Source: Pelagerythrobacter aerophilus
GTDB lineage: Bacteria > Pseudomonadota > Alphaproteobacteria > Sphingomonadales > Sphingomonadaceae
Reading direction: 5' to 3'
DNA: 64,000 bases
NCBI RefSeq assembly: GCF_003581645.1
Contig: NZ_QXFK01000014.1
Location: forward strand, 434,001 to 498,000
Shown: positions 1 to 64,000 of the stretch, in pieces
Position numbering within the stretch: the first letter of the stretch is position 1
Layout of the letters: every line of letters begins with the position of its first letter
The notes under the pieces: generated by a model
Databases searched by the model: none
Seen by the model: the letters and a program-made list of their open reading frames with translations, nothing else
What the model was told of the DNA's origin: nothing
Program-made: the position numbers and the translations under genes

Positions 1-195
1 CTCGCTGTCGGGAATCTCGGGCACCGTGCGCTCTCCCTGTGCGGGATCGTGCGAGGCCATCGAATCGGCGAGGTTATCGTCCGCCGGCGCGGCGGGAGCC
101 GCAGTCGCTTCGCTGTCGGCCCCGTCGCCGTCGGTGCCGTTCAATCCGCAGGCGGACAGGGCGATCAGGGAAGCGGCGGCAAGTGCAAGGCGCAT
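1..195 (-). CDS. Putative lipoprotein, 3' part outside window
   Basis: The first 65 codons are visible; the gene runs off the left edge. The N-terminus is a short signal peptide followed by a lipobox ending LSAC, so it is predicted to be a lipid-anchored envelope protein. After the cysteine comes a low-complexity Gly/Asp/Ala-rich linker, typical of lipoproteins with a flexible tether. The start ATG has a good upstream purine box (GGGAGAA). No functional domain is visible in this part. It lies 113 bases downstream of thiE on the same strand and may be cotranscribed with it. Confidence 0.7.
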   Translation of the reverse strand, partial: MRLALAAASLIALSACGLNGTDGDGADSEATAAPAAPADDNLADSMASHDPAQGERTVPEIPDSE

Positions 196-308
196 GGAGT
201 TCTCCCGGTTGGCGGGGCGCGGCCGCCCCCTCGCCCCGAAGAACGCGCGATGCCGGGGATATTTCCGCGCCTGCCGCGCAAATACCCGGAAAGCGGGGAA
301 AAAGGCGC

Positions 309-950
309 CTAGTCCTTCGGCGCCGCAGCGGCGATCGCGCGGTGGAATGCACGCACGGCTTCGCCCTCATCGCCGCCCCAAATGGCATGGCTCACCGCGA
401 GGAAGTCGGCACCGGCCGCCACCAGCGGACCGCAATTCTCGGGCGTGATGCCGCCGATCGCCACGCAGGGAATCTCGACTACCGCCTGCCACCAGGCGAG
501 CAGCTCGAGATCGGGCCGGTGCTCGCTCGCCTTGGTCTCGCTCGGGAAGAAGCTGCCGAAGGCGACGTAGTCCGCCCCGGCCTCGCCCGCTTCGAGCGCC
601 AGATGCCTGGAGGCGTGGCAGGTGACGCCGATCTGCGCCTCCCGCCCGAGTGCCTCGCGCGCTTCCTTCGGCGAACCGTCGGATTGCCCGAGGTGCACGC
701 CGTCGGCCCCCAGGCGCTTCGCCAGCGCGATCGAATCGTTGACGATGAAGGCGCAGTCGTGCGCGGCGCAAATCTCTTGCAGCGGCGCGGCGAGCCGGGC
801 CGCGTCATGCTGGTCCACGTCCTTCACGCGGAACTGGAACGCCGCCACCTCGTCCGCATCGAGCGCGCGCGCCAGACGGTCGGGAAAGCCGCCGCCGACG
901 TCGAGCGGCGAGATGAGGTAGAGCTGCGTGCTGTGGGGCGTATCGGTCAT
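309..950 (-). CDS. thiE: Thiamine phosphate synthase family protein
   Basis: A 213-residue TIM-barrel protein of the ThiE/TenI family. ThiE joins hydroxymethylpyrimidine diphosphate and thiazole phosphate to give thiamine phosphate in the cytoplasm. Family motifs seen: QFRVKD (39-44, pyrophosphate/Mg site region), FIVND, GVHLGQ (84-89), FGSFFPSETK (130-139, equivalent to the GPxFPTxTK loop) and AIGGI (163-167). The ATG at 950 was preferred to an upstream in-frame start because the family N-terminus begins close to the first strand (LYLIS). TenI-like proteins without synthase activity share this fold; the intact diphosphate-binding motifs favour ThiE. Confidence 0.85.
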   Translation of the reverse strand: MTDTPHSTQLYLISPLDVGGGFPDRLARALDADEVAAFQFRVKDVDQHDAARLAAPLQEICAAHDCAFIVNDSIALAKRLGADGVHLGQSDGSPKEAREALGREAQIGVTCHASRHLALEAGEAGADYVAFGSFFPSETKASEHRPDLELLAWWQAVVEIPCVAIGGITPENCGPLVAAGADFLAVSHAIWGGDEGEAVRAFHRAIAAAAPKD

Positions 951-1029
951 CGCGCGGTAGGTAGTGCGGCCGAGGGGATTCGTCACGCGTTCAGGACCCG
1001 GAAAGCGGCCGTGCGCGTTTATTGCGCTC

Positions 1030-1431
1030 ATGAACCGCGCCCTCGCCTTCGCCTCTGCCGGCCTCGCCTCGCTCTCGCTCGCCGCCTGCATGGTGGTTCC
1101 CGACGCGCCGAACGTGGAGCGGACGCCGAAGCCCGCGGGCTACGCGGTGCCGATCGGGCAGCCGGTTCAGGTCGGCGATCTGGTGGTGACGCCCAAGGGC
1201 GTGGTGGAGGACAGCCGCTGCCCCGACAACGCGCGCTGCGTCTGGGCCGGACGGCTGATCGTGAAGACGCAGATCGACGGCACCGGCTGGCGCGACACGA
1301 CCGATATCACGCTGGGCGAAACCTACGGCACCCACGACCGCGTGATCGCACTGGTTTCGGGCATTCCCGAGAAGAAGGCCGATCGCGAGACCCGGCCGGA
1401 GGAGTACCGGTTCGTGTACGAGGCGCGGTAA
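1030..1431 (+). CDS. Small lipoprotein of unknown function
   Basis: A 133-residue protein with a signal peptide and a lipobox LAAC near residue 19, so probably outer-membrane or periplasmic lipoprotein. The mature part is a compact beta-rich domain containing a Cys-Pro-Asp-Asn-Ala-Arg-Cys segment that could form a disulphide. I do not recognise a family. It diverges from thiE (80 bases between starts) and converges with fba, from which it is separated by a palindromic element. Confidence 0.7.
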   Translation: MNRALAFASAGLASLSLAACMVVPDAPNVERTPKPAGYAVPIGQPVQVGDLVVTPKGVVEDSRCPDNARCVWAGRLIVKTQIDGTGWRDTTDITLGETYGTHDRVIALVSGIPEKKADRETRPEEYRFVYEAR

Positions 1432-1436
1432 TCAGG

Positions 1437-1471
1437 TCCTCTCCATTTTTTCGCAGCACAAATGGGGAGGA
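1437..1471. repeat. Palindromic intergenic element, possible bidirectional terminator
   Basis: Inverted repeat of 12 bases (1437-1448 against 1460-1471, one G-U) around an 11-base loop containing TTTCGCAGCAC. It sits between the convergent stops of the small lipoprotein gene and fba. A close relative occurs at 11568-11604, sharing the AAATGGGGAGGAT arm and a following TCAGG, so this is a dispersed REP-like family rather than a unique terminator. Confidence 0.6.
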
Positions 1472-1473
1472 TG

Positions 1474-2364
1474 TCAGGCCACGCTGGCCGCGTGGATACG
1501 GTTGATCGCCGCCCCGAGCGTGGCGTCGAATTCCTCGTCGCTCTGGCCCGCGCGCAGGTCCTGGAGCAGGCCGCGGCTGAAGCTCGCAATCATGCCGGGG
1601 TTCTTCGACAGCTCGGCGCAGGCTTCGTCGGTGCTGTAGCCGCCCGAGAGCGCGACCACGCGCAGCACGGCGGGATGCTCGATCGCGGGGCGATAGAGGT
1701 CCGCCTCGGCCGGGATCGACAGCTTGAGCATGACCTGCTGGCCTTCGGGAAGCGCGTCGAGCCCTTCCATGATCGCCTCGAGCAGGACCTTCTCGCCCTC
1801 GGCGCGGTCGGGTGACTTGATGTCGTATTCCGGCTCCAGGATCGGCATCAGGCCCATCGCCAGGATGCGCGCGCCTTCGGCAAACTGCTGATGGACGATC
1901 GCCTTGATCCCGGCAGTGTTATTTGCGTTGATGACCGAGCGCATCTTGGTCCCGAACACGCCCTTGTCCCGGGCGCGGGCGAGCAGGTTCTCGAGATCGG
2001 GCATCGGCTTCATCAGCTGAACGCCGTTCGCCTCGTCCTCCAGCCCCTTGTCGACCTTGAGGAACGGGACGATGCCGCGTTCCTTCAGGCGTTCGGGCAC
2101 GGGCTTGCCGCCGCTCGTGCCGTCCATGGTCTTCTCGAACAGGATCGCGCCGAGGACCTTGCCGTTACCGAAGCAGGGGCTCTCGATGATGCGGCTGCGC
2201 ATCTGGTGAATCAGCGCGAACATCTCGTCGTCGCCGTTCCAGGCGCCTTCCTCGATGCCGTAACCGCGCAGCGCCTTCGGGGTCGAACCTCCCGACTGGT
2301 CGAGCGCGGCGATGAAGCCCCGGCCCGTTGCGATGCGATCGGTCATTTCCTGCTGATTCATCAT
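1474..2364 (-). CDS. fba: Class I fructose-bisphosphate aldolase
   Basis: A 296-residue Schiff-base aldolase that cleaves fructose 1,6-bisphosphate to glyceraldehyde 3-phosphate and dihydroxyacetone phosphate. The sequence shows the bacterial class I layout: LDQSGGSTPK (21-30), FEKTMDG (76-82), the acidic FLKVDKG region, and the predicted Schiff-base lysine in MLKLSIP (K214). It is the last gene of the leftward cluster that starts with tkt, gap and pgk, which places it in central glycolysis/gluconeogenesis. Two adjacent ATG codons open the frame; either could be used. Confidence 0.93.
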   Translation of the reverse strand: MMNQQEMTDRIATGRGFIAALDQSGGSTPKALRGYGIEEGAWNGDDEMFALIHQMRSRIIESPCFGNGKVLGAILFEKTMDGTSGGKPVPERLKERGIVPFLKVDKGLEDEANGVQLMKPMPDLENLLARARDKGVFGTKMRSVINANNTAGIKAIVHQQFAEGARILAMGLMPILEPEYDIKSPDRAEGEKVLLEAIMEGLDALPEGQQVMLKLSIPAEADLYRPAIEHPAVLRVVALSGGYSTDEACAELSKNPGMIASFSRGLLQDLRAGQSDEEFDATLGAAINRIHAASVA

Positions 2365-2434
2365 CTACCCCTTGGCTTATGCATTCGTATGCGCGCGAGC
2401 CCTTAGCCAGCACCCGCCGCGCCCGCAACCGGGT

Positions 2435-2896
2435 TCAGGTGCGCGTGCCGGAAACCTTGCGGATGATCCCGTCGAAGCGCAGCACGGGCTGGCCGTCGGC
2501 GGTGACGATGCCCTGCACGAACACGGTCTTGCCGCCCGCGCGCACGACCTCTCCGCGTGCCTCGATCAACTGGCCCACGCGGGCTGGATCGAGGAAGTCG
2601 CCGGTGAGGTGGAGCGTGACGCCGTGACTACCGTCCATCGCCTTGCGCGCGATCGTGAAGATCGCCGAATCGGCGAAGGTCATCAGACATCCGCCGTGCA
2701 TGAAGCCGGCGCCGTTCATGTGCCGCTCTTCCGCGCGGAAGGCGGAGACGAACGAGCCGTCCTCCAACTCCTTGTCGTAGAACGGGCCCGCGCGATCTTC
2801 GAACGGGTCGCCGATCCATCTGGACCAGCCGGCCCACTCGCCCTCGGTAATCAGGGCGAGCCCGCTTCCCTCGCCAACCGCCGACGCCTCGCTCAT
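2435..2896 (-). CDS. PaaI-like hotdog thioesterase
   Basis: A 153-residue single hotdog-fold protein. The segment MNGAGFMHGGCLMTFAD (around 80-96) matches the HGG(x)hhxhxD core of PaaI-type acyl-CoA thioesterases, where the Asp/His region activates the hydrolytic water. It probably hydrolyses a CoA thioester in the cytoplasm; the substrate cannot be read from sequence. It lies 28 bases downstream of the serine hydrolase gene and 70 bases upstream of fba on the same strand, so it is likely cotranscribed with them. Confidence 0.82.
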   Translation of the reverse strand: MSEASAVGEGSGLALITEGEWAGWSRWIGDPFEDRAGPFYDKELEDGSFVSAFRAEERHMNGAGFMHGGCLMTFADSAIFTIARKAMDGSHGVTLHLTGDFLDPARVGQLIEARGEVVRAGGKTVFVQGIVTADGQPVLRFDGIIRKVSGTRT

Positions 2897-2924
2897 GCCA
2901 TTCTTCTCCAGACGGTCATCCAGT

Positions 2925-3995
2925 CTACTCCGCGTAGCGTTCGAGGAATTGCCGGGCGACCGGACTTTCGGAAACCTCGGTCTTGACCAGCGAATTGCCC
3001 CACCACAGCGCCTCGGTATTGGCGAGAACGATCAATGTCAGGCGCTTGCCCGGGACTTTGAGATAGAGCGCCGAATATCGCTTCTCGTCCCAACCCGAGT
3101 GCCACATCAGGCGCTGGCCGTTCCAGTCCTCGAGCCACCAGCCCTGCCGGTAGTCGCCGAGTGGGCCGATCTCCACGTCTTCCAGCAGGCGCTTCCGCAA
3201 AGCGGGTGGGATCAGCACCCCGGCATCGTAAGCGATATCGAACGCGGCGAGCGCCCGCGGGGAGGCTTTGATCCCGGCCGCGGCCCGAAAATCGTCGTCG
3301 GATATCGCCTGCTTGACCGGGCGTCCGTGGATCACGTGGAACGGGGGCGCGAGAAAGCGCAATGCATCGCCGCCTTCGGGATCGTGCCACCCCAGCGCAA
3401 CGTTGCGCATACCTGACGGCTCAGCCACGCGGTCGCGCACGATCGCTCGCAGGGTCCGGCCGCCGGCGCCCGAAATCGCACGGTCGATCCGGGCGAAGGC
3501 GATCGGGTTGTAGACGAACGCGTCGCCGTTGGCGCGCATGTCGAGCATCTCGGCGAGCGTCGTCGGCCGGGCGCAATCCATCGGCGCTATGGGATTTCCG
3601 AGACGGTCGATGCCCCCACCGCCGAACGGGATCGGCGATCCCGACAGCCATTCGCAGGTGTCGGCCCAACCCGGGTCCGCGCTCATGGGAGTGTCCAGAG
3701 CGAGATCGCCGGCAAGTCCTTCGGCCAGAATCGCGGTGGCCGCGATGGGCTTCGTTACCGAGGCGATCGAATAAGTGGTGTCGGCCGTTGTCGGCAGATC
3801 CCCCTCGTCGTCGTATGTCCCGAAATAGCCTTCCCAGGCGATCCGGCCGTCCTTGACGATAACCGCGCTGAGCGAGGGTGTTGCGCTATCCTTGCGGACC
3901 TGTTCGAGGAACGCGCCGAACTCGGCATAGTCGTCCTGAGCCGAGGCCGGCAGAGGCATGACCGCCAGCGCGAGCGCGACCAACCATCTCAACAC
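2925..3995 (-). CDS. Exported serine hydrolase, class C beta-lactamase fold
   Basis: A 356-residue protein with a Sec signal peptide (hydrophobic stretch ending PASAQ, about residue 20). The SxxK catalytic motif is S79-V-T-K82, as in penicillin-binding-protein-like hydrolases, esterases and AmpC relatives. The family is broad, so true beta-lactamase activity is not implied. The start is GTG and overlaps the end of pgk by 7 bases, which couples its translation to a glycolytic gene. That pairing is odd functionally for a periplasmic enzyme. Confidence 0.82.
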
Positions 3996-5188
3996 GTCAA
4001 AGCCGCCACGCCAGGAAGCTCCTTACCCTCCATCCATTCGAGGAAGGCACCACCGGCGGTTGAAACGTAAGTGAATTCCTTCGCCACACCCGCATGATTG
4101 AGCGCCGCCACCGTATCGCCGCCTCCCGCGACCGAGACGAGCGAACCGTCCTGCGTCAGCGCGGCGGCAGTGCGGGCGAGCGCGACGGTGGCGGTGTCGA
4201 ACGGCTCGGTCTCGAACGCGCCGAGAGGGCCGTTCCAGACCAGGGTGCGGCAGGTCTTGAGCACGTCGGCGAGTGCCTCGGTCGCCTGCGGACCGATGTC
4301 GAGGATCATTTCGTCGGCGGCGACTTCGTGCACGTTGCAGGTACGCAGAGACGGCGGATTCGCGGCGAATTCCTTCGCCACCACGACGTCATAGGGCAGA
4401 TGCACCGTGCAGCCCGCGTGATCGGCCTTGTCCATGATCGCGTTGGCCGTCGCGGTCAGCTCGTGCTCGCACAGCGACTTGCCGACATCGACCCCGCGCG
4501 CGGCGAGGAAGGTGTTGGCCATGCCGCCGCCGATGATCAGGTGCTGCACCCGCCCGACGAGGTTTTCGAGCACCGCCAGCTTGGTCGAGACCTTGGCCCC
4601 GCCGACCACCGCCGCGACCGGCTGCTCGGGATTGCCGAGCGCCTTGTCGAGCGCGGTCAGTTCCTTCTCCATCGCGCGACCGGCGTAGGCGGGCAGCAGA
4701 TGCGCTAGGCCCTCGGTGCTGGCATGGGCGCGATGTGCGGCGGAGAAAGCGTCGTTGACGTAGAAGTCGGCGTTGGCGGCGATGCCCTTCGCGAACTCGG
4801 GATCGTTCGCTTCCTCGCCCGGCCAGAAGCGGACGTTGTCGAGCAGGCCGATGTCGCCGTTGCGCAGGATCGAGATCGACTGCTCGACCACCGGGCCCGC
4901 CACCTCGGAGATGAACATGATCTCGCGCCCGAGAACGCGCGACACGTCGCCCTGGACGTAGCTCGTGCTCAGGGTCGAATGACGCTGACCCTTGGGCCGG
5001 CCGAAGTGCGCGAGCAGCAGCACTTTGGCGCCTGCATCGGCCAGTTCGAGGATCGTCGGCATGCTCGCCTCGACGCGGGTGACGTCGGTGGCGGAGCCAT
5101 CCTTCATCGGCAGGTTGAGGTCGACTCGGACGAGCGCGACCTTTCCGGCCACGTCACCGAGATCGTCGAGGGTCTTGAACTTGGCCAT
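3989..5188 (-). CDS. pgk: Phosphoglycerate kinase
   Basis: A 399-residue cytoplasmic enzyme interconverting 1,3-bisphosphoglycerate + ADP and 3-phosphoglycerate + ATP. N-terminal substrate-binding signature [19 protein letters not shown] and the C-terminal nucleotide-binding GGGDTVAAL region are all present, and length is normal. The start at 5188 was chosen over an ATG two codons upstream because GGAG abuts that upstream ATG directly but stands 6 bases before this one. It follows gap by 136 bases, a gap that contains two strong hairpins. Confidence 0.96.
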
Positions 5189-5222
5189 TTGCATCTCCTT
5201 CGCCCCCCGTCAGCGAGGGATC

Positions 5223-5255
5223 GGGGTGGGCATGGGCCCGCAAAGGGCCCACCCC
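5223..5255. repeat. Hairpin in pgk-gap intergenic gap
   Basis: A 9-base perfect inverted repeat (5223-5231 with 5247-5255, GGGGTGGGC and its complement) around a 15-base loop. It lies between gap and pgk in the leftward operon, so it may attenuate transcription or stabilise the mRNA end. No T-run follows on the coding strand. Confidence 0.5.
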
Positions 5256-5294
5256 GCTGCGACTAGCGGTCGCTTCGCGCCCGCAAGTCTCGCG

Positions 5295-5316
5295 CCCCTC
5301 CCGCAAGCGGGAGGGG
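5295..5316. repeat. Perfect 10-bp stem hairpin after gap
   Basis: A 10-base perfect inverted repeat with a two-base AA loop (CCCTCCCGC-type arms) 9 bases downstream of the gap stop codon. It resembles dispersed GC-rich palindromes of sphingomonads. It could act as a terminator-like or mRNA-protecting stem; there is no clear U-tract. Confidence 0.5.
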
Positions 5317-5324
5317 GCAAGCCC

Positions 5325-6332
5325 TCAAAGCAGCCCCGCCATCACGCCGGCCGTGTCGATCATGCGGTTGGAGAAGCCCCACTCGTTGTCGTACCAGCTC
5401 ACCACGCGCGCGAGCTTGCCTTCGAGCACCGCGGTCTCGAGACTGTCGACGGTCGAGCTTGCCGGATAGTGGTTGAAGTCGCTCGAGACGAGCGGCTGGT
5501 CAGTGTAGTCGAGCACGCCCTTCATCGCGCCTTCCGACGCAGCCTTGAGCGCCGCGTTGAGTTCCTCCGCGCTCGTGTCGCGGCCGGGCGTGAAGGCGAG
5601 ATCGATCAGGCTGACGTTGGGCGTCGGCACGCGGACCGAGGAACCGTCGAGCTTGCCCTTGAGCTCGGGCAGGACCAGCCCGACCGCGCGCGCGGCGCCG
5701 GTGGTGGTCGGGATCATGTTCTGCGCGCCGGCGCGGGCGCGGCGCAGGTCCTTGTGGATCTGGTCGAGCATGCGCTGGTCGTTGGTGTAGCTGTGGATCG
5801 TGGTCATGAAGCCGCGCTCGATGCCCACCGTCTCGTGCAGCACCTTGGCGACCGGTGCGAGGCAGTTGGTAGTGCAGCTCGCGTTGGAGACGATCACGTC
5901 GTCCGCGGTCAGCGTGTCCTGATTGACGCCGAACACGATGGTCTTGGACACGCCCGTCGCCGGGGCGGAGATCAGGACGCGCTTGGCGCCCGCGTCGAGA
6001 TGCGGACGGCTTGCCTCGTCGGACTGGAAGAAGCCGGTGCATTCGAGCACGATGTCGACGCCGTTCGCCTTGTGCGGCAGCTTGCCCGGGTCGCGCTCGG
6101 CGGTGACGTGGATGCGCTTGCCGTTGACGACCAGGTCGTTGCCGTCGGTCTCGACCTTGCCGGGGAAACGGCCATGCGTGCTGTCGAACGCGAACAGCAG
6201 GGCGTTGGACTTGGTGTCGGCGAGATCGTTGATCGAGACGAGTTCGAGATCATGGTCGTCGCGCTCCAGGATAGCCCGCGCCACGAGCCGCCCGATACGT
6301 CCGAAACCGTTGATCGCAACCTTGGTCGCCAT
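5325..6332 (-). CDS. gap: Type I glyceraldehyde-3-phosphate dehydrogenase
   Basis: A 335-residue NAD(P)-dependent enzyme oxidising glyceraldehyde 3-phosphate to 1,3-bisphosphoglycerate. The Rossmann signature INGFGRIGR is at 7-15 and the catalytic motif SNASCTTNC places the active-site cysteine at 153. A clear AGGAG box lies 8 bases before the ATG. The gene begins 14 bases after tkt, so the two are almost certainly in one transcript. Confidence 0.96.
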
Positions 6333-6346
6333 ATGAAGAGCTCCTG

Positions 6347-8320
6347 CTAAGTGCTGAGTTTGGCCTGAATTTTGGGAACGATGGCTTCAGCGGTGAAGCC
6401 GAATTTCTCGAACAGTGCCTCGGCCGGAGCGGAGGCGCCGAAGCGGTCGAGGCCGATCTGCAGCCCGTCCGTGCCGGTGTACCGCTCCCAGCCGAGGGTC
6501 GAGCCGGCCTCGATCGAGACCTTGAGTGCATCCGCCGGCAGCAGGCCGCGCCGATAGGCCTCGTCCTGCGCCTCGAACAGTTCCATGCACGGCATGGACA
6601 CCACATCGGTGCCGATGCCCTGGCTTTCAAGCGCATCGGCCACATCGCAGGCGACCTGCACTTCGGAGCCGGTCGCGATAAGCACGACCTTGCGCCCTGC
6701 CTCGGCCGCGCGCAGGCGGTAGGCGCCCTTGCCGCTCAGCATCTCGCCCTCATGGCGGAGCTGAGGCAGACCCTGCCGGCTCAGCGCGAGCACCGAGGGC
6801 GTGCCCTTGGTCTGCAGCGCGAGGTTCCAGCATTCGGCAGTCTCGATGATATCTGCCGGGCGGAACACGTTGAGGTTGGGGATCAACCGCAAGCTCATCA
6901 ACTGCTCGACCGGCTGGTGGGTCGGCCCATCCTCGCCCAGCCCGATCGAATCGTGGGTGAAGACATAGATCGTCCGCGTCTGCTGCAGGGCGGAGAGCCG
7001 CACTGCGTTGCGGCAGTAGTCGCTGAAGATCAGGAACGTGCCGCCGTAGGGGATCACGCCGCCGTGCAGCGCCATGCCGTTCATCGCCGCGGCCATGCCG
7101 AATTCACGGATGCCGTAATAGACGTAGCGCCCGCCGTAGTCGTCGGCAGTGAGCGGCTCCATTGCCTTGGTCTTGGTGTTGTTCGAGCCCGTCAGGTCGG
7201 CCGAGCCGCCGACCATCTCGGGCAGACGCGGCGTGAGAACCTCGAGCGCCATTTCGGACGCCTTGCGGGTGGCGACCTTCTGGTCCTTGCCGAGCCATTC
7301 GGCGAATGCCTCGGCGATCTCCTCGCCGGCCGGCAGATCGCCGGCCATGCGCCGCTCGAATTCGGCCTTGCGGTCCGATGCCGCGAGCCGCTCGTGCCAT
7401 TCGCCGCGCGTGCGGGCGCCGCGCTCCCCGGTAGCGCGCCAATCGGCGAGAATCGCTTCGGGAACCTCGAACGGCTCCGCATCCCAGCCCAGTTCCACAC
7501 GCGCCGCAGCGACTTCCTCGGCACCGAGCGCCGCACCGTGGGTCGCGGACGTGCCCTGCTTGTTGGGAGCGCCCTTGCCGATGACGGTACGGCAGGCGAC
7601 CAGCGAGGGGCGCTCGTCCGCCAACGCCTCGTCCAGCGCGCGCTGGATGTCGGCCGGATCGTGACCGTCGCACGATACGACATGCCACCCGGTCGCTTCA
7701 TAGCGGGCGCAGATGTCCTCGCTCGTCGACAGGTCGGTCGAGCCGTCGATGGTGATCCGGTTGTCGTCCCACAGCACGATCATGCGGCCGAGCTTGAGGT
7801 GCCCGGCGATCCCGATCGCCTCGTGGTTGATGCCTTCCATCAGACATCCGTCGCCGGCGACCACCCAGGTGCGGTGGTCGACCAGTTCGTCGCCGAACTC
7901 GGCGTTGAGATGCCGCTCGGCAATCGCCATGCCGACCGCCATCGCCAGGCCCTGACCAAGCGGCCCGGTCGTGCATTCGACACCGTCGAGCAGGAAGTTC
8001 TCCGGGTGGCCGGCGCAGGGGCTACCGAGCTGGCGGAAATTCCGGATCTCCTCCATCGTCGGATGCGCATAGCCCGAGAGGTGGAGCAGCGAGTAGATCA
8101 GCATCGAGCCATGCCCGGCGCTGAGCACGAAGCGGTCGCGGTCCGCCCAGTCGGGCGTGGACGGGTCGAACTTCAGATACTTCGACCACAGAACGGCGGC
8201 GACGTCGGCCATGCCCATCGGCATGCCGGGATGCCCCGAATTCGCTGCCTGCACCGCATCCATCGACAGCGCCCGGATGGCATTGGCCATCGGCGCCAGG
8301 CGGGTCGGATCGAGGCTCAT
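6347..8320 (-). CDS. tkt: Transketolase
   Basis: A 657-residue thiamine-diphosphate enzyme moving two-carbon units between sugar phosphates. It has the N-terminal [11 protein letters not shown] motif, the ThDP-binding [13 protein letters not shown] segment, the pyrimidine-binding middle domain ([16 protein letters not shown]) and a C-terminal transketolase domain. Length is standard. It is the first gene of the leftward tkt-gap-pgk-hydrolase-thioesterase-fba cluster; the promoter must lie in the 191-base divergent gap up to 8511. Confidence 0.96.
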
Positions 8321-8511
8321 GCGGGGTATGCTCCTGGAGGACGTGAGGTAATGCGCATGCCCGGTCGATTCGGGCGCGCGAAGCCTTTGCGGACGCGCAG
8401 GCGCAGGTCAACAGCGCGCAGCGGCACGTCCCCGGCCGCCGAGCGGGCGCAAGTTATCAACAGGTGACGGCAAGGCTTTGCGCGGTCACACATTTGCGAT
8501 AGTTTGGTCTC

Positions 8512-8706
8512 ATGGATGGCGAGCGTATCGAACGCGCCGTGCAGCGCATAGAGGCTGCACTCGGCCGGATCGCCAAGGCGGCGGACGACTATAACCCGGC
8601 CCCGCCCTCGGTCTCCGGCCTGGTGGTCGAGCACGAGCGGCTGCGCGAGGCGACCGTCGGTGCTCTCAAGGAACTGGACACGCTGATCGAGAGACTCGAG
8701 CGATGA
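8512..8706 (+). CDS. Small coiled-coil protein cotranslated with zapA
   Basis: A 64-residue, highly charged, largely helical protein with heptad-like patterning at both ends and a short Pro-rich break in the middle (NPAPPS). Its stop codon overlaps the zapA start by 4 bases (ATGA), implying translational coupling. Such a small coiled-coil partner upstream of zapA is common in alphaproteobacteria; a role in division-ring assembly is an inference from position only. Confidence 0.75.
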   Translation: MDGERIERAVQRIEAALGRIAKAADDYNPAPPSVSGLVVEHERLREATVGALKELDTLIERLER

Positions 8707-9188
8707 GCGAGGTCAGGCTCCTTGTCGGCGGGCGCGAGTACACTGTCGGCTGTGCCGACGGTGAGGAGGCGCACGTCACGCGCCTCGGCGAGATGGTCGA
8801 CGCCAAGCTGCAGCAGCTCGGCAGCAATCTCACCGCCCGTGACGCGCAGAACCTGCTCTTCGCCTCGATCCTGCTCGCAGACGAGCTCGACGAACAGCGC
8901 CGCGGTGCGCCCGAAGGGGGAGAAGCGCGTCAGGCGATCGCCGAGCGCGACGACGAGATCGAGCGGCTTCGCGCCGCCCATCAGGATGCGGAAGTGGACG
9001 CCGCAGCCGCCCGGGCCGAGATCGAAACGCTGCGCAAGGAGCTCGACGACCTGAAGGCCGGACAGACGGCGCCATCGACCACGCCCGACCTGTTCCGCGA
9101 CCCGGATCTCGCCCCCGCTCTCGAACGATTCGCCGATTTGCTGGAGAATTGCGCCGAGAAGCTTGAGAGCAAGCGGGCGACCTCCTAA
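8703..9188 (+). CDS. zapA: Cell division protein ZapA
   Basis: A 161-residue protein. The N-terminal half matches ZapA: a beta hairpin (VRLLVGGREYTVGC), then helices with the ARDAQNLLFASILLADEL pattern. ZapA tetramers cross-link FtsZ protofilaments at the cytoplasmic Z ring. The C-terminal region (from about residue 60) is a long coiled coil rich in Glu/Arg/Ala followed by a second amphipathic helix, longer than in gammaproteobacterial ZapA but usual for alphaproteobacteria. The neighbourhood zapA-6S RNA-cyclo-ligase is conserved across proteobacteria. Confidence 0.88.
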   Translation: MSEVRLLVGGREYTVGCADGEEAHVTRLGEMVDAKLQQLGSNLTARDAQNLLFASILLADELDEQRRGAPEGGEARQAIAERDDEIERLRAAHQDAEVDAAAARAEIETLRKELDDLKAGQTAPSTTPDLFRDPDLAPALERFADLLENCAEKLESKRATS

Positions 9189-9189
9189 A

Positions 9190-9380
9190 TAGAGGACGGC
9201 GGGACTGCCCGGCACGAGCCGCTAGAATATCCCTGAGGCTATAAGCAATCCAACGGGAGCTGTCCCTGCCTTGGTCCACTGGTTCGTCCGGGGGACCCGG
9301 GCATACGGCGCCCACCTGACGTTTAGGCGTCAGAGGATTTCGCCGGAAAACGACCCATGGTGGTTCCGCCACTCGATTTC
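9190..9380 (+). ncRNA. ssrS: 6S RNA candidate
   Basis: The gap between zapA and the 5-formyltetrahydrofolate cyclo-ligase gene is the conserved position of 6S RNA in proteobacteria. The sequence contains a TCCCTGAGGCTATAAGC segment like the 5' side of the E. coli 6S central bubble, and complementary arms GCCCGG (about 9204) and CCGGGC (about 9298) that could close the long hairpin. 6S RNA mimics an open promoter and sequesters sigma70 RNA polymerase. Ends are approximate; only a covariance-model search would fix them. Confidence 0.72.
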
Positions 9381-9398
9381 CCCGATATACGCGAGGCT

Positions 9399-9968
9399 AT
9401 GACCAAGGCCGAACTGAGGAAGGCGCTGCGCGCCGCACGCCGCGAGCATGTCGCGGCCTTGCCGGAGCAGGTTCGGGCGCTCGTTTTCCACCGGCCGCCT
9501 GCACCGCTGCTCGAACGCGTGCCCGAAGTTGCCGCGATCGGCCTCTACGTCGCGCACCCGCACGAGGCGCCGGCGGCATCCTATGCGCGGTTCTTCGCCG
9601 AGCGCGGACACGCGGTCGCCCTCCCCCGCTTCGCCACGCGCGAGGCTCCGATGGAATTCGCGCTCCACACCGATCCGTTCGGGGAGAGCGATCTCGTCGA
9701 AGGCCCGTTTGCGATTCGCCAGCCCGCCGCCGATGCCGAAGCGATCGAGCCGCAGGTGCTGTTCATGCCACTGCTCGGCTTCACCGATCGCGGCGACCGC
9801 CTGGGACAAGGCGGCGGGCATTACGACCGCTGGCTGGCAGCGCATCCGGACACGCTGCGGATCGGGCTTGCATGGGACAGCCAGCTCGTCGGCGAACTGC
9901 CGGTAGAGCCGCACGACATGCCGCTCGACCTGGTCGTCACGCCGACGCGGCTCTACGGACCGTTCTGA
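9399..9968 (+). CDS. 5-formyltetrahydrofolate cyclo-ligase
   Basis: A 189-residue enzyme of the 5-FCL family converting 5-formyl-THF to 5,10-methenyl-THF with ATP. Seen: the N-terminal LRKALRAARREH helix, FMPLLGFTDRGDRLGQGGGHYDR-type C-terminal signature (in two parts, PLLGFTDRG and GQGGGHYDRWL) that forms the folate/ATP site. The ATG at 9399 with GAGG upstream is preferred to one 42 bases earlier, which would overlap the 6S RNA. Its stop overlaps the next start by 1 base. Confidence 0.92.
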   Translation: MTKAELRKALRAARREHVAALPEQVRALVFHRPPAPLLERVPEVAAIGLYVAHPHEAPAASYARFFAERGHAVALPRFATREAPMEFALHTDPFGESDLVEGPFAIRQPAADAEAIEPQVLFMPLLGFTDRGDRLGQGGGHYDRWLAAHPDTLRIGLAWDSQLVGELPVEPHDMPLDLVVTPTRLYGPF

Positions 9969-10183
9969 TGCGGCAGGAACCGAGCTGGCGCCTCCCGGTA
10001 GGCATCCTGGGGCTGCTTGCCGGCCTGACGGTCTACGGCCTGCTGATCGCGCGCTACGTGCCCGATCTCATCGGCGGCTGGCCCGCCTGGGCGCAGACGC
10101 CGATCTACCTCGCGCTGGGCCTCGTCTGGCTGTTGCCGCTCAGGCGCTTCCTGATCTGGATGGAAACCGGCCGCTGGGGCTGA
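9968..10183 (+). CDS. DUF2842 family membrane protein
   Basis: A 71-residue protein with two predicted transmembrane helices (about 11-30 and 42-60) and a conserved C-terminal RFLIWMETGRWG. The pattern fits DUF2842, small inner-membrane proteins of unknown function common in Sphingomonadales. It is translationally coupled to the cyclo-ligase gene (TGATG overlap). Confidence 0.8.
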   Translation: MRQEPSWRLPVGILGLLAGLTVYGLLIARYVPDLIGGWPAWAQTPIYLALGLVWLLPLRRFLIWMETGRWG

Positions 10184-10251
10184 CGTGCGGCGCGGCGTTG
10201 CCGCCAACCCGCTGCGATGCTTACCAACAAAATCTCGAAGAAAATCCCAAG

Positions 10252-10328
<77 letters not shown>

Positions 10329-10508
10329 GCATTCTCGGGCGGTGCACCGCTTGGGAGCCGCGCCACTAGGGCAGCCTGAATGGGCTGTCAATGGCCTCGC
10401 GCGCGGCTTTTTCACGGTGTTGAAAAGCATCCGTGCGGAGGCTTTCGTTAACCATATTTTCGTCTCTTCCCGCCACCTCGGACCACGAGGAGACAGAGGG
10501 GGAAGTCC

Positions 10509-10967
10509 ATGCGTATCGGCCTCGTGATCGGCAGCCTTGCCTGCTTCGCCGCCAGCGGCGTCGCGGCCCAATCGGCGAGCGGTATCTCGCGCGCAGTCTA
10601 TGTGGAACGCACCGCGACCACGCCCGACGGGGAGCGGGTTCGCACGATCGAGCCGGCCGAGGACCTGCGGCCCGGCGACAAGGTCGTGCTGATGGTCGAA
10701 TGGCGCGGCAGGCGGAGCGGCGATCCGGTCACCGTCTCCAGCGCAGTACCCCGCACCCTCGCCTTCCAGCGCAGCAGTTCCGACGCGCTCGAGGTGTCGG
10801 TCGACGGCGGCCGCAACTGGGGCCGGCTCGGCACGATGCGAATCGCGGACGGCGACGGTATGCGCCTCGCCTCGCCCGAAGACGTCACGCATCTGCGCTG
10901 GCGTTTCGACGACGGCAGCGTCGCAGCGCGCGCCGCGCGGGTGACCTACAGTGCTATCGTGCGCTGA
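10509..10967 (+). CDS. Secreted protein of unknown function
   Basis: A 152-residue protein with a Sec signal peptide (cut after about residue 21, SGVAAQ) and a purine-rich ribosome site before the ATG. The mature protein is beta-rich, with an LRPGDKVVLMVEWRG segment resembling immunoglobulin-like or DUF11-type repeats that handle durations or cell-surface folds; no confident family. It converges with the YdeI-family pseudogene, the two stops being 9 bases apart. Confidence 0.7.
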   Translation: MRIGLVIGSLACFAASGVAAQSASGISRAVYVERTATTPDGERVRTIEPAEDLRPGDKVVLMVEWRGRRSGDPVTVSSAVPRTLAFQRSSSDALEVSVDGGRNWGRLGTMRIADGDGMRLASPEDVTHLRWRFDDGSVAARAARVTYSAIVR

Positions 10968-10976
10968 GCCGGCCGA

Positions 10977-11551
10977 CTAGCAGCTCTCGTACTTCCAGTT
11001 GCGCTTCTTGCCCTCGGCCAGCCACTCGACTGCGGTGGCGATGCGCTTCGTGCGGGTCGCCGGGCGCTTGGCCTCGACGATCCATTCCAGATACTCGCGG
11101 CGATAGGAGGGCGCGAGCGTATCGAAGAACGCACGCGCCCGTGGCGCCGCGTCGAGGGCCCGAGCGAAATCCTCCGGGACCGGAATCTCGGCTTGGGCTT
11201 CGCCGCGCGCTTGGACGCCTTTCCCGAAATGAACGCGTCGGCAGCCGCCCGGAAGCGCGCCGCGAGGTCTTCGTCCGGCGGCAGTTCTTCGAGCGACGCG
11301 ATCTTGCCGAGAGTACCCATGCCTTCCGCCGAGTCATCTTCGCCGTGAATCATCACTGCCGCATGTGCCTTGAACGCGGCCATCCCGACCACGTTCTTCC
11401 CGCCGACCATGAAATGCGGCATGCCCCATTTGATCGCTTCCTCGGCCTCCGGCAGCGCGGAATGCACCAGAGCGCGGACATGCCGGAGGATCGGCTGCGC
11501 GAAGTCCTCGGCCTTGTCGATATAGGCGTCGATGTGTGGGTCGGTGCGCAT
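10977..11551 (-). pseudogene. YdeI/OmpD-associated family protein, frameshifted
   Basis: The N-terminal part (from ATG at 11551) is a DUF1801-type domain: TDPHIDAYI, EEAIKWGMPHF, GMAAFKAHAAV. The C-terminal half of the family (EIPVPEDFARAL ... EYLEWIVEAKR ... RNWKYE, stop TAG at 10977) lies in another frame. The two frames meet at about 11185-11195, in AAGCCCAAGCCGAG, where one missing base would restore a single ORF. YdeI-like proteins are small cytoplasmic proteins linked to bacteriocin or peptide tolerance. Either a true loss of function or a one-base sequencing error. Confidence 0.82.
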
Positions 11552-11567
11552 GGAAGCACCCTACCCG

Positions 11568-11604
11568 ATCCTCCCCATCTTCGCGAAGCGCAAATGGGGA
11601 GGAT
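11568..11604. repeat. Palindromic intergenic element, second copy
   Basis: A perfect 11-base inverted repeat (11568-11578 with 11594-11604, ATCCTCCCCAT and complement) around a 15-base loop with TTCGCGAAGCGCA. It sits just past the E2 gene stop. It matches the element at 1437-1471 in both arms and in the flanking TCAGG, so the two belong to one dispersed family. Confidence 0.62.
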
Positions 11605-11609
11605 TCAGG

Positions 11610-12905
11610 TCAGTCCGCCAGCAGCAGCACCGGCGTTTCCAGCAACTTCTTGAGTTCCTGCACAAAGCTCGCCGCGTCGTAGCCGTCGACCACGCGGTGG
11701 TCGCAGCTGATCGAGACGTTCATCAGCTTGCGCTTCTCGATCCGTTCGCCGCCCATGCCGTCGGACACGAACATCGGTCGCTCGATGATCCGGTTCGGCC
11801 CGATGATCGCGACTTCGGGGCGGTTGATGACGGGCGTCGTCGCCACGCCACCCAACGGACCGAGCGAGGTGAGCGTGAGCGTGGAGCCGGAGAGCTCGTC
11901 CGACTTCGCGGACCCGTCGCGCGCGGCTTCCGCCAGACGGCCGATCTCGCGCGCGAGCTGCCACAGGTTCTTCGCCTGGGCGTCGCGGATCACGGGGACC
12001 ATCAGGCCCTTGTCGGTCTGGGTCGCCATGCCGAGATGGACGGAACCGTGGCGCGTGACCATACCCGCTTCGTCGTCATAGCGCGCATTGATCATCGGGA
12101 AGTCGGGCAACGTCCTGCAAATCGCGGAGATCAGCAGCGGCAGCATGGTCAGCTTCGGCTTGTTGCCGCGATTGGCGTTGAGATCGGCACGCAGCCGCTC
12201 GAGCTCAGTCACGTCGCATTCCTCGACATAGGAGAAATGCGGGATGTTGCGCTTCGATTCGGCCATGTTCTGCGCGATGCGCTTGCGCAGGCCGATGACC
12301 TTGATCTGCTCGTCCGACCGCGCACGGCCCGCGGGCGAGAAGCCGCTGCCGGCGTTGTAGGAGAGGAACGCGTCGAGATCCGCGTGGCGGATGCGCCCGT
12401 CCTCGGCCGGTTTCACTTCGGCGAGGTCGATGCCGAGGTCCTTCGCGCGGGCGCGCACGGCAGGGGAGGCGAGGACTTTCGTATGCGGCGTCGCTGCCGG
12501 TGCAGGTGCGGGCGTAGCGGCCGGTTCGGGTTCGGGATCCGCCGCAATCGCATCGTCGGCGTCGCTCGCATCGGAGGTCTCGACTTCGATCCGTTCCTCG
12601 ACCTCGTCGGCCTTGGGTGCGGGAGCGGCTTCCGCCTCCTCCTGCACATCGTCGGGCACTTCGCCCTCGGTCTCGATCACGACGAGCATGGAGCCGATCG
12701 CGATCGTGTCGCCGATCTCGCCGGCGACCTCGACGACTTTGCCCGCGACGGGGCTTTCCATCTCGACGGTCGCCTTGTCGGTCATCATGTCGGCGAGGCG
12801 GTCGTCTTCCTCGACCGTGTCGCCGATCTTCACGTGCCAGTCGACGATTTCGGCCTCGGCAATGCCTTCGCCGATGTCGGGGAGATTGAAGGTGAACTTC
12901 GCCAT
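11610..12905 (-). CDS. Branched-chain 2-oxoacid dehydrogenase E2 (dihydrolipoyl acyltransferase)
   Basis: A 431-residue acyltransferase. Domain order: lipoyl domain 1-80 with the lipoylated lysine K44 in TDKATVEM; an Ala/Pro/Glu linker; an E1/E3-binding domain about 135-170 (ASPAVRARAKDLGID); and the catalytic core with SCDHRVVDGYDA near the C-terminus carrying the active His. It transfers branched acyl groups to CoA. E1alpha, E1beta and E2 lie in this order on one strand with almost no spacing, which favours the branched-chain complex over pyruvate dehydrogenase. Confidence 0.92.
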   Translation of the reverse strand: MAKFTFNLPDIGEGIAEAEIVDWHVKIGDTVEEDDRLADMMTDKATVEMESPVAGKVVEVAGEIGDTIAIGSMLVVIETEGEVPDDVQEEAEAAPAPKADEVEERIEVETSDASDADDAIAADPEPEPAATPAPAPAATPHTKVLASPAVRARAKDLGIDLAEVKPAEDGRIRHADLDAFLSYNAGSGFSPAGRARSDEQIKVIGLRKRIAQNMAESKRNIPHFSYVEECDVTELERLRADLNANRGNKPKLTMLPLLISAICRTLPDFPMINARYDDEAGMVTRHGSVHLGMATQTDKGLMVPVIRDAQAKNLWQLAREIGRLAEAARDGSAKSDELSGSTLTLTSLGPLGGVATTPVINRPEVAIIGPNRIIERPMFVSDGMGGERIEKRKLMNVSISCDHRVVDGYDAASFVQELKKLLETPVLLLAD

Positions 12906-12910
12906 GTGCG

Positions 12911-13969
12911 TCAATCCTTCAGGAGCTTGTCGATCGCTTCGCCGATGCGAACCGGGCCGGGGAAATAGGCCCATTCGAGGCTGTGCGGATAAGGGGTGTC
13001 GAAGCCGGTCACGCGTTCGACCGGGGCCTCGAGGTGATAGAAGCAGCGCTCGGTGACGAGCGCGGAGAGCTCCGCGCCAAAGCCGGAGGTACGGGTCGCC
13101 TCGTGCACGATCAGGCATTTGCCGGTGCGCTCGACCGAGGCTTCGATCGCCTCGATATCGATCGGCACGAGCGTGCGCAGGTCGAGGATTTCCGCCTCGA
13201 TGCCCTTCTCGCGGCAGACCGATTCGACCACGTGGACCATCGCGCCGTAGGTCAGCACGGTCATCGCGTCGCCTTCGGTCACCGTGCGCGCCTTGCCGAG
13301 CGGGATCTTGTAGTACCCCTCCGGCACCACGCTCTGCGGGTGGCGTTTCCACGGCTCGGCCGGCTTATCGTAGTAGCCGCTGAAGGGCCCGTTGTAGATC
13401 CGCTTCGGTTCGAAGAAGATGACCGGGTCGTTGTCCTCGATGCACGAGATCAGCAGGCCCTTCGCGTCATACGGCGTCGATGGAATCACCGTCTTGAGAC
13501 CCGAGACGTGAGTGAAGATCGCTTCAGGGCTCTGGCTGTGCGTCTGACCGCCGAAGATCCCCCCGCCGAACGGCGAGCGCACCGTCATCGGCGCGATGTA
13601 TTCGGTCGCAGAGCGATAGCGCAGCCGCGCCGCCTCACTGATCAGCTGATCCAGACCGGGATAGATATAGTCCGCGAACTGGATTTCGGGCACCGGCCGC
13701 AAGCCATAGGCCCCCATCCCCACCGCGACGCCGATGATACCGCATTCGGAGATCGGTGTGTCGAACACGCGCGTCTTGCCGTGCTTTTCCTGCAGGCCCG
13801 CGGTGCAGCGGAAGACGCCGCCGAAATAGCCGACGTCCTCCCCCATAACGATCACGTCGGGGTCGCGCTCCAGCATGATGTCGAGCGCGTCGTTAATCGC
13901 CTCGATCATGTTGAGGCGGCGCTCGGTGCCGCTCTCTATAGCCTGGTTTTCCTTCACTTCGGCGCTCAT
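12911..13969 (-). CDS. 2-oxoisovalerate dehydrogenase E1 beta subunit
   Basis: A 352-residue transketolase-like subunit. MGEDVGYFGGVFR, the FDTPISECGIIGVAVGMG segment and the C-terminal HEATRTSGFGAE are typical of E1 beta of branched-chain 2-oxoacid dehydrogenases. It pairs with E1 alpha to bind thiamine diphosphate and decarboxylate the 2-oxoacids from valine, leucine and isoleucine. Its ATG overlaps the E1 alpha stop (ATGA), and the E2 ATG follows 5 bases after its stop. Confidence 0.92.
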   Translation of the reverse strand: MSAEVKENQAIESGTERRLNMIEAINDALDIMLERDPDVIVMGEDVGYFGGVFRCTAGLQEKHGKTRVFDTPISECGIIGVAVGMGAYGLRPVPEIQFADYIYPGLDQLISEAARLRYRSATEYIAPMTVRSPFGGGIFGGQTHSQSPEAIFTHVSGLKTVIPSTPYDAKGLLISCIEDNDPVIFFEPKRIYNGPFSGYYDKPAEPWKRHPQSVVPEGYYKIPLGKARTVTEGDAMTVLTYGAMVHVVESVCREKGIEAEILDLRTLVPIDIEAIEASVERTGKCLIVHEATRTSGFGAELSALVTERCFYHLEAPVERVTGFDTPYPHSLEWAYFPGPVRIGEAIDKLLKD

Positions 13970-15267
13970 TGCGGGCGCCCCCCGTGGAACTTGATCAGCC
14001 GCTCGCGCGTCGCCTGTTCGGCCTGTTCCTTCAGATGCCACGGCAGTTCCTCGAACACGTCCTCGAACATGGTGCGGAACGGCTGGTGCATGCCGTGGCC
14101 GAGGGTGCCGTTCTTCTCGGCCTCCTTGGTCGCGGCCTTGACTCGCTCGGCCGCCTCGCGATCCATCTCCGCTTGGCGGTCCTCGTCCCATTCACCCAGC
14201 GCGATCAGGTGGTTCTTGAGCCGCATCACTGGATCGCCCAGCGGCCACTCCTCACGCTCCTGGGCGCTGCGGTAGCCGGTCGGATCGTCGGAGGTCGAGT
14301 GTCCCTCGGCCCGATAGGTGAAGTATTCGATCAGCGTCGGCCCGGCATTGGCCCGCGCACGGTTCGCCGCCCAGCGCTGCGCGGCATAGACCGCGAGCGC
14401 GTCGTTGCCGTCGACCCGCAAGCCCGCCAGCCCGTATCCCAGTGCGCGCGCGGCAAAGGTCGTCCGCTCCGCGCCGGCGAAACCGGAGAAGCTGGAGATC
14501 GCCCACTGGTTGTTGATAACGTTGAGGATAACCGGTGCATTATAGACGGTCGCAAAAGTGCAGGCCGAATGGAAATCGCCTTCCGCCGTGCTGCCCTCGC
14601 CCACCCAGGTCGCAGCGATGCGGCTGTCACCCTTCATCGCGCTCGCCATCGCCCAGCCTACCGCCTGCGGCGTCTGCGTCGCGAGGTTGCCGCTGATCGA
14701 GAAGAAGCTGTGCTCGCGGCTCGAGTACATGATCGGGAGCTGGCGGCCCTTCAGCTTGTCGCCCTTGTTCGAATAGATCTGGTTGATCATCTCGACGAGG
14801 TCGTAGCCGCGCACGATCAGCACGCCCTGCTGGCGATAGCTGGGGAACACCATGTCGTCGCTCGCCAGCGCCATTGCGGCGGCAACCGAGGTCGCCTCTT
14901 CCCCGGTGCACTTCATGTAGAAGCTGGTTTTGCCCTGCCGCTGACCGCGGAACATGCGCTCGTCGAACGCGCGGACGAGCGCGAAATGGCCGAGCATGGT
15001 GCGCAGCGTGTCGGGATCGAGCTTCGGGTCCCACGGACCGTGAGCCTTATTGTCGTCGCCGAGAACGCGGATCAGGTCATGGCAGAGCGGTGCCGTCTCC
15101 TTGGCGTCGCACGCCTCGTCGGGGCGCGGCTGTGCACCGGGCTCGCTGACCTTGATATGACTGAAGTCCACCGTGTCGCCAGGGCGGAATTTGGGTTCGG
15201 GAACGTGAAGCCGGAGCGTGGGCTTGTTGGCCCCTGCTTCCCGGTCCGCGTCGGGCCTGTCGGCCAT
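13966..15267 (-). CDS. 2-oxoisovalerate dehydrogenase E1 alpha subunit
   Basis: A 433-residue ThDP-binding subunit. The ThDP motif is GEGSTAEGDFHSA followed by NNQWAIS; the phosphorylation-loop region YRAEGHSTSDDP is conserved. The extended N-terminus (about 90 residues) is typical of the bacterial branched-chain form. The ATG at 15267, 9 bases after GGGAG, was chosen instead of an in-frame TTG that lies within the ribosome site. First gene of the operon, preceded by an AT-rich gap likely to hold the promoter. Confidence 0.92.
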   Translation of the reverse strand: MADRPDADREAGANKPTLRLHVPEPKFRPGDTVDFSHIKVSEPGAQPRPDEACDAKETAPLCHDLIRVLGDDNKAHGPWDPKLDPDTLRTMLGHFALVRAFDERMFRGQRQGKTSFYMKCTGEEATSVAAAMALASDDMVFPSYRQQGVLIVRGYDLVEMINQIYSNKGDKLKGRQLPIMYSSREHSFFSISGNLATQTPQAVGWAMASAMKGDSRIAATWVGEGSTAEGDFHSACTFATVYNAPVILNVINNQWAISSFSGFAGAERTTFAARALGYGLAGLRVDGNDALAVYAAQRWAANRARANAGPTLIEYFTYRAEGHSTSDDPTGYRSAQEREEWPLGDPVMRLKNHLIALGEWDEDRQAEMDREAAERVKAATKEAEKNGTLGHGMHQPFRTMFEDVFEELPWHLKEQAEQATRERLIKFHGGRPQ

Positions 15268-15353
15268 AGGGTGATCTCCCAAAGCGTGAGACGCATTCTT
15301 ATACGTGTGAGTTATTTTATTTCACAGCTCGGGAGGGGTCAAGCTCTCCCGTC

Positions 15354-16310
15354 TCAGACCGCCACAGGGGCCTTGATCGGCCCCAGCGGCGTGTAATCGC
15401 GGACCTCGAAATCCTCGAGACGATAGTCGAAAATCGTCTCCGGCCGCCGCACTATCTCAAGCCGCGGCCGCCCCTGCGGTTCCCTCGAAAGCTGCTCGGT
15501 AATCAGGTGCTCGTGGTTGAGATAGAGGTGCACGTCGCCGCCCATCCACACGAATTCGCCCGGCTCGAGCTCAACCTGCTGCGCGATCATCCGCTGAAGC
15601 AGCGCGCCCGACCAAAGATTGAATGGCAGACCCAGCGCAACGTCGCAGCTCCGCTGGTAAAGCGCGCAATTGAGCCGGCCGTCGGCAACGTGGAACTGGT
15701 AGGTCTTGTGGCACGGCGGCAGCGCCATGCGGTCGAGCTCGGCGACATTCCATCCCTCGATGATATGGCGCCGGCTGCCCGGATTGGTGCGCAGCGATTC
15801 GATCACTTGCGCGACCTGGTTGATCCCCGGCCCCTTCTCGTAGGTGCCGTCAGGCCGATAGCGGTACGTTGGCCAGTCGACCCACTGTTTGCCGTAGACC
15901 GGGCCGAGATCGCCCCACCGTTCGGCGAACGCCTCGTCCTCGGCGATCCGCTGCACGAAGTCCTCCAGCGCGATCGCATCACCCGTCTCGCGCACGTACT
16001 GGGCGTGCGGCCACTCGTTCCAGATCTTCACGCCCTGCAGCACCAGCGGGCGAATGTTCGTCTCGCCGGTGAGGAACCACAGCATCTCCCGCGTCGCGGT
16101 CTTCCAGTAGACCCGCTTGGTGGTGAGCAGCGGCATCGCGCCGTCCGCGAGATCGAAGCGCAGCATCGCACCGAACACCGATCGCGTGCCGATACCGGTG
16201 CGGTCCACCCGTTCGCTCCCCTCGTTCCAGATGCGGCGCATGAGGTCGAGATACTGCTGTTCGGGATGATCGCGATTCGAAGAATCGGCAGAAAGTGCGG
16301 CGCTGGCCAT
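15354..16310 (-). CDS. thyA: Thymidylate synthase
   Basis: A 318-residue ThyA that methylates dUMP to dTMP with methylene-THF. Motifs: RTGIGTRSVFG (phosphate loop arginine), the catalytic cysteine C200 in ALPPCHKTYQF, QRSCDVALGLPFN (dUMP binding) and the C-terminal APVAV end needed for loop closure. A short N-terminal extension of about 18 residues precedes the usual start. It is the last chromosomal protein gene before the tRNA used by the prophage. Confidence 0.95.
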   Translation of the reverse strand: MASAALSADSSNRDHPEQQYLDLMRRIWNEGSERVDRTGIGTRSVFGAMLRFDLADGAMPLLTTKRVYWKTATREMLWFLTGETNIRPLVLQGVKIWNEWPHAQYVRETGDAIALEDFVQRIAEDEAFAERWGDLGPVYGKQWVDWPTYRYRPDGTYEKGPGINQVAQVIESLRTNPGSRRHIIEGWNVAELDRMALPPCHKTYQFHVADGRLNCALYQRSCDVALGLPFNLWSGALLQRMIAQQVELEPGEFVWMGGDVHLYLNHEHLITEQLSREPQGRPRLEIVRRPETIFDYRLEDFEVRDYTPLGPIKAPVAV

Positions 16311-16420
16311 GCCAACTTCCTAGACCTGCAATTGCCGGCTTGCCACCCCGACGCGCGCTGCCTATAGGGCCCGCCTTGCCTCGACCCGCACGGCACTTCG
16401 CCGGACGGGACCGACACGGT

Positions 16421-16497
16421 CGGGGAGTAGCTCAGCCTGGTAGAGCACTGTCTTCGGGAGGCAGGGGCCGGAGGTTCGAATCCTCTCTCCCCGACCA
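16421..16497 (+). tRNA. tRNA-Pro(CGG), prophage integration target
   Basis: A complete 77-base cloverleaf with encoded CCA. Acceptor CGGGGAG pairs with CTCCCCG; D-arm TAGCTCAGCCTGGTAGAGC; anticodon stem CTGTC/GGCAG with loop TTCGGGA giving CGG; T-arm GGTTCGAATCC. The integrase gene ends 8 bases downstream, pointing toward it, so the 3' half of this tRNA is very likely the attachment core. Confidence 0.97.
16461..16497 (+). other. Probable attL core (tRNA-Pro 3' end)
   Basis: Tyrosine integrases that target tRNA genes usually recombine within the anticodon to 3' end segment and leave the tRNA intact. The integrase gene adjoins this end. I searched by eye for a repeat of the T-arm/3' end further right and found none, so the partner attR is outside the window and the exact core length is unknown. 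Confidence 0.55.
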
Positions 16498-16504
16498 ATT
16501 ACTT

Positions 16505-17542
16505 TCAAGCACTTAACACCTCCCCGGAACAGGGGTCAGAGGTCGCAACCGAACCTTTTCCAATCGCGTTAGCGACGTTGCGAAGGTAGTCGGGGCTGTA
16601 GCGCGCGTAGTGCTTCTGGGTCGTTCGATCATCATCATGGCCCATGAATTGAGCGAGTTGCGCCATCGGCACGCCCGCTTCGGCCGCCCAGACCGCCCCG
16701 GTGTGGCGCAGCGTGTAAGGGGTCGCATGGACAGCGCTCCTTTCGGATGCCGCCTGAAACGCCTTCTTGATGTTGCCGACCTTCTTCCCGCCGCGCTCGA
16801 CCACGTATTCGCAGGTGCGCGCTTCGTAGGCGCGCTGCAGTGTCTCGAGTAGCTCATCGCTGATCGGCACGATGGTGCGCCGCTTCGCCGTCTGCGCCCG
16901 GCCCGGTGGCCGAAAATCGATCAGCCGGCGCATGAAGTCGACGCGATCCCAGGTCAGATCGAGAATCGCCGACGGGCGCGCCATCGTGTGCAGCCCGAGC
17001 ATGACGTAGACCTTCGCGTGCTCAGCGCGGATGCCCCCGAAGAACTTGGCGAACTCGGCGCGGGATAGATGACGCGTCTCTCGCTCCGGCGTCGGTGGAA
17101 GCCAGATAGCTGGCGCTGCGGTGATATGCCCTTCCCGCCTGCCCCATTTGAGCGCGGTCGATAGCTGGAGGAGTTCGTAGCGCGCGGTCGCGTCGGCGAC
17201 TCGGCGGGTCTTGCGGTACGCCTTGCACATCGGCTCACCGATCAGATCCGGCTCAACGTTCTCCCAGAAGGGCTTCATCGCCTTCCACGCATCCTGCCGC
17301 CGACTGTGCGATGGCTTGTGCGCGATCGAGGCGAGGTAGCCGCTCATCAGTCGGCCCACGGACCACGATGCACCGTCGCTGACTTGCCAGCGGATTGCCG
17401 CCTCTGCCTCGGCGGAGGCCCGATCTTTCGAGGCGAGTCGATGACGGCGACGCTTCGGCCCCTCGCCGGCGTCCTCCCACCAGACGATTGCGAAGCCTTT
17501 GTCGAATCGCTGGACGGAATATTCTCGTTGCTCGCCTGACAT
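16505..17542 (-). CDS. int: Tyrosine-type site-specific integrase
   Basis: A 345-residue tyrosine recombinase. The N-terminal part (to about 60) resembles an arm-binding domain, followed by a SAM-like core-binding domain and the catalytic domain with R189 (ARPSA), K220, R279-H280 (YTLRHT), H302 (GH) and the nucleophile Y312 or Y315 (HYARY). The usual first His of HxLRH is replaced by Tyr/Thr. ATG at 17542 has GGAGAG upstream; a longer frame opens at 17599. It acts on the tRNA-Pro attachment site. The first 196 bases overlap the excisionase-like gene in another frame. Confidence 0.93.
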   Translation of the reverse strand: MSGEQREYSVQRFDKGFAIVWWEDAGEGPKRRRHRLASKDRASAEAEAAIRWQVSDGASWSVGRLMSGYLASIAHKPSHSRRQDAWKAMKPFWENVEPDLIGEPMCKAYRKTRRVADATARYELLQLSTALKWGRREGHITAAPAIWLPPTPERETRHLSRAEFAKFFGGIRAEHAKVYVMLGLHTMARPSAILDLTWDRVDFMRRLIDFRPPGRAQTAKRRTIVPISDELLETLQRAYEARTCEYVVERGGKKVGNIKKAFQAASERSAVHATPYTLRHTGAVWAAEAGVPMAQLAQFMGHDDDRTTQKHYARYSPDYLRNVANAIGKGSVATSDPCSGEVLSA

Positions 17543-17712
17543 TCGTATCTCTCCACTTCCGCCGCGCTGATGCGAATAAGCGCACCAGGTCGGAAGCATT
17601 GCAAGTCGCCGCTGCGGATCAGCTTGTAAACCAGCCCCTCGCTACAGCCCCACCGCTCGGCGAGCTGCGCAACGGAATAGGGGCGTGGTTTCGGGGTGAA
17701 GTGCGCGTTCAT
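17347..17712 (-). CDS. Excisionase-like helix-turn-helix protein
   Basis: A 121-residue protein with an AlpA/MerR-type winged HTH at about 13-53: SVAQLAERWGCSEGLVYKLI, then a wing with FRPGALIRISAAEVERY. This is the usual shape of phage excisionase or AlpA regulators, which bend attachment-site DNA and direct the integrase. Its start overlaps the preceding stop (ATGA at 17709-17712), supporting the start. The C-terminal 65 residues are low-complexity Ser/Arg/Pro and fully overlap the integrase N-terminus. Confidence 0.75.
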   Translation of the reverse strand: MNAHFTPKPRPYSVAQLAERWGCSEGLVYKLIRSGDLQCFRPGALIRISAAEVERYECQASNENIPSSDSTKASQSSGGRTPARGRSVAVIDSPRKIGPPPRQRRQSAGKSATVHRGPWAD

Positions 17713-17975
17713 CGTGCTGCCCTCCCCCAATCGATCCCGCTCAGCAGGATGCCCGCAAGACACTGCGCAAACGGCAGTCCCGCGTTCGCTTGGATTGTGA
17801 ATATCTCCAGCGCCTGCCGCTCCAGCATCTCGGACTGATCGTGCGGGAGGCTCACCCGGCTCAAGCCGCGCAGGCTGCCGAGCATCGTGTGCACCACGAC
17901 CGGATGGCCCTCGCGGCAATGCCCGCGTGGCGGGAGGCCGGAGACGGTTCGGAGGGTGACTTCGGCCTTGCTCAC
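17709..17975 (-). CDS. Small phage protein
   Basis: An 88-residue protein of unknown function, starting at a GTG that overlaps the previous gene's TGA (GTGA) and ending in an ATGA overlap with the excisionase-like gene. The segment LPPRGHCREGHPVVV suggests a Cys/His-containing loop; the C-terminus is helical (LERQALEIFTIQANAGLPFAQ is the most regular part). The start is chosen from the overlap pattern of the operon. Confidence 0.6.
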   Translation of the reverse strand: MSKAEVTLRTVSGLPPRGHCREGHPVVVHTMLGSLRGLSRVSLPHDQSEMLERQALEIFTIQANAGLPFAQCLAGILLSGIDWGRAAR

Positions 17976-18226
17976 TCCCAAACCCTCCGCCTCGGCAAAT
18001 GCCCGGTCGAAACAAGCTGCTCCCTCGCCTCGTCGCGACTGATCGAGCGCCCGGCCGACCATGGACCGAACGCAGCCGTCACCGCCGTCTGCGCCTCGCG
18101 GTATGCGGCCTCTGCGGCGTCGAGCTGCGAGAAGGCCTCGGCCAGTGCGCGGGTGCGCTGGAGTTGCGTGTCCTCGGCGGGGAGGTGGAGGACCTTGGCG
18201 CGGCGGTTCGCGGTCGGGCTGCTCAC
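17972..18226 (-). CDS. Small helical phage protein
   Basis: An 84-residue, mostly alpha-helical protein with a basic N-terminus (TANRRAKVLH) and a coiled-coil-prone middle (LAEAFSQLDAAEAAYREA). The GTG start overlaps the preceding stop by 4 bases. No family recognised; early-operon position only. Confidence 0.6.
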   Translation of the reverse strand: MSSPTANRRAKVLHLPAEDTQLQRTRALAEAFSQLDAAEAAYREAQTAVTAAFGPWSAGRSISRDEAREQLVSTGHLPRRRVWE

Positions 18227-19152
18227 TTCATCTCTCCCAGATGGGAGTCGATCTTGGCGAGGGTTTCTCGCGCGTCGAGGATATGGGGCATCGCATCAAG
18301 GCACAGGCCGGCATCATCGCAGAACTGGTCTGCAATCACGCAGAGGCCCCTCAGATCCTCCCGCGCCTCCCTCAGAAGCTCTACCGTCTTATCCGAGGCA
18401 ACAAACGGGCCGCTGGTGAACACAGCAGAGCACTTCACCCCCGCGTCATGCGCAGCTTTGCACAGGCACGACGGGCAGAGCAGTCCGCCTTCATGGCCGA
18501 CCGGTGACAGCTTTTCGTTCCAGACCTCACGCGGCACGAGCAGGTCGGGGAAGCCGTGTTCGTCGCCGTAGGGCCTTCCGCAGTCGTAGCAGCGAGCACC
18601 GTCTACCGTCTTATCGCTCGGGAGGGGGAGGGTGGCTCTGATAGCGGCTGCAAAGTCGCGCTCCCACTTGGAAACGGGATGGTCACCGCTCATCATCCAA
18701 TCGCGGATGAGGTCCACTAGCTTGTCGTCAGTGGCGGGTATCGCCGCGCATGGTCCTTCATGACCCGGTGCACGAGTGCAGCGCCAGCCTTCCGGAGGGA
18801 TAGCGCACTCCTCTGCCTCACTCGGGCTATGTGTTGTGCGGAGGGCGGAGATGAGCGCGTGCTGAGCTTCGCCAAACGAGGCGTCATCGTGATCGAACTC
18901 CGGATCATCGGTGAGCAGAAGCCCAAACCTGCCAAGTAATTCGTGGAACTCCGCCAACTGCGTAACCCCGGAGCACTGTGTTGTGCGGACCAGCGCGATA
19001 CCTTCGTGCTGCAAGCCGCCAAGGACATGCCGAGCGCCGTCTCGCGCCGTCCAGTCCACGTCGAAACTTTCGCTGATGCAGTCGGTGAGGAGGTCCAGAA
19101 CCTCGTCCTCGTCAGTGAGGTCGATCGGCGTCACTTCAACTGGTGCTGTCAT
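18223..19152 (-). CDS. Phage protein with Cys-rich zinc-binding-like modules
   Basis: A 309-residue protein. Middle part has the motif GWRCTRAPGHEGPC, seen in many small phage proteins, and the C-terminal half carries CYDCGRPYG and LCPSC, which together could bind zinc. A helical region LLREAREDLRGL follows. The two Cys modules normally occur in separate short phage proteins, so this may be a fusion of early genes. Function unknown; it sits in the leftward operon between small zinc-ribbon proteins. ATG at 19152 overlaps the upstream stop. Confidence 0.7.
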   Translation of the reverse strand: MTAPVEVTPIDLTDEDEVLDLLTDCISESFDVDWTARDGARHVLGGLQHEGIALVRTTQCSGVTQLAEFHELLGRFGLLLTDDPEFDHDDASFGEAQHALISALRTTHSPSEAEECAIPPEGWRCTRAPGHEGPCAAIPATDDKLVDLIRDWMMSGDHPVSKWERDFAAAIRATLPLPSDKTVDGARCYDCGRPYGDEHGFPDLLVPREVWNEKLSPVGHEGGLLCPSCLCKAAHDAGVKCSAVFTSGPFVASDKTVELLREAREDLRGLCVIADQFCDDAGLCLDAMPHILDARETLAKIDSHLGEMK

Positions 19153-19352
19153 TGGTCGTTCCTCTCGGGGGCAGTTCGGGAATTGTGGGCGCGAATGGCA
19201 TCCAGCTTCCGCCCCTCGCAGGACCCAATGTAGATACCACCCACCGTTTCGGGGCACGGATCACATTCGGCGCGCCACCACCCACTTTCGTATTGGAAGA
19301 GCGTCATTTCCTGACCGCATTCCGGGCATGGCTTCAGTTTCGGATAGGTCAT
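19149..19352 (-). CDS. Lar-like small zinc-ribbon protein
   Basis: A 67-residue protein beginning with KPCPECGQEM and continuing to a second pair, CDPC, with an intervening aromatic stretch (WWRAE). This is the layout of Lar-type restriction alleviation proteins (KPCPFCG...), which in Rac prophage modulate type I restriction. The assignment to Lar is by motif only; many phage zinc ribbons share it. Overlaps neighbours by 4 bases at both ends. Confidence 0.6.
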   Translation of the reverse strand: MTYPKLKPCPECGQEMTLFQYESGWWRAECDPCPETVGGIYIGSCEGRKLDAIRAHNSRTAPERNDQ

Positions 19353-19543
19353 CCTTCGCTCCTCTCATGCAACCCGCCCACAATCTCATCCCGCATCGCC
19401 TCGAACCGGCGCGCGCTGTCGGTGGCGTCGTTCTTGCGGCAGGCGCGGATCTTCTCGTCGAGCAGCGACAGCACGTCGGCGCGTTCGGTCTCGGCCGAGC
19501 GGCGGGGCTCGACGGCGTAGGGGATGAGGCCGGAGCCGCTCAC
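19349..19543 (-). CDS. Small phage protein
   Basis: A 64-residue charged helical protein (DVLSLLDEKIRACRKNDATD is its core). No family recognised. Start and stop overlap neighbours by four bases each, as in the rest of this operon. Confidence 0.6.
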   Translation of the reverse strand: MSGSGLIPYAVEPRRSAETERADVLSLLDEKIRACRKNDATDSARRFEAMRDEIVGGLHERSEG

Positions 19544-19989
19544 GACGACACCGTGGCCCGGCGCGCCGACGTGCGAGCCTTCTTCTCACGCGGCGGGATG
19601 GTCGTGATCGTGGCGGCGTATTCGGCAGTGAGAAGCCACACGGTATCCGCGAGATTAAGCCATTTGCCGGCCAGCACCGCAGCGGGAAGCTCGAGCGCGA
19701 GAACGCACCACATGGCCACCCGGAACCAGCGGGTGCCGCTCTCTGGCCACGTCGCGGGCAGAAGCGCCGCGCGCAGGCCGAGGATTAGGCACCCTGCCAG
19801 CAGCATCACCGTCCAGAGCCAGTGATCGCCATCCTGTACCGACCGCCATGTAATGTAGAGCCCTGCCGCAAACCACATATCGCGGTGCAGGCGGTGCTGC
19901 GTATAGCCGGTCCACTGGCAGAAGCGGATGATCGGCGGGTGGAAGAGCTTGAGGCCGAGCCATTCGTCGGTGCGGGCGATCAGGGTCAC
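19540..19989 (-). CDS. Phage membrane protein
   Basis: A 149-residue protein with about three hydrophobic helices (roughly 38-50, 57-78 and 92-110) and a basic C-terminal tail (REKKARTSARRA). Probably an inner-membrane protein made early in infection. Function unknown; possible roles such as exclusion are speculation. GTG start overlaps the RecT stop. Confidence 0.65.
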   Translation of the reverse strand: MTLIARTDEWLGLKLFHPPIIRFCQWTGYTQHRLHRDMWFAAGLYITWRSVQDGDHWLWTVMLLAGCLILGLRAALLPATWPESGTRWFRVAMWCVLALELPAAVLAGKWLNLADTVWLLTAEYAATITTIPPREKKARTSARRATVSS

Positions 19990-21203
19990 TTGCCCTGCCC
20001 CTCCCCACGCACCCGCTTGAACGCGGCGCTGACCATCCCATCGACCTCGGCGATCGTCTCGTCATCGTAGGCGACGCGATGCTTCGCCCATTCGTTGCTG
20101 GCGATGTTCGCGGCGGCGAGGCTGTTCGCGGCCTCGATCTGCGCGCGGATGTTGGCGAGGCGCTGGGCGGCGGGGTCGGCCTTTTCCTCCTGCGCCGGTT
20201 CCTCCTCATCAGCGTCGCCAGCGTCGAGCTTGCGCGCGGTTTCCTCGTCGACCTCCGTCATGCCGGTGTTCGGGTCGGTACTGATCTCGCCGGTTTCGGT
20301 ATCGACAACTTCGCCGCCGTCCTGCTCGTCGAGCTCGTCTCCCGACGGCAGCGCGACCGGTGCATCAGGTTCGACCGAGTCGAGCGCTGCGACGGCAGAG
20401 CGTGCGGCGCGATCGATCTCCTCGCCTTCGACGTCGCGGAAGATGTCGCCGCTCATCGGCAGCACCTTCGAGTGCCGGCGCATGACGGTCTTCTTCGCCA
20501 TTTCCGCGAAGTGGTCGACCCACGGGCCCTTCGGTTCGATCGGCTTGCCCTTGTTGGCGCCGAACTTCACAACCTGCCCGACAGCGCCGGTCTGGCTAAG
20601 CTGCCTGATCTTGTCGATTTCGGCGCGGCGCATGACCTCTGCTGACCAGGAGCCGTCCTTGAACTTCACCAGCGAGAACGCGGCGACGATCTCATCGTCT
20701 TCGGTTTCCTCGACGGATAGCGACAGGTCGGGTCGGTAGCGGATCGGAGGCTCCATGCCGAGCTCGAACAGGAACCGGCCACTCTCGTACTCGGCGCGGT
20801 AGACCACGCCGACCTGCATCACGCTGATCTCGTCGGACTGCATGATCTTCTTCCGCAGGCCGTAGACCATCGGCATGTACTGGACCTGCTTGACGGTCAC
20901 CCACTTGCCCTGCCCATCCTTTTCGCGCGTGTTGAACGGTACCAGCGCGGCCTCGCGGCCATCGGGCAGGAGCCCGTCCTGCGCGGCCTTCATGCACGAC
21001 AGGATGAGGCTGCGGCGATCGGCTTGGAGAATGGTCGGGTTCTGCTGCGCCGCCATCAGGACGGTGCGCTGCAGGTCCTCCGGCTTGATGTGCGACGGAA
21101 GCGCCATGCGGAACGATTCCGCGCGCTCTTCGAGCTGGCTTTTGAGCACGACCAGCGGGGGCTGTTCGCGCTGCTCTGCGATGGCGGTGGATGGGGCGCT
21201 CAT
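19986..21203 (-). CDS. recT: RecT family single-strand annealing protein
   Basis: A 405-residue protein. The N-terminal 270 residues match RecT: RTVLMAAQQNPTILQ, ILSCMKAAQDGLLPDG, YMPMVYGLRKK and the C-terminal core KKTVMRRHSKVLP. RecT coats single-stranded DNA and anneals complementary strands during phage recombination. After the core comes a long acidic, low-complexity region (about 275-345) and a helical C-terminus not found in the short RecT of Rac, so the protein is extended. No RecE-type exonuclease was found next to it. Confidence 0.9.
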   Translation of the reverse strand: MSAPSTAIAEQREQPPLVVLKSQLEERAESFRMALPSHIKPEDLQRTVLMAAQQNPTILQADRRSLILSCMKAAQDGLLPDGREAALVPFNTREKDGQGKWVTVKQVQYMPMVYGLRKKIMQSDEISVMQVGVVYRAEYESGRFLFELGMEPPIRYRPDLSLSVEETEDDEIVAAFSLVKFKDGSWSAEVMRRAEIDKIRQLSQTGAVGQVVKFGANKGKPIEPKGPWVDHFAEMAKKTVMRRHSKVLPMSGDIFRDVEGEEIDRAARSAVAALDSVEPDAPVALPSGDELDEQDGGEVVDTETGEISTDPNTGMTEVDEETARKLDAGDADEEEPAQEEKADPAAQRLANIRAQIEAANSLAAANIASNEWAKHRVAYDDETIAEVDGMVSAAFKRVRGEGQGK

Positions 21204-21230
21204 GTTAATTTTCTCCGCTGGAATTGAGGG

Positions 21231-21512
21231 TCAGAAGGGCAGCGGAACGCCATCGAACGGGTCGGTGGCGTCCTCGCTTTCGTCGGACGCATCAGCATCC
21301 GGCTCGACGTCAGGGGTGTAGAGGCCGAGGATCGGCTTGCAGGCGAACGGCGGCGCTTCATCGCTGATCGCGTCGACCGTGACGCGCTGCCAGCCATCGC
21401 CCGACTTATCGGGCACCTTGACGATGTCACCTTTGGTCAGCGGTTCGCCCTCCCACTCGTAGGTGTAGGCGCGCTTGTCCTCGGGGCGGAATTTGCAGGC
21501 GACATACTGCAT
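21231..21512 (-). CDS. Small acidic-tailed phage protein
   Basis: A 93-residue protein of unknown fold: a beta-rich N-terminus (YVACKFRPEDKRAYTYEW, then a KGDIVKVPD turn) and a strongly acidic tail that ends VPLPF. That acidic tail with a terminal Pro-x-Phe resembles the SSB C-terminal tip that recruits DNA-processing enzymes. Position directly upstream of recT in transcription order makes a recombination role plausible but unproven. Confidence 0.65.
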   Translation of the reverse strand: MQYVACKFRPEDKRAYTYEWEGEPLTKGDIVKVPDKSGDGWQRVTVDAISDEAPPFACKPILGLYTPDVEPDADASDESEDATDPFDGVPLPF

Positions 21513-21536
21513 CGGATTGGTCCTTTCGTCCGGGGG

Positions 21537-22397
21537 TCAGCGGTAGTTGGCCTTGGCGACCGGCCAGATGCGGACACCTTCGATCTTGCGGGATCCGGCG
21601 CGCACGCGGCGGGCGATGGCCTTGTCGATCGCCTCGCGGACCTTCTCGTCGTCGGAGCAGCCCATGAAGGCGACCTCGTAGTCGGTGACCTCGCACTTCC
21701 ATTCCTGCTTGCCGGAGACGGTCGCGCCAGCATCCGAGCGGACGGGCTCAGGCGCAGCACTTGCGGAGGGCGACAGGGCAGCGGAGGACATCGCCTCTTC
21801 CGCCTCGGCTGCGGCCTGCGCGGCACGCTCCTCCGCAGCGCGGCGCTCTTCCTCGTTCGCGGCATTCTGCGCGGCGGCGCGAGCTTCGGCTTCGGCGGCC
21901 TCCCGCTTCCGCTCGGCTTCGGCCGCACGCTCGGCGGCAGCGCGCTCCTCGGCGGCAGCGCGTTCACGCTCGGCGCGCAGTGCGGCCTCCCGCTTGGCGA
22001 CGAACGCATCGCCGATGCTTTCGACCTTTAGCTTCGCCGCTTCGACCCGCTCGTTCAGCGCGTTCTTCTCGGCGTCCACCAGGCGGCCGGCGAGCAGGTG
22101 CGGTTCCTTCACCGATTTGTGCGTCTTGTTGATGTGCGCGATGCAGGCCCGGTAGGCCTTCACCAGATCGCCACACTTGCCGAGCGTCTCGTCGTCCTCA
22201 GCGCGGGCGCGATCCGCGGCATCGACCAGCTCGTTCAGCTTCTCGAGGAACTGCGGCCGCTCGCGCAGCAGCTCGGCGCGGAACTCCTCGGGAATGATAT
22301 CTTCCAGCGGGGGCTTGTTGTGGCCCATATGCGCTGCGGCCGGTGCGGGCGTGGACGGCCATGCCGGAACGTCATCGAATACTGGTTTCGTGGCCAT
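21537..22397 (-). CDS. Coiled-coil phage protein
   Basis: A 286-residue protein. After GHNKPPLED, a motif frequent near the start of phage proteins encoded beside RecT, come helices and then a long Ala/Glu/Arg coiled coil (about 125-205), and a C-terminal domain (EWKCEVTDYEVAF...) like those of RecT-neighbour nucleases or accessory proteins. Probably an accessory factor of the recombination module. Start at the ATG after a weak ribosome site; a longer frame exists. Confidence 0.7.
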   Translation of the reverse strand: MATKPVFDDVPAWPSTPAPAAAHMGHNKPPLEDIIPEEFRAELLRERPQFLEKLNELVDAADRARAEDDETLGKCGDLVKAYRACIAHINKTHKSVKEPHLLAGRLVDAEKNALNERVEAAKLKVESIGDAFVAKREAALRAERERAAAEERAAAERAAEAERKREAAEAEARAAAQNAANEEERRAAEERAAQAAAEAEEAMSSAALSPSASAAPEPVRSDAGATVSGKQEWKCEVTDYEVAFMGCSDDEKVREAIDKAIARRVRAGSRKIEGVRIWPVAKANYR

Positions 22398-22411
22398 GTC
22401 AGAGGCTCCTT

Positions 22412-22810
22412 TCAAAACGGAAGCGGCTCGCCGGGATCGAGCGGATCGCGGCGCTTGCGGTGGTCGGCGTAAGCGGAATCGGGAGCGTGCTGCCTGGCCC
22501 ACTCCTGCCGTGCGATGGCGCGGCGATAGTCCTGCTCGGTCACGGGCTCGCCGGCGCAATCCGGCCAGACGCGATCGAGATCCACCGGCTCGCCATTGAA
22601 CTCGGCCTGCCAGCGCCAGGAGCGGTCAAGCTCCTCACCGGTGACAGGATCGTGCGGCGGCCCGAACCAGATGCGCACGACGCCGCGGACGCCGCCCGAA
22701 CGCATGCGGAAGCGGTAGAACCCGGCAGTCGGCTTGGTGACGTCGGTCCCGGCGAACACCCGGCGCATCGTCTGCGCGGCATCGGCATAGGTGACGGGTG
22801 GGTGGGTCAT
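22412..22810 (-). CDS. Phage protein of unknown function
   Basis: A 132-residue protein with a compact beta-rich middle (VVRIWFGPPHDP, WRWQAEFNGEPVD) and a C-terminus ending GEPLPF after acidic residues. It is conserved in type with other alphaproteobacterial prophage early proteins, but I cannot name a family. Its start overlaps the stop of the short membrane peptide gene upstream (ATGA). Confidence 0.65.
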   Translation of the reverse strand: MTHPPVTYADAAQTMRRVFAGTDVTKPTAGFYRFRMRSGGVRGVVRIWFGPPHDPVTGEELDRSWRWQAEFNGEPVDLDRVWPDCAGEPVTEQDYRRAIARQEWARQHAPDSAYADHRKRRDPLDPGEPLPF

Positions 22811-22932
22811 TTCAGCACCACTTCGCCGCTCGCCACCGCCGCAACCCCAGCGATGATCCCGTTCGCCATCAGCAGGACGAGCAGCCCGAGCGTGAGGCCG
22901 AGGGCGGTGCGGAGGGTGTGGGGGTGGGTCAT
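22807..22932 (-). CDS. 41-residue membrane peptide
   Basis: A short ORF (41 residues) lying exactly between two genes, with 4-base ATGA overlaps at both ends. It has one strong hydrophobic helix (ALGLTLGLLVLLMANGIIAG). The overlaps, the same-strand setting and the TM pattern make it a likely real gene despite its size. Function unknown. Confidence 0.6.
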   Translation of the reverse strand: MTHPHTLRTALGLTLGLLVLLMANGIIAGVAAVASGEVVLK

Positions 22933-23786
22933 ATGTGGCAGTCCACGACCGTCAGCCACGCGGTGGGCTCAAGGCCGTCCAGCAGCTTGCGGAACTCGGC
23001 CGTCCAGGCGCCCTCTTCCTTCTCGTCCGAAACGAGAGCCCACCAGCCCATCTTGCCGCGCTCGAACCAGCTTCCGTCCTTCACGACCGCAAAGGTGTTC
23101 AGCGACGCGTCGGCGGCACGTTGGCCGAATTCGTCGCGCGTGCGGCGGGTGGCGTCGACCTCGTCGTCGAGGCTCCAGCTATTCGGGAATTGCGCCTTGA
23201 GTGCCGCGACCGCGGGCTGTGCCCAGTAAGCGGCTCGCGCGACTTCGATGTTCCCTACGCGCTCGCGGAGCGCCGCCCACTCTTCGATCGCGGGCAGGCC
23301 ATCCGTCACTTGGTGAACCTGATCCCATAGTGTCACGGCTTCCTCGCGCGCTTCGTTGCGGAGCGCATCGATGTCGATGTCCTGCATCATGGCCTGATCG
23401 CTTGCGAGCGGATGATCGCTGGCACGACTGCCGAGCACACCCGGCCGGCCGAGTATCGGCGCCTCCCCGCACTTGAGGCGGAGAAGGCCGCTCCAGCGCC
23501 CTCCGACGACCCACCAGTCCCACTTCGCGTTCGGATTGGTGTGGTGATACCAGCGCCCGTCGTCGCGCTTCTCTGCGCTACTCCAGCCCTCTACGAACTC
23601 GTCGAAGGGCTTTCCCTCGCCATACTTGGCATGGTCCGCGACCAACTCGTCGGTCACATCGACATCGACAACATACTCGTCATCGACGCCGGTGCATTCG
23701 TACTCGTGCCATGGCTGCAAGATCGCAGCGAGGGCGTCATCGTCCGGCTGCTGATCGGTGATTACGAGAACTGAGAAATGTGACAT
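22929..23786 (-). CDS. Conserved phage protein with KWDWWVVGGRW motif
   Basis: A 285-residue protein starting MSHFSVLVITD and carrying NAKWDWWVVGGRWSG around residue 85. Proteins with this start and the KWDWxxxGGRW motif are widespread in phages and mobile elements, with no known function that I can state. The rest is mixed alpha/beta with aromatic residues. Start is well supported by homologous N-terminus. Confidence 0.7.
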   Translation of the reverse strand: MSHFSVLVITDQQPDDDALAAILQPWHEYECTGVDDEYVVDVDVTDELVADHAKYGEGKPFDEFVEGWSSAEKRDDGRWYHHTNPNAKWDWWVVGGRWSGLLRLKCGEAPILGRPGVLGSRASDHPLASDQAMMQDIDIDALRNEAREEAVTLWDQVHQVTDGLPAIEEWAALRERVGNIEVARAAYWAQPAVAALKAQFPNSWSLDDEVDATRRTRDEFGQRAADASLNTFAVVKDGSWFERGKMGWWALVSDEKEEGAWTAEFRKLLDGLEPTAWLTVVDCHI

Positions 23787-24221
23787 CTAGAAAATCTCCA
23801 CAATCGTCCGATCCAGCCCCACCGCATCATCCCGCAGCGCATCAAACGGCCGCTCCGGCTCGAAATCGAAGATCGGCAGCGCGAACAGCTCGTCGGCGTA
23901 GAGCGGGCGAACCGACCTCCGCTCGCCAGTGGCCTCGCACTTGCGCCACACGGCCTGCGACCGCTGCTTGATGCCGTAGCTGCGCAGGACACCGGCTCGG
24001 CGTGCTTCGTCGCGGGCGTGGATCAGCAGCGCGTCCTTGTGTTGGAGCCCGGTGCCGTCGATCGCCCTCGCCAGCGCCTCGGTGATGTCGCCGGGGGCGC
24101 CGATGTCGAGCGGGATCGCGGGATGCAGCGAGCCGTGTGGGACGCGCCAGGCGCGGAAGGTGACGGTGCGGGTGTTGATGCGCGCATCGTTCGCGATGTG
24201 GCGGATGGGGATGGCGGTCAC
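23787..24221 (-). CDS. Phage protein of unknown function
   Basis: A 144-residue mixed-charge protein: an N-terminal beta region (TVTFRAWRVPHGSLHPAI) and a helical middle with a long basic/acidic segment. No motif recognised. It overlaps its upstream neighbour by four bases and abuts the next gene. Confidence 0.6.
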   Translation of the reverse strand: MTAIPIRHIANDARINTRTVTFRAWRVPHGSLHPAIPLDIGAPGDITEALARAIDGTGLQHKDALLIHARDEARRAGVLRSYGIKQRSQAVWRKCEATGERRSVRPLYADELFALPIFDFEPERPFDALRDDAVGLDRTIVEIF

Positions 24222-24631
24222 TGTGCACCGCCTTTCGGAAAGAGTGGGCGCAGTTCGTCGGTCAGCGTGAACTCAATCGACACGAGGCCGCCGAGAGGGC
24301 GCACACTGCCGTAGACGAGCCGCTCGTAGCACGCGGCCTCAGCACTCCATTCGACGAGTCCGCCGCTGAATGAGGAGGTGTAGACCCTGCCATCCCTCAC
24401 GCCCCACATTTCGTCGACGCCCACCGAGCCGTTCTCAAAATTGAGGGTCGGGCATCCGATCAGATCATCAATGCTTTCGTCGTGCTCGATCAGGCCGAGC
24501 TTGATCGCATCGCCGACCATGTGCGGCAGGTTCTCGAAGAAGTCGCCCGCTTCGATCCGCACCTCATCCCATTCGCGGTGCGATACCTTGTGCTCGATTG
24601 AGCACGGCATGTGTGAGGGCGACGCGCTCAC
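24218..24631 (-). CDS. Phage protein of unknown function
   Basis: A 137-residue protein beginning at a GTG that overlaps the upstream stop (GTGA). It has a helical N-terminal half (DFFENLPHMVGDAIKLGLIE) and a beta-rich C-terminal half. No family recognised. The upstream in-frame extension to 24835 is a shadow of the neighbouring gene. Confidence 0.58.
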   Translation of the reverse strand: MSASPSHMPCSIEHKVSHREWDEVRIEAGDFFENLPHMVGDAIKLGLIEHDESIDDLIGCPTLNFENGSVGVDEMWGVRDGRVYTSSFSGGLVEWSAEAACYERLVYGSVRPLGGLVSIEFTLTDELRPLFPKGGAQ

Positions 24632-25098
24632 GACACCGCCCTCCCCTCGCCAGCCTTCCGGCCGGCAAGCTCCTCGGCGACGACCTCCGCGACCTCGGGA
24701 ACCGAGGCGTAGAGATCGAGCCAGCGGGTCGCGCGAGCCTCGTTGTAGGGGCTCTGCGTGGCAGTGAAGGTATGGCCGAGCTCGGCGTCGACGGCAGCGA
24801 TGCGCAGCGCTTTCAGGCGCTCGTACGCGTCCCATGCCGCTTCACTGAGAGGCCGGAGCTCGGTCTTATCGAACAGCGAGCCCCAGAGGCTGTCAGCCTT
24901 GTCGCGGCGGACGTCAGCGGGCTCGATCGTCTCGAGGATGGCGCGCGCCTTCGGGCTGCGGTGCCATTCGTGAGCTTTGCCGGGCTCGCTTGCTACCTCT
25001 GCGAGCCCGGGGGTTGCGCCGGCGATGCGCGCAGACAGGGGGGCAGCGCGCGGACGGTGGGGGGTGGTAGCGACGGCGATTTTCGAGGGGGCGTTCAT
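24628..25098 (-). CDS. Phage protein of unknown function
   Basis: A 156-residue, mainly helical protein with an Ala/Pro-rich N-terminus. Segment EAAWDAYERLKALRIAAVDA is a regular amphipathic helix. No enzymatic motif is visible. ATG at 25098 overlaps the preceding stop codon. Confidence 0.6.
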   Translation of the reverse strand: MNAPSKIAVATTPHRPRAAPLSARIAGATPGLAEVASEPGKAHEWHRSPKARAILETIEPADVRRDKADSLWGSLFDKTELRPLSEAAWDAYERLKALRIAAVDAELGHTFTATQSPYNEARATRWLDLYASVPEVAEVVAEELAGRKAGEGRAVS

Positions 25099-25358
25099 GC
25101 GCGGTACTCCAGCACGTACCGCTTCGCCTCTTCCTTGCTGACGTCCTTGCCGTCCCAATCGAGGTAGACGGTGTCAGCATCGAGGGCGTCGATGATGTCG
25201 CAGATTGCCTGTTTCTGGCTGTCGGTGTCCTGCTGCTGCATCGCGCCGAGAGCCGTGGGCTCTTCATGGTAGCGCTGCAGTGCCTTGAACGCGGGACCGT
25301 CCTCGTTGAGGTCCCAGCCCTTCAATGTGCCCCACTTAAGGGAAAGGCTCTCCGCCAT
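25095..25358 (-). CDS. First gene of leftward early operon, unknown function
   Basis: An 87-residue acidic protein. It is the promoter-proximal gene after the putative PL and its operator, so it would be the first early product after induction. The C-terminal segment YLDWDGKDVSKEEAKRYV is helical; no family recognised. Genes in this position often encode antitermination or host-takeover factors, but nothing in the sequence supports a specific role. Confidence 0.65.
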   Translation of the reverse strand: MAESLSLKWGTLKGWDLNEDGPAFKALQRYHEEPTALGAMQQQDTDSQKQAICDIIDALDADTVYLDWDGKDVSKEEAKRYVLEYRA

Positions 25359-25406
25359 GCTTCATCTCCAACTTGCCCCGGGACTGGCCCGGTTCGTTGA
25401 AGACGT

Positions 25407-25457
25407 TTTGCGCGATACGCAAAGAGAGGTCAAGCCCCTTTTTGCGTATTGTGCAAT
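25407..25457. promoter_or_regulatory. OL-like operator pair and probable PL promoter
   Basis: Two 17-bp dyads: 25407-25423 (TTTGCGCGATACGCAAA, perfect 6-base arms) and 25441-25457 (TTTGCGTATTGTGCAAT). On the minus strand a TTGACC box (25428-25433) lies between them, suited as a -35 for leftward transcription of the early operon, with the first dyad in the spacer. The second dyad touches the repressor stop codon. Together with 26140-26190 this mirrors lambda OL/OR. Confidence 0.75.
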
Positions 25458-26105
25458 TTATTCCGGAATGATGGCGGCTACTACGATTCCGATTATGTGC
25501 GCCTGACTGACGCCTTCTTCCTCTTGATCCACGCGGAAGCTGCTCTGGAAGGCGGGATTATCCGACTTCGGCACAAGCCATTCCACGCCGTCAGCGTCGC
25601 GGTGATATTCCTTCACCGTCGTTTCGGTCTCGTCGCCGTTGCGAATGCGCTGGACGATCACGCGCTTGCCGTTCGGGATTGTCTGGTCGCCGGTGTAGGC
25701 AACGCAGTCTAGGATGGTGCCGTGCGGGTAGACCTGGTTCATACTCTCGCCGACGACGCGGAGCCCAAAACGCTCACGTAGGCTGACCTTTATGTCCGCG
25801 CGCCCAGTATAGCGCTCCCACTCATCCTCGGCGAACTGCCACGCTTCTTTCCACACGCCGGCCTGCACGTCGCCTTTCACATAGAGCGTCGGTCCCAGGG
25901 CTTCGAAGGGGCTATCGTCTTCCTCGAATATGTCGCCGATCCGGCACTCATATGAGCGCGCCAGCTCGGGCAACCTTTCACTAGGGATGTTGTTGTTACC
26001 GCTCTCCCAGCGCGAGAGCTGGCTCACCGAAAAGCCGCTGCGATCGGCCATCGCTTCCAGTGTGAGGCCGAGGCGCTCGCGAAACTGTTTGAGCTTTATG
26101 CGCAT
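25458..26105 (-). CDS. S24-family prophage repressor (CI-like)
   Basis: A 215-residue repressor. N-terminal XRE helix-turn-helix (about 6-40: LGLTLEAMADRSGFSVSQLS), an A82-G83 self-cleavage site in DVQAGVWKE, and a LexA/S24 serine-lysine peptidase with S121 (VVGESMNQ) and K165 (TTVKEY). Such repressors hold lysogeny and cleave themselves when RecA is activated. ATG at 26105 is chosen because an upstream in-frame ATG at 26141 lies inside an operator dyad. It is transcribed leftward from OR, like lambda cI. Confidence 0.9.
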   Translation of the reverse strand: MRIKLKQFRERLGLTLEAMADRSGFSVSQLSRWESGNNNIPSERLPELARSYECRIGDIFEEDDSPFEALGPTLYVKGDVQAGVWKEAWQFAEDEWERYTGRADIKVSLRERFGLRVVGESMNQVYPHGTILDCVAYTGDQTIPNGKRVIVQRIRNGDETETTVKEYHRDADGVEWLVPKSDNPAFQSSFRVDQEEEGVSQAHIIGIVVAAIIPE

Positions 26106-26139
26106 CGCGCACGGCTCGCACGGCGGAATTTCCCCCGCC

Positions 26140-26190
26140 ATAGCGTGATACGCAAAAATGGGCCTTGTGCTGATTTGCGTATTGCGCAAT
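26140..26190. promoter_or_regulatory. OR-like operator pair between repressor and cro-like gene
   Basis: Two dyads of the same class as at OL: 26140-26156 (ATAGCGTGATACGCAAA) and 26174-26190 (TTTGCGTATTGCGCAAT). The rightward promoter likely uses TTGTGC (26165-26170) and AATATA (26188-26193), 17 bases apart, so the second dyad covers the spacer. The predicted start of transcription falls within a few bases of the cro-like ATG at 26200. Confidence 0.75.
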
Positions 26191-26199
26191 ATAGTCAGC

Positions 26200-26394
26200 A
26201 TGAAACTAGCCGCCTATCTGGAGATCGAGGGCAACAGCGCTTCCAAGCTTGCTGAAGCGACTGGAGTTGCCGTCTCGACCATCACGCGCGCCGCGAAGGG
26301 GGAAATCACCCCATCCCGGAAGCTCATGGCCCTCATCTACGAGAAGACGGACGGTCATGTGACGCCGAACGACTTCTGGGGGATCGCCGCATGA
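26200..26394 (+). CDS. Cro-like transcriptional regulator
   Basis: A 64-residue protein that is almost entirely a helix-turn-helix: SASKLAEATGVAVSTITRAAKGE. It diverges from the S24 repressor across the OR-like operators, the position of cro in lambdoid phages, so it is predicted to bind the same dyads and favour lytic growth. It lacks a visible ribosome site and its stop overlaps the following small gene (ATGA). Confidence 0.82.
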   Translation: MKLAAYLEIEGNSASKLAEATGVAVSTITRAAKGEITPSRKLMALIYEKTDGHVTPNDFWGIAA

Positions 26395-26486
26395 TCCGCG
26401 CGACCCTCATCATCGCAGGCCTTCGCTACCCGTTCCTGCCGCTGCGCCTCGTGCGCGCTGCGAACACGAATGATGGGAGGGGGTAG
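26391..26486 (+). CDS. Putative 31-residue peptide
   Basis: A short ORF whose ATG overlaps the cro-like stop and whose stop codon touches the ATG of the next gene (TAGATG). Hydrophobic/basic composition (RATLIIAGLRYPFLPLRL). It may be a real leader peptide or only a translational link; its end contains the purine-rich ribosome site of the next gene. Confidence 0.35.
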   Translation: MIRATLIIAGLRYPFLPLRLVRAANTNDGRG

Positions 26487-26828
26487 ATGGGCCTGCTCCA
26501 CATCCTGCAGCACTCGCTCGGCGTCGACCAGTACGGGCAAGGCGAGCAGTACCGGAACTACTTCGTCACCGGCGAGGGCTCGATCGACCATCCCATTTGC
26601 ATGGAGGCGGTCGAGCGCGGTTTGATGATCCGGCGCGCTGGCAATGCGCTGACTGGCGAAATGGACCTGTTCCATGTCACCGACGCCGGCCGTGCCTACG
26701 TTGCCGAGAACAGCCCCGCCGCCCCGAGACTCACGGCCTCGCAGCGCCGGTATCGCGCCTTCCTCGATCACGACTGCGACCTCTCGTTTGGCGAGTGGCT
26801 GCGGACCTACGGTCGGGAGGTCGCCTGA
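26487..26828 (+). CDS. Phage protein of unknown function
   Basis: A 113-residue protein with a strong upstream GGGAGGGGG box. It has a short winged-helix-like central part (MEAVERGLMIRRAG ... LFHVTDAGRAYVAE), which resembles the C-terminal wing of small DNA-binding proteins, and a basic helical end. A regulatory role is possible but not shown. Confidence 0.65.
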   Translation: MGLLHILQHSLGVDQYGQGEQYRNYFVTGEGSIDHPICMEAVERGLMIRRAGNALTGEMDLFHVTDAGRAYVAENSPAAPRLTASQRRYRAFLDHDCDLSFGEWLRTYGREVA

Positions 26829-27017
26829 ATGTCCCCCACCCTCACCATCGACACCGATTCCGACCCCGGCTCGTGGCGCGCGGCCCTCTCTCCCGAAGGC
26901 ACTCGCTGCGCAGGCTGCGGTGAACGCATCTGCGCCCACTCGGACGCTGTCTACCAAGGCGCCGTTCCGCTGGCTGCCGACCCTCTTTCTCATGCTTCTG
27001 GAGGTAGCCGTGCCTGA
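26829..27017 (+). CDS. Small Cys-containing phage protein
   Basis: A 62-residue protein starting directly after the preceding stop. It carries RCAGCGERICAHSDAVYQG, a possible single zinc knuckle. Its last codons overlap the next gene, for which it supplies the GGAGG ribosome site. Confidence 0.6.
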   Translation: MSPTLTIDTDSDPGSWRAALSPEGTRCAGCGERICAHSDAVYQGAVPLAADPLSHASGGSRA

Positions 27018-27468
27018 CAACCTCGTCGTTCGCAAAAATCAACATTTGTCGAACGCTCGCGCAAAAGAGCTTGCTGCCTCCGGGGTTCGCAAGGCGGTGA
27101 AGGCGCACGGCAAGGACAAGGTGGCGAATGCTGCCGACGTGCAGGTCCGCACGGTCGAGAAGTGGATGGCAGAAGCCTCCCTGCCCTCGATCGACAACCT
27201 GCTCAACATCGCCAACCTGCATCGCGGCGTATCGGACGCGCTGCATCAGGAAATGGGTTGGGCCGGCCTCACGCCTTCTCGCGCGAACCCCGCCAACGAC
27301 CTCGAACTCGCCGCCGGCCTCGGTCACTCGGTTGCCGAGCTGATCGACCGCCTGCGCGATGGGAAGCGCTGCCACGTCGATACCGCCGTGCTCGCCGCCC
27401 TTTTCCGCGAACTGATCCCGCAGATGCAAGCGGTCGTCGATGAAGACGACGCGCGCCGTGCTGCCTGA
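27010..27468 (+). CDS. Helix-turn-helix regulator of the rightward operon
   Basis: A 152-residue protein starting at GTG 7 bases after GGAGGTAG. A helix-turn-helix is visible around 35-70: KDKVANAADVQVRTVEKWM then SIDNLLNIANL. The C-terminal part is helical (LGHSVAELIDRLRDG, AALFRELIPQMQAVV), as in CII-like activators or YdaT/YdaS partners. It lies where lambda has cII, so a lysis-lysogeny role is plausible; this is inference from position. Confidence 0.7.
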   Translation: MPDNLVVRKNQHLSNARAKELAASGVRKAVKAHGKDKVANAADVQVRTVEKWMAEASLPSIDNLLNIANLHRGVSDALHQEMGWAGLTPSRANPANDLELAAGLGHSVAELIDRLRDGKRCHVDTAVLAALFRELIPQMQAVVDEDDARRAA

Positions 27469-27490
27469 ACTCAAAGGGAGGAACTGACCA

Positions 27491-27784
27491 ATGTTCAAGC
27501 ACATCTTGGGGATGGCCGCGGCGTCGTTGTCGTTACCCGGGGCACTTCGCGAGCCGCACCACATGGGCCGCACGCGCTATCCGGCAGGGTATCGCCCTGC
27601 GCGCAACCGGTATCGTCTGCCCCACCAGGGCGAGCGCGAGATCGAGCGCCGGAAGCGCCAAGCCGCTCGCAACGAGGCACGCCAGATCGAGCGCGCCGCC
27701 AACTCCACCTTCGCATCACTGCATGGCGCCGAGAAGCTTTCGCGCCGTGGTCGAGTGGTGCCCGCCAACGCTGGGAGGAACTGA
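27491..27784 (+). CDS. Small basic phage protein
   Basis: A 97-residue, very basic protein (GEREIERRKRQAARNEARQ in the middle) preceded by GGGAGGAAC. The first 20 residues are mildly hydrophobic and could be a weak signal or membrane anchor. No family recognised. Confidence 0.55.
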   Translation: MFKHILGMAAASLSLPGALREPHHMGRTRYPAGYRPARNRYRLPHQGEREIERRKRQAARNEARQIERAANSTFASLHGAEKLSRRGRVVPANAGRN

Positions 27785-27785
27785 A

Positions 27786-28202
27786 ATGGACCTGATCACC
27801 ATCGGCACCACTGCCGCAATCGCCGTGCCGACCATCGCTGCGGTCGCGCTTTACATGGATCGTCGGACGCTGCGGAAGCGGCTTTCGGTGCTCAATGGGC
27901 GGGTCAGTACCGCGGAGGACATTCACGCGCGGCAGCGCACCCGGATCAACCAGCTTGAAAACCAGGCCGCGAGCGATGGCAATCGGCTCAGTCAGCTCCG
28001 AGTGCAGAACAACCAACTGACCCGCCAACGCGATGCCGCGCGCGATGAACGCGACCAGATCGACGAACAACTCGCCGCCGCCGAGGAAGAAGTTCGCCGC
28101 CTCCAGCCCCTCGCCGACAAAGCCCTCGCCGCGCAGGCTCAGCGTGTCCGTGCCTCGCAGGCCGCGAAGGCGAAGCGGGATGCGCGGAAGGCTACGGCAT
28201 GA
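27786..28202 (+). CDS. Membrane-anchored coiled-coil phage protein
   Basis: A 138-residue protein with an N-terminal transmembrane helix (about 4-22) followed by a long coiled coil rich in Gln, Arg and Asn (about 40-115) and a basic tail. Upstream GGGAGGAACTGAA serves as the ribosome site. Function unknown; layout resembles tethering or spanin-like proteins but it is in the early region. Confidence 0.65.
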   Translation: MDLITIGTTAAIAVPTIAAVALYMDRRTLRKRLSVLNGRVSTAEDIHARQRTRINQLENQAASDGNRLSQLRVQNNQLTRQRDAARDERDQIDEQLAAAEEEVRRLQPLADKALAAQAQRVRASQAAKAKRDARKATA

Positions 28203-28747
28203 AGCCTCTGCGCTCCAAGCTTCTGCGCTATCTCCGCGAACTCGCGCGCGCCGGCCAACCCTGCCCGCTGAACCGCGACCTGGCGGCGCACCTCGGCGCC
28301 AGCGCGGACGGTATCAGCGAGGCTCTGACGCAGCTCCGCGACCTGAACCGCATCGCCATCGAGCGCGTCGGCAACCGCAGGATCGTCACGCTCTTGGGAG
28401 AAGGTATTGCCACCGCCGATCCGCGCCCCGCACCAGAGCCGATCGTCGTGCGCCCCCGGGTTCGTGAGATCATAGACACAGCCTCGCGCATTTTCGACGT
28501 GCCGGCGAAGGATATTGCCTCCGCCTCGCGGCTTCGCATGCATTCCACGCCGCGGCAGGTGGTTTGCTACGTGGCTTCGCAGCGGGGATGGCGCTCGACC
28601 GAGATCGGCAGGGTTCTTCAGCGCGATCACTCGACGGTGCTCTATGGGCTGGATCGGGTCAGGGCGCGCCGCGCTGCCGACGCCGAGTTTGCAGCCAAGG
28701 TCGCCGAGTTGCTCGAGCGCTCGCCGGTTCGGGTGGTGGCGGGATGA
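28199..28747 (+). CDS. Putative replication initiator with DnaA domain IV-like C-terminus
   Basis: A 182-residue protein. N-terminal part (1-65) looks like a winged HTH (LNRDLAAHLGASADGISEAL). The C-terminal part (about 85-160) matches the DNA-binding domain IV of DnaA: a helix pair (RQVVCYVASQRGWRSTEIG) then the signature-like RDHSTVLYG (142-150) which corresponds to the DnaA-box-reading GRDHTTVLH motif. There is no AAA+ domain. I infer a phage initiator or regulator that recognises specific DNA boxes. Its stop overlaps the methyltransferase ATG. Confidence 0.75.
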   Translation: MKPLRSKLLRYLRELARAGQPCPLNRDLAAHLGASADGISEALTQLRDLNRIAIERVGNRRIVTLLGEGIATADPRPAPEPIVVRPRVREIIDTASRIFDVPAKDIASASRLRMHSTPRQVVCYVASQRGWRSTEIGRVLQRDHSTVLYGLDRVRARRAADAEFAAKVAELLERSPVRVVAG

Positions 28748-29943
28748 GTGTGCGCATCCTCATCGGCGACGTGCTCGATCGTCTCGCAGATCTCGATGCC
28801 GACAGCGTCGACTGCGTCGTCACGTCGCCGCCCTACTGGGGCCTGCGCGACTACGACGTCGATGGCCAGATCGGCATGGAGCCGACGCTAGGAGAGCACC
28901 TGGACGTGATGGTGCGCGTGTTCGACGCGGTGCGCCGGGTGATGAAGCCCGAGGGCACGCTGTGGCTCAACTACGGCGATTGCTACGCGACGAAGCCGAA
29001 CGGACGGAGTGCTGCGGCGACGAAGGCGGCGGGGACCGATGACCGGACGTTCCGCGACAAGCCGTTTTCGACGGTCGGGCCGGTCTACGGCCACCTCGAT
29101 CGCGAATACGAGAAGACGGCGCGCGCGGGAAAGACCCAGAACCTCGGCAATCTCGGTGCTCAAACCGGTCCGCGCGTCGTCGGCGTCGGGATGCTCAAGC
29201 CGAAAGACCTCTGCATGGTCCCGAACCGGCTCGCCATCGCGCTGCAGGATGCCGGGTGGTGGGTTCGTTCGGAAATCATCTGGGGCAAACCGAACCCGAT
29301 GCCGGACTCCTCCGGTCGGTATCGGCCGAGCACGGCGCACGAGAAGCTGTTTCTGCTGACGAAGAGCGCAACGAGCTACTACGACAGCGAAGCCGTGCGG
29401 ATGCCTGCCGCCGAGGCGAGCTTGCAGCGCTGGTCGCAGGACATCGATAGCCAGGCCGGTTCCGACCGCGCGAATGCCGGGCGGAAGACGAACGGCAGTA
29501 TGAAGGCTGTTGGTGGTAAGCAAACTGCGACCGCCGCATCCGCGAAAGGGCTATCTGCCGAGCGTCGATATGGCGGTTTCAATGACCGCTGGGATGCTGC
29601 CGAAGCGTCGGGCGAAGTGCGGGACAGCCGCCTCCTCCGCAACTACGAACCCGACCTCTCACCGATCATTCCGCCCGAAGTCTGGGAAATCGCCACCGCG
29701 GCATTCAGTGAGGCGCACTTCGCGACCTTTCCGCCGGCGCTGGTCGCGCCCTGCATCATGGCAGGCTGTCCGAAGGGCGGCCTCGTGCTCGACCCGTTCG
29801 GGGGCGCCGGCACGACCGGACTTGTTGCCGATCGGCTCGGTCGCGATGCGGTCCTGATCGAGTTGAACCCGGAATACGCCGAGATCGCGCGCAAGCGCAT
29901 TGAAGGTGACGCGGGCATGTTCGCGGAGGTCGCCGCAGCATGA
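28744..29943 (+). CDS. Site-specific DNA methyltransferase
   Basis: A 399-residue amino-methyltransferase. Motif IV TSPPYWG is at 27-33 and the SAM-binding motif I DPFGGAGTTG at 350-359, so motif order is the beta class. The TSPPY form occurs in both N4-cytosine and N6-adenine enzymes; specificity cannot be read here. A central target-recognition insert (about 85-300) is long and Lys/Ala rich. No cognate restriction gene is adjacent, so it may protect phage DNA or regulate replication. ATGA overlaps on both sides. Confidence 0.88.
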   Translation: MSVRILIGDVLDRLADLDADSVDCVVTSPPYWGLRDYDVDGQIGMEPTLGEHLDVMVRVFDAVRRVMKPEGTLWLNYGDCYATKPNGRSAAATKAAGTDDRTFRDKPFSTVGPVYGHLDREYEKTARAGKTQNLGNLGAQTGPRVVGVGMLKPKDLCMVPNRLAIALQDAGWWVRSEIIWGKPNPMPDSSGRYRPSTAHEKLFLLTKSATSYYDSEAVRMPAAEASLQRWSQDIDSQAGSDRANAGRKTNGSMKAVGGKQTATAASAKGLSAERRYGGFNDRWDAAEASGEVRDSRLLRNYEPDLSPIIPPEVWEIATAAFSEAHFATFPPALVAPCIMAGCPKGGLVLDPFGGAGTTGLVADRLGRDAVLIELNPEYAEIARKRIEGDAGMFAEVAAA

Positions 29944-30131
29944 GACGTCAGTTCGGCTCCAAATCCCCGTCACAGGCCCACCAGCGCACCGCTCTCGGCC
30001 AGCTACTCGTCATGCGGCCGTCGCTCGACGGCCTCGACCTGGCGAGCCTGTCGCGCTCCTATGGCCTGCCGGTGCCAGAAATCGACCGGATGATCGCCGC
30101 CGAACGCAAGCGCCGCGAGGTGCGGGCATGA
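29940..30131 (+). CDS. Small phage protein
   Basis: A 63-residue basic protein with a possible helix-turn-helix (LASLSRSYGLPVPEIDRMI). Overlaps both neighbours by 4 bases. Function unknown. Confidence 0.6.
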   Translation: MRRQFGSKSPSQAHQRTALGQLLVMRPSLDGLDLASLSRSYGLPVPEIDRMIAAERKRREVRA

Positions 30132-30571
30132 CGGACTGGGCCGATCTCGAAAGCACGCTCGACCCTGTGCCTGTGTTTCCGGTGCAGGCTCCCGACGGTC
30201 GCCGCGACTGGAGCGAGATCGACCGGCAGGGCACGTTCCTGTCCGTTATGCGCTGGTCGGCCCCGCGCGTGCTGGTCTACCCGAATGCGAACGCCGGCAA
30301 GCGCAATCCCGCCACTGCGCGCAAGGAGGGCATTCGGGCCGGCGTGTTCGACCTCACCTGCGTCTGGCGGCAGCGCCTCGTCGCCTACATCGAGCTCAAG
30401 GGCTACTCGAAGGCCGGACGCCCGGGTGTCCTCTCGGCACAGCAGATCGAGTTCGGCAACCGACTCATCGAGCTCGGCGTGCCCTGCGCCTGTTTCTTCG
30501 ATCCGTACGACGCTGCCGAATGGCTGCGCGGACAGAGCTTTCCCGTCGCGGAGGTGCGCCGTGCCGCGTGA
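30128..30571 (+). CDS. VRR-NUC domain nuclease
   Basis: A 147-residue protein with the PD-(D/E)xK nuclease core of the VRR-NUC family: GVFDL with D75, IELKG with E89 and K91, and the SAQQIEF helix with Q105. Stand-alone phage VRR-NUC proteins are thought to cut branched DNA such as Holliday junctions. It sits between the methyltransferase and primase-like genes, consistent with a replication/recombination role. Confidence 0.83.
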   Translation: MTDWADLESTLDPVPVFPVQAPDGRRDWSEIDRQGTFLSVMRWSAPRVLVYPNANAGKRNPATARKEGIRAGVFDLTCVWRQRLVAYIELKGYSKAGRPGVLSAQQIEFGNRLIELGVPCACFFDPYDAAEWLRGQSFPVAEVRRAA

Positions 30572-30731
30572 CCTGGGCGACATCCTGCGCGGCCTCGTAA
30601 TCCGCGCGATCGAAGCGGAATCCGATCCGGCCGAACAGAAGGCCCGGATCATGATCGCGCGTGGTCACGGCCATCTCACCGACCAGGAAGCGGCCGACTG
30701 GATCGCCATTCTCGCGCTGGAGGATGCATGA
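30561..30731 (+). CDS. Small phage protein
   Basis: A 56-residue helical protein (EAADWIAILALEDA at the end). GTG start is preceded by GGAGGTGCGCC; it overlaps the nuclease end by 11 bases and the next ATG by 4 bases. Function unknown. Confidence 0.6.
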   Translation: MPRDLGDILRGLVIRAIEAESDPAEQKARIMIARGHGHLTDQEAADWIAILALEDA

Positions 30732-31621
30732 GCTACCACGATGCCATCGCCGACTTCGTGTCGTTCATGGAAGCCAACGGGGTCAAGCCGTCCGAACCGA
30801 TCGCGCAGCGCCTCGGAAGCGGGAGCCTCATCCGGTTTCGCTGCGAGGGGGACGGCAAGGGGCGCAAGAACGGGTGGGCGATACTCTATCTCGACGAGCG
30901 GCCGGCCGGCGCTTTCGGCAATTACAAGATGAACACGGGCACGCTCAAGTGGAAGTCGAGTGAAGATCGCCCGGCCCTTTCCCGTGAGGAACGCGACGCG
31001 CTCCAGCGCGAATGGCGCGCGGCGAAGGAGAAGCGCGAGGCCGAGAAGCGCGACTGTGAGCAGCAGGCCGCGCTCGATGCTGCCGATCTCTGGCAACGCG
31101 CAGATCCCGCGTCGAGTGCGCACCCTTATGCTGAGCGAAAGAGGTTGAACGCGGCTCCGCTGCGCCAGATGGGCGACCGCCTACTCGTCCCGATGTGCGA
31201 TGAAGCCGGACGACTGTGGAACCTGCAGCGCATCAGCCCGAGCGGCGACAAGCGGTTCCTCGAAGGGGGCCGGGTCAATGGCCTGTTCGCTATCGTGGGC
31301 GAGTTCATGCCCGAGACGAGTGAAGCGATCTTCGCGGAAGGCTATGCCACTGCCGACACCTTGAGCCGCGCGACCGGCCTTCCCGTCATCGTCACGTTCA
31401 ACACGGCGAACATGCCCAAGGTGGCCCGCCTGTGGGCGGAGCGACGGCCCGATCTGCATTTCACGGTCTTTGCCGACGATGATGAAGCTACCGGCTGCGA
31501 TCTCGAGGAGCGGACCGGGACCTACAAGAACCCCGGCATCGAATGCGCGGAAGCGGTCGCAAGCGAGATTGGCGCCTGCATCGCGTATCCGCTCGGCAGG
31601 CCGTCACGGAGGGCTGCGTGA
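30728..31621 (+). CDS. Toprim-domain primase-like protein
   Basis: A 297-residue protein related to plasmid/phage primase-helicase N-terminal regions. The Toprim core is seen as EGYATADT with E204 and FADDDE with D250-D252, the acidic residues that bind Mg2+. The N-terminus lacks the usual four-Cys/His zinc finger but has an analogous beta-sheet region (RFRCEGDGKGRKNGWAILY). It would prime DNA synthesis with the downstream helicase, to which it is coupled by a GTGA overlap. Confidence 0.82.
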   Translation: MSYHDAIADFVSFMEANGVKPSEPIAQRLGSGSLIRFRCEGDGKGRKNGWAILYLDERPAGAFGNYKMNTGTLKWKSSEDRPALSREERDALQREWRAAKEKREAEKRDCEQQAALDAADLWQRADPASSAHPYAERKRLNAAPLRQMGDRLLVPMCDEAGRLWNLQRISPSGDKRFLEGGRVNGLFAIVGEFMPETSEAIFAEGYATADTLSRATGLPVIVTFNTANMPKVARLWAERRPDLHFTVFADDDEATGCDLEERTGTYKNPGIECAEAVASEIGACIAYPLGRPSRRAA

Positions 31622-32871
31622 GCGTGCCAGAGAATTACGATGCCAACGATGTCGAGGTGACGTTCGGACTCGACAAGGTGAGGGAGGCCTTCGCTCAGCG
31701 CCGCTCCACCTTGCCGCCCGTTCCGGACTATCCCGACGAGGGCGAGCAGGAGCGGCCGCGCATCACGGCGACGCCGTTCGTCTGGCGCGCCGAGCACGAG
31801 ATCCCTCGCCGCGAATGGCTCTACGGGCGGCACCTAATCCGCAAGTTCCTGAGCCTCGACATCGCGCCAGGCGGGCTCGGCAAGTCCAGCCTCAAGGTCG
31901 TCGAGGCCTTGTCGCTGACGTCGGGACATCAACTGCTTGGCAAAGCGATCCATGGCGGCCCTTACCGCGTGTGGGTCTACAACCTCGAGGACCCGGCGGA
32001 GGAGACCGAGCGGCGCTTCGTGGCCGCGGCGAAGCACTACAATCTCGGCCCTGAGCATTTCGGCGATCGGCTCTATGCCGATACCGGGCGCGAGCAAGCT
32101 CTCTGCATTGCCGAGGAAACACACGACGGCGCCCGCATCATCAAGCCGGTGACGGAGGCGCTGATCGAGGAGATCAAGGCGCGGCAGATCGACGTCATGG
32201 TCATCGACCCGTTCGTGTCGAGCCATACCGTCAGCGAGAACGACAATCGCGCGATCGACATGGTGGCGAAGGAGTGGTCCCGCATTGCGGACGTCTGCAA
32301 CTGCTCGATCAACCTGGTGCATCACGTCCGCAAGACCAACGGAGCCGAGGTTACCGCGGAATCCTCCCGCGGCGCGGTGAGCCTGATCGGAGCGGCCCGG
32401 AGTGTCGTGGTCTACAACCGCATGACAAAGGAGGAAGGCGAGCGCGCCGGCATCGAGCCCGACAAGCGCGGCTTCTACTTCCGTACCCAGAACGACAAGG
32501 CCAATCTCGCCCCGCCAGAAGCAGCTGACTGGCACCGCATGAACAACGTCGACCTCGACAACGGCGATAGCGTCGGCGTGGCCTGCCCGTGGCAGTGGCC
32601 GGACAGCTTCGAAGGCGTAACGGGCTGGCACCTCAAACAGGTCCAGGCGCGCGTAGCGGACGGCCAGTTCCGGCGCGACACGCAGGCAAAGGCGTGGGTC
32701 GGAAACGTCATCGCGGACGTCTGCAATCTCGATCCGAAGAAGGACCGACATCGCGTCAACGACATCCTCAAACAGTGGATCGCGAACGAGATGCTGATCG
32801 AGGTCGAGGGTTTCGACGCGAACCGCAAAACCCGCACTTTCGTGGAGGTCGGCACATGGCACACGGAGTGA
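31618..32871 (+). CDS. RecA-fold replicative helicase, RepA/AAA_25 type
   Basis: A 417-residue ATPase. Walker A GGLGKSS at 85-91, Walker B IDVMVIDPF at 191-199, then the INLVHHVRK motif with the arginine-containing RGAVSLIGAAR segment typical of RepA hexameric helicases. The C-terminal about 100 residues are a small helical domain that may load on DNA. It works with the Toprim protein just upstream. GTG start from overlap. A cluster of repeats follows the stop. Confidence 0.87.
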   Translation: MSVPENYDANDVEVTFGLDKVREAFAQRRSTLPPVPDYPDEGEQERPRITATPFVWRAEHEIPRREWLYGRHLIRKFLSLDIAPGGLGKSSLKVVEALSLTSGHQLLGKAIHGGPYRVWVYNLEDPAEETERRFVAAAKHYNLGPEHFGDRLYADTGREQALCIAEETHDGARIIKPVTEALIEEIKARQIDVMVIDPFVSSHTVSENDNRAIDMVAKEWSRIADVCNCSINLVHHVRKTNGAEVTAESSRGAVSLIGAARSVVVYNRMTKEEGERAGIEPDKRGFYFRTQNDKANLAPPEAADWHRMNNVDLDNGDSVGVACPWQWPDSFEGVTGWHLKQVQARVADGQFRRDTQAKAWVGNVIADVCNLDPKKDRHRVNDILKQWIANEMLIEVEGFDANRKTRTFVEVGTWHTE

Positions 32872-32873
32872 AA

Positions 32874-33224
32874 ATGGCGGAATTCTGCGGTTTGCGCCAC
32901 CTTGATTGCAAATGTGGAGCAAAGGTGGCGCAGTCGACCGGGTCGGAAGCAGGTGAGGCACTGGCCGAAGCCCCGACCCACGGTTTTCTGCGGGTTTCCG
33001 TCTGCTCCACCCGGTGCCGCAAGGTGGCGCAAAGGTGGCGCAAGGTGGAGCAGCAAAGGGGCCGGTGCGCCACCTGCAGGGGAACCCCTAAAGGGGTTTC
33101 CCCTGACAGGAGGTGGAGCACGCCCCCGGTACATTTGCTGAGGTGGCGCAGCACCCTGGCGGCCTCGGCCAATCATCGGTTCACCAACATCGCCAACATC
33201 GGACGGGAGGGATCACCGACATGA
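32874..33224 (+). CDS. Low-complexity ORF over iteron-like repeats
   Basis: A 116-residue ORF with a good ribosome site (GGAGTGAAA before ATG) and an ATGA overlap with the next gene. The protein is basic and repetitive (KVAQ, KVEQ units, several Cys pairs) because the DNA beneath is made of repeats. It may be a real small protein, or the DNA may be conserved for another reason such as the replication origin. Codon use looks unlike its neighbours. Confidence 0.4.
   Translation: MAEFCGLRHLDCKCGAKVAQSTGSEAGEALAEAPTHGFLRVSVCSTRCRKVAQRWRKVEQQRGRCATCRGTPKGVSPDRRWSTPPVHLLRWRSTLAASANHRFTNIANIGREGSPT
32893..33150. repeat. Iteron-like 11-bp repeats, candidate replication origin
   Basis: About ten copies of AAGGTGG(C/A)GCA on both strands: minus at 32893, 33003, 33066; plus at 32911 (weak), 32922, 33021, 33032, 33042, 33110, 33140. 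Three are head-to-tail at 33021-33052. The cluster lies directly after the helicase gene and contains a palindrome at 33078. Iterated short direct repeats by the replication genes are the hallmark of phage and plasmid origins bound by an initiator. Confidence 0.6.
33078..33104. repeat. Nested palindrome inside the repeat cluster
   Basis: Outer arms AGGGGAA (33078-33084) and TTCCCCT (33098-33104) enclose inner CCCC/GGGG arms with a TAAA loop and a single unpaired T. It can extrude as a hairpin. Within the iteron-like cluster it may help origin opening, or act as a weak terminator after the replication genes. Confidence 0.5.
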
Positions 33225-33415
33225 GCATCGAATGCACGAGCTGCGACTTCTGGGAGGAGCAGAGCGAACTGCGCTTCGGGGACAAACGCGTCGGTCAGTG
33301 CCGGCGTCATGCCCCGACGCTCAAGGAACGGCCCGATGGGCAGCTCAGGTCCGCTTGGCCCTTCACGGCCGAGACGGAGTTCTGTGGGGATCATAGTCGG
33401 GGGGTGGGGCGATGA
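33221..33415 (+). CDS. Small Cys/His phage protein
   Basis: A 64-residue protein with CTSC near the N-terminus, QCRRHAP in the middle and CGDH near the end, a likely zinc site of a type seen in many small phage proteins. Four-base overlaps at both ends. Function unknown. Confidence 0.62.
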   Translation: MSIECTSCDFWEEQSELRFGDKRVGQCRRHAPTLKERPDGQLRSAWPFTAETEFCGDHSRGVGR

Positions 33416-33969
33416 ACGCCGTGACCGTGATCGAGCAGGACCACACGCCGTCCCTCACCCTCCCCACCGACCTGCCGTTCGAGCGCTGGCTGTCGATCGG
33501 CCGCGACCTGATCCAGCGGGACCGGGAGACGAAGTGGCAAGCCGCGGACTGGTACGCCTATGGCCGCACCCGGGCGAAGGCCGATCCCGAGTTCGCGCAG
33601 CAGATGGAACTCGCGCTGCCGGCCATCCTCGAGGACCCCAAGCGCCTCGAAGCCATTGCCAAGGTCGCCGAGAGCTTTCCCGCCGAGGACCGCAGCACGG
33701 ACCTGTCGTTCGACCACTACGCCGCGCTGTCGCGCCTGCCGCACGGTGAGGCCCGCAAGCTGCTCGACAAGGCCACACGGGACCGGACGCCGGCCCGAGA
33801 CCTGCGCTACGAAGCGCTCGGTCAGCAGCGCAGTCTCTCGCGCCTCGAACCGAACCAGGACGACCTGCTCTCGTCGTTCATCCGCCACTGGAACCGTCTG
33901 CCGTTCGCGACCCGCCTCGAAGCGGCAGAGATGATTGCTGCTAGCGGCGGGGAGGAGATCGAACCGTGA
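33412..33969 (+). CDS. Phage protein of unknown function
   Basis: A 185-residue helical protein. The region FERWLSIGRDLIQRDRETKW, with DWYAYGRTR after it, and the ALSRLPHGEARKLLDKATRD segment recall ParB/KorB-type helical domains found in phage proteins of this position, but I cannot assign a function. Overlaps neighbours by four bases. Confidence 0.65.
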   Translation: MNAVTVIEQDHTPSLTLPTDLPFERWLSIGRDLIQRDRETKWQAADWYAYGRTRAKADPEFAQQMELALPAILEDPKRLEAIAKVAESFPAEDRSTDLSFDHYAALSRLPHGEARKLLDKATRDRTPARDLRYEALGQQRSLSRLEPNQDDLLSSFIRHWNRLPFATRLEAAEMIAASGGEEIEP

Positions 33970-34178
33970 TCGAAGCGAAGAAGCATCCGCCCATGCCCGA
34001 GCGGTTCCGAGAGCGGTTCGTCACGGATGGATGGCGCGGGATCGAGCGCTACTACGGCGCGCGCACCGAGGTCATGTTGCAGTGGATCGCGGAGTGCGGT
34101 GGACTGGAGGAGCTGCGGGCAGAGCGGCGTCGGTATCGCGAGAGCCTACGGATGGGGCAGGTGGTGGCGCATGGCTAA
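33966..34178 (+). CDS. Small phage protein upstream of terminase
   Basis: A 70-residue basic/acidic protein starting at GTG within the previous stop (GTGA). Helical segment GIERYYGARTEVMLQWIAEC. It precedes and slightly overlaps the terminase small subunit gene. Function unknown. Confidence 0.6.
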   Translation: MIEAKKHPPMPERFRERFVTDGWRGIERYYGARTEVMLQWIAECGGLEELRAERRRYRESLRMGQVVAHG

Positions 34179-34587
34179 GGCACGCAAGCAGCGTCGGACA
34201 TCGCGGACAGATCGCGCGCGCGAGACGTTCCTCGCGACGCTCGCTGAGACCTGCAACGTATCAGAGGCGGCGCGGACGGCCGGCATCGGGCGGTCGACAG
34301 CCTACGAGTGGCGGGACGAGGACGAAGCCTTCGCCGCCGCGTGGGATGAGGCTGAGCAGGAAGCCGCCGACAAGCTCGAGCGCGAAGCATGGCGCCGGGC
34401 GGTCGAAGGCACCGACAAGCCCGTGACGTTCCAGGGCGTGATCACCGCGACCTACAAGGAATATTCGGACAAGATGCTGGAAATCCTGCTCAAGGCGCAT
34501 CGGCCGGAGAAGTTCACCGATCGCAGCAAGGTCGAGCACTCGGGCGAGATGCAGATCAACGTTCTGCCGGAGGACGCGGGGCTGTGA
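34171..34587 (+). CDS. terS: Terminase small subunit
   Basis: A 138-residue DNA-packaging protein. An N-terminal helix-turn-helix (FLATLAETCNVSEAARTAGI, then GRSTAYEWRDED) would bind the packaging site; the rest is helical with the terminase-type segment KYKEYSDKMLEILLKAHRPEKF (seen as TYKEYSDKMLEILLK). It recognises phage DNA and regulates the large subunit. In this phage an opposite-strand membrane-protein gene separates it from terL. Confidence 0.85.
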   Translation: MAKARKQRRTSRTDRARETFLATLAETCNVSEAARTAGIGRSTAYEWRDEDEAFAAAWDEAEQEAADKLEREAWRRAVEGTDKPVTFQGVITATYKEYSDKMLEILLKAHRPEKFTDRSKVEHSGEMQINVLPEDAGL

Positions 34588-34595
34588 GCGCGAAC

Positions 34596-35189
34596 TTAGG
34601 GATTCTCGAGGATGCGCATAGTCACCTTAATGAGTTCGATGGAATAGTGGAGTTCGGCTCCCCAAGAGCGATCGTCGGCGGGATGAAGATCCTCCGGCGA
34701 TTCAAAGCAATCGGCGTAGAACTGCTCAACTTCCACAACCATCCCGTGCAGGTTCCCAAGAGACGCCATCTGATGGAAGTTGAGAGCTTTGCTGCGCTGA
34801 ATAGCCTGATCGATAATCATGCGAGTGGCGCGAGAGTTCAGACCAAACTGCTTGATCGCCTCGCGGTACTCTGCCGGCATTGTCTTACTGTCAGTCGGTT
34901 CAAGAGCTTGAGCATGTTCAGCCGACTTCTGAAGTTTGCCCAGAGCGTCGGTGAGTATCTGAACCTCCCGGGACATCTCAATGTTGTGGTTCCGGTCGGC
35001 CACCCAAACCGCACCCGCCACAGTAGCTGTCGCGCCGGTCAGGGCGCCGAGGAAGGCCATTACCGGCTCCAGCGGAAATCCAACGCGGATCATCAGGGCA
35101 ACGAAAATGCCCAGGCCGCCGGCGGCGGCTCCCATGATCAAGCAAGTGATGAGGTGGTCGCGTCCAGTCATGGCCGCGTTGTCATTCAT
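34596..35189 (-). CDS. Membrane protein of unknown function inserted between terS and terL
   Basis: A 197-residue protein on the strand opposite to all surrounding late genes. Two transmembrane helices (about 13-33 and 40-62) are followed by a soluble helical domain. Orientation, position and its own likely expression during lysogeny are features of morons, accessory phage genes that often alter the host or exclude other phages. No known exclusion family recognised. It fills almost exactly the gap between terS and terL. Confidence 0.72.
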   Translation of the reverse strand: MNDNAAMTGRDHLITCLIMGAAAGGLGIFVALMIRVGFPLEPVMAFLGALTGATATVAGAVWVADRNHNIEMSREVQILTDALGKLQKSAEHAQALEPTDSKTMPAEYREAIKQFGLNSRATRMIIDQAIQRSKALNFHQMASLGNLHGMVVEVEQFYADCFESPEDLHPADDRSWGAELHYSIELIKVTMRILENP

Positions 35190-35197
35190 TCCGCGCC

Positions 35198-37330
35198 GTG
35201 CCGCAAGCCGCGTCCGTGACTGCCACCCTCACCCCTAAGCAACGCGAAGCCAACCGCCTCCTTGCCGGCCCCGCCCGCAACATCATGCTCCGCGGCGGGT
35301 CTCGCTCCGGCAAGACGTTCCTCCTCGTCCGCGCCATCATCCAGCGTGCGATCAACGCCCCGAACAGCCGGCACGCGATCTTCCGCTTTCGCTTCAATCA
35401 CGCGAAGACCTCGATCTGGTCGGACACACTGCCGAAGGTCCTCAAGCTGTGCTTCCCGGCCCTGCGCGTGCGGTTCGACAAGACCGACTTCTACGTCGAG
35501 CTGCCGAACGGGTCGCAGATCTGGATCGCGGGCCTCGACGACAAGGATCGGGTCGAGAAGATCCTCGGCCAGGAATACTGCCTCGATCCCTCGGCCCGTG
35601 TGTTGGCTTCGGACCTGACATGGGTCCGTGCCTCGGAAGTCGAGGTGGGGCGGGAGCTAATCGGCTTCCCCGAGGATCTCAATGGGCACATGAAGTTGAT
35701 CCCGTCGACCGTGACGGCTGCTCGCTCCATCCGGACTCGCAGGCTGCGAGTAGTGACGAACAAGGGCGAGACGATCGTGTCTGCGTGTCACAAGTTCGTT
35801 GGCTATCGGGACGACCGCCGCACTCGAAACTTCCGGTCGCTGTCGTGGGTCCGCGCAGATGACTTGCGCCCCGGCGATAGCGTGCGTTTCGCCTGCCCCG
35901 TCTGGGATGAGGGCACAACAAAGGCCGATGGTTGGCTTGCTGGGATACTGGACGGCGAGGGCTGGGCGTCTGCTGGCAACGTCGGAGTGGCTCAAAATCC
36001 AGGACCCGTGCTCGATCAAATTCGCACGGAGTTTGATCGACTCGGCGTTGGCTACAAGGAGCACTTGGCAAAGGAGGGGTGCGCCAAAGTACAACCCGAC
36101 AGTATCTGGTCTGCATTGCGCCTACTCGGGACCACGAGGCCGGTACGGCTGCTACCGAAGGCCCGATCTGTATGGGAGGGGAGGCGCGGCTTTGTTGCCC
36201 GAGGCTGCCGTTCCGGGCACGGCACAGGAACAAGGGCCAATCCCGAGGGCCGGCATGTTGCGCAGGTGACCCGCGTCGACGACCTTGGTGAAGGTGAGGT
36301 CGTCTCGCTGAGCACCTCAAGCAAGACGCTCATTGCGGACGGATTTTTAGGTCACAATTGCACGCTCTACTTCAACGAGTCCTCGCAGATACCGTGGGGC
36401 TCGATCGAGACGGCCATGTCGCGCCTTGCGCAGAAGTGCGCGCTCGCACCCGCGATCGCCACAGCGACAGGCCGAACACACCTCGCGCTGAAGGCCTACT
36501 TCGACTGCAATCCGCCGTCGAAGCTGCACTGGAGCTACCAGCTCTTCCGCGCGAAACTGAAGCCCGGCACGAAGGAGTCGCTGCCCGATCCGGACAACTA
36601 CGTCGAGATGAAGATCAATCCCGACGACAACCGCGAGAATCTGCCGGAGGAATACTTCGAAGTGCTCGATGGCATGTCGTCGGCCAAGCGCACCAGGTTC
36701 CGCGATGGCGAGTGGGCGAGCGAGGTCAACGGCGCGCTGTGGTCGCTGGAGGATCGCAAGGCGGAGGATGGGCGCGCAATGCCCGGCATCGACGCCCTCA
36801 GGGTTACGGAAGCCGACGTGCCCGACTTCCGGCGCATCGTGGTCGCGGTCGATCCGAGCGGCACCAAGGGCGACGGAGGGGGAGACGACATCGGAATCGT
36901 CGTGGCCGCGCTCGGCGTGGACGGTCAAGGCTACGTGCTCGACGACGCCACTTGCCAGCTATCGCCTGAAGGCTGGGGCCGGCGTGCGGTCGACCTGTAT
37001 CACCGGCGCCGGGCTGATCGCGTGGTCGGCGAGGCGAACTTCGGCGGCGACATGGTGCGCGCCATCGTCCAGAGCGCCGACCGCACCGTGTCCTACCGTG
37101 ACGTGAAAGCGAGCCGGGGCAAGGTGGTGCGCGCCGAGCCGATCGCCGCGCTCTACGAGCAGGGCAAGGTGCACCACGTCGGCGACTTTCCCGACCTCGA
37201 GGACCAGATGTGCAACTTCACCGCGAACGGTTACGTCGGCGAGGGATCGCCTGACCGGGCCGACGCGCTGGTGTGGGCGCTGACCGAGTTGATGCTCGAC
37301 GGCAAGACCAGCTCGCTCGATGCGCTGTGA
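35198..37330 (+). CDS. terL: Terminase large subunit with intein
   Basis: A 710-residue precursor. The terminase ATPase has Walker A GGSRSGKT at 33-40 and Walker B YFNESSQI just after the intein; the nuclease half carries VAVDPSG, VGEANFGG and SPDRADALVWAL. Residues 128-387 are an intein; splicing would leave a 450-residue protein joined as GQEY-CTLYFNES. TerL powers DNA packaging and cuts the concatemer. GTG start at 35198 has little ribosome-site support; GTG at 35216 is an alternative. Confidence 0.9.
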   Translation: MPQAASVTATLTPKQREANRLLAGPARNIMLRGGSRSGKTFLLVRAIIQRAINAPNSRHAIFRFRFNHAKTSIWSDTLPKVLKLCFPALRVRFDKTDFYVELPNGSQIWIAGLDDKDRVEKILGQEYCLDPSARVLASDLTWVRASEVEVGRELIGFPEDLNGHMKLIPSTVTAARSIRTRRLRVVTNKGETIVSACHKFVGYRDDRRTRNFRSLSWVRADDLRPGDSVRFACPVWDEGTTKADGWLAGILDGEGWASAGNVGVAQNPGPVLDQIRTEFDRLGVGYKEHLAKEGCAKVQPDSIWSALRLLGTTRPVRLLPKARSVWEGRRGFVARGCRSGHGTGTRANPEGRHVAQVTRVDDLGEGEVVSLSTSSKTLIADGFLGHNCTLYFNESSQIPWGSIETAMSRLAQKCALAPAIATATGRTHLALKAYFDCNPPSKLHWSYQLFRAKLKPGTKESLPDPDNYVEMKINPDDNRENLPEEYFEVLDGMSSAKRTRFRDGEWASEVNGALWSLEDRKAEDGRAMPGIDALRVTEADVPDFRRIVVAVDPSGTKGDGGGDDIGIVVAALGVDGQGYVLDDATCQLSPEGWGRRAVDLYHRRRADRVVGEANFGGDMVRAIVQSADRTVSYRDVKASRGKVVRAEPIAALYEQGKVHHVGDFPDLEDQMCNFTANGYVGEGSPDRADALVWALTELMLDGKTSSLDAL
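35579..36358 (+). other. Intein in TerL (260 residues) with LAGLIDADG-like motif
   Basis: Begins with Cys (CLDPSARVLASD, block A) and ends LIADGFLGHN followed by Cys+1, matching splice blocks F and G (His-Asn|Cys). Block B lies around intein residues 61-73 (ETIVSACHKF). A single LAGLIDADG-type motif, LAGILDGEG, sits at intein residues 120-128, so a homing-endonuclease domain is present but seems reduced. The insertion point is next to the terminase Walker B motif, a typical conserved target for inteins. Confidence 0.9.
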
Positions 37331-37334
37331 TTAT

Positions 37335-37344
37335 CCGTCCGTAG
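37335..37344 (+). promoter_or_regulatory. CCGTCCGTAG late-module motif, copy 1 (portal)
   Basis: Ten-base motif in the 47-base gap between terL and the portal gene. It ends 33 bases before the portal ATG; a CACACC block follows after 20 bases (37365-37370), 7 bases from the ATG. No Shine-Dalgarno sequence in usable position. Confidence 0.55.
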
Positions 37345-37377
37345 CCTGAATAGACTGGAGTTAGCACACCCGACCCC

Positions 37378-39258
37378 ATGGGCGTCGTGACAAACCTCCG
37401 AGATGGCCTGATCAACGCGCTCTCCGGCCGAGGCACGTCCATCGACCGCAGCCGCCACACGTTCTGGTGGTTCCAGCAGATGGACCCGACCCAGCTTCTC
37501 GCGGCCTATCGCTCTTCCTGGCTCATCTCCAAGATCGTCGACCTGCCCGCGCAGGACATGGTCCGCGAATGGCGCGAGTGGGAAGCCGAGGACGATCAGA
37601 TCAAGGCGATTGAAGCCGAGGAAGAGCGGCTTGGCCTGAACAGCGCGATACTGACCGCGCTCGTGTTCGGGCGTCTCGGCGGCGGTGCGGTGCTGCTCGG
37701 CACGAACGCGGCCGACCTCTCGCAGCCCGTTCGCCCGGGTGAAAAGCTGGTCTACGTGAAGGCACTCTACAAGCACCGTCTCACGCCGGGCGAGATCGAC
37801 TATGACCCGGCCAGCGATACGTTCGACGAGCCGCAGTATTTCACGCTGAGCGGGCAACGGGGCAGCGACCGGATCCACCCCTCTCGCTTGCTGATTTTCC
37901 GCGGCGAGCGCGTTCCGGACATGCTCGGCGGGCAACCCGCGAATGACTGGTGGGGGGATGCCGTCATCGATCGCGTCGACCGCGCCGTGAAGGATGCGCA
38001 GCGCGTGTCCGAGGGCTTTGCCGATCTCGTCGAGGAAGCGAAGCTCGACATCTACCGCATCGCCGGCATGACCGATCGGCTGCTGCAGCCAGGCGGCGAC
38101 GATGCCATGCGCAAGCGCTTCGAGGCCACCGCGCTCGGCAAGTCGAATTACCGCGGCATCTTCCTCGACAAGGAAGACGAGTGGGATCAGCGCCAACTCA
38201 CGTGGGCCGGGATGCCCGACATGGTGCGAGCCTACCTCTCGATCGTCGCAGGCGCGGCCGACATTCCCGCCACCCGCCTGCTCGGCAAGTCGCCCGACGG
38301 CATGAACAGCACCGGGGAATCGGACGAGAAGAACTACCGCTCCATGATCGCCACGCGGCAGAACATGGACTTGCGGCCGCAACTCGCCAAGCTCGACGCG
38401 ATCATGCTTCCCGGGCTGGGTCTGCCGGCCGATCTCTACTGGAAGTTCAGCCCGCTCGATACGCCGACCGAGAAGGAGTTCGCCGAGATCGACAAGCTCG
38501 AGGCGGAGACGGCGAACAACCTCTCGCTCTCCGGCCTGGTGCCCGAGACGGCACTGGCAAAGACCGTCCAGCAGCGCATGATCGACAGCGGACGGTGGCC
38601 GGCCCTGAAAGAGGGGCTGGAGGAAGCCGAGCGCGAGGCGAACGCAATGCCCGAGGGCGACGAGGACGATCTTCTCACAGCGGAGGAGCGCACAGCACGA
38701 AGGGAGGTGATCGAGCAATCTGCCGGTGGCGGGACGAACGCGCCCGCCCGCCGTGCCGCGAACGATGCCCGATTCCTCGCCGACGCCGCGCCCAAGACGC
38801 TCTACATCGAACGCAAGCTGATGAACGCCGACGAGGTGATCCGCTGGGCGAAGTCGCAGGGCCTCGAAACCACCCTCGCCGCTTCCGACATGCACGTCAC
38901 CATCGCCTACAGCCGCGCACCGGTGGACTGGTTCGCGGTCGGCACGGACTGGAGCGGCGACGAGAACGGCCACCTGCGCGTCCGCCCGGGTGGCCCGCGC
39001 GCCGTGGAGCGTCTCGGCGAAGGCGATGCGGTGGCGCTGATGTTCGCCGATGACCAGCTCGAATGGCGGCACAAGCGCATCGTCGAGGCTGGGGCGTCGT
39101 GGGATTGGCCGGAGTATCGGCCGCACGTCACGCTGACGTGGAAGGCCGAGGGCGTCAATGTGTCGACGATCGAGCCTTACACGGGGCCTTTGGTTTTCGG
39201 TCCAGAGCTGTTCAGCGAGGTCGACGAGGGCTGGCGCGGGAAGGTGAGCGAGGGATGA
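37378..39258 (+). CDS. Portal protein with C-terminal Acb1-like 2H phosphoesterase
   Basis: A 626-residue protein. Residues 1 to about 440 are a DUF1073-type portal (WLISKIVDLPAQDMVREWR near the start; ARLLGKSPDGMNSTGESD region), the ring through which DNA enters the capsid. From about 462 a second domain follows with two HxT motifs, H506-V-T508 and H583-V-T585, the catalytic pairs of 2H phosphoesterases. This domain is related to Acb1, which degrades cyclic nucleotides of CBASS immunity. Fusion of portal and Acb1-like domains is known from database families; activity here is inferred. Confidence 0.85.
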   Translation: MGVVTNLRDGLINALSGRGTSIDRSRHTFWWFQQMDPTQLLAAYRSSWLISKIVDLPAQDMVREWREWEAEDDQIKAIEAEEERLGLNSAILTALVFGRLGGGAVLLGTNAADLSQPVRPGEKLVYVKALYKHRLTPGEIDYDPASDTFDEPQYFTLSGQRGSDRIHPSRLLIFRGERVPDMLGGQPANDWWGDAVIDRVDRAVKDAQRVSEGFADLVEEAKLDIYRIAGMTDRLLQPGGDDAMRKRFEATALGKSNYRGIFLDKEDEWDQRQLTWAGMPDMVRAYLSIVAGAADIPATRLLGKSPDGMNSTGESDEKNYRSMIATRQNMDLRPQLAKLDAIMLPGLGLPADLYWKFSPLDTPTEKEFAEIDKLEAETANNLSLSGLVPETALAKTVQQRMIDSGRWPALKEGLEEAEREANAMPEGDEDDLLTAEERTARREVIEQSAGGGTNAPARRAANDARFLADAAPKTLYIERKLMNADEVIRWAKSQGLETTLAASDMHVTIAYSRAPVDWFAVGTDWSGDENGHLRVRPGGPRAVERLGEGDAVALMFADDQLEWRHKRIVEAGASWDWPEYRPHVTLTWKAEGVNVSTIEPYTGPLVFGPELFSEVDEGWRGKVSEG

Positions 39259-39437
39259 GCACCGTCCGCGAGCGCCGCCGAGCAGCCCTCAGGGTGCTCA
39301 GTCGCTTCCAGTTCGAACGCGGGCTGCCCGAATGTCCGCTGCGCATCGAGCGCCGGCCTGATCGCACGATCGCCCTGATAGGCACCGCTCCGGATGGTCG
39401 CGAGTATGGGGTCGGCTATTCGGCGGCGCGGTTATGA
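39255..39437 (+). CDS. Small basic phage protein
   Basis: A 60-residue, Arg-rich protein (VRERRRAALRVLSRF) overlapping the portal stop and the phosphatase start by four bases each. Function unknown; the overlaps support it as a real gene. Confidence 0.6.
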   Translation: MSTVRERRRAALRVLSRFQFERGLPECPLRIERRPDRTIALIGTAPDGREYGVGYSAARL

Positions 39438-40159
39438 CCCGCACCTACGCCATTGCGGACCTCCACGGCCGCTTCGACCTTCTCTGTCGCGCCATCGACT
39501 TGATCGAAGCCGACGCTGGCGACGCGGGCGGGAAGTTCGTCGTCCTCGGCGACTTTGTCGACCGGGGTCCGCAGAGTCGCAACATCATCGACCTGCTGAT
39601 GGCAGGGCCGCAGCGTCCTAACTGGGACTGGGTCGTGCTGCAGGGCAACCATGAGGCCATGATGCTGGAAGCGCTGTCCACGCCTTCCCCGCAGCTCATG
39701 CGCTGGTGGGTAGGCAACGGCGGCGGACAGACGCTGGAATCCTACGGCTACCGGAGCGGTGACGATCTCCTGCCGCTCCGGGTCCCGGTCGAGCACATGG
39801 AGTGGTTGCGCGCACTGCCGATCTATCACGAGGATGGCTGGCGCATATTCGTGCATGCTGGCGTTCCGTTCGATCAGCCGCTCACCGAGGCCAAGCCCGA
39901 AACCCTCCAGTGGATGCTCTATCCCGGCGACGTCGATCACGACGATGCCGAGTTTCATCCCGACGAGCAGCATTGCAGCGGCAAGCATATCGTCCACGGC
40001 CACCACCAGTCGGCGTCGCACCCGCTGCTTAAGCGCCATCGGACGAACCTCGACAGCTTCGCGTGGAACACCGGGCGTTTGGCCGTCGCAGTCTTTGAAG
40101 ACTACTATCCCGCGCCGGCACGGATCATGGATGCGCTTGGCCCATCGGCGGCACGCTAA
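39434..40159 (+). CDS. PPP-family metallophosphatase
   Basis: A 241-residue phosphatase with all PPP signatures: DLHG (9-12), GDFVDRG (39-45), GNHE (71-74) and HGHH (187-190), which hold two metal ions. Relatives include lambda protein phosphatase and bis(5'-nucleosyl)-tetraphosphatase. It is embedded in the head-gene operon between portal and MuF-like genes. A role against host nucleotide or protein-phosphorylation signals is possible but unproven. Confidence 0.87.
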   Translation: MTRTYAIADLHGRFDLLCRAIDLIEADAGDAGGKFVVLGDFVDRGPQSRNIIDLLMAGPQRPNWDWVVLQGNHEAMMLEALSTPSPQLMRWWVGNGGGQTLESYGYRSGDDLLPLRVPVEHMEWLRALPIYHEDGWRIFVHAGVPFDQPLTEAKPETLQWMLYPGDVDHDDAEFHPDEQHCSGKHIVHGHHQSASHPLLKRHRTNLDSFAWNTGRLAVAVFEDYYPAPARIMDALGPSAAR

Positions 40160-40395
40160 TGCCCTCCCTCCACCTCCTCCGCGACCACACCCTCGCCGAC
40201 ATTCCCGCGCACCTCCGCCGCGCCGCCGACCGCGCCGAGGAAGACCCGCTCCAGGCCGCGATCCTGCTCACGGTTGACGAGGACGGCGAAGTCGAGACCT
40301 ACGGATGGGGCCGCACCGACGCGCCGCAAACCCTCGCCACGCTGCACATCGCCGCTCACAAGCTGACCCGGAGCATGGCCGATGGCGAGCTTTGA
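40159..40395 (+). CDS. Small phage protein
   Basis: A 78-residue protein with a TAATG link to the phosphatase gene. Contains an acidic beta hairpin (AAILLTVDEDGEVETYGWG). No family recognised. It overlaps the MuF-like start by 14 bases. Confidence 0.6.
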   Translation: MPSLHLLRDHTLADIPAHLRRAADRAEEDPLQAAILLTVDEDGEVETYGWGRTDAPQTLATLHIAAHKLTRSMADGEL

Positions 40396-41338
40396 CCTCC
40401 CCGCGCTCGCTCGCCGGCAAGGCATCAGGCGCGACCTTACAATCCGCCCACCCGAGCCGACACAGGCCCATGCGCAGGAACTCGCGCGGCTCTACATGCC
40501 GATCGTTCGGGCGTGGCAGGAGAACATCGACGCGATCATGGCGGGCCACACCGTGCCGACACTGGACGGGACACGATTTACGATTGGCGTTTCGACGAAG
40601 GAAATCACCTCGGAAGCCAGCATTTCTGCGGGTTTGAGCCACGATTTACGCTCTGAGGAAATCACCCTTTCTGACGCACCGGCCGACCAGCAAGCAGCCA
40701 TCGACCGCACCGCCGAAGAAGTGTCGCGCCTCATCGTCGCATTCGGTGCCGGGGTCGAACGCCTAGCCGTCTCGATCGAGAAATGGCACCGATCGAAGTG
40801 GATCGCAGGCGTGAAGGCCGGCACGGAGGTCGACCTCTCGACCGTGCTGACCGCGCAACCCGTGCGCGAGACGCTGGAGGCGTGGATCGCGCGCAACGTG
40901 GCGCTCGTCACCGATGTCAGCGACCAGGCGAAGGGCCGCATCTCCGACGCCGTGTTCCGGGCCTACCAGAACCGGACGCCGACGCGCGAGCTGGCGCGGG
41001 AACTGCGCGAGGCTGTCGGCATGGCGCGTGCCCGGTCGATCAGGATTGCCGCGGATCAGAACACGAAGCTGAGCGGCGCGCTGGATGCCGAGCGCATGGC
41101 GGAGGCTGGCGTCGAGCTCTGGAAATGGCGCCACAGTGGGAAGCGTCATCCGCGCGAGCAGCACCGGGCGCGCAACGGCAGGATCTACCGGCTTGGATCG
41201 AACAAGCGGGCGAACGCTGACGGCACCGTCATGAAAGGCGGCGAGACCATCGCGTCGGGGGATGCGCCGAGCGAGCCGCCTTGGTGTGGGTGTCGGCGGC
41301 AGGCTTATCTGGCGATTATGGGTGAGGTCGAACGTTAG
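40382..41338 (+). CDS. Phage head morphogenesis protein, MuF-like
   Basis: A 318-residue minor capsid protein. The C-terminal part (about 215-300) matches the MuF domain: ARARSIRIAADQNTKLSG, WRHSGKRHPREQH and a PWCGCRRQA end. MuF-like proteins are few per capsid, associate with the portal and are ejected with DNA in some phages. Gene order portal then MuF is standard. Confidence 0.82.
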   Translation: MASFDLPALARRQGIRRDLTIRPPEPTQAHAQELARLYMPIVRAWQENIDAIMAGHTVPTLDGTRFTIGVSTKEITSEASISAGLSHDLRSEEITLSDAPADQQAAIDRTAEEVSRLIVAFGAGVERLAVSIEKWHRSKWIAGVKAGTEVDLSTVLTAQPVRETLEAWIARNVALVTDVSDQAKGRISDAVFRAYQNRTPTRELARELREAVGMARARSIRIAADQNTKLSGALDAERMAEAGVELWKWRHSGKRHPREQHRARNGRIYRLGSNKRANADGTVMKGGETIASGDAPSEPPWCGCRRQAYLAIMGEVER

Positions 41339-41625
41339 AAGACGTCTTCATAGCCCATCTTGGGCATGCGAGGCATGCGAGGCATAGGCGGGATCGGCGG
41401 TATTGGCGGAATTGGTGCGATCTTGGGAATCCGCGGCATCTTCGGCATCGCCGTGGTCTTGCGCATCACGTACGCGCCGTCGATCAGTTCACCCAGATAT
41501 TTGCCGTCGTGACCCCACACTTCGTTGCCATCAACATACCCGCGGTAGTTGCCTTTGGCGTCGAAGAGGTTGCCGTTGTTGATGTAGCCTGCCCACTGGC
41601 CGCCCGAGCGAAAAATGTGAGACAT
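41335..41625 (-). CDS. 4-fold beta flower domain protein with Pro-Met-rich tail
   Basis: A 96-residue protein on the strand opposite the late operon. Residues 5-55 have the repeated GxW/N-G-x-x-Y/L pattern (QWAGYINNGNLFDAKG, then GNYRGYVDG, GKYLGELIDG), typical of the small 4-fold beta flower domain. The tail (about 58-96) is a striking Pro/Met/Ile/Arg repeat (IPPIPPIPPMPRMPRMP). A strong GGGGGAGAG precedes the ATG. Its 3' end overlaps the MuF gene by 4 bases. A moron of unknown function. Confidence 0.72.
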   Translation of the reverse strand: MSHIFRSGGQWAGYINNGNLFDAKGNYRGYVDGNEVWGHDGKYLGELIDGAYVMRKTTAMPKMPRIPKIAPIPPIPPIPPMPRMPRMPKMGYEDVF

Positions 41626-41671
41626 ACGAATCTCTCCCCCTAATTTGCTCCCGGGGCGTTTGTGCCAGCTA

Positions 41672-41681
41672 CCGTCCGTAG
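41672..41681 (+). promoter_or_regulatory. CCGTCCGTAG late-module motif, copy 2 (capsid protease)
   Basis: Motif in the gap after the minus-strand 4-fold beta flower gene. It ends 34 bases before the protease ATG; CACACC follows after 21 bases (41703-41708), 7 bases before the ATG. Confidence 0.55.
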
Positions 41682-41715
41682 AAGCAATTGCTCCGCATGA
41701 GGCACACCGCGCACC

Positions 41716-42882
41716 ATGTTCCTCGCGGATCGCCTCACGCTCGATGCCCCCAAGCGCACGAAAGACGGCTACATGGCCGTCCGCGCCCGCGTCGCACGCA
41801 CAGGTCTCTACGACTACGCCGGCTACGAAGTTGACCCCGAGAACAAGCACGGCCTGCGCGACAAGGCCGTGGTCAAGGTCTTTCGCCCCGGCGACGAGGT
41901 GTTCAACCGCGAGAGCATCCACAGCTTCATCGGCAAGCCGATCACGAACGACCACCCGCGCGAGGGTGTGACGGCCGACAACTGGCGCGATCACGCCCGC
42001 GGCACGATCATGGGCGCGGTGCGCGACGGCGAGCACGTCGCCTTCGACCTGCTGCTCACCGACAAGGAAGCCATCGCCGCCGTCGATTCCGGCAAACGCG
42101 AGCTTTCGAACGGTTATGCCACCGACCTCGATTTTACTCCCGGCACGCATGACGGCATCGCCTACGACGCCGTGCAGCGCTCGATCCGCGGCAATCACGT
42201 CGCCCTGGTCGACCGCGGACGCGCCGGATCCAGTTGCGCGATCAAGGACGGCCTGCCCGTCTGCGACGCCATCACCGCCGACAAGCTCGACAGGCTCAAG
42301 GCATCCCTCACCAACGACCGAAAGGACGGCACCATGCCGCATACCCTCATTGTTGACGGCCTGCAGGTGCCGAACGTCTCGGACGAGGCGAAAGCCTGCA
42401 TCGAGAAGCTGCAGGGTCAGCTCAAGGACACGGCGGAAGCGAAGGACAAGGCCCTCGCCGACGTCGCCACCCTCACCACCGAGAAGCAGCAGCTCGACGC
42501 CAAGGTGACCACGCTCGAGAAGCAGGTCGCCGACGCGAAGATCACGCCGCAGCAGATGCGCGACGCCGCGAAGGCCTATGCGCAGGTCTGCGACAAGGCC
42601 AAGGCGCTCGGCGTCACCGTGTCCGACGAAATGGACGAACCGGCGATCATGAAGGCCGCTGTCTCGGCCAAGATCGGCGATGCCGCGAAGGATTGGAACG
42701 ACGCGCAGATTGCCGCCTCGTTCGCGACGCTGACGGCGGACGTGAAGGCCGGTGCGACTGTGCCGCACGGGATCATACAGCCGCTGGCCACTGACGCAGC
42801 CGGCATCGAGGCCAAGGCCTTCGAGGACTCGGTCAGCAACCTCAATGCATGGCGCGACAAGCGCGACGCGGCCGCGGCTTAA
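41716..42882 (+). CDS. DUF2213 prohead protease-scaffold protein
   Basis: A 388-residue protein. The N-terminal half (to about 185) matches DUF2213: YAGYEVDP, FNRESIHSFIGKPITNDHP and GNHVALVDRGRAG, the latter containing the likely catalytic region of a capsid maturation protease. The C-terminal half has a coiled coil (about 230-285) and Ala-rich helices typical of scaffolds. An in-frame ATG at 42334 (MPHTLIV) might allow a separate scaffold product. No ribosome site at the main start. Confidence 0.82.
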   Translation: MFLADRLTLDAPKRTKDGYMAVRARVARTGLYDYAGYEVDPENKHGLRDKAVVKVFRPGDEVFNRESIHSFIGKPITNDHPREGVTADNWRDHARGTIMGAVRDGEHVAFDLLLTDKEAIAAVDSGKRELSNGYATDLDFTPGTHDGIAYDAVQRSIRGNHVALVDRGRAGSSCAIKDGLPVCDAITADKLDRLKASLTNDRKDGTMPHTLIVDGLQVPNVSDEAKACIEKLQGQLKDTAEAKDKALADVATLTTEKQQLDAKVTTLEKQVADAKITPQQMRDAAKAYAQVCDKAKALGVTVSDEMDEPAIMKAAVSAKIGDAAKDWNDAQIAASFATLTADVKAGATVPHGIIQPLATDAAGIEAKAFEDSVSNLNAWRDKRDAAAA

Positions 42883-42894
42883 GGAGAAACGAAC

Positions 42895-43347
42895 ATGCCT
42901 GCTCTCCAGACCTCCTACGACCTCAATCAGCCTGCCGGCTTCCCCGGCATGCACGCCGACATGCGCGAATGGGATGCCGGGACGAAGACCGCCAGCGCGG
43001 TCATCGCCTTTGGCGCACCAGTCGAGCGGGACGGCGATGAAGGCTGCAACCCGCTGACCACCGGCGAATACATCGGCATCGCCGCCATCCGGCGCGTCAC
43101 CAGCGGCACCGGCGACACCTACGGCGTTGGCGACAACGTCCCGGTCGCCGACGAAGGCAACTGGTTCGGCATTGCTGGCAAGGCGATCGCTGCCGGGACC
43201 GCCCTCAACTGGGATTCGGCGAACCTTCGCTGGACCGACGCCGCGGTGGCTGGTGCCATCTACGCTGTCCCGCAGGCCGAGGCTGAAACAGCCGCGACCG
43301 GCGCCGATGCCATCTTCAAGGTGCGGCTGCGCCGCATCCCGTCCTGA
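42895..43347 (+). CDS. Head decoration/cement protein
   Basis: A 150-residue beta-rich protein (FGAPVERDGDEGCNPLTTG, IAGKAIAAGTALNWD) in the position between scaffold and major capsid, resembling structural cement proteins that trim the capsid surface. A clear AAGGAG box precedes the ATG, unlike the previous gene. Confidence 0.75.
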   Translation: MPALQTSYDLNQPAGFPGMHADMREWDAGTKTASAVIAFGAPVERDGDEGCNPLTTGEYIGIAAIRRVTSGTGDTYGVGDNVPVADEGNWFGIAGKAIAAGTALNWDSANLRWTDAAVAGAIYAVPQAEAETAATGADAIFKVRLRRIPS

Positions 43348-43358
43348 GGGGAACGAGA

Positions 43359-44327
43359 ATGAACATGCAGACTCATCAGTTCAACGACGCGGCGGCCTTC
43401 AACTTCGTCATCGCGCAGGCCTATACGATCAATCCGCGGGCCTACGAGACGAAGTTCCCGGAGCTGCCGTGGAACGAACTGGTCTTCGTCGACACTTCGG
43501 CCCCGGAGTGGACGCCGGGCATCGTCACCTTCATCTCTTCGACTGCCGGCGCGGCTCGCTGGTATTCGGGCGGCGCGAAGGACGTGCCGAAGGCCGATGT
43601 CACCATGGACAAGGTGCAGAACGCCGTCCACATGGCCGCGATCGGCTACGGCTACGATCTCGAAGAGGTCGGTCAGGCGCAGCTGCTCGGCATGAACCTC
43701 GGGACGCGGAAGGCCACTGCGGCTCGCCGCGCCTACAACGAGTTCATGTGGAACGTTACGCAGGTTGGCGATGCCGCCAAGGGCCTTAACGGCCTCATCA
43801 ACCAGTCCGGCGTAACGGCGGGAACGGCGCCCGCCGACGGCACCGGGTCCGTGACCACCTGGTTCGATGCTGGTGGCAATCCGACGAAGACCCCCGCGCA
43901 GATCCTGCGGGACTTCAACAGCGTCGTGATCGGGACCTACATCGGCAGCAACACGGTCGAGATGATCGACACCGTCCTGCTTCCGTTCGAGGTACTGGCA
44001 TGGCTCGGAGTGACGCCGATCAGCGACACGAACAGCGAGACCATCCTCTCGTACATCATGCGGAACAACTTCTACACGCAGCAGACGGGGCGTCAGCTCA
44101 CGATCCGCGGCGTGTTGGGGCTTGATACCGCTGGTGCCGGCAGCACGCGCCGAATGGTGGGCTACGCCAACCGCGAGGACGTGGTGAGCCTGCACCTGCC
44201 GATGCCGCACCGCTTCCTGCCGGTCTACCAAGATGGCCCGACGAACTTCGAGGTTCCCGGCATCTTCCGCACCGGCGGCGTCGATGTGCAGCGTCCGGGT
44301 GCCTTCCGCTACCTGGACGGGATCTAA
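43359..44327 (+). CDS. Major capsid protein, DUF2184 family
   Basis: A 322-residue protein of the HK97-fold DUF2184 group: FVDTSAPEWTPGI, GYGYDLEEVGQAQLLG and the C-terminal LPVYQDGPTNFEVPG are typical. Hundreds of copies form the icosahedral shell. Gene order protease, cement, major capsid is usual for this family. Ribosome site GAGGGGA. Confidence 0.87.
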   Translation: MNMQTHQFNDAAAFNFVIAQAYTINPRAYETKFPELPWNELVFVDTSAPEWTPGIVTFISSTAGAARWYSGGAKDVPKADVTMDKVQNAVHMAAIGYGYDLEEVGQAQLLGMNLGTRKATAARRAYNEFMWNVTQVGDAAKGLNGLINQSGVTAGTAPADGTGSVTTWFDAGGNPTKTPAQILRDFNSVVIGTYIGSNTVEMIDTVLLPFEVLAWLGVTPISDTNSETILSYIMRNNFYTQQTGRQLTIRGVLGLDTAGAGSTRRMVGYANREDVVSLHLPMPHRFLPVYQDGPTNFEVPGIFRTGGVDVQRPGAFRYLDGI

Positions 44328-44337
44328 GGAGGTCGAC

Positions 44338-44709
44338 ATGGCAAAGCACACCATCACCAACACGTCGGGCGGCCCCCGCATGGTCAATACGACCACCGGA
44401 GCCGTCATGCTGAAGGCCGGCGAGACGCGCGACGATCTGGAGCTTTCCGACGCCGAGCTCAAGTCGGCCAAGGGAACTGACTGGTTCGCCTTCGGTGCCA
44501 GAGCGGCAAAGGCAGCGGCTGCGGAGCCTGTCAATGCGGGCGATCTCGACGCGCTGACGAAGCAAGTCGCCGCCCTCACCAAGCAGGTCGAGGACAGCAA
44601 CACGGCCAAGGTGGAAGCCGAGAAGAAGCTCGCCGACGCCGAGAAGGAAAACGCCGCCCTCACCAAGCAGGTCGAGGAACTGACGAAGCCGGCCGACAAG
44701 AAGTCCTGA
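44338..44709 (+). CDS. Coiled-coil head-associated protein
   Basis: A 123-residue protein with an N-terminal beta part (TNTSGGPRMVNTTTGAVMLK) and a C-terminal coiled coil with repeated ALTKQVE units, ending PADKKS. GGAGG precedes the ATG. It follows the capsid gene and ends just before a terminator. Function unknown; head or connector association is inferred from place. Confidence 0.65.
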   Translation: MAKHTITNTSGGPRMVNTTTGAVMLKAGETRDDLELSDAELKSAKGTDWFAFGARAAKAAAAEPVNAGDLDALTKQVAALTKQVEDSNTAKVEAEKKLADAEKENAALTKQVEELTKPADKKS

Positions 44710-44737
44710 CGGTCAACCTCCCGATCGTCACGCATAG

Positions 44738-44764
44738 GGGCGGGCCTGAGCGCCCGCCCTTTTT
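44738..44764 (+). terminator. Rho-independent terminator within the late region
   Basis: Stem of 8 perfect GC-rich pairs (44738-44745 with 44752-44759, GGGCGGGC and complement), 6-base loop, then TTTTT. It follows the capsid module and would limit read-through into the connector genes. Confidence 0.85.
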
Positions 44765-44778
44765 CATAGGAGGCCACG

Positions 44779-45213
44779 TTGGCTTACACCGCGCCCACCC
44801 GAGCCGACTTCATCGAGGTCTTTCCGGCCTTCTCCGCCGTCACCGATGCGCAGTACGACTTCTGGAGCGCGGCAGCGGTGCGCGTGACCGAGCCCCTGCA
44901 ATCCTGCCTCGGCGACAGCATGGACCTCGCTACGATGCTCGCGACGGCGCACTACTTGTGCGAGCAAGGCATCGGCACCGGCGCGGAAAGCGAGATGGCC
45001 GCACAGGGCATGGGCGGCTTCACGCGGATCAAGTCTGGCTCGCTCGAGCTACAGCGCGGCGAAGGTTCTGGCGGGTCTGCGGGCAAGTGGGCCTCGACTA
45101 GCTACGGCGCGCGGTTCGTGGAGCTGGCGGGCGGGTGCGTCAGTGGCCCGGGCGTGGCGCGGACGGGCACCCTTCCCTGCTATGCCGGGAGGTGGCCGCA
45201 TGGGGTTGCTTGA
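44779..45213 (+). CDS. DUF4054 head-tail connector
   Basis: A 144-residue protein. YTAPTRADFIEVFPAFS and the helix ATMLATAHYLCEQG match the DUF4054 family of head-completion adaptors between portal and tail. TTG is the most likely start, 9 bases after AGGAGG. It overlaps the next gene by 14 bases. Confidence 0.78.
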   Translation: MAYTAPTRADFIEVFPAFSAVTDAQYDFWSAAAVRVTEPLQSCLGDSMDLATMLATAHYLCEQGIGTGAESEMAAQGMGGFTRIKSGSLELQRGEGSGGSAGKWASTSYGARFVELAGGCVSGPGVARTGTLPCYAGRWPHGVA

Positions 45214-45559
45214 CGGCGGCGTGACGGCGATCTTCGGGGCGGCGTTCGGGGGCTTCTACCTGGACGCGACCCTCCACGCCGGCACTGGCGAGCCGATCTA
45301 TGATCCAGTCACCGGTGCAGTCATCGGCTACACGGGCGGCGACACGGCATGTAAAGCGCAGGTGGACGCCGCGACAGACGCGATGAGGCGAGCAGACGGC
45401 TACGCGGAGGGCGACGCGCGCATCATCGTGCTCGCGCAGGGTCTCCCGGCGATCACTTCCGACAACGAGATCACCGTGCGCGAAAAGCGCTGGCGGCTCC
45501 TCTCGGCCGAACTCGACGCTGCGGCCTCGCATTGGGTTTGCCGCGCGAGAGCCGTCTGA
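45200..45559 (+). CDS. Head-tail joining protein
   Basis: A 119-residue protein with a GGGAGG site before ATG. Beta-rich (FGGFYLDATLHAGTG, DNEITVREKRWRLL), characteristic of small head-tail joining or stopper proteins encoded at this position. Ends in a TGATG overlap with the next gene. Confidence 0.7.
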   Translation: MGLLDGGVTAIFGAAFGGFYLDATLHAGTGEPIYDPVTGAVIGYTGGDTACKAQVDAATDAMRRADGYAEGDARIIVLAQGLPAITSDNEITVREKRWRLLSAELDAAASHWVCRARAV

Positions 45560-45975
45560 TGCCAATCAAGTTCCGCGGCGCGGACAAGCACCTGAGGCGG
45601 CTCAAGGCGATGGGTCCCCGTGCTGAGAAAGAGGCATCTCGCCTAGTCTACACGCTCGCCGATATGCACGTAGCCGAGGCATCGCACCTCATCACCGAGG
45701 GGGCCGTCTCAGGCGCGAACCATGTGCCGAGCGCGCCGGGCCAGCCTCCGAACGAGGACACGGGCGACTTGCGACGCTCCGGCCACGTCGAGAAGCTGGG
45801 GCCGTTCAGGGCCAACTCCGTGTTCGACGCACCGCATGCCCTGCCGCTGGAGTTCGGCACGAGCAAGATGGCAGAGCGCCCATTCGCTAGGCCGGCAGCA
45901 AAGACCGTGCGCAAGGAAGGCGAGGCTTTGGCCAAGGCCGCTGCCAAGCGCATCAGCAAGGGCGGCACGCTATAG
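45559..45975 (+). CDS. HK97 gp10-like tail component
   Basis: A 138-residue protein with PSAPGQPPNEDTGDLRRSG and PHALPLEFGTSKMAERPF, the signature of HK97 gp10-like neck/tail-completion proteins. Ends with a basic helix. It is the last connector gene before the CCGTCCGTAG motif copy 3. Confidence 0.83.
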   Translation: MPIKFRGADKHLRRLKAMGPRAEKEASRLVYTLADMHVAEASHLITEGAVSGANHVPSAPGQPPNEDTGDLRRSGHVEKLGPFRANSVFDAPHALPLEFGTSKMAERPFARPAAKTVRKEGEALAKAAAKRISKGGTL

Positions 45976-45976
45976 C

Positions 45977-45986
45977 CCGTCCGTAG
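45977..45986 (+). promoter_or_regulatory. CCGTCCGTAG late-module motif, copy 3
   Basis: Motif two bases after the gp10-like stop in a 143-base gap. The next gene starts 132 bases downstream with its own ribosome site, so the spacing seen at other copies is absent. No CACACC block at 20-21 bases. Confidence 0.45.
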
Positions 45987-46118
45987 CGCTGCGATGTCTC
46001 ACGCGTATGGTGGCGCGGCTCAGAGGGCAGGCCAGCGAGCATCCGCCGACGTGATATTCCGGCGCGTGCATCCTCGGTTCCGGCGAGCGCCACCAACCAT
46101 TTGCGAGAAGGAATCGCT

Positions 46119-46442
46119 ATGCATGTCATTGCTAAGATGAATGTCACCTCAGTGGAGGACTACGGCGTCAGCCGGAAGATCAACTTCCGCTGCGTCTATG
46201 ACAACGGGATCAACACAGGCGACCACCCCGAGAATCAATCATTCACCAAGGCGACGCCGAGCGGCGAAGCGTGGATGACGGTCGACAACAAGGCAGTCTG
46301 GCCGGCGTTCAAACTACCCGGCGGCGAAGAGGAGAACTGGCGACCAGCATCTCAGCACTACGTTGTGTTCATCGACGCCAAAGAACATTCGCTCGACGAT
46401 GTGCACCGCGCGCTGGCGGCGCTGGCCCGTGATCCCGCGTAA
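46119..46442 (+). CDS. Phage protein of unknown function
   Basis: A 107-residue beta-rich protein preceded by AGAAGGA. Sections SVEDYGVSRKINFRCVYD and FIDAKEHSLDDVHRALAAL. Its character is unlike virion connectors; may be a regulatory or accessory protein. Function unknown. Confidence 0.62.
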   Translation: MHVIAKMNVTSVEDYGVSRKINFRCVYDNGINTGDHPENQSFTKATPSGEAWMTVDNKAVWPAFKLPGGEEENWRPASQHYVVFIDAKEHSLDDVHRALAALARDPA

Positions 46443-46584
46443 GTGGAAAGAGCGCGAGGTCGAGCAAACCGCTCGGCCTCACCCACACCCGCGCTGGCCG
46501 GGGTTGGTCGAAGAATACCCCACGCCCGTTTCCACCCCAGACGGCGATCCCGAACCGCTAGATCGCATGTTCGCCCGTCCGTAG
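46429..46584 (+). CDS. Putative 51-residue protein
   Basis: A short Pro/Glu-rich ORF from a GTG overlapping the previous gene end; its stop is the TAG of motif copy 4. It has no good ribosome site, so it is a weak call. Confidence 0.35.
   Translation: MIPRKWKEREVEQTARPHPHPRWPGLVEEYPTPVSTPDGDPEPLDRMFARP
46575..46584 (+). promoter_or_regulatory. CCGTCCGTAG late-module motif, copy 4
   Basis: Motif 53 bases before the start of the 172-residue structural gene. That gene has AGGAG at a normal distance. The second motif block is not recognisable. Confidence 0.45.
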
Positions 46585-46637
46585 CGGCTCGCCCGATCTG
46601 ACGCTTACCTGCCGTCGATCAGGCAAGGAGCCCCGAC

Positions 46638-47156
46638 ATGCCCGCTGGCGTTCACGCACAAATCCGCCTCTCTGTCGCGGCCTCGCTCACCGGAGCGAAT
46701 GACCTCGGCAGTCCGAAGCTGCGGCTCGACGACATCACCGAGGCGCTGGAACTCACGCCTGGCGCCGACGCGCTGGACAAGGCGGACCTGCTGTTCGCCG
46801 ACGCACGCACCCTCGCCGCCTCGGCAAGCGAAGATCTCGATCTCGCCGGACTGCTCACCGATGCGTTCGGCGCGACCATTACGGCCGCCGAGATCGTCCT
46901 GATCTACGTTAAGGCAGCGGCGGGCAACACGAACAACGTCACGGTCGCCCCTGCTGCGGCCAACGGCTTCAACGGCCCGTTCCTTGCCGCAGGAGACGGC
47001 GTGGCGGTGAAGCCCGGCGAATATTCCGTGTTCGTCAGCCGCACCGGTTGGCCCGTCACTGCGGGCACTGGCGATTTGCTCACCATCGCGAATAGCGGCG
47101 CCGGCACCGGTGTCGACTACGATATCGTGGTGATCGGCCGCACCGTCGCCGCGTAA
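46638..47156 (+). CDS. Phage structural protein, unknown family
   Basis: A 172-residue Ala/Gly-rich beta protein (AAAGNTNNVTVAPAA, VKPGEYSVFVSRTGW, GVDYDIVVIGRT). Its composition suits a virion surface or tail-decoration protein. AGGAG precedes the ATG. It overlaps the next gene by a base (TAATG). Confidence 0.68.
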   Translation: MPAGVHAQIRLSVAASLTGANDLGSPKLRLDDITEALELTPGADALDKADLLFADARTLAASASEDLDLAGLLTDAFGATITAAEIVLIYVKAAAGNTNNVTVAPAAANGFNGPFLAAGDGVAVKPGEYSVFVSRTGWPVTAGTGDLLTIANSGAGTGVDYDIVVIGRTVAA

Positions 47157-47482
47157 TGGTCTGGGCCCGCTTCTCCGAGGTCTACAACCACCGCTGGCCG
47201 TCGCGGGCGATGTCGGAATACCGTCATGACCGCGGCGTGGACGGCAAAGGCCTCTATTCCGTGAAGCGCGAGGTGCTCGAAGCTGCCCGCGCTGCAGGGA
47301 AGGCGACAGAGGCGAAGAAACCCGCTAAGCCCGCGCCCGATGGGCCTGAGCGTAACCCGGCTGACAGCGTGGATGACCGCGATCTTGCGGCGGGTGGAGA
47401 CGACGCATCCGGAGACGAACTGGAATCTGTTCGCCGCCCTCGGCTCGGTGTTCGTTTTCCCAAGCCTGATAGCGCCGGATAA
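47156..47482 (+). CDS. Phage protein of unknown function
   Basis: A 108-residue protein with a folded N-terminus (FSEVYNHRWPSRAMSEYRHD) and a disordered Lys/Pro/Asp tail. It overlaps the previous gene and lies 5 bases before the tail-completion gene. Function unknown. Confidence 0.58.
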   Translation: MVWARFSEVYNHRWPSRAMSEYRHDRGVDGKGLYSVKREVLEAARAAGKATEAKKPAKPAPDGPERNPADSVDDRDLAAGGDDASGDELESVRRPRLGVRFPKPDSAG

Positions 47483-47487
47483 CGACG

Positions 47488-47901
47488 ATGGGGATTTCCC
47501 CGACAGTCCACGCCCGGCAGACGATCCTGGCCGCGCTGAAAGCTGACGCGGCCGTCACTGCGCGCATCCCAGCGGCGCGGCTCTATCCTGCGAAGACGCC
47601 GAACGCGCCGGTCAAGCCCTTCGGGCGCTACGGCACCGCGACCAGCGAGCCCGATCGGTATTCGTGCTGGCGTGGGGGTGATGTCTCGGGCGCCTATCAT
47701 GTCTTTGCAGGCGTCGATGCAGCGGCGGGCATCTACGATCCGGAGCAATGGGTAGGCGACACGGTGGACGCAGTTGCCGAAGCGATCGACGGCATTGAGG
47801 ATTGCTATGTCGTGCGCACACAGGTTCTGCCCGACCCGGAAGAGGCGGACGTGTGGCACGGCGTGATCTTCTGGGAGATGAAGGCGCTGGCTGAGGCCTG
47901 A
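47488..47901 (+). CDS. DUF3168 tail-completion protein
   Basis: A 137-residue protein of the DUF3168 type: TVHARQTILAALKADAAV at the start, a central AYHVFAGVDAAAG strand region and VWHGVIFWEMKAL near the end. These proteins cap the proximal end of siphophage tails. The two following genes are on the other strand. Confidence 0.8.
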   Translation: MGISPTVHARQTILAALKADAAVTARIPAARLYPAKTPNAPVKPFGRYGTATSEPDRYSCWRGGDVSGAYHVFAGVDAAAGIYDPEQWVGDTVDAVAEAIDGIEDCYVVRTQVLPDPEEADVWHGVIFWEMKALAEA

Positions 47902-47903
47902 GC

Positions 47904-48170
47904 CTAACCCACCACGCTTCCGCAATATCGGCACTTTCTCGCCTCAGCCTTGATGGTCTCCGCGCATTGCGGACACTTTCGCAACTCGCCGCCCTGGAGT
48001 CCCGCTCGCTCGATCCTGCTCGTGTCCGCTGGCATCACAAAGGCGACGAGAAGCCCGAGCGGTCCGAGCAAAAACCCGATCAGGCCCCACGCACAGCCAC
48101 TCCGCCCCTTGCTGTTTGCAACAGCGTAGGCGGCGGCTCCGCAGACCGCCCAAATTAACAGAAACTCCAT
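47904..48170 (-). CDS. Membrane protein with C-terminal zinc ribbon
   Basis: An 88-residue protein with two hydrophobic helices (about 2-20 and 27-48) and a C-terminal zinc ribbon, CPQC ... CRYC. Opposite strand to the late operon and 2 bases from the DUF3168 stop. Proteins of this layout occur in many prophages; function unknown. A moron candidate. Confidence 0.7.
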   Translation of the reverse strand: MEFLLIWAVCGAAAYAVANSKGRSGCAWGLIGFLLGPLGLLVAFVMPADTSRIERAGLQGGELRKCPQCAETIKAEARKCRYCGSVVG

Positions 48171-48189
48171 CGCCCCCTCCGCGCATTCA

Positions 48190-48561
48190 CTACCGCAGCC
48201 CAAACTGCGACTTCTGGATCAGCTCGCCGTTCTGGAACATGACGCTCGCGTTTGCTCCGAGCGAGCCCTCACCTTCGAATTGATACATCGCAGTGTGGAC
48301 GCCTGCGAGTTCGGACTCTGATATAAGCTTGCCGCCTGATCCCACGATTTCCTGCACCTCTGCGTGCGACATACCTGTGCGCAGCGCACTGAACTCGGCG
48401 AGTGTGATCCGATCGGCCACCGCGTCGTGCTGCTGACGAAGCACCGCCGTCTCGCGCGACAGCCTCTCAGCAGCCGCGTCCGACGTTTCGAATTGAGTTG
48501 CCAGATAGCCAATCCCGGCAATCGGGACGGCAGCAAACAACAACCAAGCCCACTTCGGCAT
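48190..48561 (-). CDS. DUF3862-like periplasmic-domain protein
   Basis: A 123-residue protein with an N-terminal signal anchor (about 5-22), a short coiled coil and a C-terminal domain matching DUF3862/SmpA-like folds: FSALRTGMSHAEVQEIVG and YQFEGEGSLGANASVMF. The fold is shared with beta-lactamase-inhibitor-like and BamE-like proteins. Opposite strand, paired with the zinc-ribbon gene; the likely GGGGAGAGG ribosome site overlaps nothing else. Confidence 0.72.
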   Translation of the reverse strand: MPKWAWLLFAAVPIAGIGYLATQFETSDAAAERLSRETAVLRQQHDAVADRITLAEFSALRTGMSHAEVQEIVGSGGKLISESELAGVHTAMYQFEGEGSLGANASVMFQNGELIQKSQFGLR

Positions 48562-48575
48562 ACCTCTCCCCCTTT

Positions 48576-48585
48576 CCGTCCGTAG
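48576..48585 (+). promoter_or_regulatory. CCGTCCGTAG late-module motif, copy 5 (tail tube)
   Basis: Motif directly after the minus-strand pair and 58 bases before the tail tube ATG. It could restart rightward transcription after the two opposite-strand genes. Confidence 0.5.
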
Positions 48586-48643
48586 AGACTGCCCCGCACC
48601 CCCGCCATTGTCCCGCCAACAGCACCAGCGGGGATATCCGACG

Positions 48644-49102
48644 ATGGCTTTTACCACCGGGAGAATCAAAGGGAACTACGCCGACATTTTGTACGGCGAC
48701 GGCGCTGATCCCGAGGCCTTCACCCAGCTTTGCGGCATCAACACGCGCGGGCTGAATATCACCTATGCCAGTGCTTTCGAGACCGAGGATTGGGATTGCG
48801 AGGACCCTGAGGCGGTCGCGCAGACCATCCGCGAGGTTGGCGCGCAGGATTGGTCGATCACCGGCTCCGGGCTCTACAACCGCGCGCAGATGTCCGCGAT
48901 CCGCGGCCTCATGGGGACTTCTCAGAACTGGCGTTTCGCCCTGGATGAGCCCGGCGCGCCCGCTGTCGCGATCGATGACGGCTATTGGGGTGGCCCCGGG
49001 TTCATCTCCAACTTCGAAGTGACCGGCAACAACGGCGAGTGGACGCAGGTTTCGATGACCATCACCGGGACTGGCCTGCTGGCGTGGACCGACGCTGCCT
49101 GA
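48644..49102 (+). CDS. Major tail tube protein
   Basis: A 152-residue protein with the tail-tube pattern: a beta-barrel start (AFTTGRIKGNYADILYGDG), ITYASAFETEDWDCED, and a C-terminal NGEWTQVSMTITGTG strand. Stacked rings of this protein form the tail tube. The absence of a sheath gene nearby fits a siphovirus. Confidence 0.75.
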   Translation: MAFTTGRIKGNYADILYGDGADPEAFTQLCGINTRGLNITYASAFETEDWDCEDPEAVAQTIREVGAQDWSITGSGLYNRAQMSAIRGLMGTSQNWRFALDEPGAPAVAIDDGYWGGPGFISNFEVTGNNGEWTQVSMTITGTGLLAWTDAA

Positions 49103-49103
49103 C

Positions 49104-49559
49104 ATGGAACTCGGCGTCACCGAGGCTTTTGGCGACGGCAAGTACCACTTCAAACTGACGTGGACTGGCTGCGCTGCCGTCGAGAAGGCGGCGGGCGGCG
49201 TGCCGTTCGAACGGCTCGTGTGGCGCTTCTACGAGCATCAGGCTGGTATCGCCGAAATCGAGGCCGTCATCCGACAGGGCCTTCTGGGGGGCGACGGAGG
49301 CGAGGTTCGCGAAGAACCGGTGAAGCTCAATACCGCCATGGTCGACGACCTTGTGCGCGCATACGTGACCGGCCCGGATCGCCGGCCGATCATTGAAAGC
49401 CGCAAGCTCGCCGCAGCGATCGTCATCGCCGCGTACCAAGGCTACGAGCCTGCGCAGACCGACGCAAAAAAAAGCCCGAGGAGCCGGAGAACGGCCAAGC
49501 CTGATCGACATCGGTCAGGTCCTCGCGAATTGCGCGATGATGAACATCCCGCCGAGTGA
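49104..49559 (+). CDS. Tail assembly chaperone
   Basis: A 151-residue protein in frame 0. The first 120 residues are GTA gp10/TAC-like (FKLTWTGCAAVEKAAGG ... KLAAAIVIAAYQGYEP), used to build the tail with the tape measure. Eight A bases at 49466-49473 lie near the end; beyond them frame 0 becomes low-complexity (SPRSRRTAKPDRHR), while shifted frames give more natural protein. Programmed shifting is typical for this gene class. Confidence 0.78.
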   Translation: MELGVTEAFGDGKYHFKLTWTGCAAVEKAAGGVPFERLVWRFYEHQAGIAEIEAVIRQGLLGGDGGEVREEPVKLNTAMVDDLVRAYVTGPDRRPIIESRKLAAAIVIAAYQGYEPAQTDAKKSPRSRRTAKPDRHRSGPRELRDDEHPAE

Positions 49560-49713
49560 GGCGGAAAAGCTCGCCCTCTATGAATACCAGGCGCTGTTTC
49601 ACAACTGGCAGCTCGCCCACGAAACCGAGGAAACCCTCGAGCCCCCGTCCATCGAAGAGACTCTGGAGCGTCGCGCCCACCTGGAGGCGCGCGGAATTAA
49701 GGTGCTGCACTGA
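49498..49713 (+). CDS. Tail chaperone second segment (C-terminal frame)
   Basis: This frame reads SLIDIGQVLANCAMMNIPPSEAEKL and on to ARGIKVLH, about 70 residues, and ends with the tape measure ATG overlapping its stop. It has no convincing start of its own; likely starts are the frameshift at 49466-49473 (a -2 or +1 shift) or the ATG codons at 49537-49542. Tail chaperone C-extensions bind the tape measure. The left boundary is approximate. Confidence 0.55.
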   Translation, partial: SLIDIGQVLANCAMMNIPPSEAEKLALYEYQALFHNWQLAHETEETLEPPSIEETLERRAHLEARGIKVLH

Positions 49714-52505
49714 TGCCGACAGCAGATGAAGTGATCGTCGAGTTTGAAGCGCGGATCGGCAAATACGAGGCCGACCTGAAGCGCGCTCAGCGAGAGTTCG
49801 AACGCTCGACGGGGGCACAGCAGACCCGGATGCAGCAATTCGAGCGCCAGATGCGCGCTTCTTCCGGGCAGATCGGTAACGCGCTGAAGGGCCTTGCCGC
49901 CACCTTCGCGGCGGCGTTTTCGGTGCGTGAGGTCGCGCGCATCTCGGACGCCTACACGCGGCTACAGAACAACCTTCGCGTGGCGGGGCTGGAGGGTGCG
50001 GCACTCGCCGATGTTCAAGCAAGTCTGCTGGACATCTCTCAGCGCTACGGCGCGGACCTCGAAGGCCTGACACAGGTGTTCCTCCGTGCGAGCATGGCGC
50101 AAAAAGACCTTGGCGCGTCCACCTCGCAGATCGTCCAGCTCAACGAGATCATCGCCGCCTCGCTCAAGGTGACGGGGACGAGCGCGGAGCAGGCCAGCGG
50201 CGCGCTCTTGCAGCTTGGTCAGGCACTCGGCTCGGGCGTTGTCCGCGCCGAGGAATTCAACTCCATCCTCGAAGGCGCCCTTCCCCTCGCGCAGGCTGCT
50301 GCGCGTGGGATCGATGGCTACGGCGGATCCGTATCGAAATTGCGCGCCGCCATTGCGGAAGGCGAGATCACCTCGAGGCAATTCTTCGAGGGCGTCCTTC
50401 GCGGGGGTGTGCAGACGCTGACCGACGCCGAGAAGGCTACGCTCACACTTTCGGGCGGGTTCACCGCACTCACCAGCGCGTTGACGGTCTACATTGGCGA
50501 GGCCGACAAATCGAGCGGAGCCTCGGCGGCTGTGGGCGAAGCGCTCAAGACGCTGGCGGACAACCTCGACATCATCATTCCCGCGCTGGCGACGATCGCC
50601 GCCACTCTCGGTGTCGGCTATGTGGCCGCCGCTGCCCGGGCCACTGCGGCGAACATCGCCCTTGCGGGTTCGGCAGCTGGTGCAGCCCAAAGCATGGGCG
50701 CTATGGGCGCTGCGTCGTTCGCGCTTCAGGCGCGCTTGGCCGGTGCCGCGACGACGACCGAGGCACTGGCATTCGCGATGCGCGGGCTTTCCGGTGCAAT
50801 CGCAACTCTCGGCCTGTCTGCGGTCGTGATCGGCCTCGGCTACCTCATCACTGAATTCGAAAGCGCGGAGGCGGCGGCGGCGCGTCTGCGCGGTGAAACC
50901 GACGCGCTTGCGAAGACCAACGATACGCTGGCGGCCCGGCTTCAAGAGGCCGGCGTCAAGGTCGGTAACCTTGGGACATTCGCCGATCAGGCGGCAGGGA
51001 AGATTGATGGTCTGTCTGGCTCGATGGGCACCGCGATCGGCGTGGCGACCAACCTGATAAACACGCTGAACAGGCTCGACTTCCTCGAAACCGGTGCCGA
51101 AATCGCCCGGCTGAACAGGCAGAAGGAGTTCATCCGCAACCCCAACCCGGCTGCTGGCCCGGCCGAGGCTGGGCAGGCGCTCTACAACCTGCTCGGCATC
51201 AATCAGCGCGACGCAGAAGTCGCTGAGATCGATCGCCGGATTGATGAACTGATGCGCGGGCTTGAGTTGCGAACGGCGGCGGCGAAGGCAGGCCTCGATC
51301 CAACAGGCGCGGGTGGCGGCACAGGCGGCACGGCGGGCGCTACGACTAAGCCGGAGAAGGGGCGGACTGGACCAACCGGCCCCACGGCTGCCGAAATCCA
51401 AGAGCGCTTCGCGTCCGAAATGGCCGCTTACGCTCAGCAAACATGGTCGGCCATGCGCTCGACTGCCACCAGCGCGGAGGAGCAGGCTGAACTCGAACTG
51501 CGCGGGGTGGAACTGGCACAAAAGCGGACCCTCGAGTCTATCGCTGCCGATGCCGACTATAGCGAGGCTCAGAAGAGCCTCCTCGCCGCGCAAGTCGAAA
51601 TCCTCGCCCAAGCCGAGCGCGAGGCCATCGCGTTCACCAAGAGGGCGCAACTCGAGCAAGAGGCGCAGGAGCTCGCATCGGAGCGATATCAGGCGGGTCA
51701 GGAAGCCCTGCGCCTCGAGTATGATCTCGCCCGAACGGAAGGCGAGCGCCGCTCGATCGCCCTCCGTATTCTGGAGGCCGAGGACGCTTACCTTCGCGCG
51801 AAGCTCGAGGCCGTGCTCGCCAGCGAAACCGCAACCGACGCGGAGCAAGAGCGAGCGCGTATCGCGCTGGCCTCGCTGGAAAACACGGCTGATGCACGGC
51901 GCAGGGTAACAGAGCGAGCGCATCAAGGGCCGCTTGGCCGGTACGCCGACAGCATGGCCGATCCCGCCACGCGCGTCGAGGAAGCCGTCGCCCGCAAGCT
52001 GGAATCGGTCAATCAGGGTATCAGCGACGCCCTCTCCGACGCGCTCGGCACGGACGACCAGTTCGTGAAGGACCTGTTCTCGATCTTTCTCGATCAGGTG
52101 ATCTTCCGTCCGCTGGCGGAGGCGCTGGACCAGGCTGGCGGCGGCAACCTGCTCGGGGGCCTGTTCTCGTCCGTCACCGGGGCGATCTTCGGCGGCGGCA
52201 AGGCGATTGGCGGCCCGGTGCGAGCAGGAATCCCTTACGAGGTCGGCGAGAGCGGCCGAGAACTGTTCGTGCCCCAGCAGAACGGCGTCATCGTGCCGAA
52301 CCACCGGCTGACAGCGCAGAACGGCACTACCGTCATCAGTTCGCCCAAGTTCGATCTACGCGGCGCGGTAGTGACCGCAGAGCTCTACGCCGACATGGAG
52401 CGCATCTCGCGCGCCAATGCAGCGCAGGCGGCAGGCAAGGCCTATCAGCAGTCGATGAAAGACGCGCCTGGCCGAGTGCAGAGTGCCCAGCGCTACGGCA
52501 GGTGA
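49713..52505 (+). CDS. Tape measure protein
   Basis: A 930-residue protein, the longest in the tail module. It begins with a coiled coil (IVEFEARIGKYEADLKRAQREF) and carries the tape-measure domain at about 75-270 (RISDAYTRLQNNLRVAG, GALLQLGQALGSGVVRAEEF, FFEGVLRGGVQTL), a transmembrane-like segment around 360-380, an Ala-rich coiled coil (about 560-740) and a Gly-rich C-terminus. It sets tail length and is ejected with DNA. Confidence 0.9.
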   Translation: MPTADEVIVEFEARIGKYEADLKRAQREFERSTGAQQTRMQQFERQMRASSGQIGNALKGLAATFAAAFSVREVARISDAYTRLQNNLRVAGLEGAALADVQASLLDISQRYGADLEGLTQVFLRASMAQKDLGASTSQIVQLNEIIAASLKVTGTSAEQASGALLQLGQALGSGVVRAEEFNSILEGALPLAQAAARGIDGYGGSVSKLRAAIAEGEITSRQFFEGVLRGGVQTLTDAEKATLTLSGGFTALTSALTVYIGEADKSSGASAAVGEALKTLADNLDIIIPALATIAATLGVGYVAAAARATAANIALAGSAAGAAQSMGAMGAASFALQARLAGAATTTEALAFAMRGLSGAIATLGLSAVVIGLGYLITEFESAEAAAARLRGETDALAKTNDTLAARLQEAGVKVGNLGTFADQAAGKIDGLSGSMGTAIGVATNLINTLNRLDFLETGAEIARLNRQKEFIRNPNPAAGPAEAGQALYNLLGINQRDAEVAEIDRRIDELMRGLELRTAAAKAGLDPTGAGGGTGGTAGATTKPEKGRTGPTGPTAAEIQERFASEMAAYAQQTWSAMRSTATSAEEQAELELRGVELAQKRTLESIAADADYSEAQKSLLAAQVEILAQAEREAIAFTKRAQLEQEAQELASERYQAGQEALRLEYDLARTEGERRSIALRILEAEDAYLRAKLEAVLASETATDAEQERARIALASLENTADARRRVTERAHQGPLGRYADSMADPATRVEEAVARKLESVNQGISDALSDALGTDDQFVKDLFSIFLDQVIFRPLAEALDQAGGGNLLGGLFSSVTGAIFGGGKAIGGPVRAGIPYEVGESGRELFVPQQNGVIVPNHRLTAQNGTTVISSPKFDLRGAVVTAELYADMERISRANAAQAAGKAYQQSMKDAPGRVQSAQRYGR

Positions 52506-52507
52506 GC

Positions 52508-52517
52508 CCGTCCGTAT
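52508..52517 (+). promoter_or_regulatory. CCGTCCGTAT late-module motif, copy 6 (tail tip)
   Basis: Motif four bases after the tape measure stop. It ends 32 bases before the ATG at 52550. The second block reads CACGAC (52538-52543), 6 bases from the ATG. The motif runs into TATAAT here. Confidence 0.55.
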
Positions 52518-52549
52518 AATCCACCGCGCCTGCGCGCCACGACATCGCC

Positions 52550-53107
52550 ATGGCCGTCAACCGCGTCTCATGGCTCCTGCGCATCGACAGCGACCCGGTC
52601 TGCTACCTCTGGACCGGATTCGGGCCGCTTGAAACACCTGCCGACGCCGTAGACCCCGCTGGCGCGACATGGCTCGGTGCCGGTCACATCATCGGCATTC
52701 CGGGGCTACAGGCGCTCATCAACGGCGTCGCGGATCGCGTGAACTTCACCCTCTCCGGCGTCTCGCCCGAAACCCTGCGACTGGCGCGCGAGGACAAGGC
52801 CAGCGTCAAGGGCGCGCAGACGCGCATCGGGCACGTCGTGTTCGATCAGGACTGGCAACTCGTCGGCGGCATCACATGGGAGTGGCTTGGCATCGCCGAC
52901 GCCCTGCGCGTCGAAAGCCGTCATTCCGATGACGGCCGGGTGCGCTCGATCATCCTCATGGTCGGCGGTGCGGACACGTCCCGGTCGAACCCGCGCTTCA
53001 CGTTCTGGACCGATGCGAGCCAGCGCCTTCGCTCACCTACTGATGCGTTCTGCGATCACGTCGCGATGATCTCGCAGGGCGTGACGCGCCGGTTCGGGCC
53101 GCGCTGA
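52550..53107 (+). CDS. Distal tail/tail-tip protein
   Basis: A 185-residue beta-rich protein with no ribosome site. Its place between tape measure and the NlpC-like gene is that of the distal tail protein or the GTA gp12/gp13-type hub components. Aromatic and Gly residues (GGITWEWLGIADALRV) fit a hub beta-sandwich. Family not recognised with certainty. Overlap TGATG with the next gene. Confidence 0.68.
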   Translation: MAVNRVSWLLRIDSDPVCYLWTGFGPLETPADAVDPAGATWLGAGHIIGIPGLQALINGVADRVNFTLSGVSPETLRLAREDKASVKGAQTRIGHVVFDQDWQLVGGITWEWLGIADALRVESRHSDDGRVRSIILMVGGADTSRSNPRFTFWTDASQRLRSPTDAFCDHVAMISQGVTRRFGPR

Positions 53108-53505
53108 TGGATCTCGGCGAATACCTCGCAGCGGCGCGCGCGAAGCATTGGGAATGGCGCCTGCATGACTGCACCGCCTTCCCTGCGATCTGGGCGGGGC
53201 TAGCCGACGCCCTGCCCACCTATGCCGACGAGGCCGAAGCCGAGGCGATGCTGCACGAGGCTGGTGGCCTCGTGCCACTGTGGGATCGCGCCGCCGAGGG
53301 CCGCGCCGATGAAGTCGCACTGACCGAGCTCGAGCCGGGCGACGTGGGCGTCATCGAGTTGATGGGCGTCGATGCCCGCGCAGTCGAATGCGGCGCGATC
53401 TGGACTGGTCGGCGCTGGGCGTTCGTACCCGCCACCGGTGGCATTGCCGCAGTCAGCGCGCCGACTGTCCTCAAGGCGTGGAGGCCACGATGCCTCAGGC
53501 CATAG
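53107..53505 (+). CDS. NlpC/P60-like tail peptidase (DUF6950 type)
   Basis: A 132-residue protein with LHDCTAFPAIWAG, where the Cys is the expected NlpC/P60 nucleophile, and a downstream GDVGVIELMG strand. Tail-tip peptidases of this type open peptidoglycan during entry. The His partner is not obvious, and many DUF6950 members may be structural only. Confidence 0.7.
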   Translation: MDLGEYLAAARAKHWEWRLHDCTAFPAIWAGLADALPTYADEAEAEAMLHEAGGLVPLWDRAAEGRADEVALTELEPGDVGVIELMGVDARAVECGAIWTGRRWAFVPATGGIAAVSAPTVLKAWRPRCLRP

Positions 53506-55529
53506 CCGCTCAGCTCGTCGCGTGGGGCGTCAGCCAGGCGGTCGCCTCGATCGCCGCTTATGCCATCACCACGGCGGCGACCTACTTCGCGTCCGGACTG
53601 CTCCGAGGCAGTCCGCCCAAGCCCGATGCCTCCGAGCGCGAGCACAAGAGCCCGACCCCGCCGCGCATCCACGTTCTCGGCGCGCGGCGGGTGTTCTGGT
53701 CGCTCATGCTCTACACGAACACCAGCGACAGCGAGACGGTGGACGTGGGCGCGTTCTGCGAGGGCCCGATCAACGCCGTCCTGCAACCCTACCTCAACGA
53801 CGACAAGGTGACGATCTCGGGCGGCTTCGTGCAGCAGCTCTCGGACGGCAGCTACGACGATAACAAGGTGCTGGCGGGCTACAACCTCGGCGCCAATCCG
53901 AACACCGCGCATGCCGCCGTGGTCAGCCGGGTGCCGCCGTGGACGAATAACCACCGCGGCGACGGCATCGTCTCGGGCTACCTCATCAAGACCGGCGTGA
54001 AGGGCGAGGACTTCCTCGACATCTACCCGCAGGGCGACAACGTGACGATGAGCCTCGCGGTGCAGGGGCACTTCTGCCACGACCCGCGCGATCCTGGCAG
54101 CGATCCCTACAATCCCAGCACATGGACCTACACCGAGAACGCGGTGCTCCACTATCTGTGGTTCAAGACCGTGTTCATGGGCAACGACTACGCGGCGAAG
54201 ATCGCGCCGGTCGAGCAGATGTGGATCGACGCAGCGAACGACTGCGACATAGCGATTCCGCTCGCTGCCGGCGGAACCGAGCCCAAGTACCGCGCTGCCA
54301 TCATCTTCCCGGCGGATGCCGACCCGGTGCAGGTCGACGACATGATCCGCAGCACCTTCGACGGGTGGAGCGCGGTCGACGAGAACGGCTGCATCAGGGT
54401 CCATTCCGGCAAGCTCTACGAGCCGACGGTCAGCGTCGGGCCGGATCAGATCGTCGACTACGAGCTGCAGGAGTTTGTCGAGGACGAGAACCGGCTCAAC
54501 GAGATCATCACGCGCTATGTCTCGGCGGCGCACGACTACAACGAGGTCGAGTGCCAGCCATGGCGTGACGACAGCGACATTGCCGAGCGCGGGAAGGTGG
54601 TCTCCACCACCGTCGAGCACCAGGTGCCCTCGCATACGCAGGCCCGGCGTCTCGACAAGCGGCAGATGGCGCGGGTCAATGCGCCCCAGCGCGGGCGAGT
54701 GCGGACGGTGTTCTCGGCACGTGAGGCGCTGGCCGAGCGCTACATCAACCTGACGATCGAGGAGGCCGGGACCGTGTTCTTCACCGGCGCGGTCGAGGTG
54801 ATCGGCGGCGAACGCGACAGTGAGACAGGCGGCGCGATAATCGAATGGGTCGCGGTCGACGAGAACGTGGACGCATGGAACCCGGCAACCGAGGACGGTC
54901 AACCCGCACCCACGGCCGCGAAATACTACCTGCCGCCACTGACCGCGCCGACGATCGCCACCGCCGTTGCGCAGATTGACGGCTCCGGCACTTTCGCGCG
55001 CATCGCGGTGACGTTCGATCCCATCAGCGCCGCGGCTCCGACTTGGTTCGTGCGGTGGCGCATCGACGGCGAGGCGTCCTACGTCGAGCAGGAGGTTACG
55101 CCGAGCGGTTCGACATTGCTCACAGGTGCCGTGCCTGCGGACGAGATGATCGACGTGGGAGTGGCCTACAATTCGGGCGGGCGATTCTCGGGCTGGTCGG
55201 CCGACACGACCATCAGCACCTCCACTGCGAACCTCGCGCCCGCCGCGCCGAGTGAGGTGACATCGACCGGCGCTGCCGGTGAGGCCGAAGTGACTTGGCG
55301 CAATCCATCGAGTGCTAACCTGAGCTACGTGAAACTGTTCCGCAACACAGCCGACGACTTCGGCACGGCTGCAGATGTGTCAGGCGAGATCGTCGGCGGC
55401 TTGGGTCAGGTCATGAGCGTAGTCGACGGCGGTTTGGCGCCTGGCACATACTGGTGGTGGGTCGTAGCCTACAATGCGAACGAGATCGCCTCCGCGCCGG
55501 GCGGTCCCGCTACCGCGACGGTGGCGTGA
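53490..55529 (+). CDS. Tail tip attachment protein J-like
   Basis: A 679-residue protein. It starts with a hydrophobic segment (about 10-35), then the phage tail-tip fold (PRIHVLGARRVFWSLMLYT ... NNHRGDGIVSGYLIKTG ... FEEDENRLNEI-like FVEDENRLNEIITRYV) and ends with two fibronectin type III-like domains (about 490-580, 590-675). It would form the central tip and help receptor contact. Confidence 0.82.
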   Translation: MPQAIAAQLVAWGVSQAVASIAAYAITTAATYFASGLLRGSPPKPDASEREHKSPTPPRIHVLGARRVFWSLMLYTNTSDSETVDVGAFCEGPINAVLQPYLNDDKVTISGGFVQQLSDGSYDDNKVLAGYNLGANPNTAHAAVVSRVPPWTNNHRGDGIVSGYLIKTGVKGEDFLDIYPQGDNVTMSLAVQGHFCHDPRDPGSDPYNPSTWTYTENAVLHYLWFKTVFMGNDYAAKIAPVEQMWIDAANDCDIAIPLAAGGTEPKYRAAIIFPADADPVQVDDMIRSTFDGWSAVDENGCIRVHSGKLYEPTVSVGPDQIVDYELQEFVEDENRLNEIITRYVSAAHDYNEVECQPWRDDSDIAERGKVVSTTVEHQVPSHTQARRLDKRQMARVNAPQRGRVRTVFSAREALAERYINLTIEEAGTVFFTGAVEVIGGERDSETGGAIIEWVAVDENVDAWNPATEDGQPAPTAAKYYLPPLTAPTIATAVAQIDGSGTFARIAVTFDPISAAAPTWFVRWRIDGEASYVEQEVTPSGSTLLTGAVPADEMIDVGVAYNSGGRFSGWSADTTISTSTANLAPAAPSEVTSTGAAGEAEVTWRNPSSANLSYVKLFRNTADDFGTAADVSGEIVGGLGQVMSVVDGGLAPGTYWWWVVAYNANEIASAPGGPATATVA

Positions 55530-55645
55530 TGGCGATCCAGTTCAAGCGAATAGCCGGCGCAGTGCGGCAGAACGGGAAACTCGTGCCGCTTGAGGAGGGC
55601 GAGGCAGTGCCGGAGCCTGCGCCTCCTCCACCTCCGGAGGGATAG
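55529..55645 (+). CDS. Small proline-tailed phage protein
   Basis: A 38-residue protein linked to the tail-tip gene by TGATG. Contains VRQNGKLVPLEEGEAVPEP and a run of Pro; probably a small tail or accessory protein. Function unknown. Confidence 0.5.
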   Translation: MAIQFKRIAGAVRQNGKLVPLEEGEAVPEPAPPPPPEG

Positions 55646-55646
55646 G

Positions 55647-55656
55647 CCGTCCGTAG
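55647..55656 (+). promoter_or_regulatory. CCGTCCGTAG late-module motif, copy 7 (fibre)
   Basis: Motif one base after the stop of the small Pro-rich gene. It ends 32 bases before the fibre ATG at 55689; CACACC follows after 21 bases (55678-55683), 5 bases before ATG. Confidence 0.55.
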
Positions 55657-55688
55657 CGAGTAGTGCCCGTTGCGAGCCACACCGCCGC

Positions 55689-58454
55689 ATGGCCTTCATC
55701 TTTCCGGCACACATCTTCGACCCCAAGAGGGTGACGGCGCGGGTGGTTCAGTCGGTAGTGTCCGGCGGCGTTGCTCTCAACGGCGAAGAGGACGTCATTG
55801 CAACCGATGGCGGCGGCCGGTGGGAGATCACGTTCGAAGGGATCAACCTGACCTCTCCAGAGAAGGTTCGCGCATGGGAGGCGTGGGAGGGGTATCTCGG
55901 TCGCGGGACCGTCGATTGCCTGGTGCCACTCTTGTCGCTCGCCTACGCAAATCGGCCGCAGACTGGCGGCAAGCCGGTGCGGGTTCCGCAGTTCGTCACC
56001 GACAACAACCTATGGCCCGAATCTGCTGGATATGCCGATCCCTACATCGTCGCGATCGCGGGGCAAGCGGCCTCGATGCGGGCCACCACGCTGCACATCG
56101 AAATCACCGCTGGGGCCGCACTCGAGGGAGGTGAGAAGTTCAGTTACAACGGGGCGGCTTATCGGGTCATCCGGGCACTCGGCGACAATTTGTTCCAGAT
56201 CGAGCCGCCGCTACGTGAGGCGATCCCGTTTGGTGCCGACCTGAATTTCGATTGGCCCACCACGCTCTGCCGCTCTGCCCCTGGCGAAAGTTGGTCGCCC
56301 ACCCTGAGTCTCAGTCGCTTCGGCGAGGTGACGATCCGCTTCCTTGAGAACGCGTCCGCAATCGGTGATGCCGGACAAATCGCGCTCGACGCGTCGAAGA
56401 ACGTGACTAACCATTTCACGCTGCCCGGCGATGGGATGGAGCCCAACAAGATATATCAGAACACCACCGGCCTTCCGGTGTCGGCGCAGGCATTCCTGAC
56501 TTCCGGCCTTATGCCGATCACGGATGCCATGCGCGCCACTGGCTTCACCATGTCGATCGACGGTGCGGCGCCGAATTGGCTGATGAACGCGGCGCGAGTG
56601 AATTTCTACAGCGCCAGCGCCGCTGCCGACTTCATTAGTTCGGTCACGGCCGGAGTAACACTAAGCGCAGACCTGCGAACCCTGACTGTGGCAGCAGCCT
56701 CGATCCCGGCCGCCGCCACGCACTTCGGGACGAACCTGAAATGGGCGCAGGGCATTCCCTCGCTGGTGTTTGCCAGCTCGAACGTCATTCCGACTGGCGC
56801 GGAGATCGAGCTGGCAAAAGCGGTGATGGTGAACTCCGGCACTTCGGCCGCCGCTCTCAGTCCATACGGCACTCCAAAGACCAAGGAATCCATCTCGACG
56901 GCACCCGATCTCGCGACCGGCGAGTTCGTTCTGTGCCAGCAAGGCTACGCCAGTTACATGCGCAAGCCGTGGAAGAGCGGCAAGCACATCGTCCAGAAGG
57001 TCGACTACAGCCCGGAGAGCCGCGACTACAACAACACCTATCAGTTCCGTTCCGTCGTTCAGATCGACGCCGCGACGCCGGCGCCGCTGACGCCGGGCGC
57101 GTTCGCTGCGAACTACAGTGGCACCGGCGCCAGCGCGAACACTTTTGCCGTGCAGTCGGATTGCCATCCCGCGTACAAGATCAACGGCATGTTCATGGGC
57201 GGCGCGCACGGCATCACGTCGAGCCTGGTCACCTCAACCGCGCACGGCAAGTCGAATGTCGACGTGGGCTCGATCTGGTCCGTGGGCGGTACAAGCTACA
57301 TGCTGACCGGCGTCTATGACGCGAACCGGCTGTTCCTGACCGCCCTGAACACCGGCACGGAAACGGAATGGTCCATCAGCGGCGATACGCTTACATCGGG
57401 AACGGCCACGCATGTCTCGGATGCGACGAACACGGCGGACTTCACCATTTCAACCGGCATTCTGGCCTACCTCTATCCAGCGACTGCGTTGGTCGATCAG
57501 CAGGTTAGGGTTCAGGGCGGCCTGAGGCTCGTTGCTGACGGGGTCTACACCGTGACCGAACGAGCGCAGGCCGTGACGTACCGAATTCCGAATGCGGCAG
57601 GCGTACTTGACGCGATTGCTGCCGATGTCGGCTCCTCCGAGCAGTTCGACTACAACAACCCCGCACTGCCGATGCAGCTTCAGCTCGACCTGCGATGGAA
57701 TGATGATGCGTGGGCCAGCTCGGTGACGCATCAGGTGACCGCGCTTCAGGACCATCACTGCGATTCCTCATGGCCTACGCAGTGGCAGGCGATCAATGCG
57801 CGATCCAGCGCCAGCGAAACGCTGCACTTCATCATCCCAGGCACAGTGCCTTGCGGTGCCGCGCTCGATCATAGCGGCACCGTCCGCGACTTCGGAACTT
57901 GGAATGACATCACCGCCAACACCGAGGAATACTACCATGACGCAGCCGTGTGGGAGGGTGCAAACTGGTGGGCTGACGGCATCCAGCGTGCGGCACTCGT
58001 CGCTGGTTATGGCGTCAAGGATTCGGGCGGCAACTGGCTACGTAAGTTCATCATGGCCCGGTCTCGCATCCAAGGATGGACAGCAGAGAACAACCCCACG
58101 ATTTCACACTTCCTGTCGACCTTCAACAAGGCCTACGCAGTCAGCCGGTGGAACGAAGATGTCGAGGCGGGTGACGTGCGGTCCGTAGTCGCGGGTTATG
58201 GCTGGATGGATCCGGCCTTCGACCCGCTCGCTGACATCAATTTCACCTTTCCTCTCGGCGGTGGCAGACATGAATGGATCTGGCACGCCACTGCGCCAGT
58301 TGCCGGTTACAGCGTGCCTAAGCGCTCCGACCTGGCCGGCAAAAAGGTCGAGATCGTCTGCCGCTCTGCGAGTTGCAGCGTGATCGTCGGCAGTGGCGGA
58401 GGGATCACGGTTACCACGAGCGGCGAAGGCGGTTTCACCGCGCTCGTCTACTGA
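55689..58454 (+). CDS. Large tail fibre/receptor-binding candidate
   Basis: A 921-residue protein with no ribosome site. N-terminal part (1-190) is a virion-attachment-type domain (FIFPAHIFDPKRVTARVVQ, VRAWEAWEGYLGRGTV). The rest is beta-rich with many Gly, Ser and Asn residues and aromatic patches. Its position after the tail tip and its size suggest the receptor-binding fibre. No chaperone or enzyme domain recognised. It ends overlapping the opposite-strand SGNH gene by 7 bases. Confidence 0.72.
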   Translation: MAFIFPAHIFDPKRVTARVVQSVVSGGVALNGEEDVIATDGGGRWEITFEGINLTSPEKVRAWEAWEGYLGRGTVDCLVPLLSLAYANRPQTGGKPVRVPQFVTDNNLWPESAGYADPYIVAIAGQAASMRATTLHIEITAGAALEGGEKFSYNGAAYRVIRALGDNLFQIEPPLREAIPFGADLNFDWPTTLCRSAPGESWSPTLSLSRFGEVTIRFLENASAIGDAGQIALDASKNVTNHFTLPGDGMEPNKIYQNTTGLPVSAQAFLTSGLMPITDAMRATGFTMSIDGAAPNWLMNAARVNFYSASAAADFISSVTAGVTLSADLRTLTVAAASIPAAATHFGTNLKWAQGIPSLVFASSNVIPTGAEIELAKAVMVNSGTSAAALSPYGTPKTKESISTAPDLATGEFVLCQQGYASYMRKPWKSGKHIVQKVDYSPESRDYNNTYQFRSVVQIDAATPAPLTPGAFAANYSGTGASANTFAVQSDCHPAYKINGMFMGGAHGITSSLVTSTAHGKSNVDVGSIWSVGGTSYMLTGVYDANRLFLTALNTGTETEWSISGDTLTSGTATHVSDATNTADFTISTGILAYLYPATALVDQQVRVQGGLRLVADGVYTVTERAQAVTYRIPNAAGVLDAIAADVGSSEQFDYNNPALPMQLQLDLRWNDDAWASSVTHQVTALQDHHCDSSWPTQWQAINARSSASETLHFIIPGTVPCGAALDHSGTVRDFGTWNDITANTEEYYHDAAVWEGANWWADGIQRAALVAGYGVKDSGGNWLRKFIMARSRIQGWTAENNPTISHFLSTFNKAYAVSRWNEDVEAGDVRSVVAGYGWMDPAFDPLADINFTFPLGGGRHEWIWHATAPVAGYSVPKRSDLAGKKVEIVCRSASCSVIVGSGGGITVTTSGEGGFTALVY

Positions 58455-59566
58455 AGATCGTCCCGGACCTGCCGCGCGAAGTGACGGCCGAGCAATTGAT
58501 TGCCTTGGTCCGAGGGATGCACCGTATCCATAATCAGGCCGCTAGCGCGCGCAGAGCTATACGCTCCAAGCACATCGCGAACTTCAATGACTGACAGGCC
58601 GAGTTCCCGAGCAAGGCCTTTCTTGACTGCGGCGTTCGCGAGGTGACGCTCCGATCCAGCGGCGTCCTGGGTCCCTCCGAACGCGTTGTGCTCGACCAGG
58701 TAGGTTTGCATTTCGGGCGCGCCTCTATGCGCTGCCTGGATCACTTTTCGCAGCCCCGCCTCATGAGTGGCCGGCGTATCGTCGCGCCAGTCGTTCGTGC
58801 CGGCATTCAGCAAGAACACATCGGGCAGCAGGGCGGCAAACCATTGCGTGCGCAACTCGCTGTCTTGAGCAGCAACATCGGCCAATTTGCGACCGCCGCG
58901 AGCCATGTTGACTACGACGAGACCGGGCTCATCGGACAATAGGAGCGCGCCAAACGCGGTCACGTTGCCGCTTGCGCTGCACTGGATACTTCCGCGGACA
59001 TCGATCCACCCGATGCCACTTCCGGAAGTATCGGCAACGCCTCCATTCCCGCATGTCAGCGTGCCGCCATCCGGCTGTGCTCGATAGAATATCCGAGCCT
59101 TGTCCCACCCTTCCGGTCCAGACCACGCGAAGGTTCCTCCATCGCTCGCCGCGATCCCTTCGCCGTCCAGCGAGCTGCTGCCATGGGGCGTATTGAGATG
59201 GAAAGGTCTGAAGGTGCCCCCGTATTTGAAGTCAGCGCCATGCTCTTCGGCGCCGCGCTCAGAGAACGACGCCCACCCCGGCCCGCCATCACCAAGCTCC
59301 CCGACCAGCTCCTGCCGGAAATAGCGGCGCCAGTCCGTCCCCCCGGCCCCATCCGTCAGGCTGTCGATTCCCGCTACAACAACGGTGTACGGGGCGAGAT
59401 CGGATTGGACGGGATTCTTCGCGGCGGTTGCCTCGGAGCCTTCCTGATAGACCCAGGCCGTTGCAGCTCCGCCGAGCAGAAGCACTGCGAGACCAGCGCC
59501 CACCAAGAGCGGCGTCCTGTTCGATTTGCGCGAGCGCCGGCGGCGCGAATGATGTCTACTGGGCAC
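58448..59566 (-). CDS. Signal-anchored SGNH/GDSL hydrolase
   Basis: A 372-residue enzyme with a basic N-terminus, one transmembrane helix (about 20-38) and a periplasmic SGNH domain. Blocks: VVAGIDSLTDG (I, with the nucleophile Ser), NMARGG (II), LNAGTND (III) and DTVHPSDQ (V, with Asp and His). SGNH enzymes de-O-acetylate or hydrolyse esters on sugars. On the strand opposite the late genes, next to the fibre, it may modify the cell surface of the lysogen. GTG start chosen; a longer frame exists. Confidence 0.83.
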   Translation of the reverse strand: MPSRHHSRRRRSRKSNRTPLLVGAGLAVLLLGGAATAWVYQEGSEATAAKNPVQSDLAPYTVVVAGIDSLTDGAGGTDWRRYFRQELVGELGDGGPGWASFSERGAEEHGADFKYGGTFRPFHLNTPHGSSSLDGEGIAASDGGTFAWSGPEGWDKARIFYRAQPDGGTLTCGNGGVADTSGSGIGWIDVRGSIQCSASGNVTAFGALLLSDEPGLVVVNMARGGRKLADVAAQDSELRTQWFAALLPDVFLLNAGTNDWRDDTPATHEAGLRKVIQAAHRGAPEMQTYLVEHNAFGGTQDAAGSERHLANAAVKKGLARELGLSVIEVRDVLGAYSSARASGLIMDTVHPSDQGNQLLGRHFARQVRDDLQ

Positions 59567-59617
59567 GGGCAAAACCCATAGCGTTACGCCCGACGGGCGC
59601 AATAGCGCCAATGCATG

Positions 59618-59627
59618 GCGTCCGTAT
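59618..59627 (+). promoter_or_regulatory. GCGTCCGTAT late-module motif, copy 8 (lysis)
   Basis: Motif in the gap between the divergent SGNH gene and the lysis cassette. It runs into TATAAT. It ends 33 bases before the ATG at 59661; the second block reads CAGAAC (59649-59654), 6 bases from that ATG. Confidence 0.55.
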
Positions 59628-59660
59628 AATTGACCGACGATCGTGCCGCAGAACGCGCAC

Positions 59661-59765
59661 ATGCTGTTTCCGCGCCAATCCCTCGCCCTGCTCGCTCTGG
59701 TGGCGCTCTCCGTCGCCAGCAGCGCGGCGTCGGTGCTGTTCGTGTGGAGGCGGTGTCATGGATAG
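59661..59765 (+). CDS. 34-residue membrane peptide at the head of the lysis cassette
   Basis: A short ORF (MLFPRQSLALLALVALSVAS is its start) with one hydrophobic helix and an Arg-Arg-Cys end. It overlaps the next gene by 8 bases and stands 33 bases after motif copy 8, the same distance as full genes at other copies, which supports it as real. It could be a lysis regulator or pinholin-like peptide. Confidence 0.5.
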   Translation: MLFPRQSLALLALVALSVASSAASVLFVWRRCHG

Positions 59766-60144
59766 CCTGCTCGCACTCGGCACGACCACGCTCGGCCTCG
59801 GCGCTGGCGGCGGCGTCGGCTTCTTCTTCGTGAAATGGCTGTTCGAGTTCTTTGGGGGGCGCATGGACAAGCAGGCAGACCGGCTCGACGCGGGCACGAA
59901 CCTGCTCATCACGCAATTGCAGGGCCAGGTCACCGCCCTCCTCGAGCGCGAGAAGCACCGCGAGGAGCGGCTGCGCGTGGTCGAGGACGAACTCGCGGAG
60001 TGCAAGCGCCGGCACGCCGAAAGCGATGCAGAAGTCCACCGCCTGAAAGCGATCATGCAGGGGCGCGGCGAGATGCGCGAACGTGCGGCTGTGATCGTAG
60101 CGGCCGAGAAGCTCGAGGAACGCCGGCAGGAGAAAAAGTCATGA
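59758..60144 (+). CDS. Membrane coiled-coil protein of the lysis cassette
   Basis: A 128-residue protein with an N-terminal transmembrane region (LALGTTTLGLGAGGGVGFFF and onward to 32) and a coiled coil to the end (LEREKHREERLRVVEDELAE). It may act as a holin partner or membrane-anchored accessory. Its ATG follows the short peptide gene; it overlaps the endolysin start by 4 bases. Confidence 0.6.
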   Translation: MDSLLALGTTTLGLGAGGGVGFFFVKWLFEFFGGRMDKQADRLDAGTNLLITQLQGQVTALLEREKHREERLRVVEDELAECKRRHAESDAEVHRLKAIMQGRGEMRERAAVIVAAEKLEERRQEKKS

Positions 60145-60695
60145 ACCCGCGCATCAAGGCGATCATCGACGGCGTGATTGCAGTCGAGGGCGGCTTCGTC
60201 GACCACCCCTCTGACCCGGGCGGCGCCACGAAATACGGCATCACCGAGGCTGTCGCGCGAGCCAACGGCTATCGCGGGCACATGCGCGACCTGCCGCGCT
60301 CGACCGCGTTCCAGATCTACTACACGCGCTATGTCGTCGCCCCGAACTTCGACGACGCGGCAGAGATCGACGAGAAGGTCGCCGAGGAGCTGATCGACAC
60401 GGGCGTCAACGCCGGCGTGGATCGGGCGAGCCGCTGGTTCCAGGAGGCGCTGAACGCCTTCAACGAGCGCGGCCAGACCTATGCGAACATCGCGGAGGAC
60501 GGGGATGTCGGTCCTGCCACGCTGAACGCTTTCCGAGCCTTCAAGAAACGCCGCGGCGCTGCCGGCACTCAGGCCATGCTCGGCGCGCTCGACGCGCTGC
60601 AGGGCGGTCACTACCTTCGCCTCGCAGACAACGATAGCAAGTTCGAGGACTTCGCCTTCGGGTGGTTCGCTCATAGGATCAGGAACGTCGCGTGA
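60141..60695 (+). CDS. Endolysin, glycoside hydrolase family 108
   Basis: A 184-residue muramidase. The start IDGVIAVEGGFVDHPSDPGG with catalytic Glu16 (EGG), then TKYGITE, is the GH108 signature; the C-terminal peptidoglycan-binding-like part has DGDVGPATLNAFRAF. It cleaves the cell wall glycan after holins open the membrane. It follows the small membrane genes in the cassette. Confidence 0.88.
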   Translation: MNPRIKAIIDGVIAVEGGFVDHPSDPGGATKYGITEAVARANGYRGHMRDLPRSTAFQIYYTRYVVAPNFDDAAEIDEKVAEELIDTGVNAGVDRASRWFQEALNAFNERGQTYANIAEDGDVGPATLNAFRAFKKRRGAAGTQAMLGALDALQGGHYLRLADNDSKFEDFAFGWFAHRIRNVA

Positions 60696-61114
60696 AAATG
60701 CGCAACGCCATCCGGTCGTGGGCCCTCGTTGCGGTTGCCGTCACAAGCGCCGCGTTGATCGTGTTCGCGTGGTGGCTGATCGACCTGCTTTCCGGCCCCG
60801 ACTGGTGCGGCCGGGCAATCGGTGCCGAGCGGGCATCGGGCAAGCCCCGATCGCAGGAATCGGTCGATGGCTGTCTGTCACTGATGCACGAGCAAGTTCA
60901 CGCGCTGGCGCTGAACTCGCACCTCGCGATCGGCACGATTGCCCTCTCGCTGCTTGTCCTGGTCGTGATCGTGCTCGCAGGCGGGAAGCTGTCGTTCACC
61001 GCGAACAAGGATGGGATTTCCGGCGACATCGGTAGGGACGCTGCGGAAGCTGCTCGAGCGACGGCTGATGCTGCCGAGGCGGTGGCAGATGGGATCGAGG
61101 AGGAAGCGCGATGA
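60692..61114 (+). CDS. Holin candidate, two transmembrane helices
   Basis: A 140-residue protein with two transmembrane segments (about 10-30 and 78-98) and a charged C-terminal helix (IGRDAAEAARATADAAEAV). GTG-type overlap with the endolysin stop. Typical holin-class II layout; direct evidence is only topology and position. Confidence 0.6.
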   Translation: MKMRNAIRSWALVAVAVTSAALIVFAWWLIDLLSGPDWCGRAIGAERASGKPRSQESVDGCLSLMHEQVHALALNSHLAIGTIALSLLVLVVIVLAGGKLSFTANKDGISGDIGRDAAEAARATADAAEAVADGIEEEAR

Positions 61115-61305
61115 TGATGGCTATGGGCTGGAAGGGCTGGCTCGGTATTGCCGCGCTTGTCACCGTGATTGCAGGTGCGCTCTGGGCGTTCGGCGTCATT
61201 CCTTGGTGGGGCATTCTCATCGCCGTGCCAACAGTCACCGTCGCAGCCGTTGGTGCGCTGCTGATCATCGGAATCCTGGCGTGGATGGCGAGGGGGTCGC
61301 ACTGA
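61111..61305 (+). CDS. Holin/antiholin candidate, two transmembrane helices
   Basis: A 64-residue protein, almost wholly two hydrophobic helices (WLGIAALVTVIAGALWAFGV and IPWWGIL to the end). It overlaps the upstream gene by 4 bases. With the previous gene it may form a holin-antiholin pair. Confidence 0.62.
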   Translation: MMMAMGWKGWLGIAALVTVIAGALWAFGVIPWWGILIAVPTVTVAAVGALLIIGILAWMARGSH

Positions 61306-61709
61306 TGCCCTTCAATCCCTTCTCCGCACTAACCAGCAAGATCTTCGGTGCGCTGCTTGTCGTGGCCCTCGTGGTCGTCGGTGTGCAGACGTGGCGCCTC
61401 TCTGCCGCTCACGACGCGCTGGAGGACAAGCGCAACGAACTGGCGACCTGCGAGGCCCGGCATGCCGTCACCCGGCAGTCGATCGAGACGCTGGAGGCCG
61501 ACTTCAAGCGCCTTATGGGTGAAGCGAGCGAGCGCGCCGCGGCCTTCGAGCAGGCCAAGCTCGAAGCTGAGCGCGACCGCGACAGGCTGCGAGGGGAAGC
61601 GCTGGAATCGGACGCGAAGATCGCGCGCCTGCGCCAGATGGCTCAACAGCCGAGTGACGGGCGGTGCGAGGTGCCGACTGAGTTGCTCGATGAACTGAGG
61701 GGGCTGTGA
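61305..61709 (+). CDS. Rz-like inner-membrane spanin subunit
   Basis: A 134-residue protein with an N-terminal transmembrane helix (about 14-30) and a long coiled coil (EDKRNELATCEARH ... EQAKLEAERDRDRLRG), the shape of Rz i-spanins that fuse inner and outer membranes. It links to the o-spanin gene by a one-base overlap (TGATG). Confidence 0.78.
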   Translation: MPFNPFSALTSKIFGALLVVALVVVGVQTWRLSAAHDALEDKRNELATCEARHAVTRQSIETLEADFKRLMGEASERAAAFEQAKLEAERDRDRLRGEALESDAKIARLRQMAQQPSDGRCEVPTELLDELRGL

Positions 61710-61993
61710 TGCGCAGGAATAATCCCGGAATAATTTTCGCCCTTTTGGTCAGTCTGTCTGCTTGCTCCCACAGCGAACCCGGCATCGAGGTCCGGACGGT
61801 CGAAGTGGTCAAGGAGGTGCAGAAGCCCTGCCCCGGCACACCACCCGTTCGCCCCGAACCGCTCGGCCCCCTGCCAACCGACATGCGTGCTCTCATCGCG
61901 GCGCTGGGGGCCAAGCTCGGTGAATACACGCTGCCGGGCAAGTATGCTGACCAGGCCGAAGCCTACGTGCGCGCCTGTCCGCCGGGCGATTAG
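61709..61993 (+). CDS. Rz1-like outer-membrane lipoprotein spanin
   Basis: A 94-residue protein with a signal peptide and lipobox LSAC (about residue 20), then a Pro-rich segment (CPGTPPVRPEPLGPLP), typical of o-spanins. It would pair with the upstream Rz-like protein. GTG at 61706 is an alternative start one codon earlier. Confidence 0.75.
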   Translation: MRRNNPGIIFALLVSLSACSHSEPGIEVRTVEVVKEVQKPCPGTPPVRPEPLGPLPTDMRALIAALGAKLGEYTLPGKYADQAEAYVRACPPGD

Positions 61994-62589
61994 CCCCGCC
62001 TCCACGACTCCGCCGTCCGCTCGATCGCAACCTCGCCAGCATACGGCACGCACAACGCCCTCGCCTCCTCCGGTGCCGCGTGCTGCCACCGCTCGTAGTC
62101 ATCGGGCCGCAGGATCACCGGCATGCGGTCGTGCACCTCCGCCGCAGCCCCGCCGGCGTCGGTCATGATCATCGAATAGCAGTTGCCCCACTCGTCGCTG
62201 GCACGCCAGATCCCCGCACAGGCGAAGATCGGCTGATCGGGCAGGCTCATCCATGTGCGGGTCATGGCGCCCTTGGGACCCTCGGCTTCGGCCCATGCGG
62301 TGAGCGGGATCAGGCAGCGCCGCTCCTGAAAGCTGTAGCGCCACATGAAGCTGTCGAGCCTGTCGGTGCGCGCGTTGTTCACCGGCCGGGGCTTGAGAGG
62401 TTGCCCGGTCCGCTTGCTCTTCTGCGCCAGCGGGAAGCCCCAGACCATCGTTCTCAGCGTGCCATCGGCCACGACAAGACCGGGATAGCCGGGGTAGACC
62501 TCCTCTGCCGCGTTGCCGATCGTGCTCTCGACCCGGAAGAGGCGGGCGATCTCGTCGGCAGAACGGGCGGCGCGGTAGAGATTACACAC
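61990..62589 (-). CDS. SRAP (YedK/HMCES-like) protein
   Basis: A 199-residue SOS-response-associated peptidase-domain protein. It begins (GTG) MCNLYR, with Cys2 as catalytic residue, then RPVNNARTD (Asn71-72), WAEAEG (Glu101/103) and HDRMPVIL (His153). SRAP proteins form DNA-protein crosslinks at abasic sites in single-stranded DNA and protect them. Its 3' end overlaps the spanin gene stop by 4 bases, on the opposite strand. Confidence 0.88.
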   Translation of the reverse strand: MCNLYRAARSADEIARLFRVESTIGNAAEEVYPGYPGLVVADGTLRTMVWGFPLAQKSKRTGQPLKPRPVNNARTDRLDSFMWRYSFQERRCLIPLTAWAEAEGPKGAMTRTWMSLPDQPIFACAGIWRASDEWGNCYSMIMTDAGGAAAEVHDRMPVILRPDDYERWQHAAPEEARALCVPYAGEVAIERTAESWRRG

Positions 62590-62893
62590 CCTCGTCTCCT
62601 TTATACCGGACCAGCTCCCCGTCCGGCCATACCCAAGTCTGCATAACCTGGTCATAGCGTTGGCCCTTGAGTTCGCGGCCCTCGGTATGGCTGTCCTTGA
62701 CGATGTAGCTCAGGTCGAGGTCCCATTTCTCCCGGCCGTAGAGCCGCGCATACTCGGCGAGCACGATCCGGTGTTGTTCCGCCCCGTTGCTGGCCCGATA
62801 TAGCGCCCGGAGATAGCGGCCCTTCTCCTCACCGGGTCGATCGGCCGTGAAGGAGGGGTCGGGTAATTCGTTTGGCCAACCAATATCGCGCAT
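62582..62893 (-). CDS. Phage protein of unknown function
   Basis: A 103-residue protein overlapping the SRAP start by 8 bases. It has aromatic/acidic features (EKWDLDLSYIVKD) and ends with LVRYKGDEGV. No family recognised; likely coexpressed with the SRAP gene. Confidence 0.6.
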   Translation of the reverse strand: MRDIGWPNELPDPSFTADRPGEEKGRYLRALYRASNGAEQHRIVLAEYARLYGREKWDLDLSYIVKDSHTEGRELKGQRYDQVMQTWVWPDGELVRYKGDEGV

Positions 62894-62954
62894 CGTCTCG
62901 TTCCCGTCATCGAATCGCCCCCGCGCCGATGTAGAACGAATATGGAACAAAGCG

Positions 62955-63260
62955 CTAGGCCTCACGCTCCCCGGCCAGCACGTCGACCATCCGATTGAAG
63001 AACTCGAGCAGCTCGGCCGGCTCGCTCAGCGGTGCCGAGACATAGGCACCCTCAAGCGCCTTCCGCACGTCATCTTCATCTGCCGCGCGCAGTGCCGCGA
63101 GGACGTCTTTTCCCATGCCCCATTCCTCCAGAACCTCGGATAGCTCGTCGACCGCCCGGACGAGCCGCGACGGGTCCGACAGTCTGCCAAGATCGAGCGC
63201 GTAGGCAAGCTTCGATACTTCCGCGGCGTTGCGGGCGAGGCGTTGGCGCGGAGTGAGCAT
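62955..63260 (-). CDS. Small helical phage protein
   Basis: A 101-residue, all-alpha protein (LARNAAEVSKLAYALDLGRL and LFNRM-type helices such as LLEFFNRMVDVLA). The ATG overlaps the stop of the upstream membrane peptide gene (TAATG). Function unknown. Confidence 0.6.
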   Translation of the reverse strand: MLTPRQRLARNAAEVSKLAYALDLGRLSDPSRLVRAVDELSEVLEEWGMGKDVLAALRAADEDDVRKALEGAYVSAPLSEPAELLEFFNRMVDVLAGEREA

Positions 63261-63382
63261 TAAACGGCGCGGAAAAGCGATACGAGCACGACGGCGAAAG
63301 AAACCGCAACCAACGCGCCGAACACGCCTTGCTCCATGCGGTCCAGGATGCTCGGTCGCTCTTCGTCGCCCCACGGTCTCAT
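63260..63382 (-). CDS. 40-residue membrane peptide
   Basis: A short ORF with one transmembrane helix (FGALVAVSFAVVLVSLF) after an acidic/basic N-terminus, joined to the next gene by a TAATG overlap. It is too short for usual ORF cutoffs but fits the operon pattern. Function unknown. Confidence 0.5.
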   Translation of the reverse strand: MRPWGDEERPSILDRMEQGVFGALVAVSFAVVLVSLFRAV

Positions 63383-63425
63383 CGAGCTATGTTGGCAGGG
63401 TGGCGGGGGATTCGCTAGTCAGCGA

Positions 63426-64000
63426 TCACGCCGCCTCTCCCGCGCACCAAAGGCCGCACTCAGCGTCCATGTCCGGATCGTCATCGAACAAGCCGCCGGC
63501 AAACATGTCGGGCTGGCGCCGCACGTCCTGGATCAGTTCGGCGTAGCTATACTCGGTTACGAACCGTGCACCGCTCGCCTTGTTGGTCTTGCCAGTGATC
63601 TCGGCTTCCTGCTGCGACCACCAATCCAGCGTCCCCGGCCGGGTTCGCTCGACCTCCCACAACTTCGGGCGAGCCTTCAGGAAGCAGGCATCGCAGTTGC
63701 CCTCGAAGGGCAGCAATCCGAGATCGAACTCCTGTCTTGCCCAGAACGCGCGCACATCGCGGTTGGTCACGCCGGCATCCGCCAGTGGCATCACGGTCTT
63801 CCAGCGATCCTTGCCGCTTGCGTTCCTGGCATGGCCGCGCGCGACACGGTGCATCTCGTCCGCGCGGAGGCCCACGACATTGGTCCAGGTCTTGTAACCG
63901 AGCGAGAGCATGAAGTGCTTCAGCGTCTCGATCTTCATGTGCGTGGTGCAGAAGCGAGTGACGCTGTTGGGCAGGTAGCCCTTACGTCTGATCACGGCCG
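63426..64000 (-). CDS. PAPS reductase-like phage enzyme, N-terminus outside window
   Basis: The C-terminal 190 residues of a protein resembling the phosphoadenosine-phosphosulfate reductase (PP-loop) family seen in phages: CTTHMKIETLKHFM near the left of the visible part, KTVMPLADAGV, and CDACFLKARPKLWEVE, a possible Fe-S or zinc site. The PP-loop itself is beyond the edge; the frame is open to the last base, so the gene continues. Phage relatives may modify DNA or nucleotides by sulfur chemistry, but the role here is unknown. Confidence 0.72.
   Translation of the reverse strand, partial: AVIRRKGYLPNSVTRFCTTHMKIETLKHFMLSLGYKTWTNVVGLRADEMHRVARGHARNASGKDRWKTVMPLADAGVTNRDVRAFWARQEFDLGLLPFEGNCDACFLKARPKLWEVERTRPGTLDWWSQQEAEITGKTNKASGARFVTEYSYAELIQDVRRQPDMFAGGLFDDDPDMDAECGLWCAGEAA

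Follow-up and report, generated by a model that had tools for sequence, protein, structure and literature searches.

A strand-specific intergenic repeat as the probable upstream half of late promoters in a Sphingomonadales prophage and its relatives

Background

The late region of a siphophage-like prophage in Pelagerythrobacter aerophilus contains a ten-base sequence that recurs in the gaps between genes, raising the question of what it does there. The prophage lies in a stretch of 64,000 nucleotides, here termed the window. Its repressor-like gene (25458-26201, minus strand) and replication genes are followed by those for a small helix-turn-helix (HTH) protein and the small and large terminase subunits, after which come the portal, protease, major head protein, tape measure and tail genes. 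Three possibilities were raised in the initial annotation: that the repeat is a late promoter element specific to the phage, that it is a site of processing, or that a regulator binds it. The best explanation, to which we assign a probability of roughly 0.77, is that the copies constitute the upstream half of late promoters served by an activator that the phage itself encodes, with the small HTH protein the most likely candidate, and that many of the mRNAs would be leaderless. The case for assigning the repeat to promoters appears strong; the HTH protein is a likely activator, on the basis of an association to which there are real exceptions. A search of the open-licence literature found nothing about the motif or about how late genes are regulated in phages of the Sphingomonadales, and the proposal offers a testable late-gene switch for a temperate phage group lacking one in the literature searched.

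A tight repeat confined to one strand

The motif, CCGTCCGTA(G/T) or CCGTCCGTAK, has seven exact copies in the window, all seven on the plus strand, at 37335, 41672, 45977, 46575, 48576, 52508 and 55647 (spanning 37335-55656). The concern that random sequence might hold the ten-mer at equal density was not borne out, as 100 dinucleotide shuffles gave a mean of 0.19 copies and a maximum of two. Eight copies had originally been listed; seven are exact, and the eighth, at 59618 (GCGTCCGTAT), has one mismatch and was retained because its distance to the ATG at 59661 matches that between box and ATG for portal and protease. When up to two mismatches are allowed the excess is gone (93 sites in the window against 121 expected), which indicates that the site is tight.

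Across the 3.65 Mb genome there are 14 exact copies, half of which (7/14) fall inside one 18-kb stretch of the window. The other seven are scattered over the chromosome, and an ATG approximately 33 bp downstream was found in none of them, six having been scored and the seventh judged by eye; five of the six scored sit in a frame open over the entire 400 bp fetched. Counting columns from the last base of the box, such that column 21 lies 21 bp after it, CA occupies columns 21-22 in one of the seven (L157). No exact copy was found in the early region of the prophage, as had first been noted, and the repeat first appears downstream of the gene for the large terminase subunit (35216-37330, plus strand), which contains an intein-like insertion and has no motif copy ahead of it.

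Placement of the individual copies

Five of the eight window copies have an ATG at columns 33-35. The first copy (CCGTCCGTAG, 37335-37344) precedes the portal ATG at 37378 (column 34), with a -10-like CACACC at 37365-37370, and the second (41672-41681) precedes the protease ATG at 41716 (column 35), with CACACC at 41703-41708. Similarly, the sixth (CCGTCCGTAT, 52508-52517) is followed by an ATG at 52550 (column 33) and a -10-like CACGAC, the seventh (55647-55656) by the ATG of a tail gene at 55689 (column 33) and the mismatched eighth (59618-59627, plus strand) by the ATG at 59661 (column 34), which opens an ORF of 34 codons that runs at its end into the next gene, starting at 59758. The remaining three stand further from a start codon: the third (45977-45986) has a -10-like TATGGT from column 20 and a long leader before the next called gene at 46119, the fourth (46575-46584) has an ATG at 46638 (column 54) with AAGGAG upstream of it, and the fifth (48576-48585) lies ahead of a tail-region gene starting at 48644 (column 59). 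In all eight, TA or CA occurs with its A at columns 21-23, a range allowing three positions of slack; the -10 of the window is poor (CACACC), and weaker than that across all the aligned sites described below.

According to a crude gene caller, the copies at 37335, 45977 and 52508 begin only 2-5 bp past the end of the gene before them. The same caller did not retain the weak ORF (46363-46584) that the copy at 46575 overlaps. Three copies had been said to stand where rightward genes resume after an opposite-strand insertion. This holds for 48576 and 59618, which follow called minus-strand genes at 48190-48561 and 58448-59503, respectively; ahead of 41672, no minus-strand ORF of at least 60 aa was found inside 41338-41640, in a search that would miss an ORF ending beyond 41338.

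Related phages carry their own versions of the box

Relatives were located through the major head protein, which matched in 9 of 298 family genomes (eight besides that of the window), and the regions of those eight were fetched; a search of genome_contigs with the capsid protein returned no relatives. The phages of this group are strongly mosaic. Related prophages carry their own versions of the box (ACGGCGGTAA, CGTCGGTAA, GACGACGGTAA and others) ahead of the same late gene families, such that the position is kept where gene content differs, one of the properties for which the initial annotation had proposed a check. When k-mers were counted in the window and the relatives' regions with no motif presupposed, those at or near the top in the forward direction were CCGTCCGTA for the window and ACGGCGGTA / CGGCGGTAA in G073, G246 and G174, while GTCGGTAA in G244 and GTCCGTAG in G177 ranked lower, beneath other repeats. 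A pattern search found two copies of CGGCCGTAA in G046; G144 has CGACGGTAA among its k-mers, read as GACGACGGTAA ahead of genes, G206 has GGCGCTAGT, and phage JY40 has five copies of GGCGGGAA. By our reading, these versions would share the register YGNCSSKAR.

Among 17 phages, picked for having boxes, the box precedes the protease gene in 16, the portal gene in 13 and a tail-region gene family in 12. The portal start lies at columns 32-36 in 13/13, the protease start at columns 33-34 in 14/16 (in G361 and G610 the scan met a start codon before that) and that of the tail-region family at columns 50-58 in 12/12.

A -10-like element at a fixed distance

Using each phage's own box, 180 sites were gathered, of which 156 were left after removal of those with similar flanks. 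The box columns of this alignment are conserved by construction, whereas the positions of TA and ATG played no part in selection. TA starts at column 21 in 89/156 sites, against 0-9 at other columns, and column 22 is A in 85%. The TA at column 21 fits a sigma-70 -10 element, and its conserved A(-11) at a fixed distance from the box is what is expected of an activator-dependent sigma-70 promoter. Taking the A at column 22 as A(-11) makes column 33 the predicted +1, and taking the TA as -12/-11 places the box at about -44 to -33. A separate -35 element upstream of the box was considered and rejected, columns -50 to -13 holding at most 0.12 bit each.

An ATG opening an ORF of at least 70 codons begins at column 33 in 38 of the sites and at column 34 in another 48. 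The first ATG of this kind falls at columns 32-36, approximately the predicted +1, in 101/156 sites; a smaller group has its start codon at columns 53-58, and in 16/156 there is no ATG of this kind within 130 bp. With the first ATG so near the predicted +1, many structural-gene mRNAs should be leaderless. As phage transcripts are described as often leaderless (PMC5312081), leaderlessness alone would not be new; mRNAs of this kind for structural genes would nevertheless make these phages a system for the study of high-level leaderless translation.

The promoter and regulator-binding readings offered at the outset are thus supported by the kept place of the element, the fixed -10-like TA and the phage-specific, largely homogeneous box versions. 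A processing site would leave the constant position of the TA and the placing of start codons at the predicted +1 unexplained. More generally, an RNA element or a processing or translation signal of the late mRNA could be expected directly ahead of genes, where the sites are indeed found; yet the start-codon distance falls into two main groups (approximately 33-34 and 53-58) while the TA spacing is constant, and such a signal is very improbable. Strong mosaicism would suit a boundary sequence kept for recombinational exchange of modules, which would nonetheless have no need of a fixed TA or start-codon distance, making this explanation scarcely credible.

Mycobacteriophage stoperators are repressor-bound sites spread over early and late regions. 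Like them, and like the start-associated sequences of mycobacteriophages, the repeats described here are short, share one orientation and occupy gaps ahead of genes; they differ in that both a -10-like TA and the start codon lie at fixed distances. Stoperator- or operator-like sites, at which a phage repressor would silence late transcription in the lysogen, could account for asymmetric sequences in a single orientation and mostly in intergenic gaps. The fixed TA, the start codon at the predicted +1 and the lack of exact copies in the early region argue against such silencing sites, leaving them highly unlikely.

A candidate activator ahead of the terminase genes

When the window's genes were compared with those of the relatives by BLAST, one small pre-terminase protein was common to the window, G244 and G177, and homologues were read at the corresponding position in G073 and in G246. 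In the window it is a 70-aa protein, the proposed late activator, encoded at 33966-34178 on the plus strand. An AlphaFold2 model built from 39 aligned rows (mean pLDDT 85.4) has helices at residues 14-30, 34-44 and 47-68, which we read as a probable HTH with Gly-Ala-Arg 31-33 as the turn. No convincing family was found for it in Pfam, PHROGs or NCBIfam; a Foldseek search with the model gave no confident PDB match and a best viral match, to an unnamed protein, at E 7e-3, and a sequence search of the PDB gave nothing meaningful (best E 0.56). The motif LTAV at the C-terminus of the protein in G073 and G505 was discarded as protein evidence, being the box itself read as codons.

The HTH gene is flanked by two plus-strand genes. 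Directly after it lies that of the small terminase subunit (34171-34587), and overlapping its start is the gene for a 185-aa LmbU-like protein (33412-33969), a possible partner. This neighbour aligns to positions 3-129 of the 171-position LmbU family profile NF038070 (E 1.6e-14) but scores 54.2, below the NCBIfam cut-off of 125 bits.

A profile built from the five proteins of the window, G244, G177, G073 and G246 matched in 15/397 family genomes and 15/396 order genomes, representing 27 distinct genomes. At class level an RTNWR-type profile matched in 1/385, the window's own. Three weak HTH matches came from another family of the same order, and the box was found in neither of the two that were fetched. 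In genome_contigs, RTNWR-type proteins occur in Blastomonas, Allopontixanthobacter, Novosphingobium (two), Sphingomonas, Sphingopyxis, Rhizorhabdus and one alphaproteobacterial MAG. The HTH protein of G246 is also found in record L145, from Blastomonas natatoria DSM 3183.

Association of the box with the HTH gene

A repeated box is present at the HTH locus in 15 of the 27 genomes, and in 10/22 when the five that made the profile are set aside; G602, represented by a short contig, has one site and 11 have none, a count made irrespective of late genes nearby. These 11 comprise ten that were examined (G147, G046, G012, G365, G526, G578, G557, G572, G451 and G457, with G365, G451 and G457 covered over only 6-10 kb) and G453, which was not fetched; four of the box-negative genomes are good HTH matches (E 1e-16 to 4e-18). 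In G046, the HTH gene is on contig C17 and the boxes and late genes are on contig C6. Seven HTH loci new to the analysis (G368, G319, G361, G505, G511, G496 and G610) carry 2-10 forward copies of ACGGCGGTA, not all of which precede a gene, the low end of two being G610, on an 8-kb contig.

Starting from the sequence, at least four copies of TGACGGCGGTAA were read from the table in six of the 397 family genomes (G073, G174, G319, G361, G368 and G161). In the first five the copies cluster in the prophage, and all five are HTH-positive; G161, which is not an HTH match, has five copies over five scattered places among the matches listed. Were box and HTH independent, all five clustered genomes would fall within the 15 HTH-positive of 397 with a chance of about 4e-8 (calculated by hand), a figure limited by G073 having helped make the profile and by G073 and G174 having been seen with the motif beforehand; G319, G361 and G368 were first found via the HTH protein, not via the motif. 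Similarly, at 36 IMG/VR loci obtained with the RTNWR-type profile, the 305 kb downstream of the HTH gene hold 75 forward and no reverse copies of ACGGCGGTAA, compared with 4 and 0 for a reversed-pattern control, and the 245 kb upstream hold 5 and 0, compared with 3 and 1.

A stricter count, pooling IMG/VR, whole genomes and genome_contigs, required a correctly placed TA or ATG and used seven box versions listed by hand. Where the helix is of the N-W-R type (46 loci), the main box is CGGCGGTAA at 39. Seven had no scored site: in L131, L135 and L149 TGACGGCGGTAA is present but fails the criteria or lies upstream, and L108, L127, L147 and L150 are without CGGCGGTAA, with forward CGGCGGGAA twice in L108 and once in L150. 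At the 12 loci with other readable helices (a thirteenth, L126, is a fragment whose helix is unreadable), eight have a different main box, namely CGTCCGTAG in the window, G177 and L144, CGTCGGTAA in G244 and L140, CGGCGGGAA in JY40, CGACGGTAA in G144 and TGGCGCTAG in G206; the other four, G361, G602, G610 and G496, have CGGCGGTAA. One extra CGTCGGTAA site was found in each of G505 and L118. These counts take every locus singly, kin included, and identical or near-identical phages recur in the pairs L140/G244 and L144/G177, each with identical HTH proteins, L118/G505 and the L103 group/G246; the 40 loci from IMG/VR and genome_contigs form 33 groups by HTH protein. A simple rule by which the box version would follow from helix type alone was abandoned, since G361, G610, G496 and G602, which have CGGCGGTAA, are of the GAR/GKR type. 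Phages of this type encode a second possible DNA-binding protein as well.

These exceptions bear on whether the late promoters might have some other reader, such as the LmbU-like protein, a sigma-like protein of the phage or a protein of the host, with the HTH protein employed otherwise, for instance in packaging, as the adjoining small terminase gene might suggest. Consistent with another reader, 11/27 HTH genomes (ten of them examined) have no box at the HTH locus, and G319 and G361, which share ten DNA stretches at 77-94% identity, have the same box despite different HTH subtypes. The LmbU-like protein lies directly upstream of the HTH protein in the window, JY40, G361, G496, G610 and G602, yet it was found in only those six of the 31 regions searched, and not in the box-bearing RTNWR-type phages. 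A host factor alone is hard to reconcile with different box versions within one host family, and prophage clusters of TGACGGCGGTAA in the 397 genomes are found only alongside the HTH gene. Late promoters with another reader are rather unlikely on this evidence.

Proposed mechanism and comparison with known systems

Each copy would make up the upstream half of a late promoter of the phage, in which the activator, most likely the HTH protein, would bind the asymmetric 10-12 bp box, stand in for the -35 hexamer and bring in the host's sigma-70 RNA polymerase at a weak -10, with A(-11) about 22 bp past the box. Encoded just ahead of the terminase genes, the activator would be made after induction; the late promoters would then fire in parallel, including those right after opposite-strand cargo genes, downstream of which transcription must presumably restart. 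The start codon would coincide with +1 in many copies, giving leaderless portal, protease and other mRNAs, and other copies, such as that for the gene at 48644, would give a short leader. What the sequence itself shows is the repeat, its kept position, the TA spacing, where the start codons lie and the link between box and HTH gene; from these we infer binding, activation, start sites and leaderless translation. The natural box versions could also permit study of joint change in activator and promoter.

Small phage activators serving several late promoters are familiar in Mu C and P2 Ogr. The present candidate resembles them in its size and in the number of promoters it would serve, and differs in the position and layout of its predicted site and in being an HTH protein without a convincing Pfam, NCBIfam or PHROGs family. 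It is possible, though doubtful, that this nameless family represents stand-alone replacements of the -35 element, with a box for each phage and leaderless capsid and tail mRNAs, across temperate phages of the Sphingomonadales.

The middle promoters of T4 have a MotA box centred at about -30 that replaces the -35 element and keep the sigma-70 -10 (PMC6755090). The predicted arrangement is like that of MotA/AsiA sigma appropriation in placing a phage activator box where the -35 would be while retaining a sigma-70 -10, and unlike it in the box centre, approximately -38 rather than -30. By contrast with MotA, a small single HTH domain would act here, on the late genes of temperate siphophages and with many predicted leaderless starts.

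No repeated box of the YGNCSSKAR register was found in G012 or JY42, nor was an HTH of the activator family found in the G012 prophage region that bears a different box, AACCTACCG. That box is followed by TA at column 19-20 in 5/5 copies, a layout suggesting that the box-plus-TA scheme may extend beyond this HTH family.

The box and its putative regulator in related prophages

The prophage of genome G012 (records L034 and L035; contig C7, 134231-144915) has a distinct repeated box, AACCTACCG, present in five copies that all lie on one strand. Counting in base pairs from the last base of the box, TA is found at column 19-20 in every copy and ATG at column 32 in two of the five. Judged from its sequence, this prophage has the same layout as the related prophages, arranged around a different box.

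In genomes G073 and G505, a box falls within the 3' end of the helix-turn-helix (HTH) gene itself, ahead of the next gene (at 12512 and 5192, respectively, in script coordinates), and the HTH gene may therefore carry a putative late promoter serving the terminase genes. The small gene following the HTH gene is 93.5% identical between the related phages G319 (5836-6075) and G361 (7751-7999; both script coordinates), although their HTH subtypes differ; this combination suggests that the regulator has been swapped.

Two phages deposited as infecting Synechococcus, L016 (JY40; PP438430) and L015 (PP438432), have structural genes in common with these prophages, and JY40 additionally has the box and HTH gene. 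The true host of both may be a companion bacterium rather than Synechococcus.

Terminase and portal proteins

The large terminase subunit of the window (35216-37330, + strand) contains an insertion of approximately 259 residues, absent from the G246 homologue, that includes the stretch GWLAGILDGEGW and has intein-like ends, starting with Cys and finishing with His-Asn followed by Cys. The C-terminal domain of the portal protein (37378-39258, + strand) matches the Pfam family Acb1, an anti-CBASS protein, over residues 473-620 (E = 9.6e-43).
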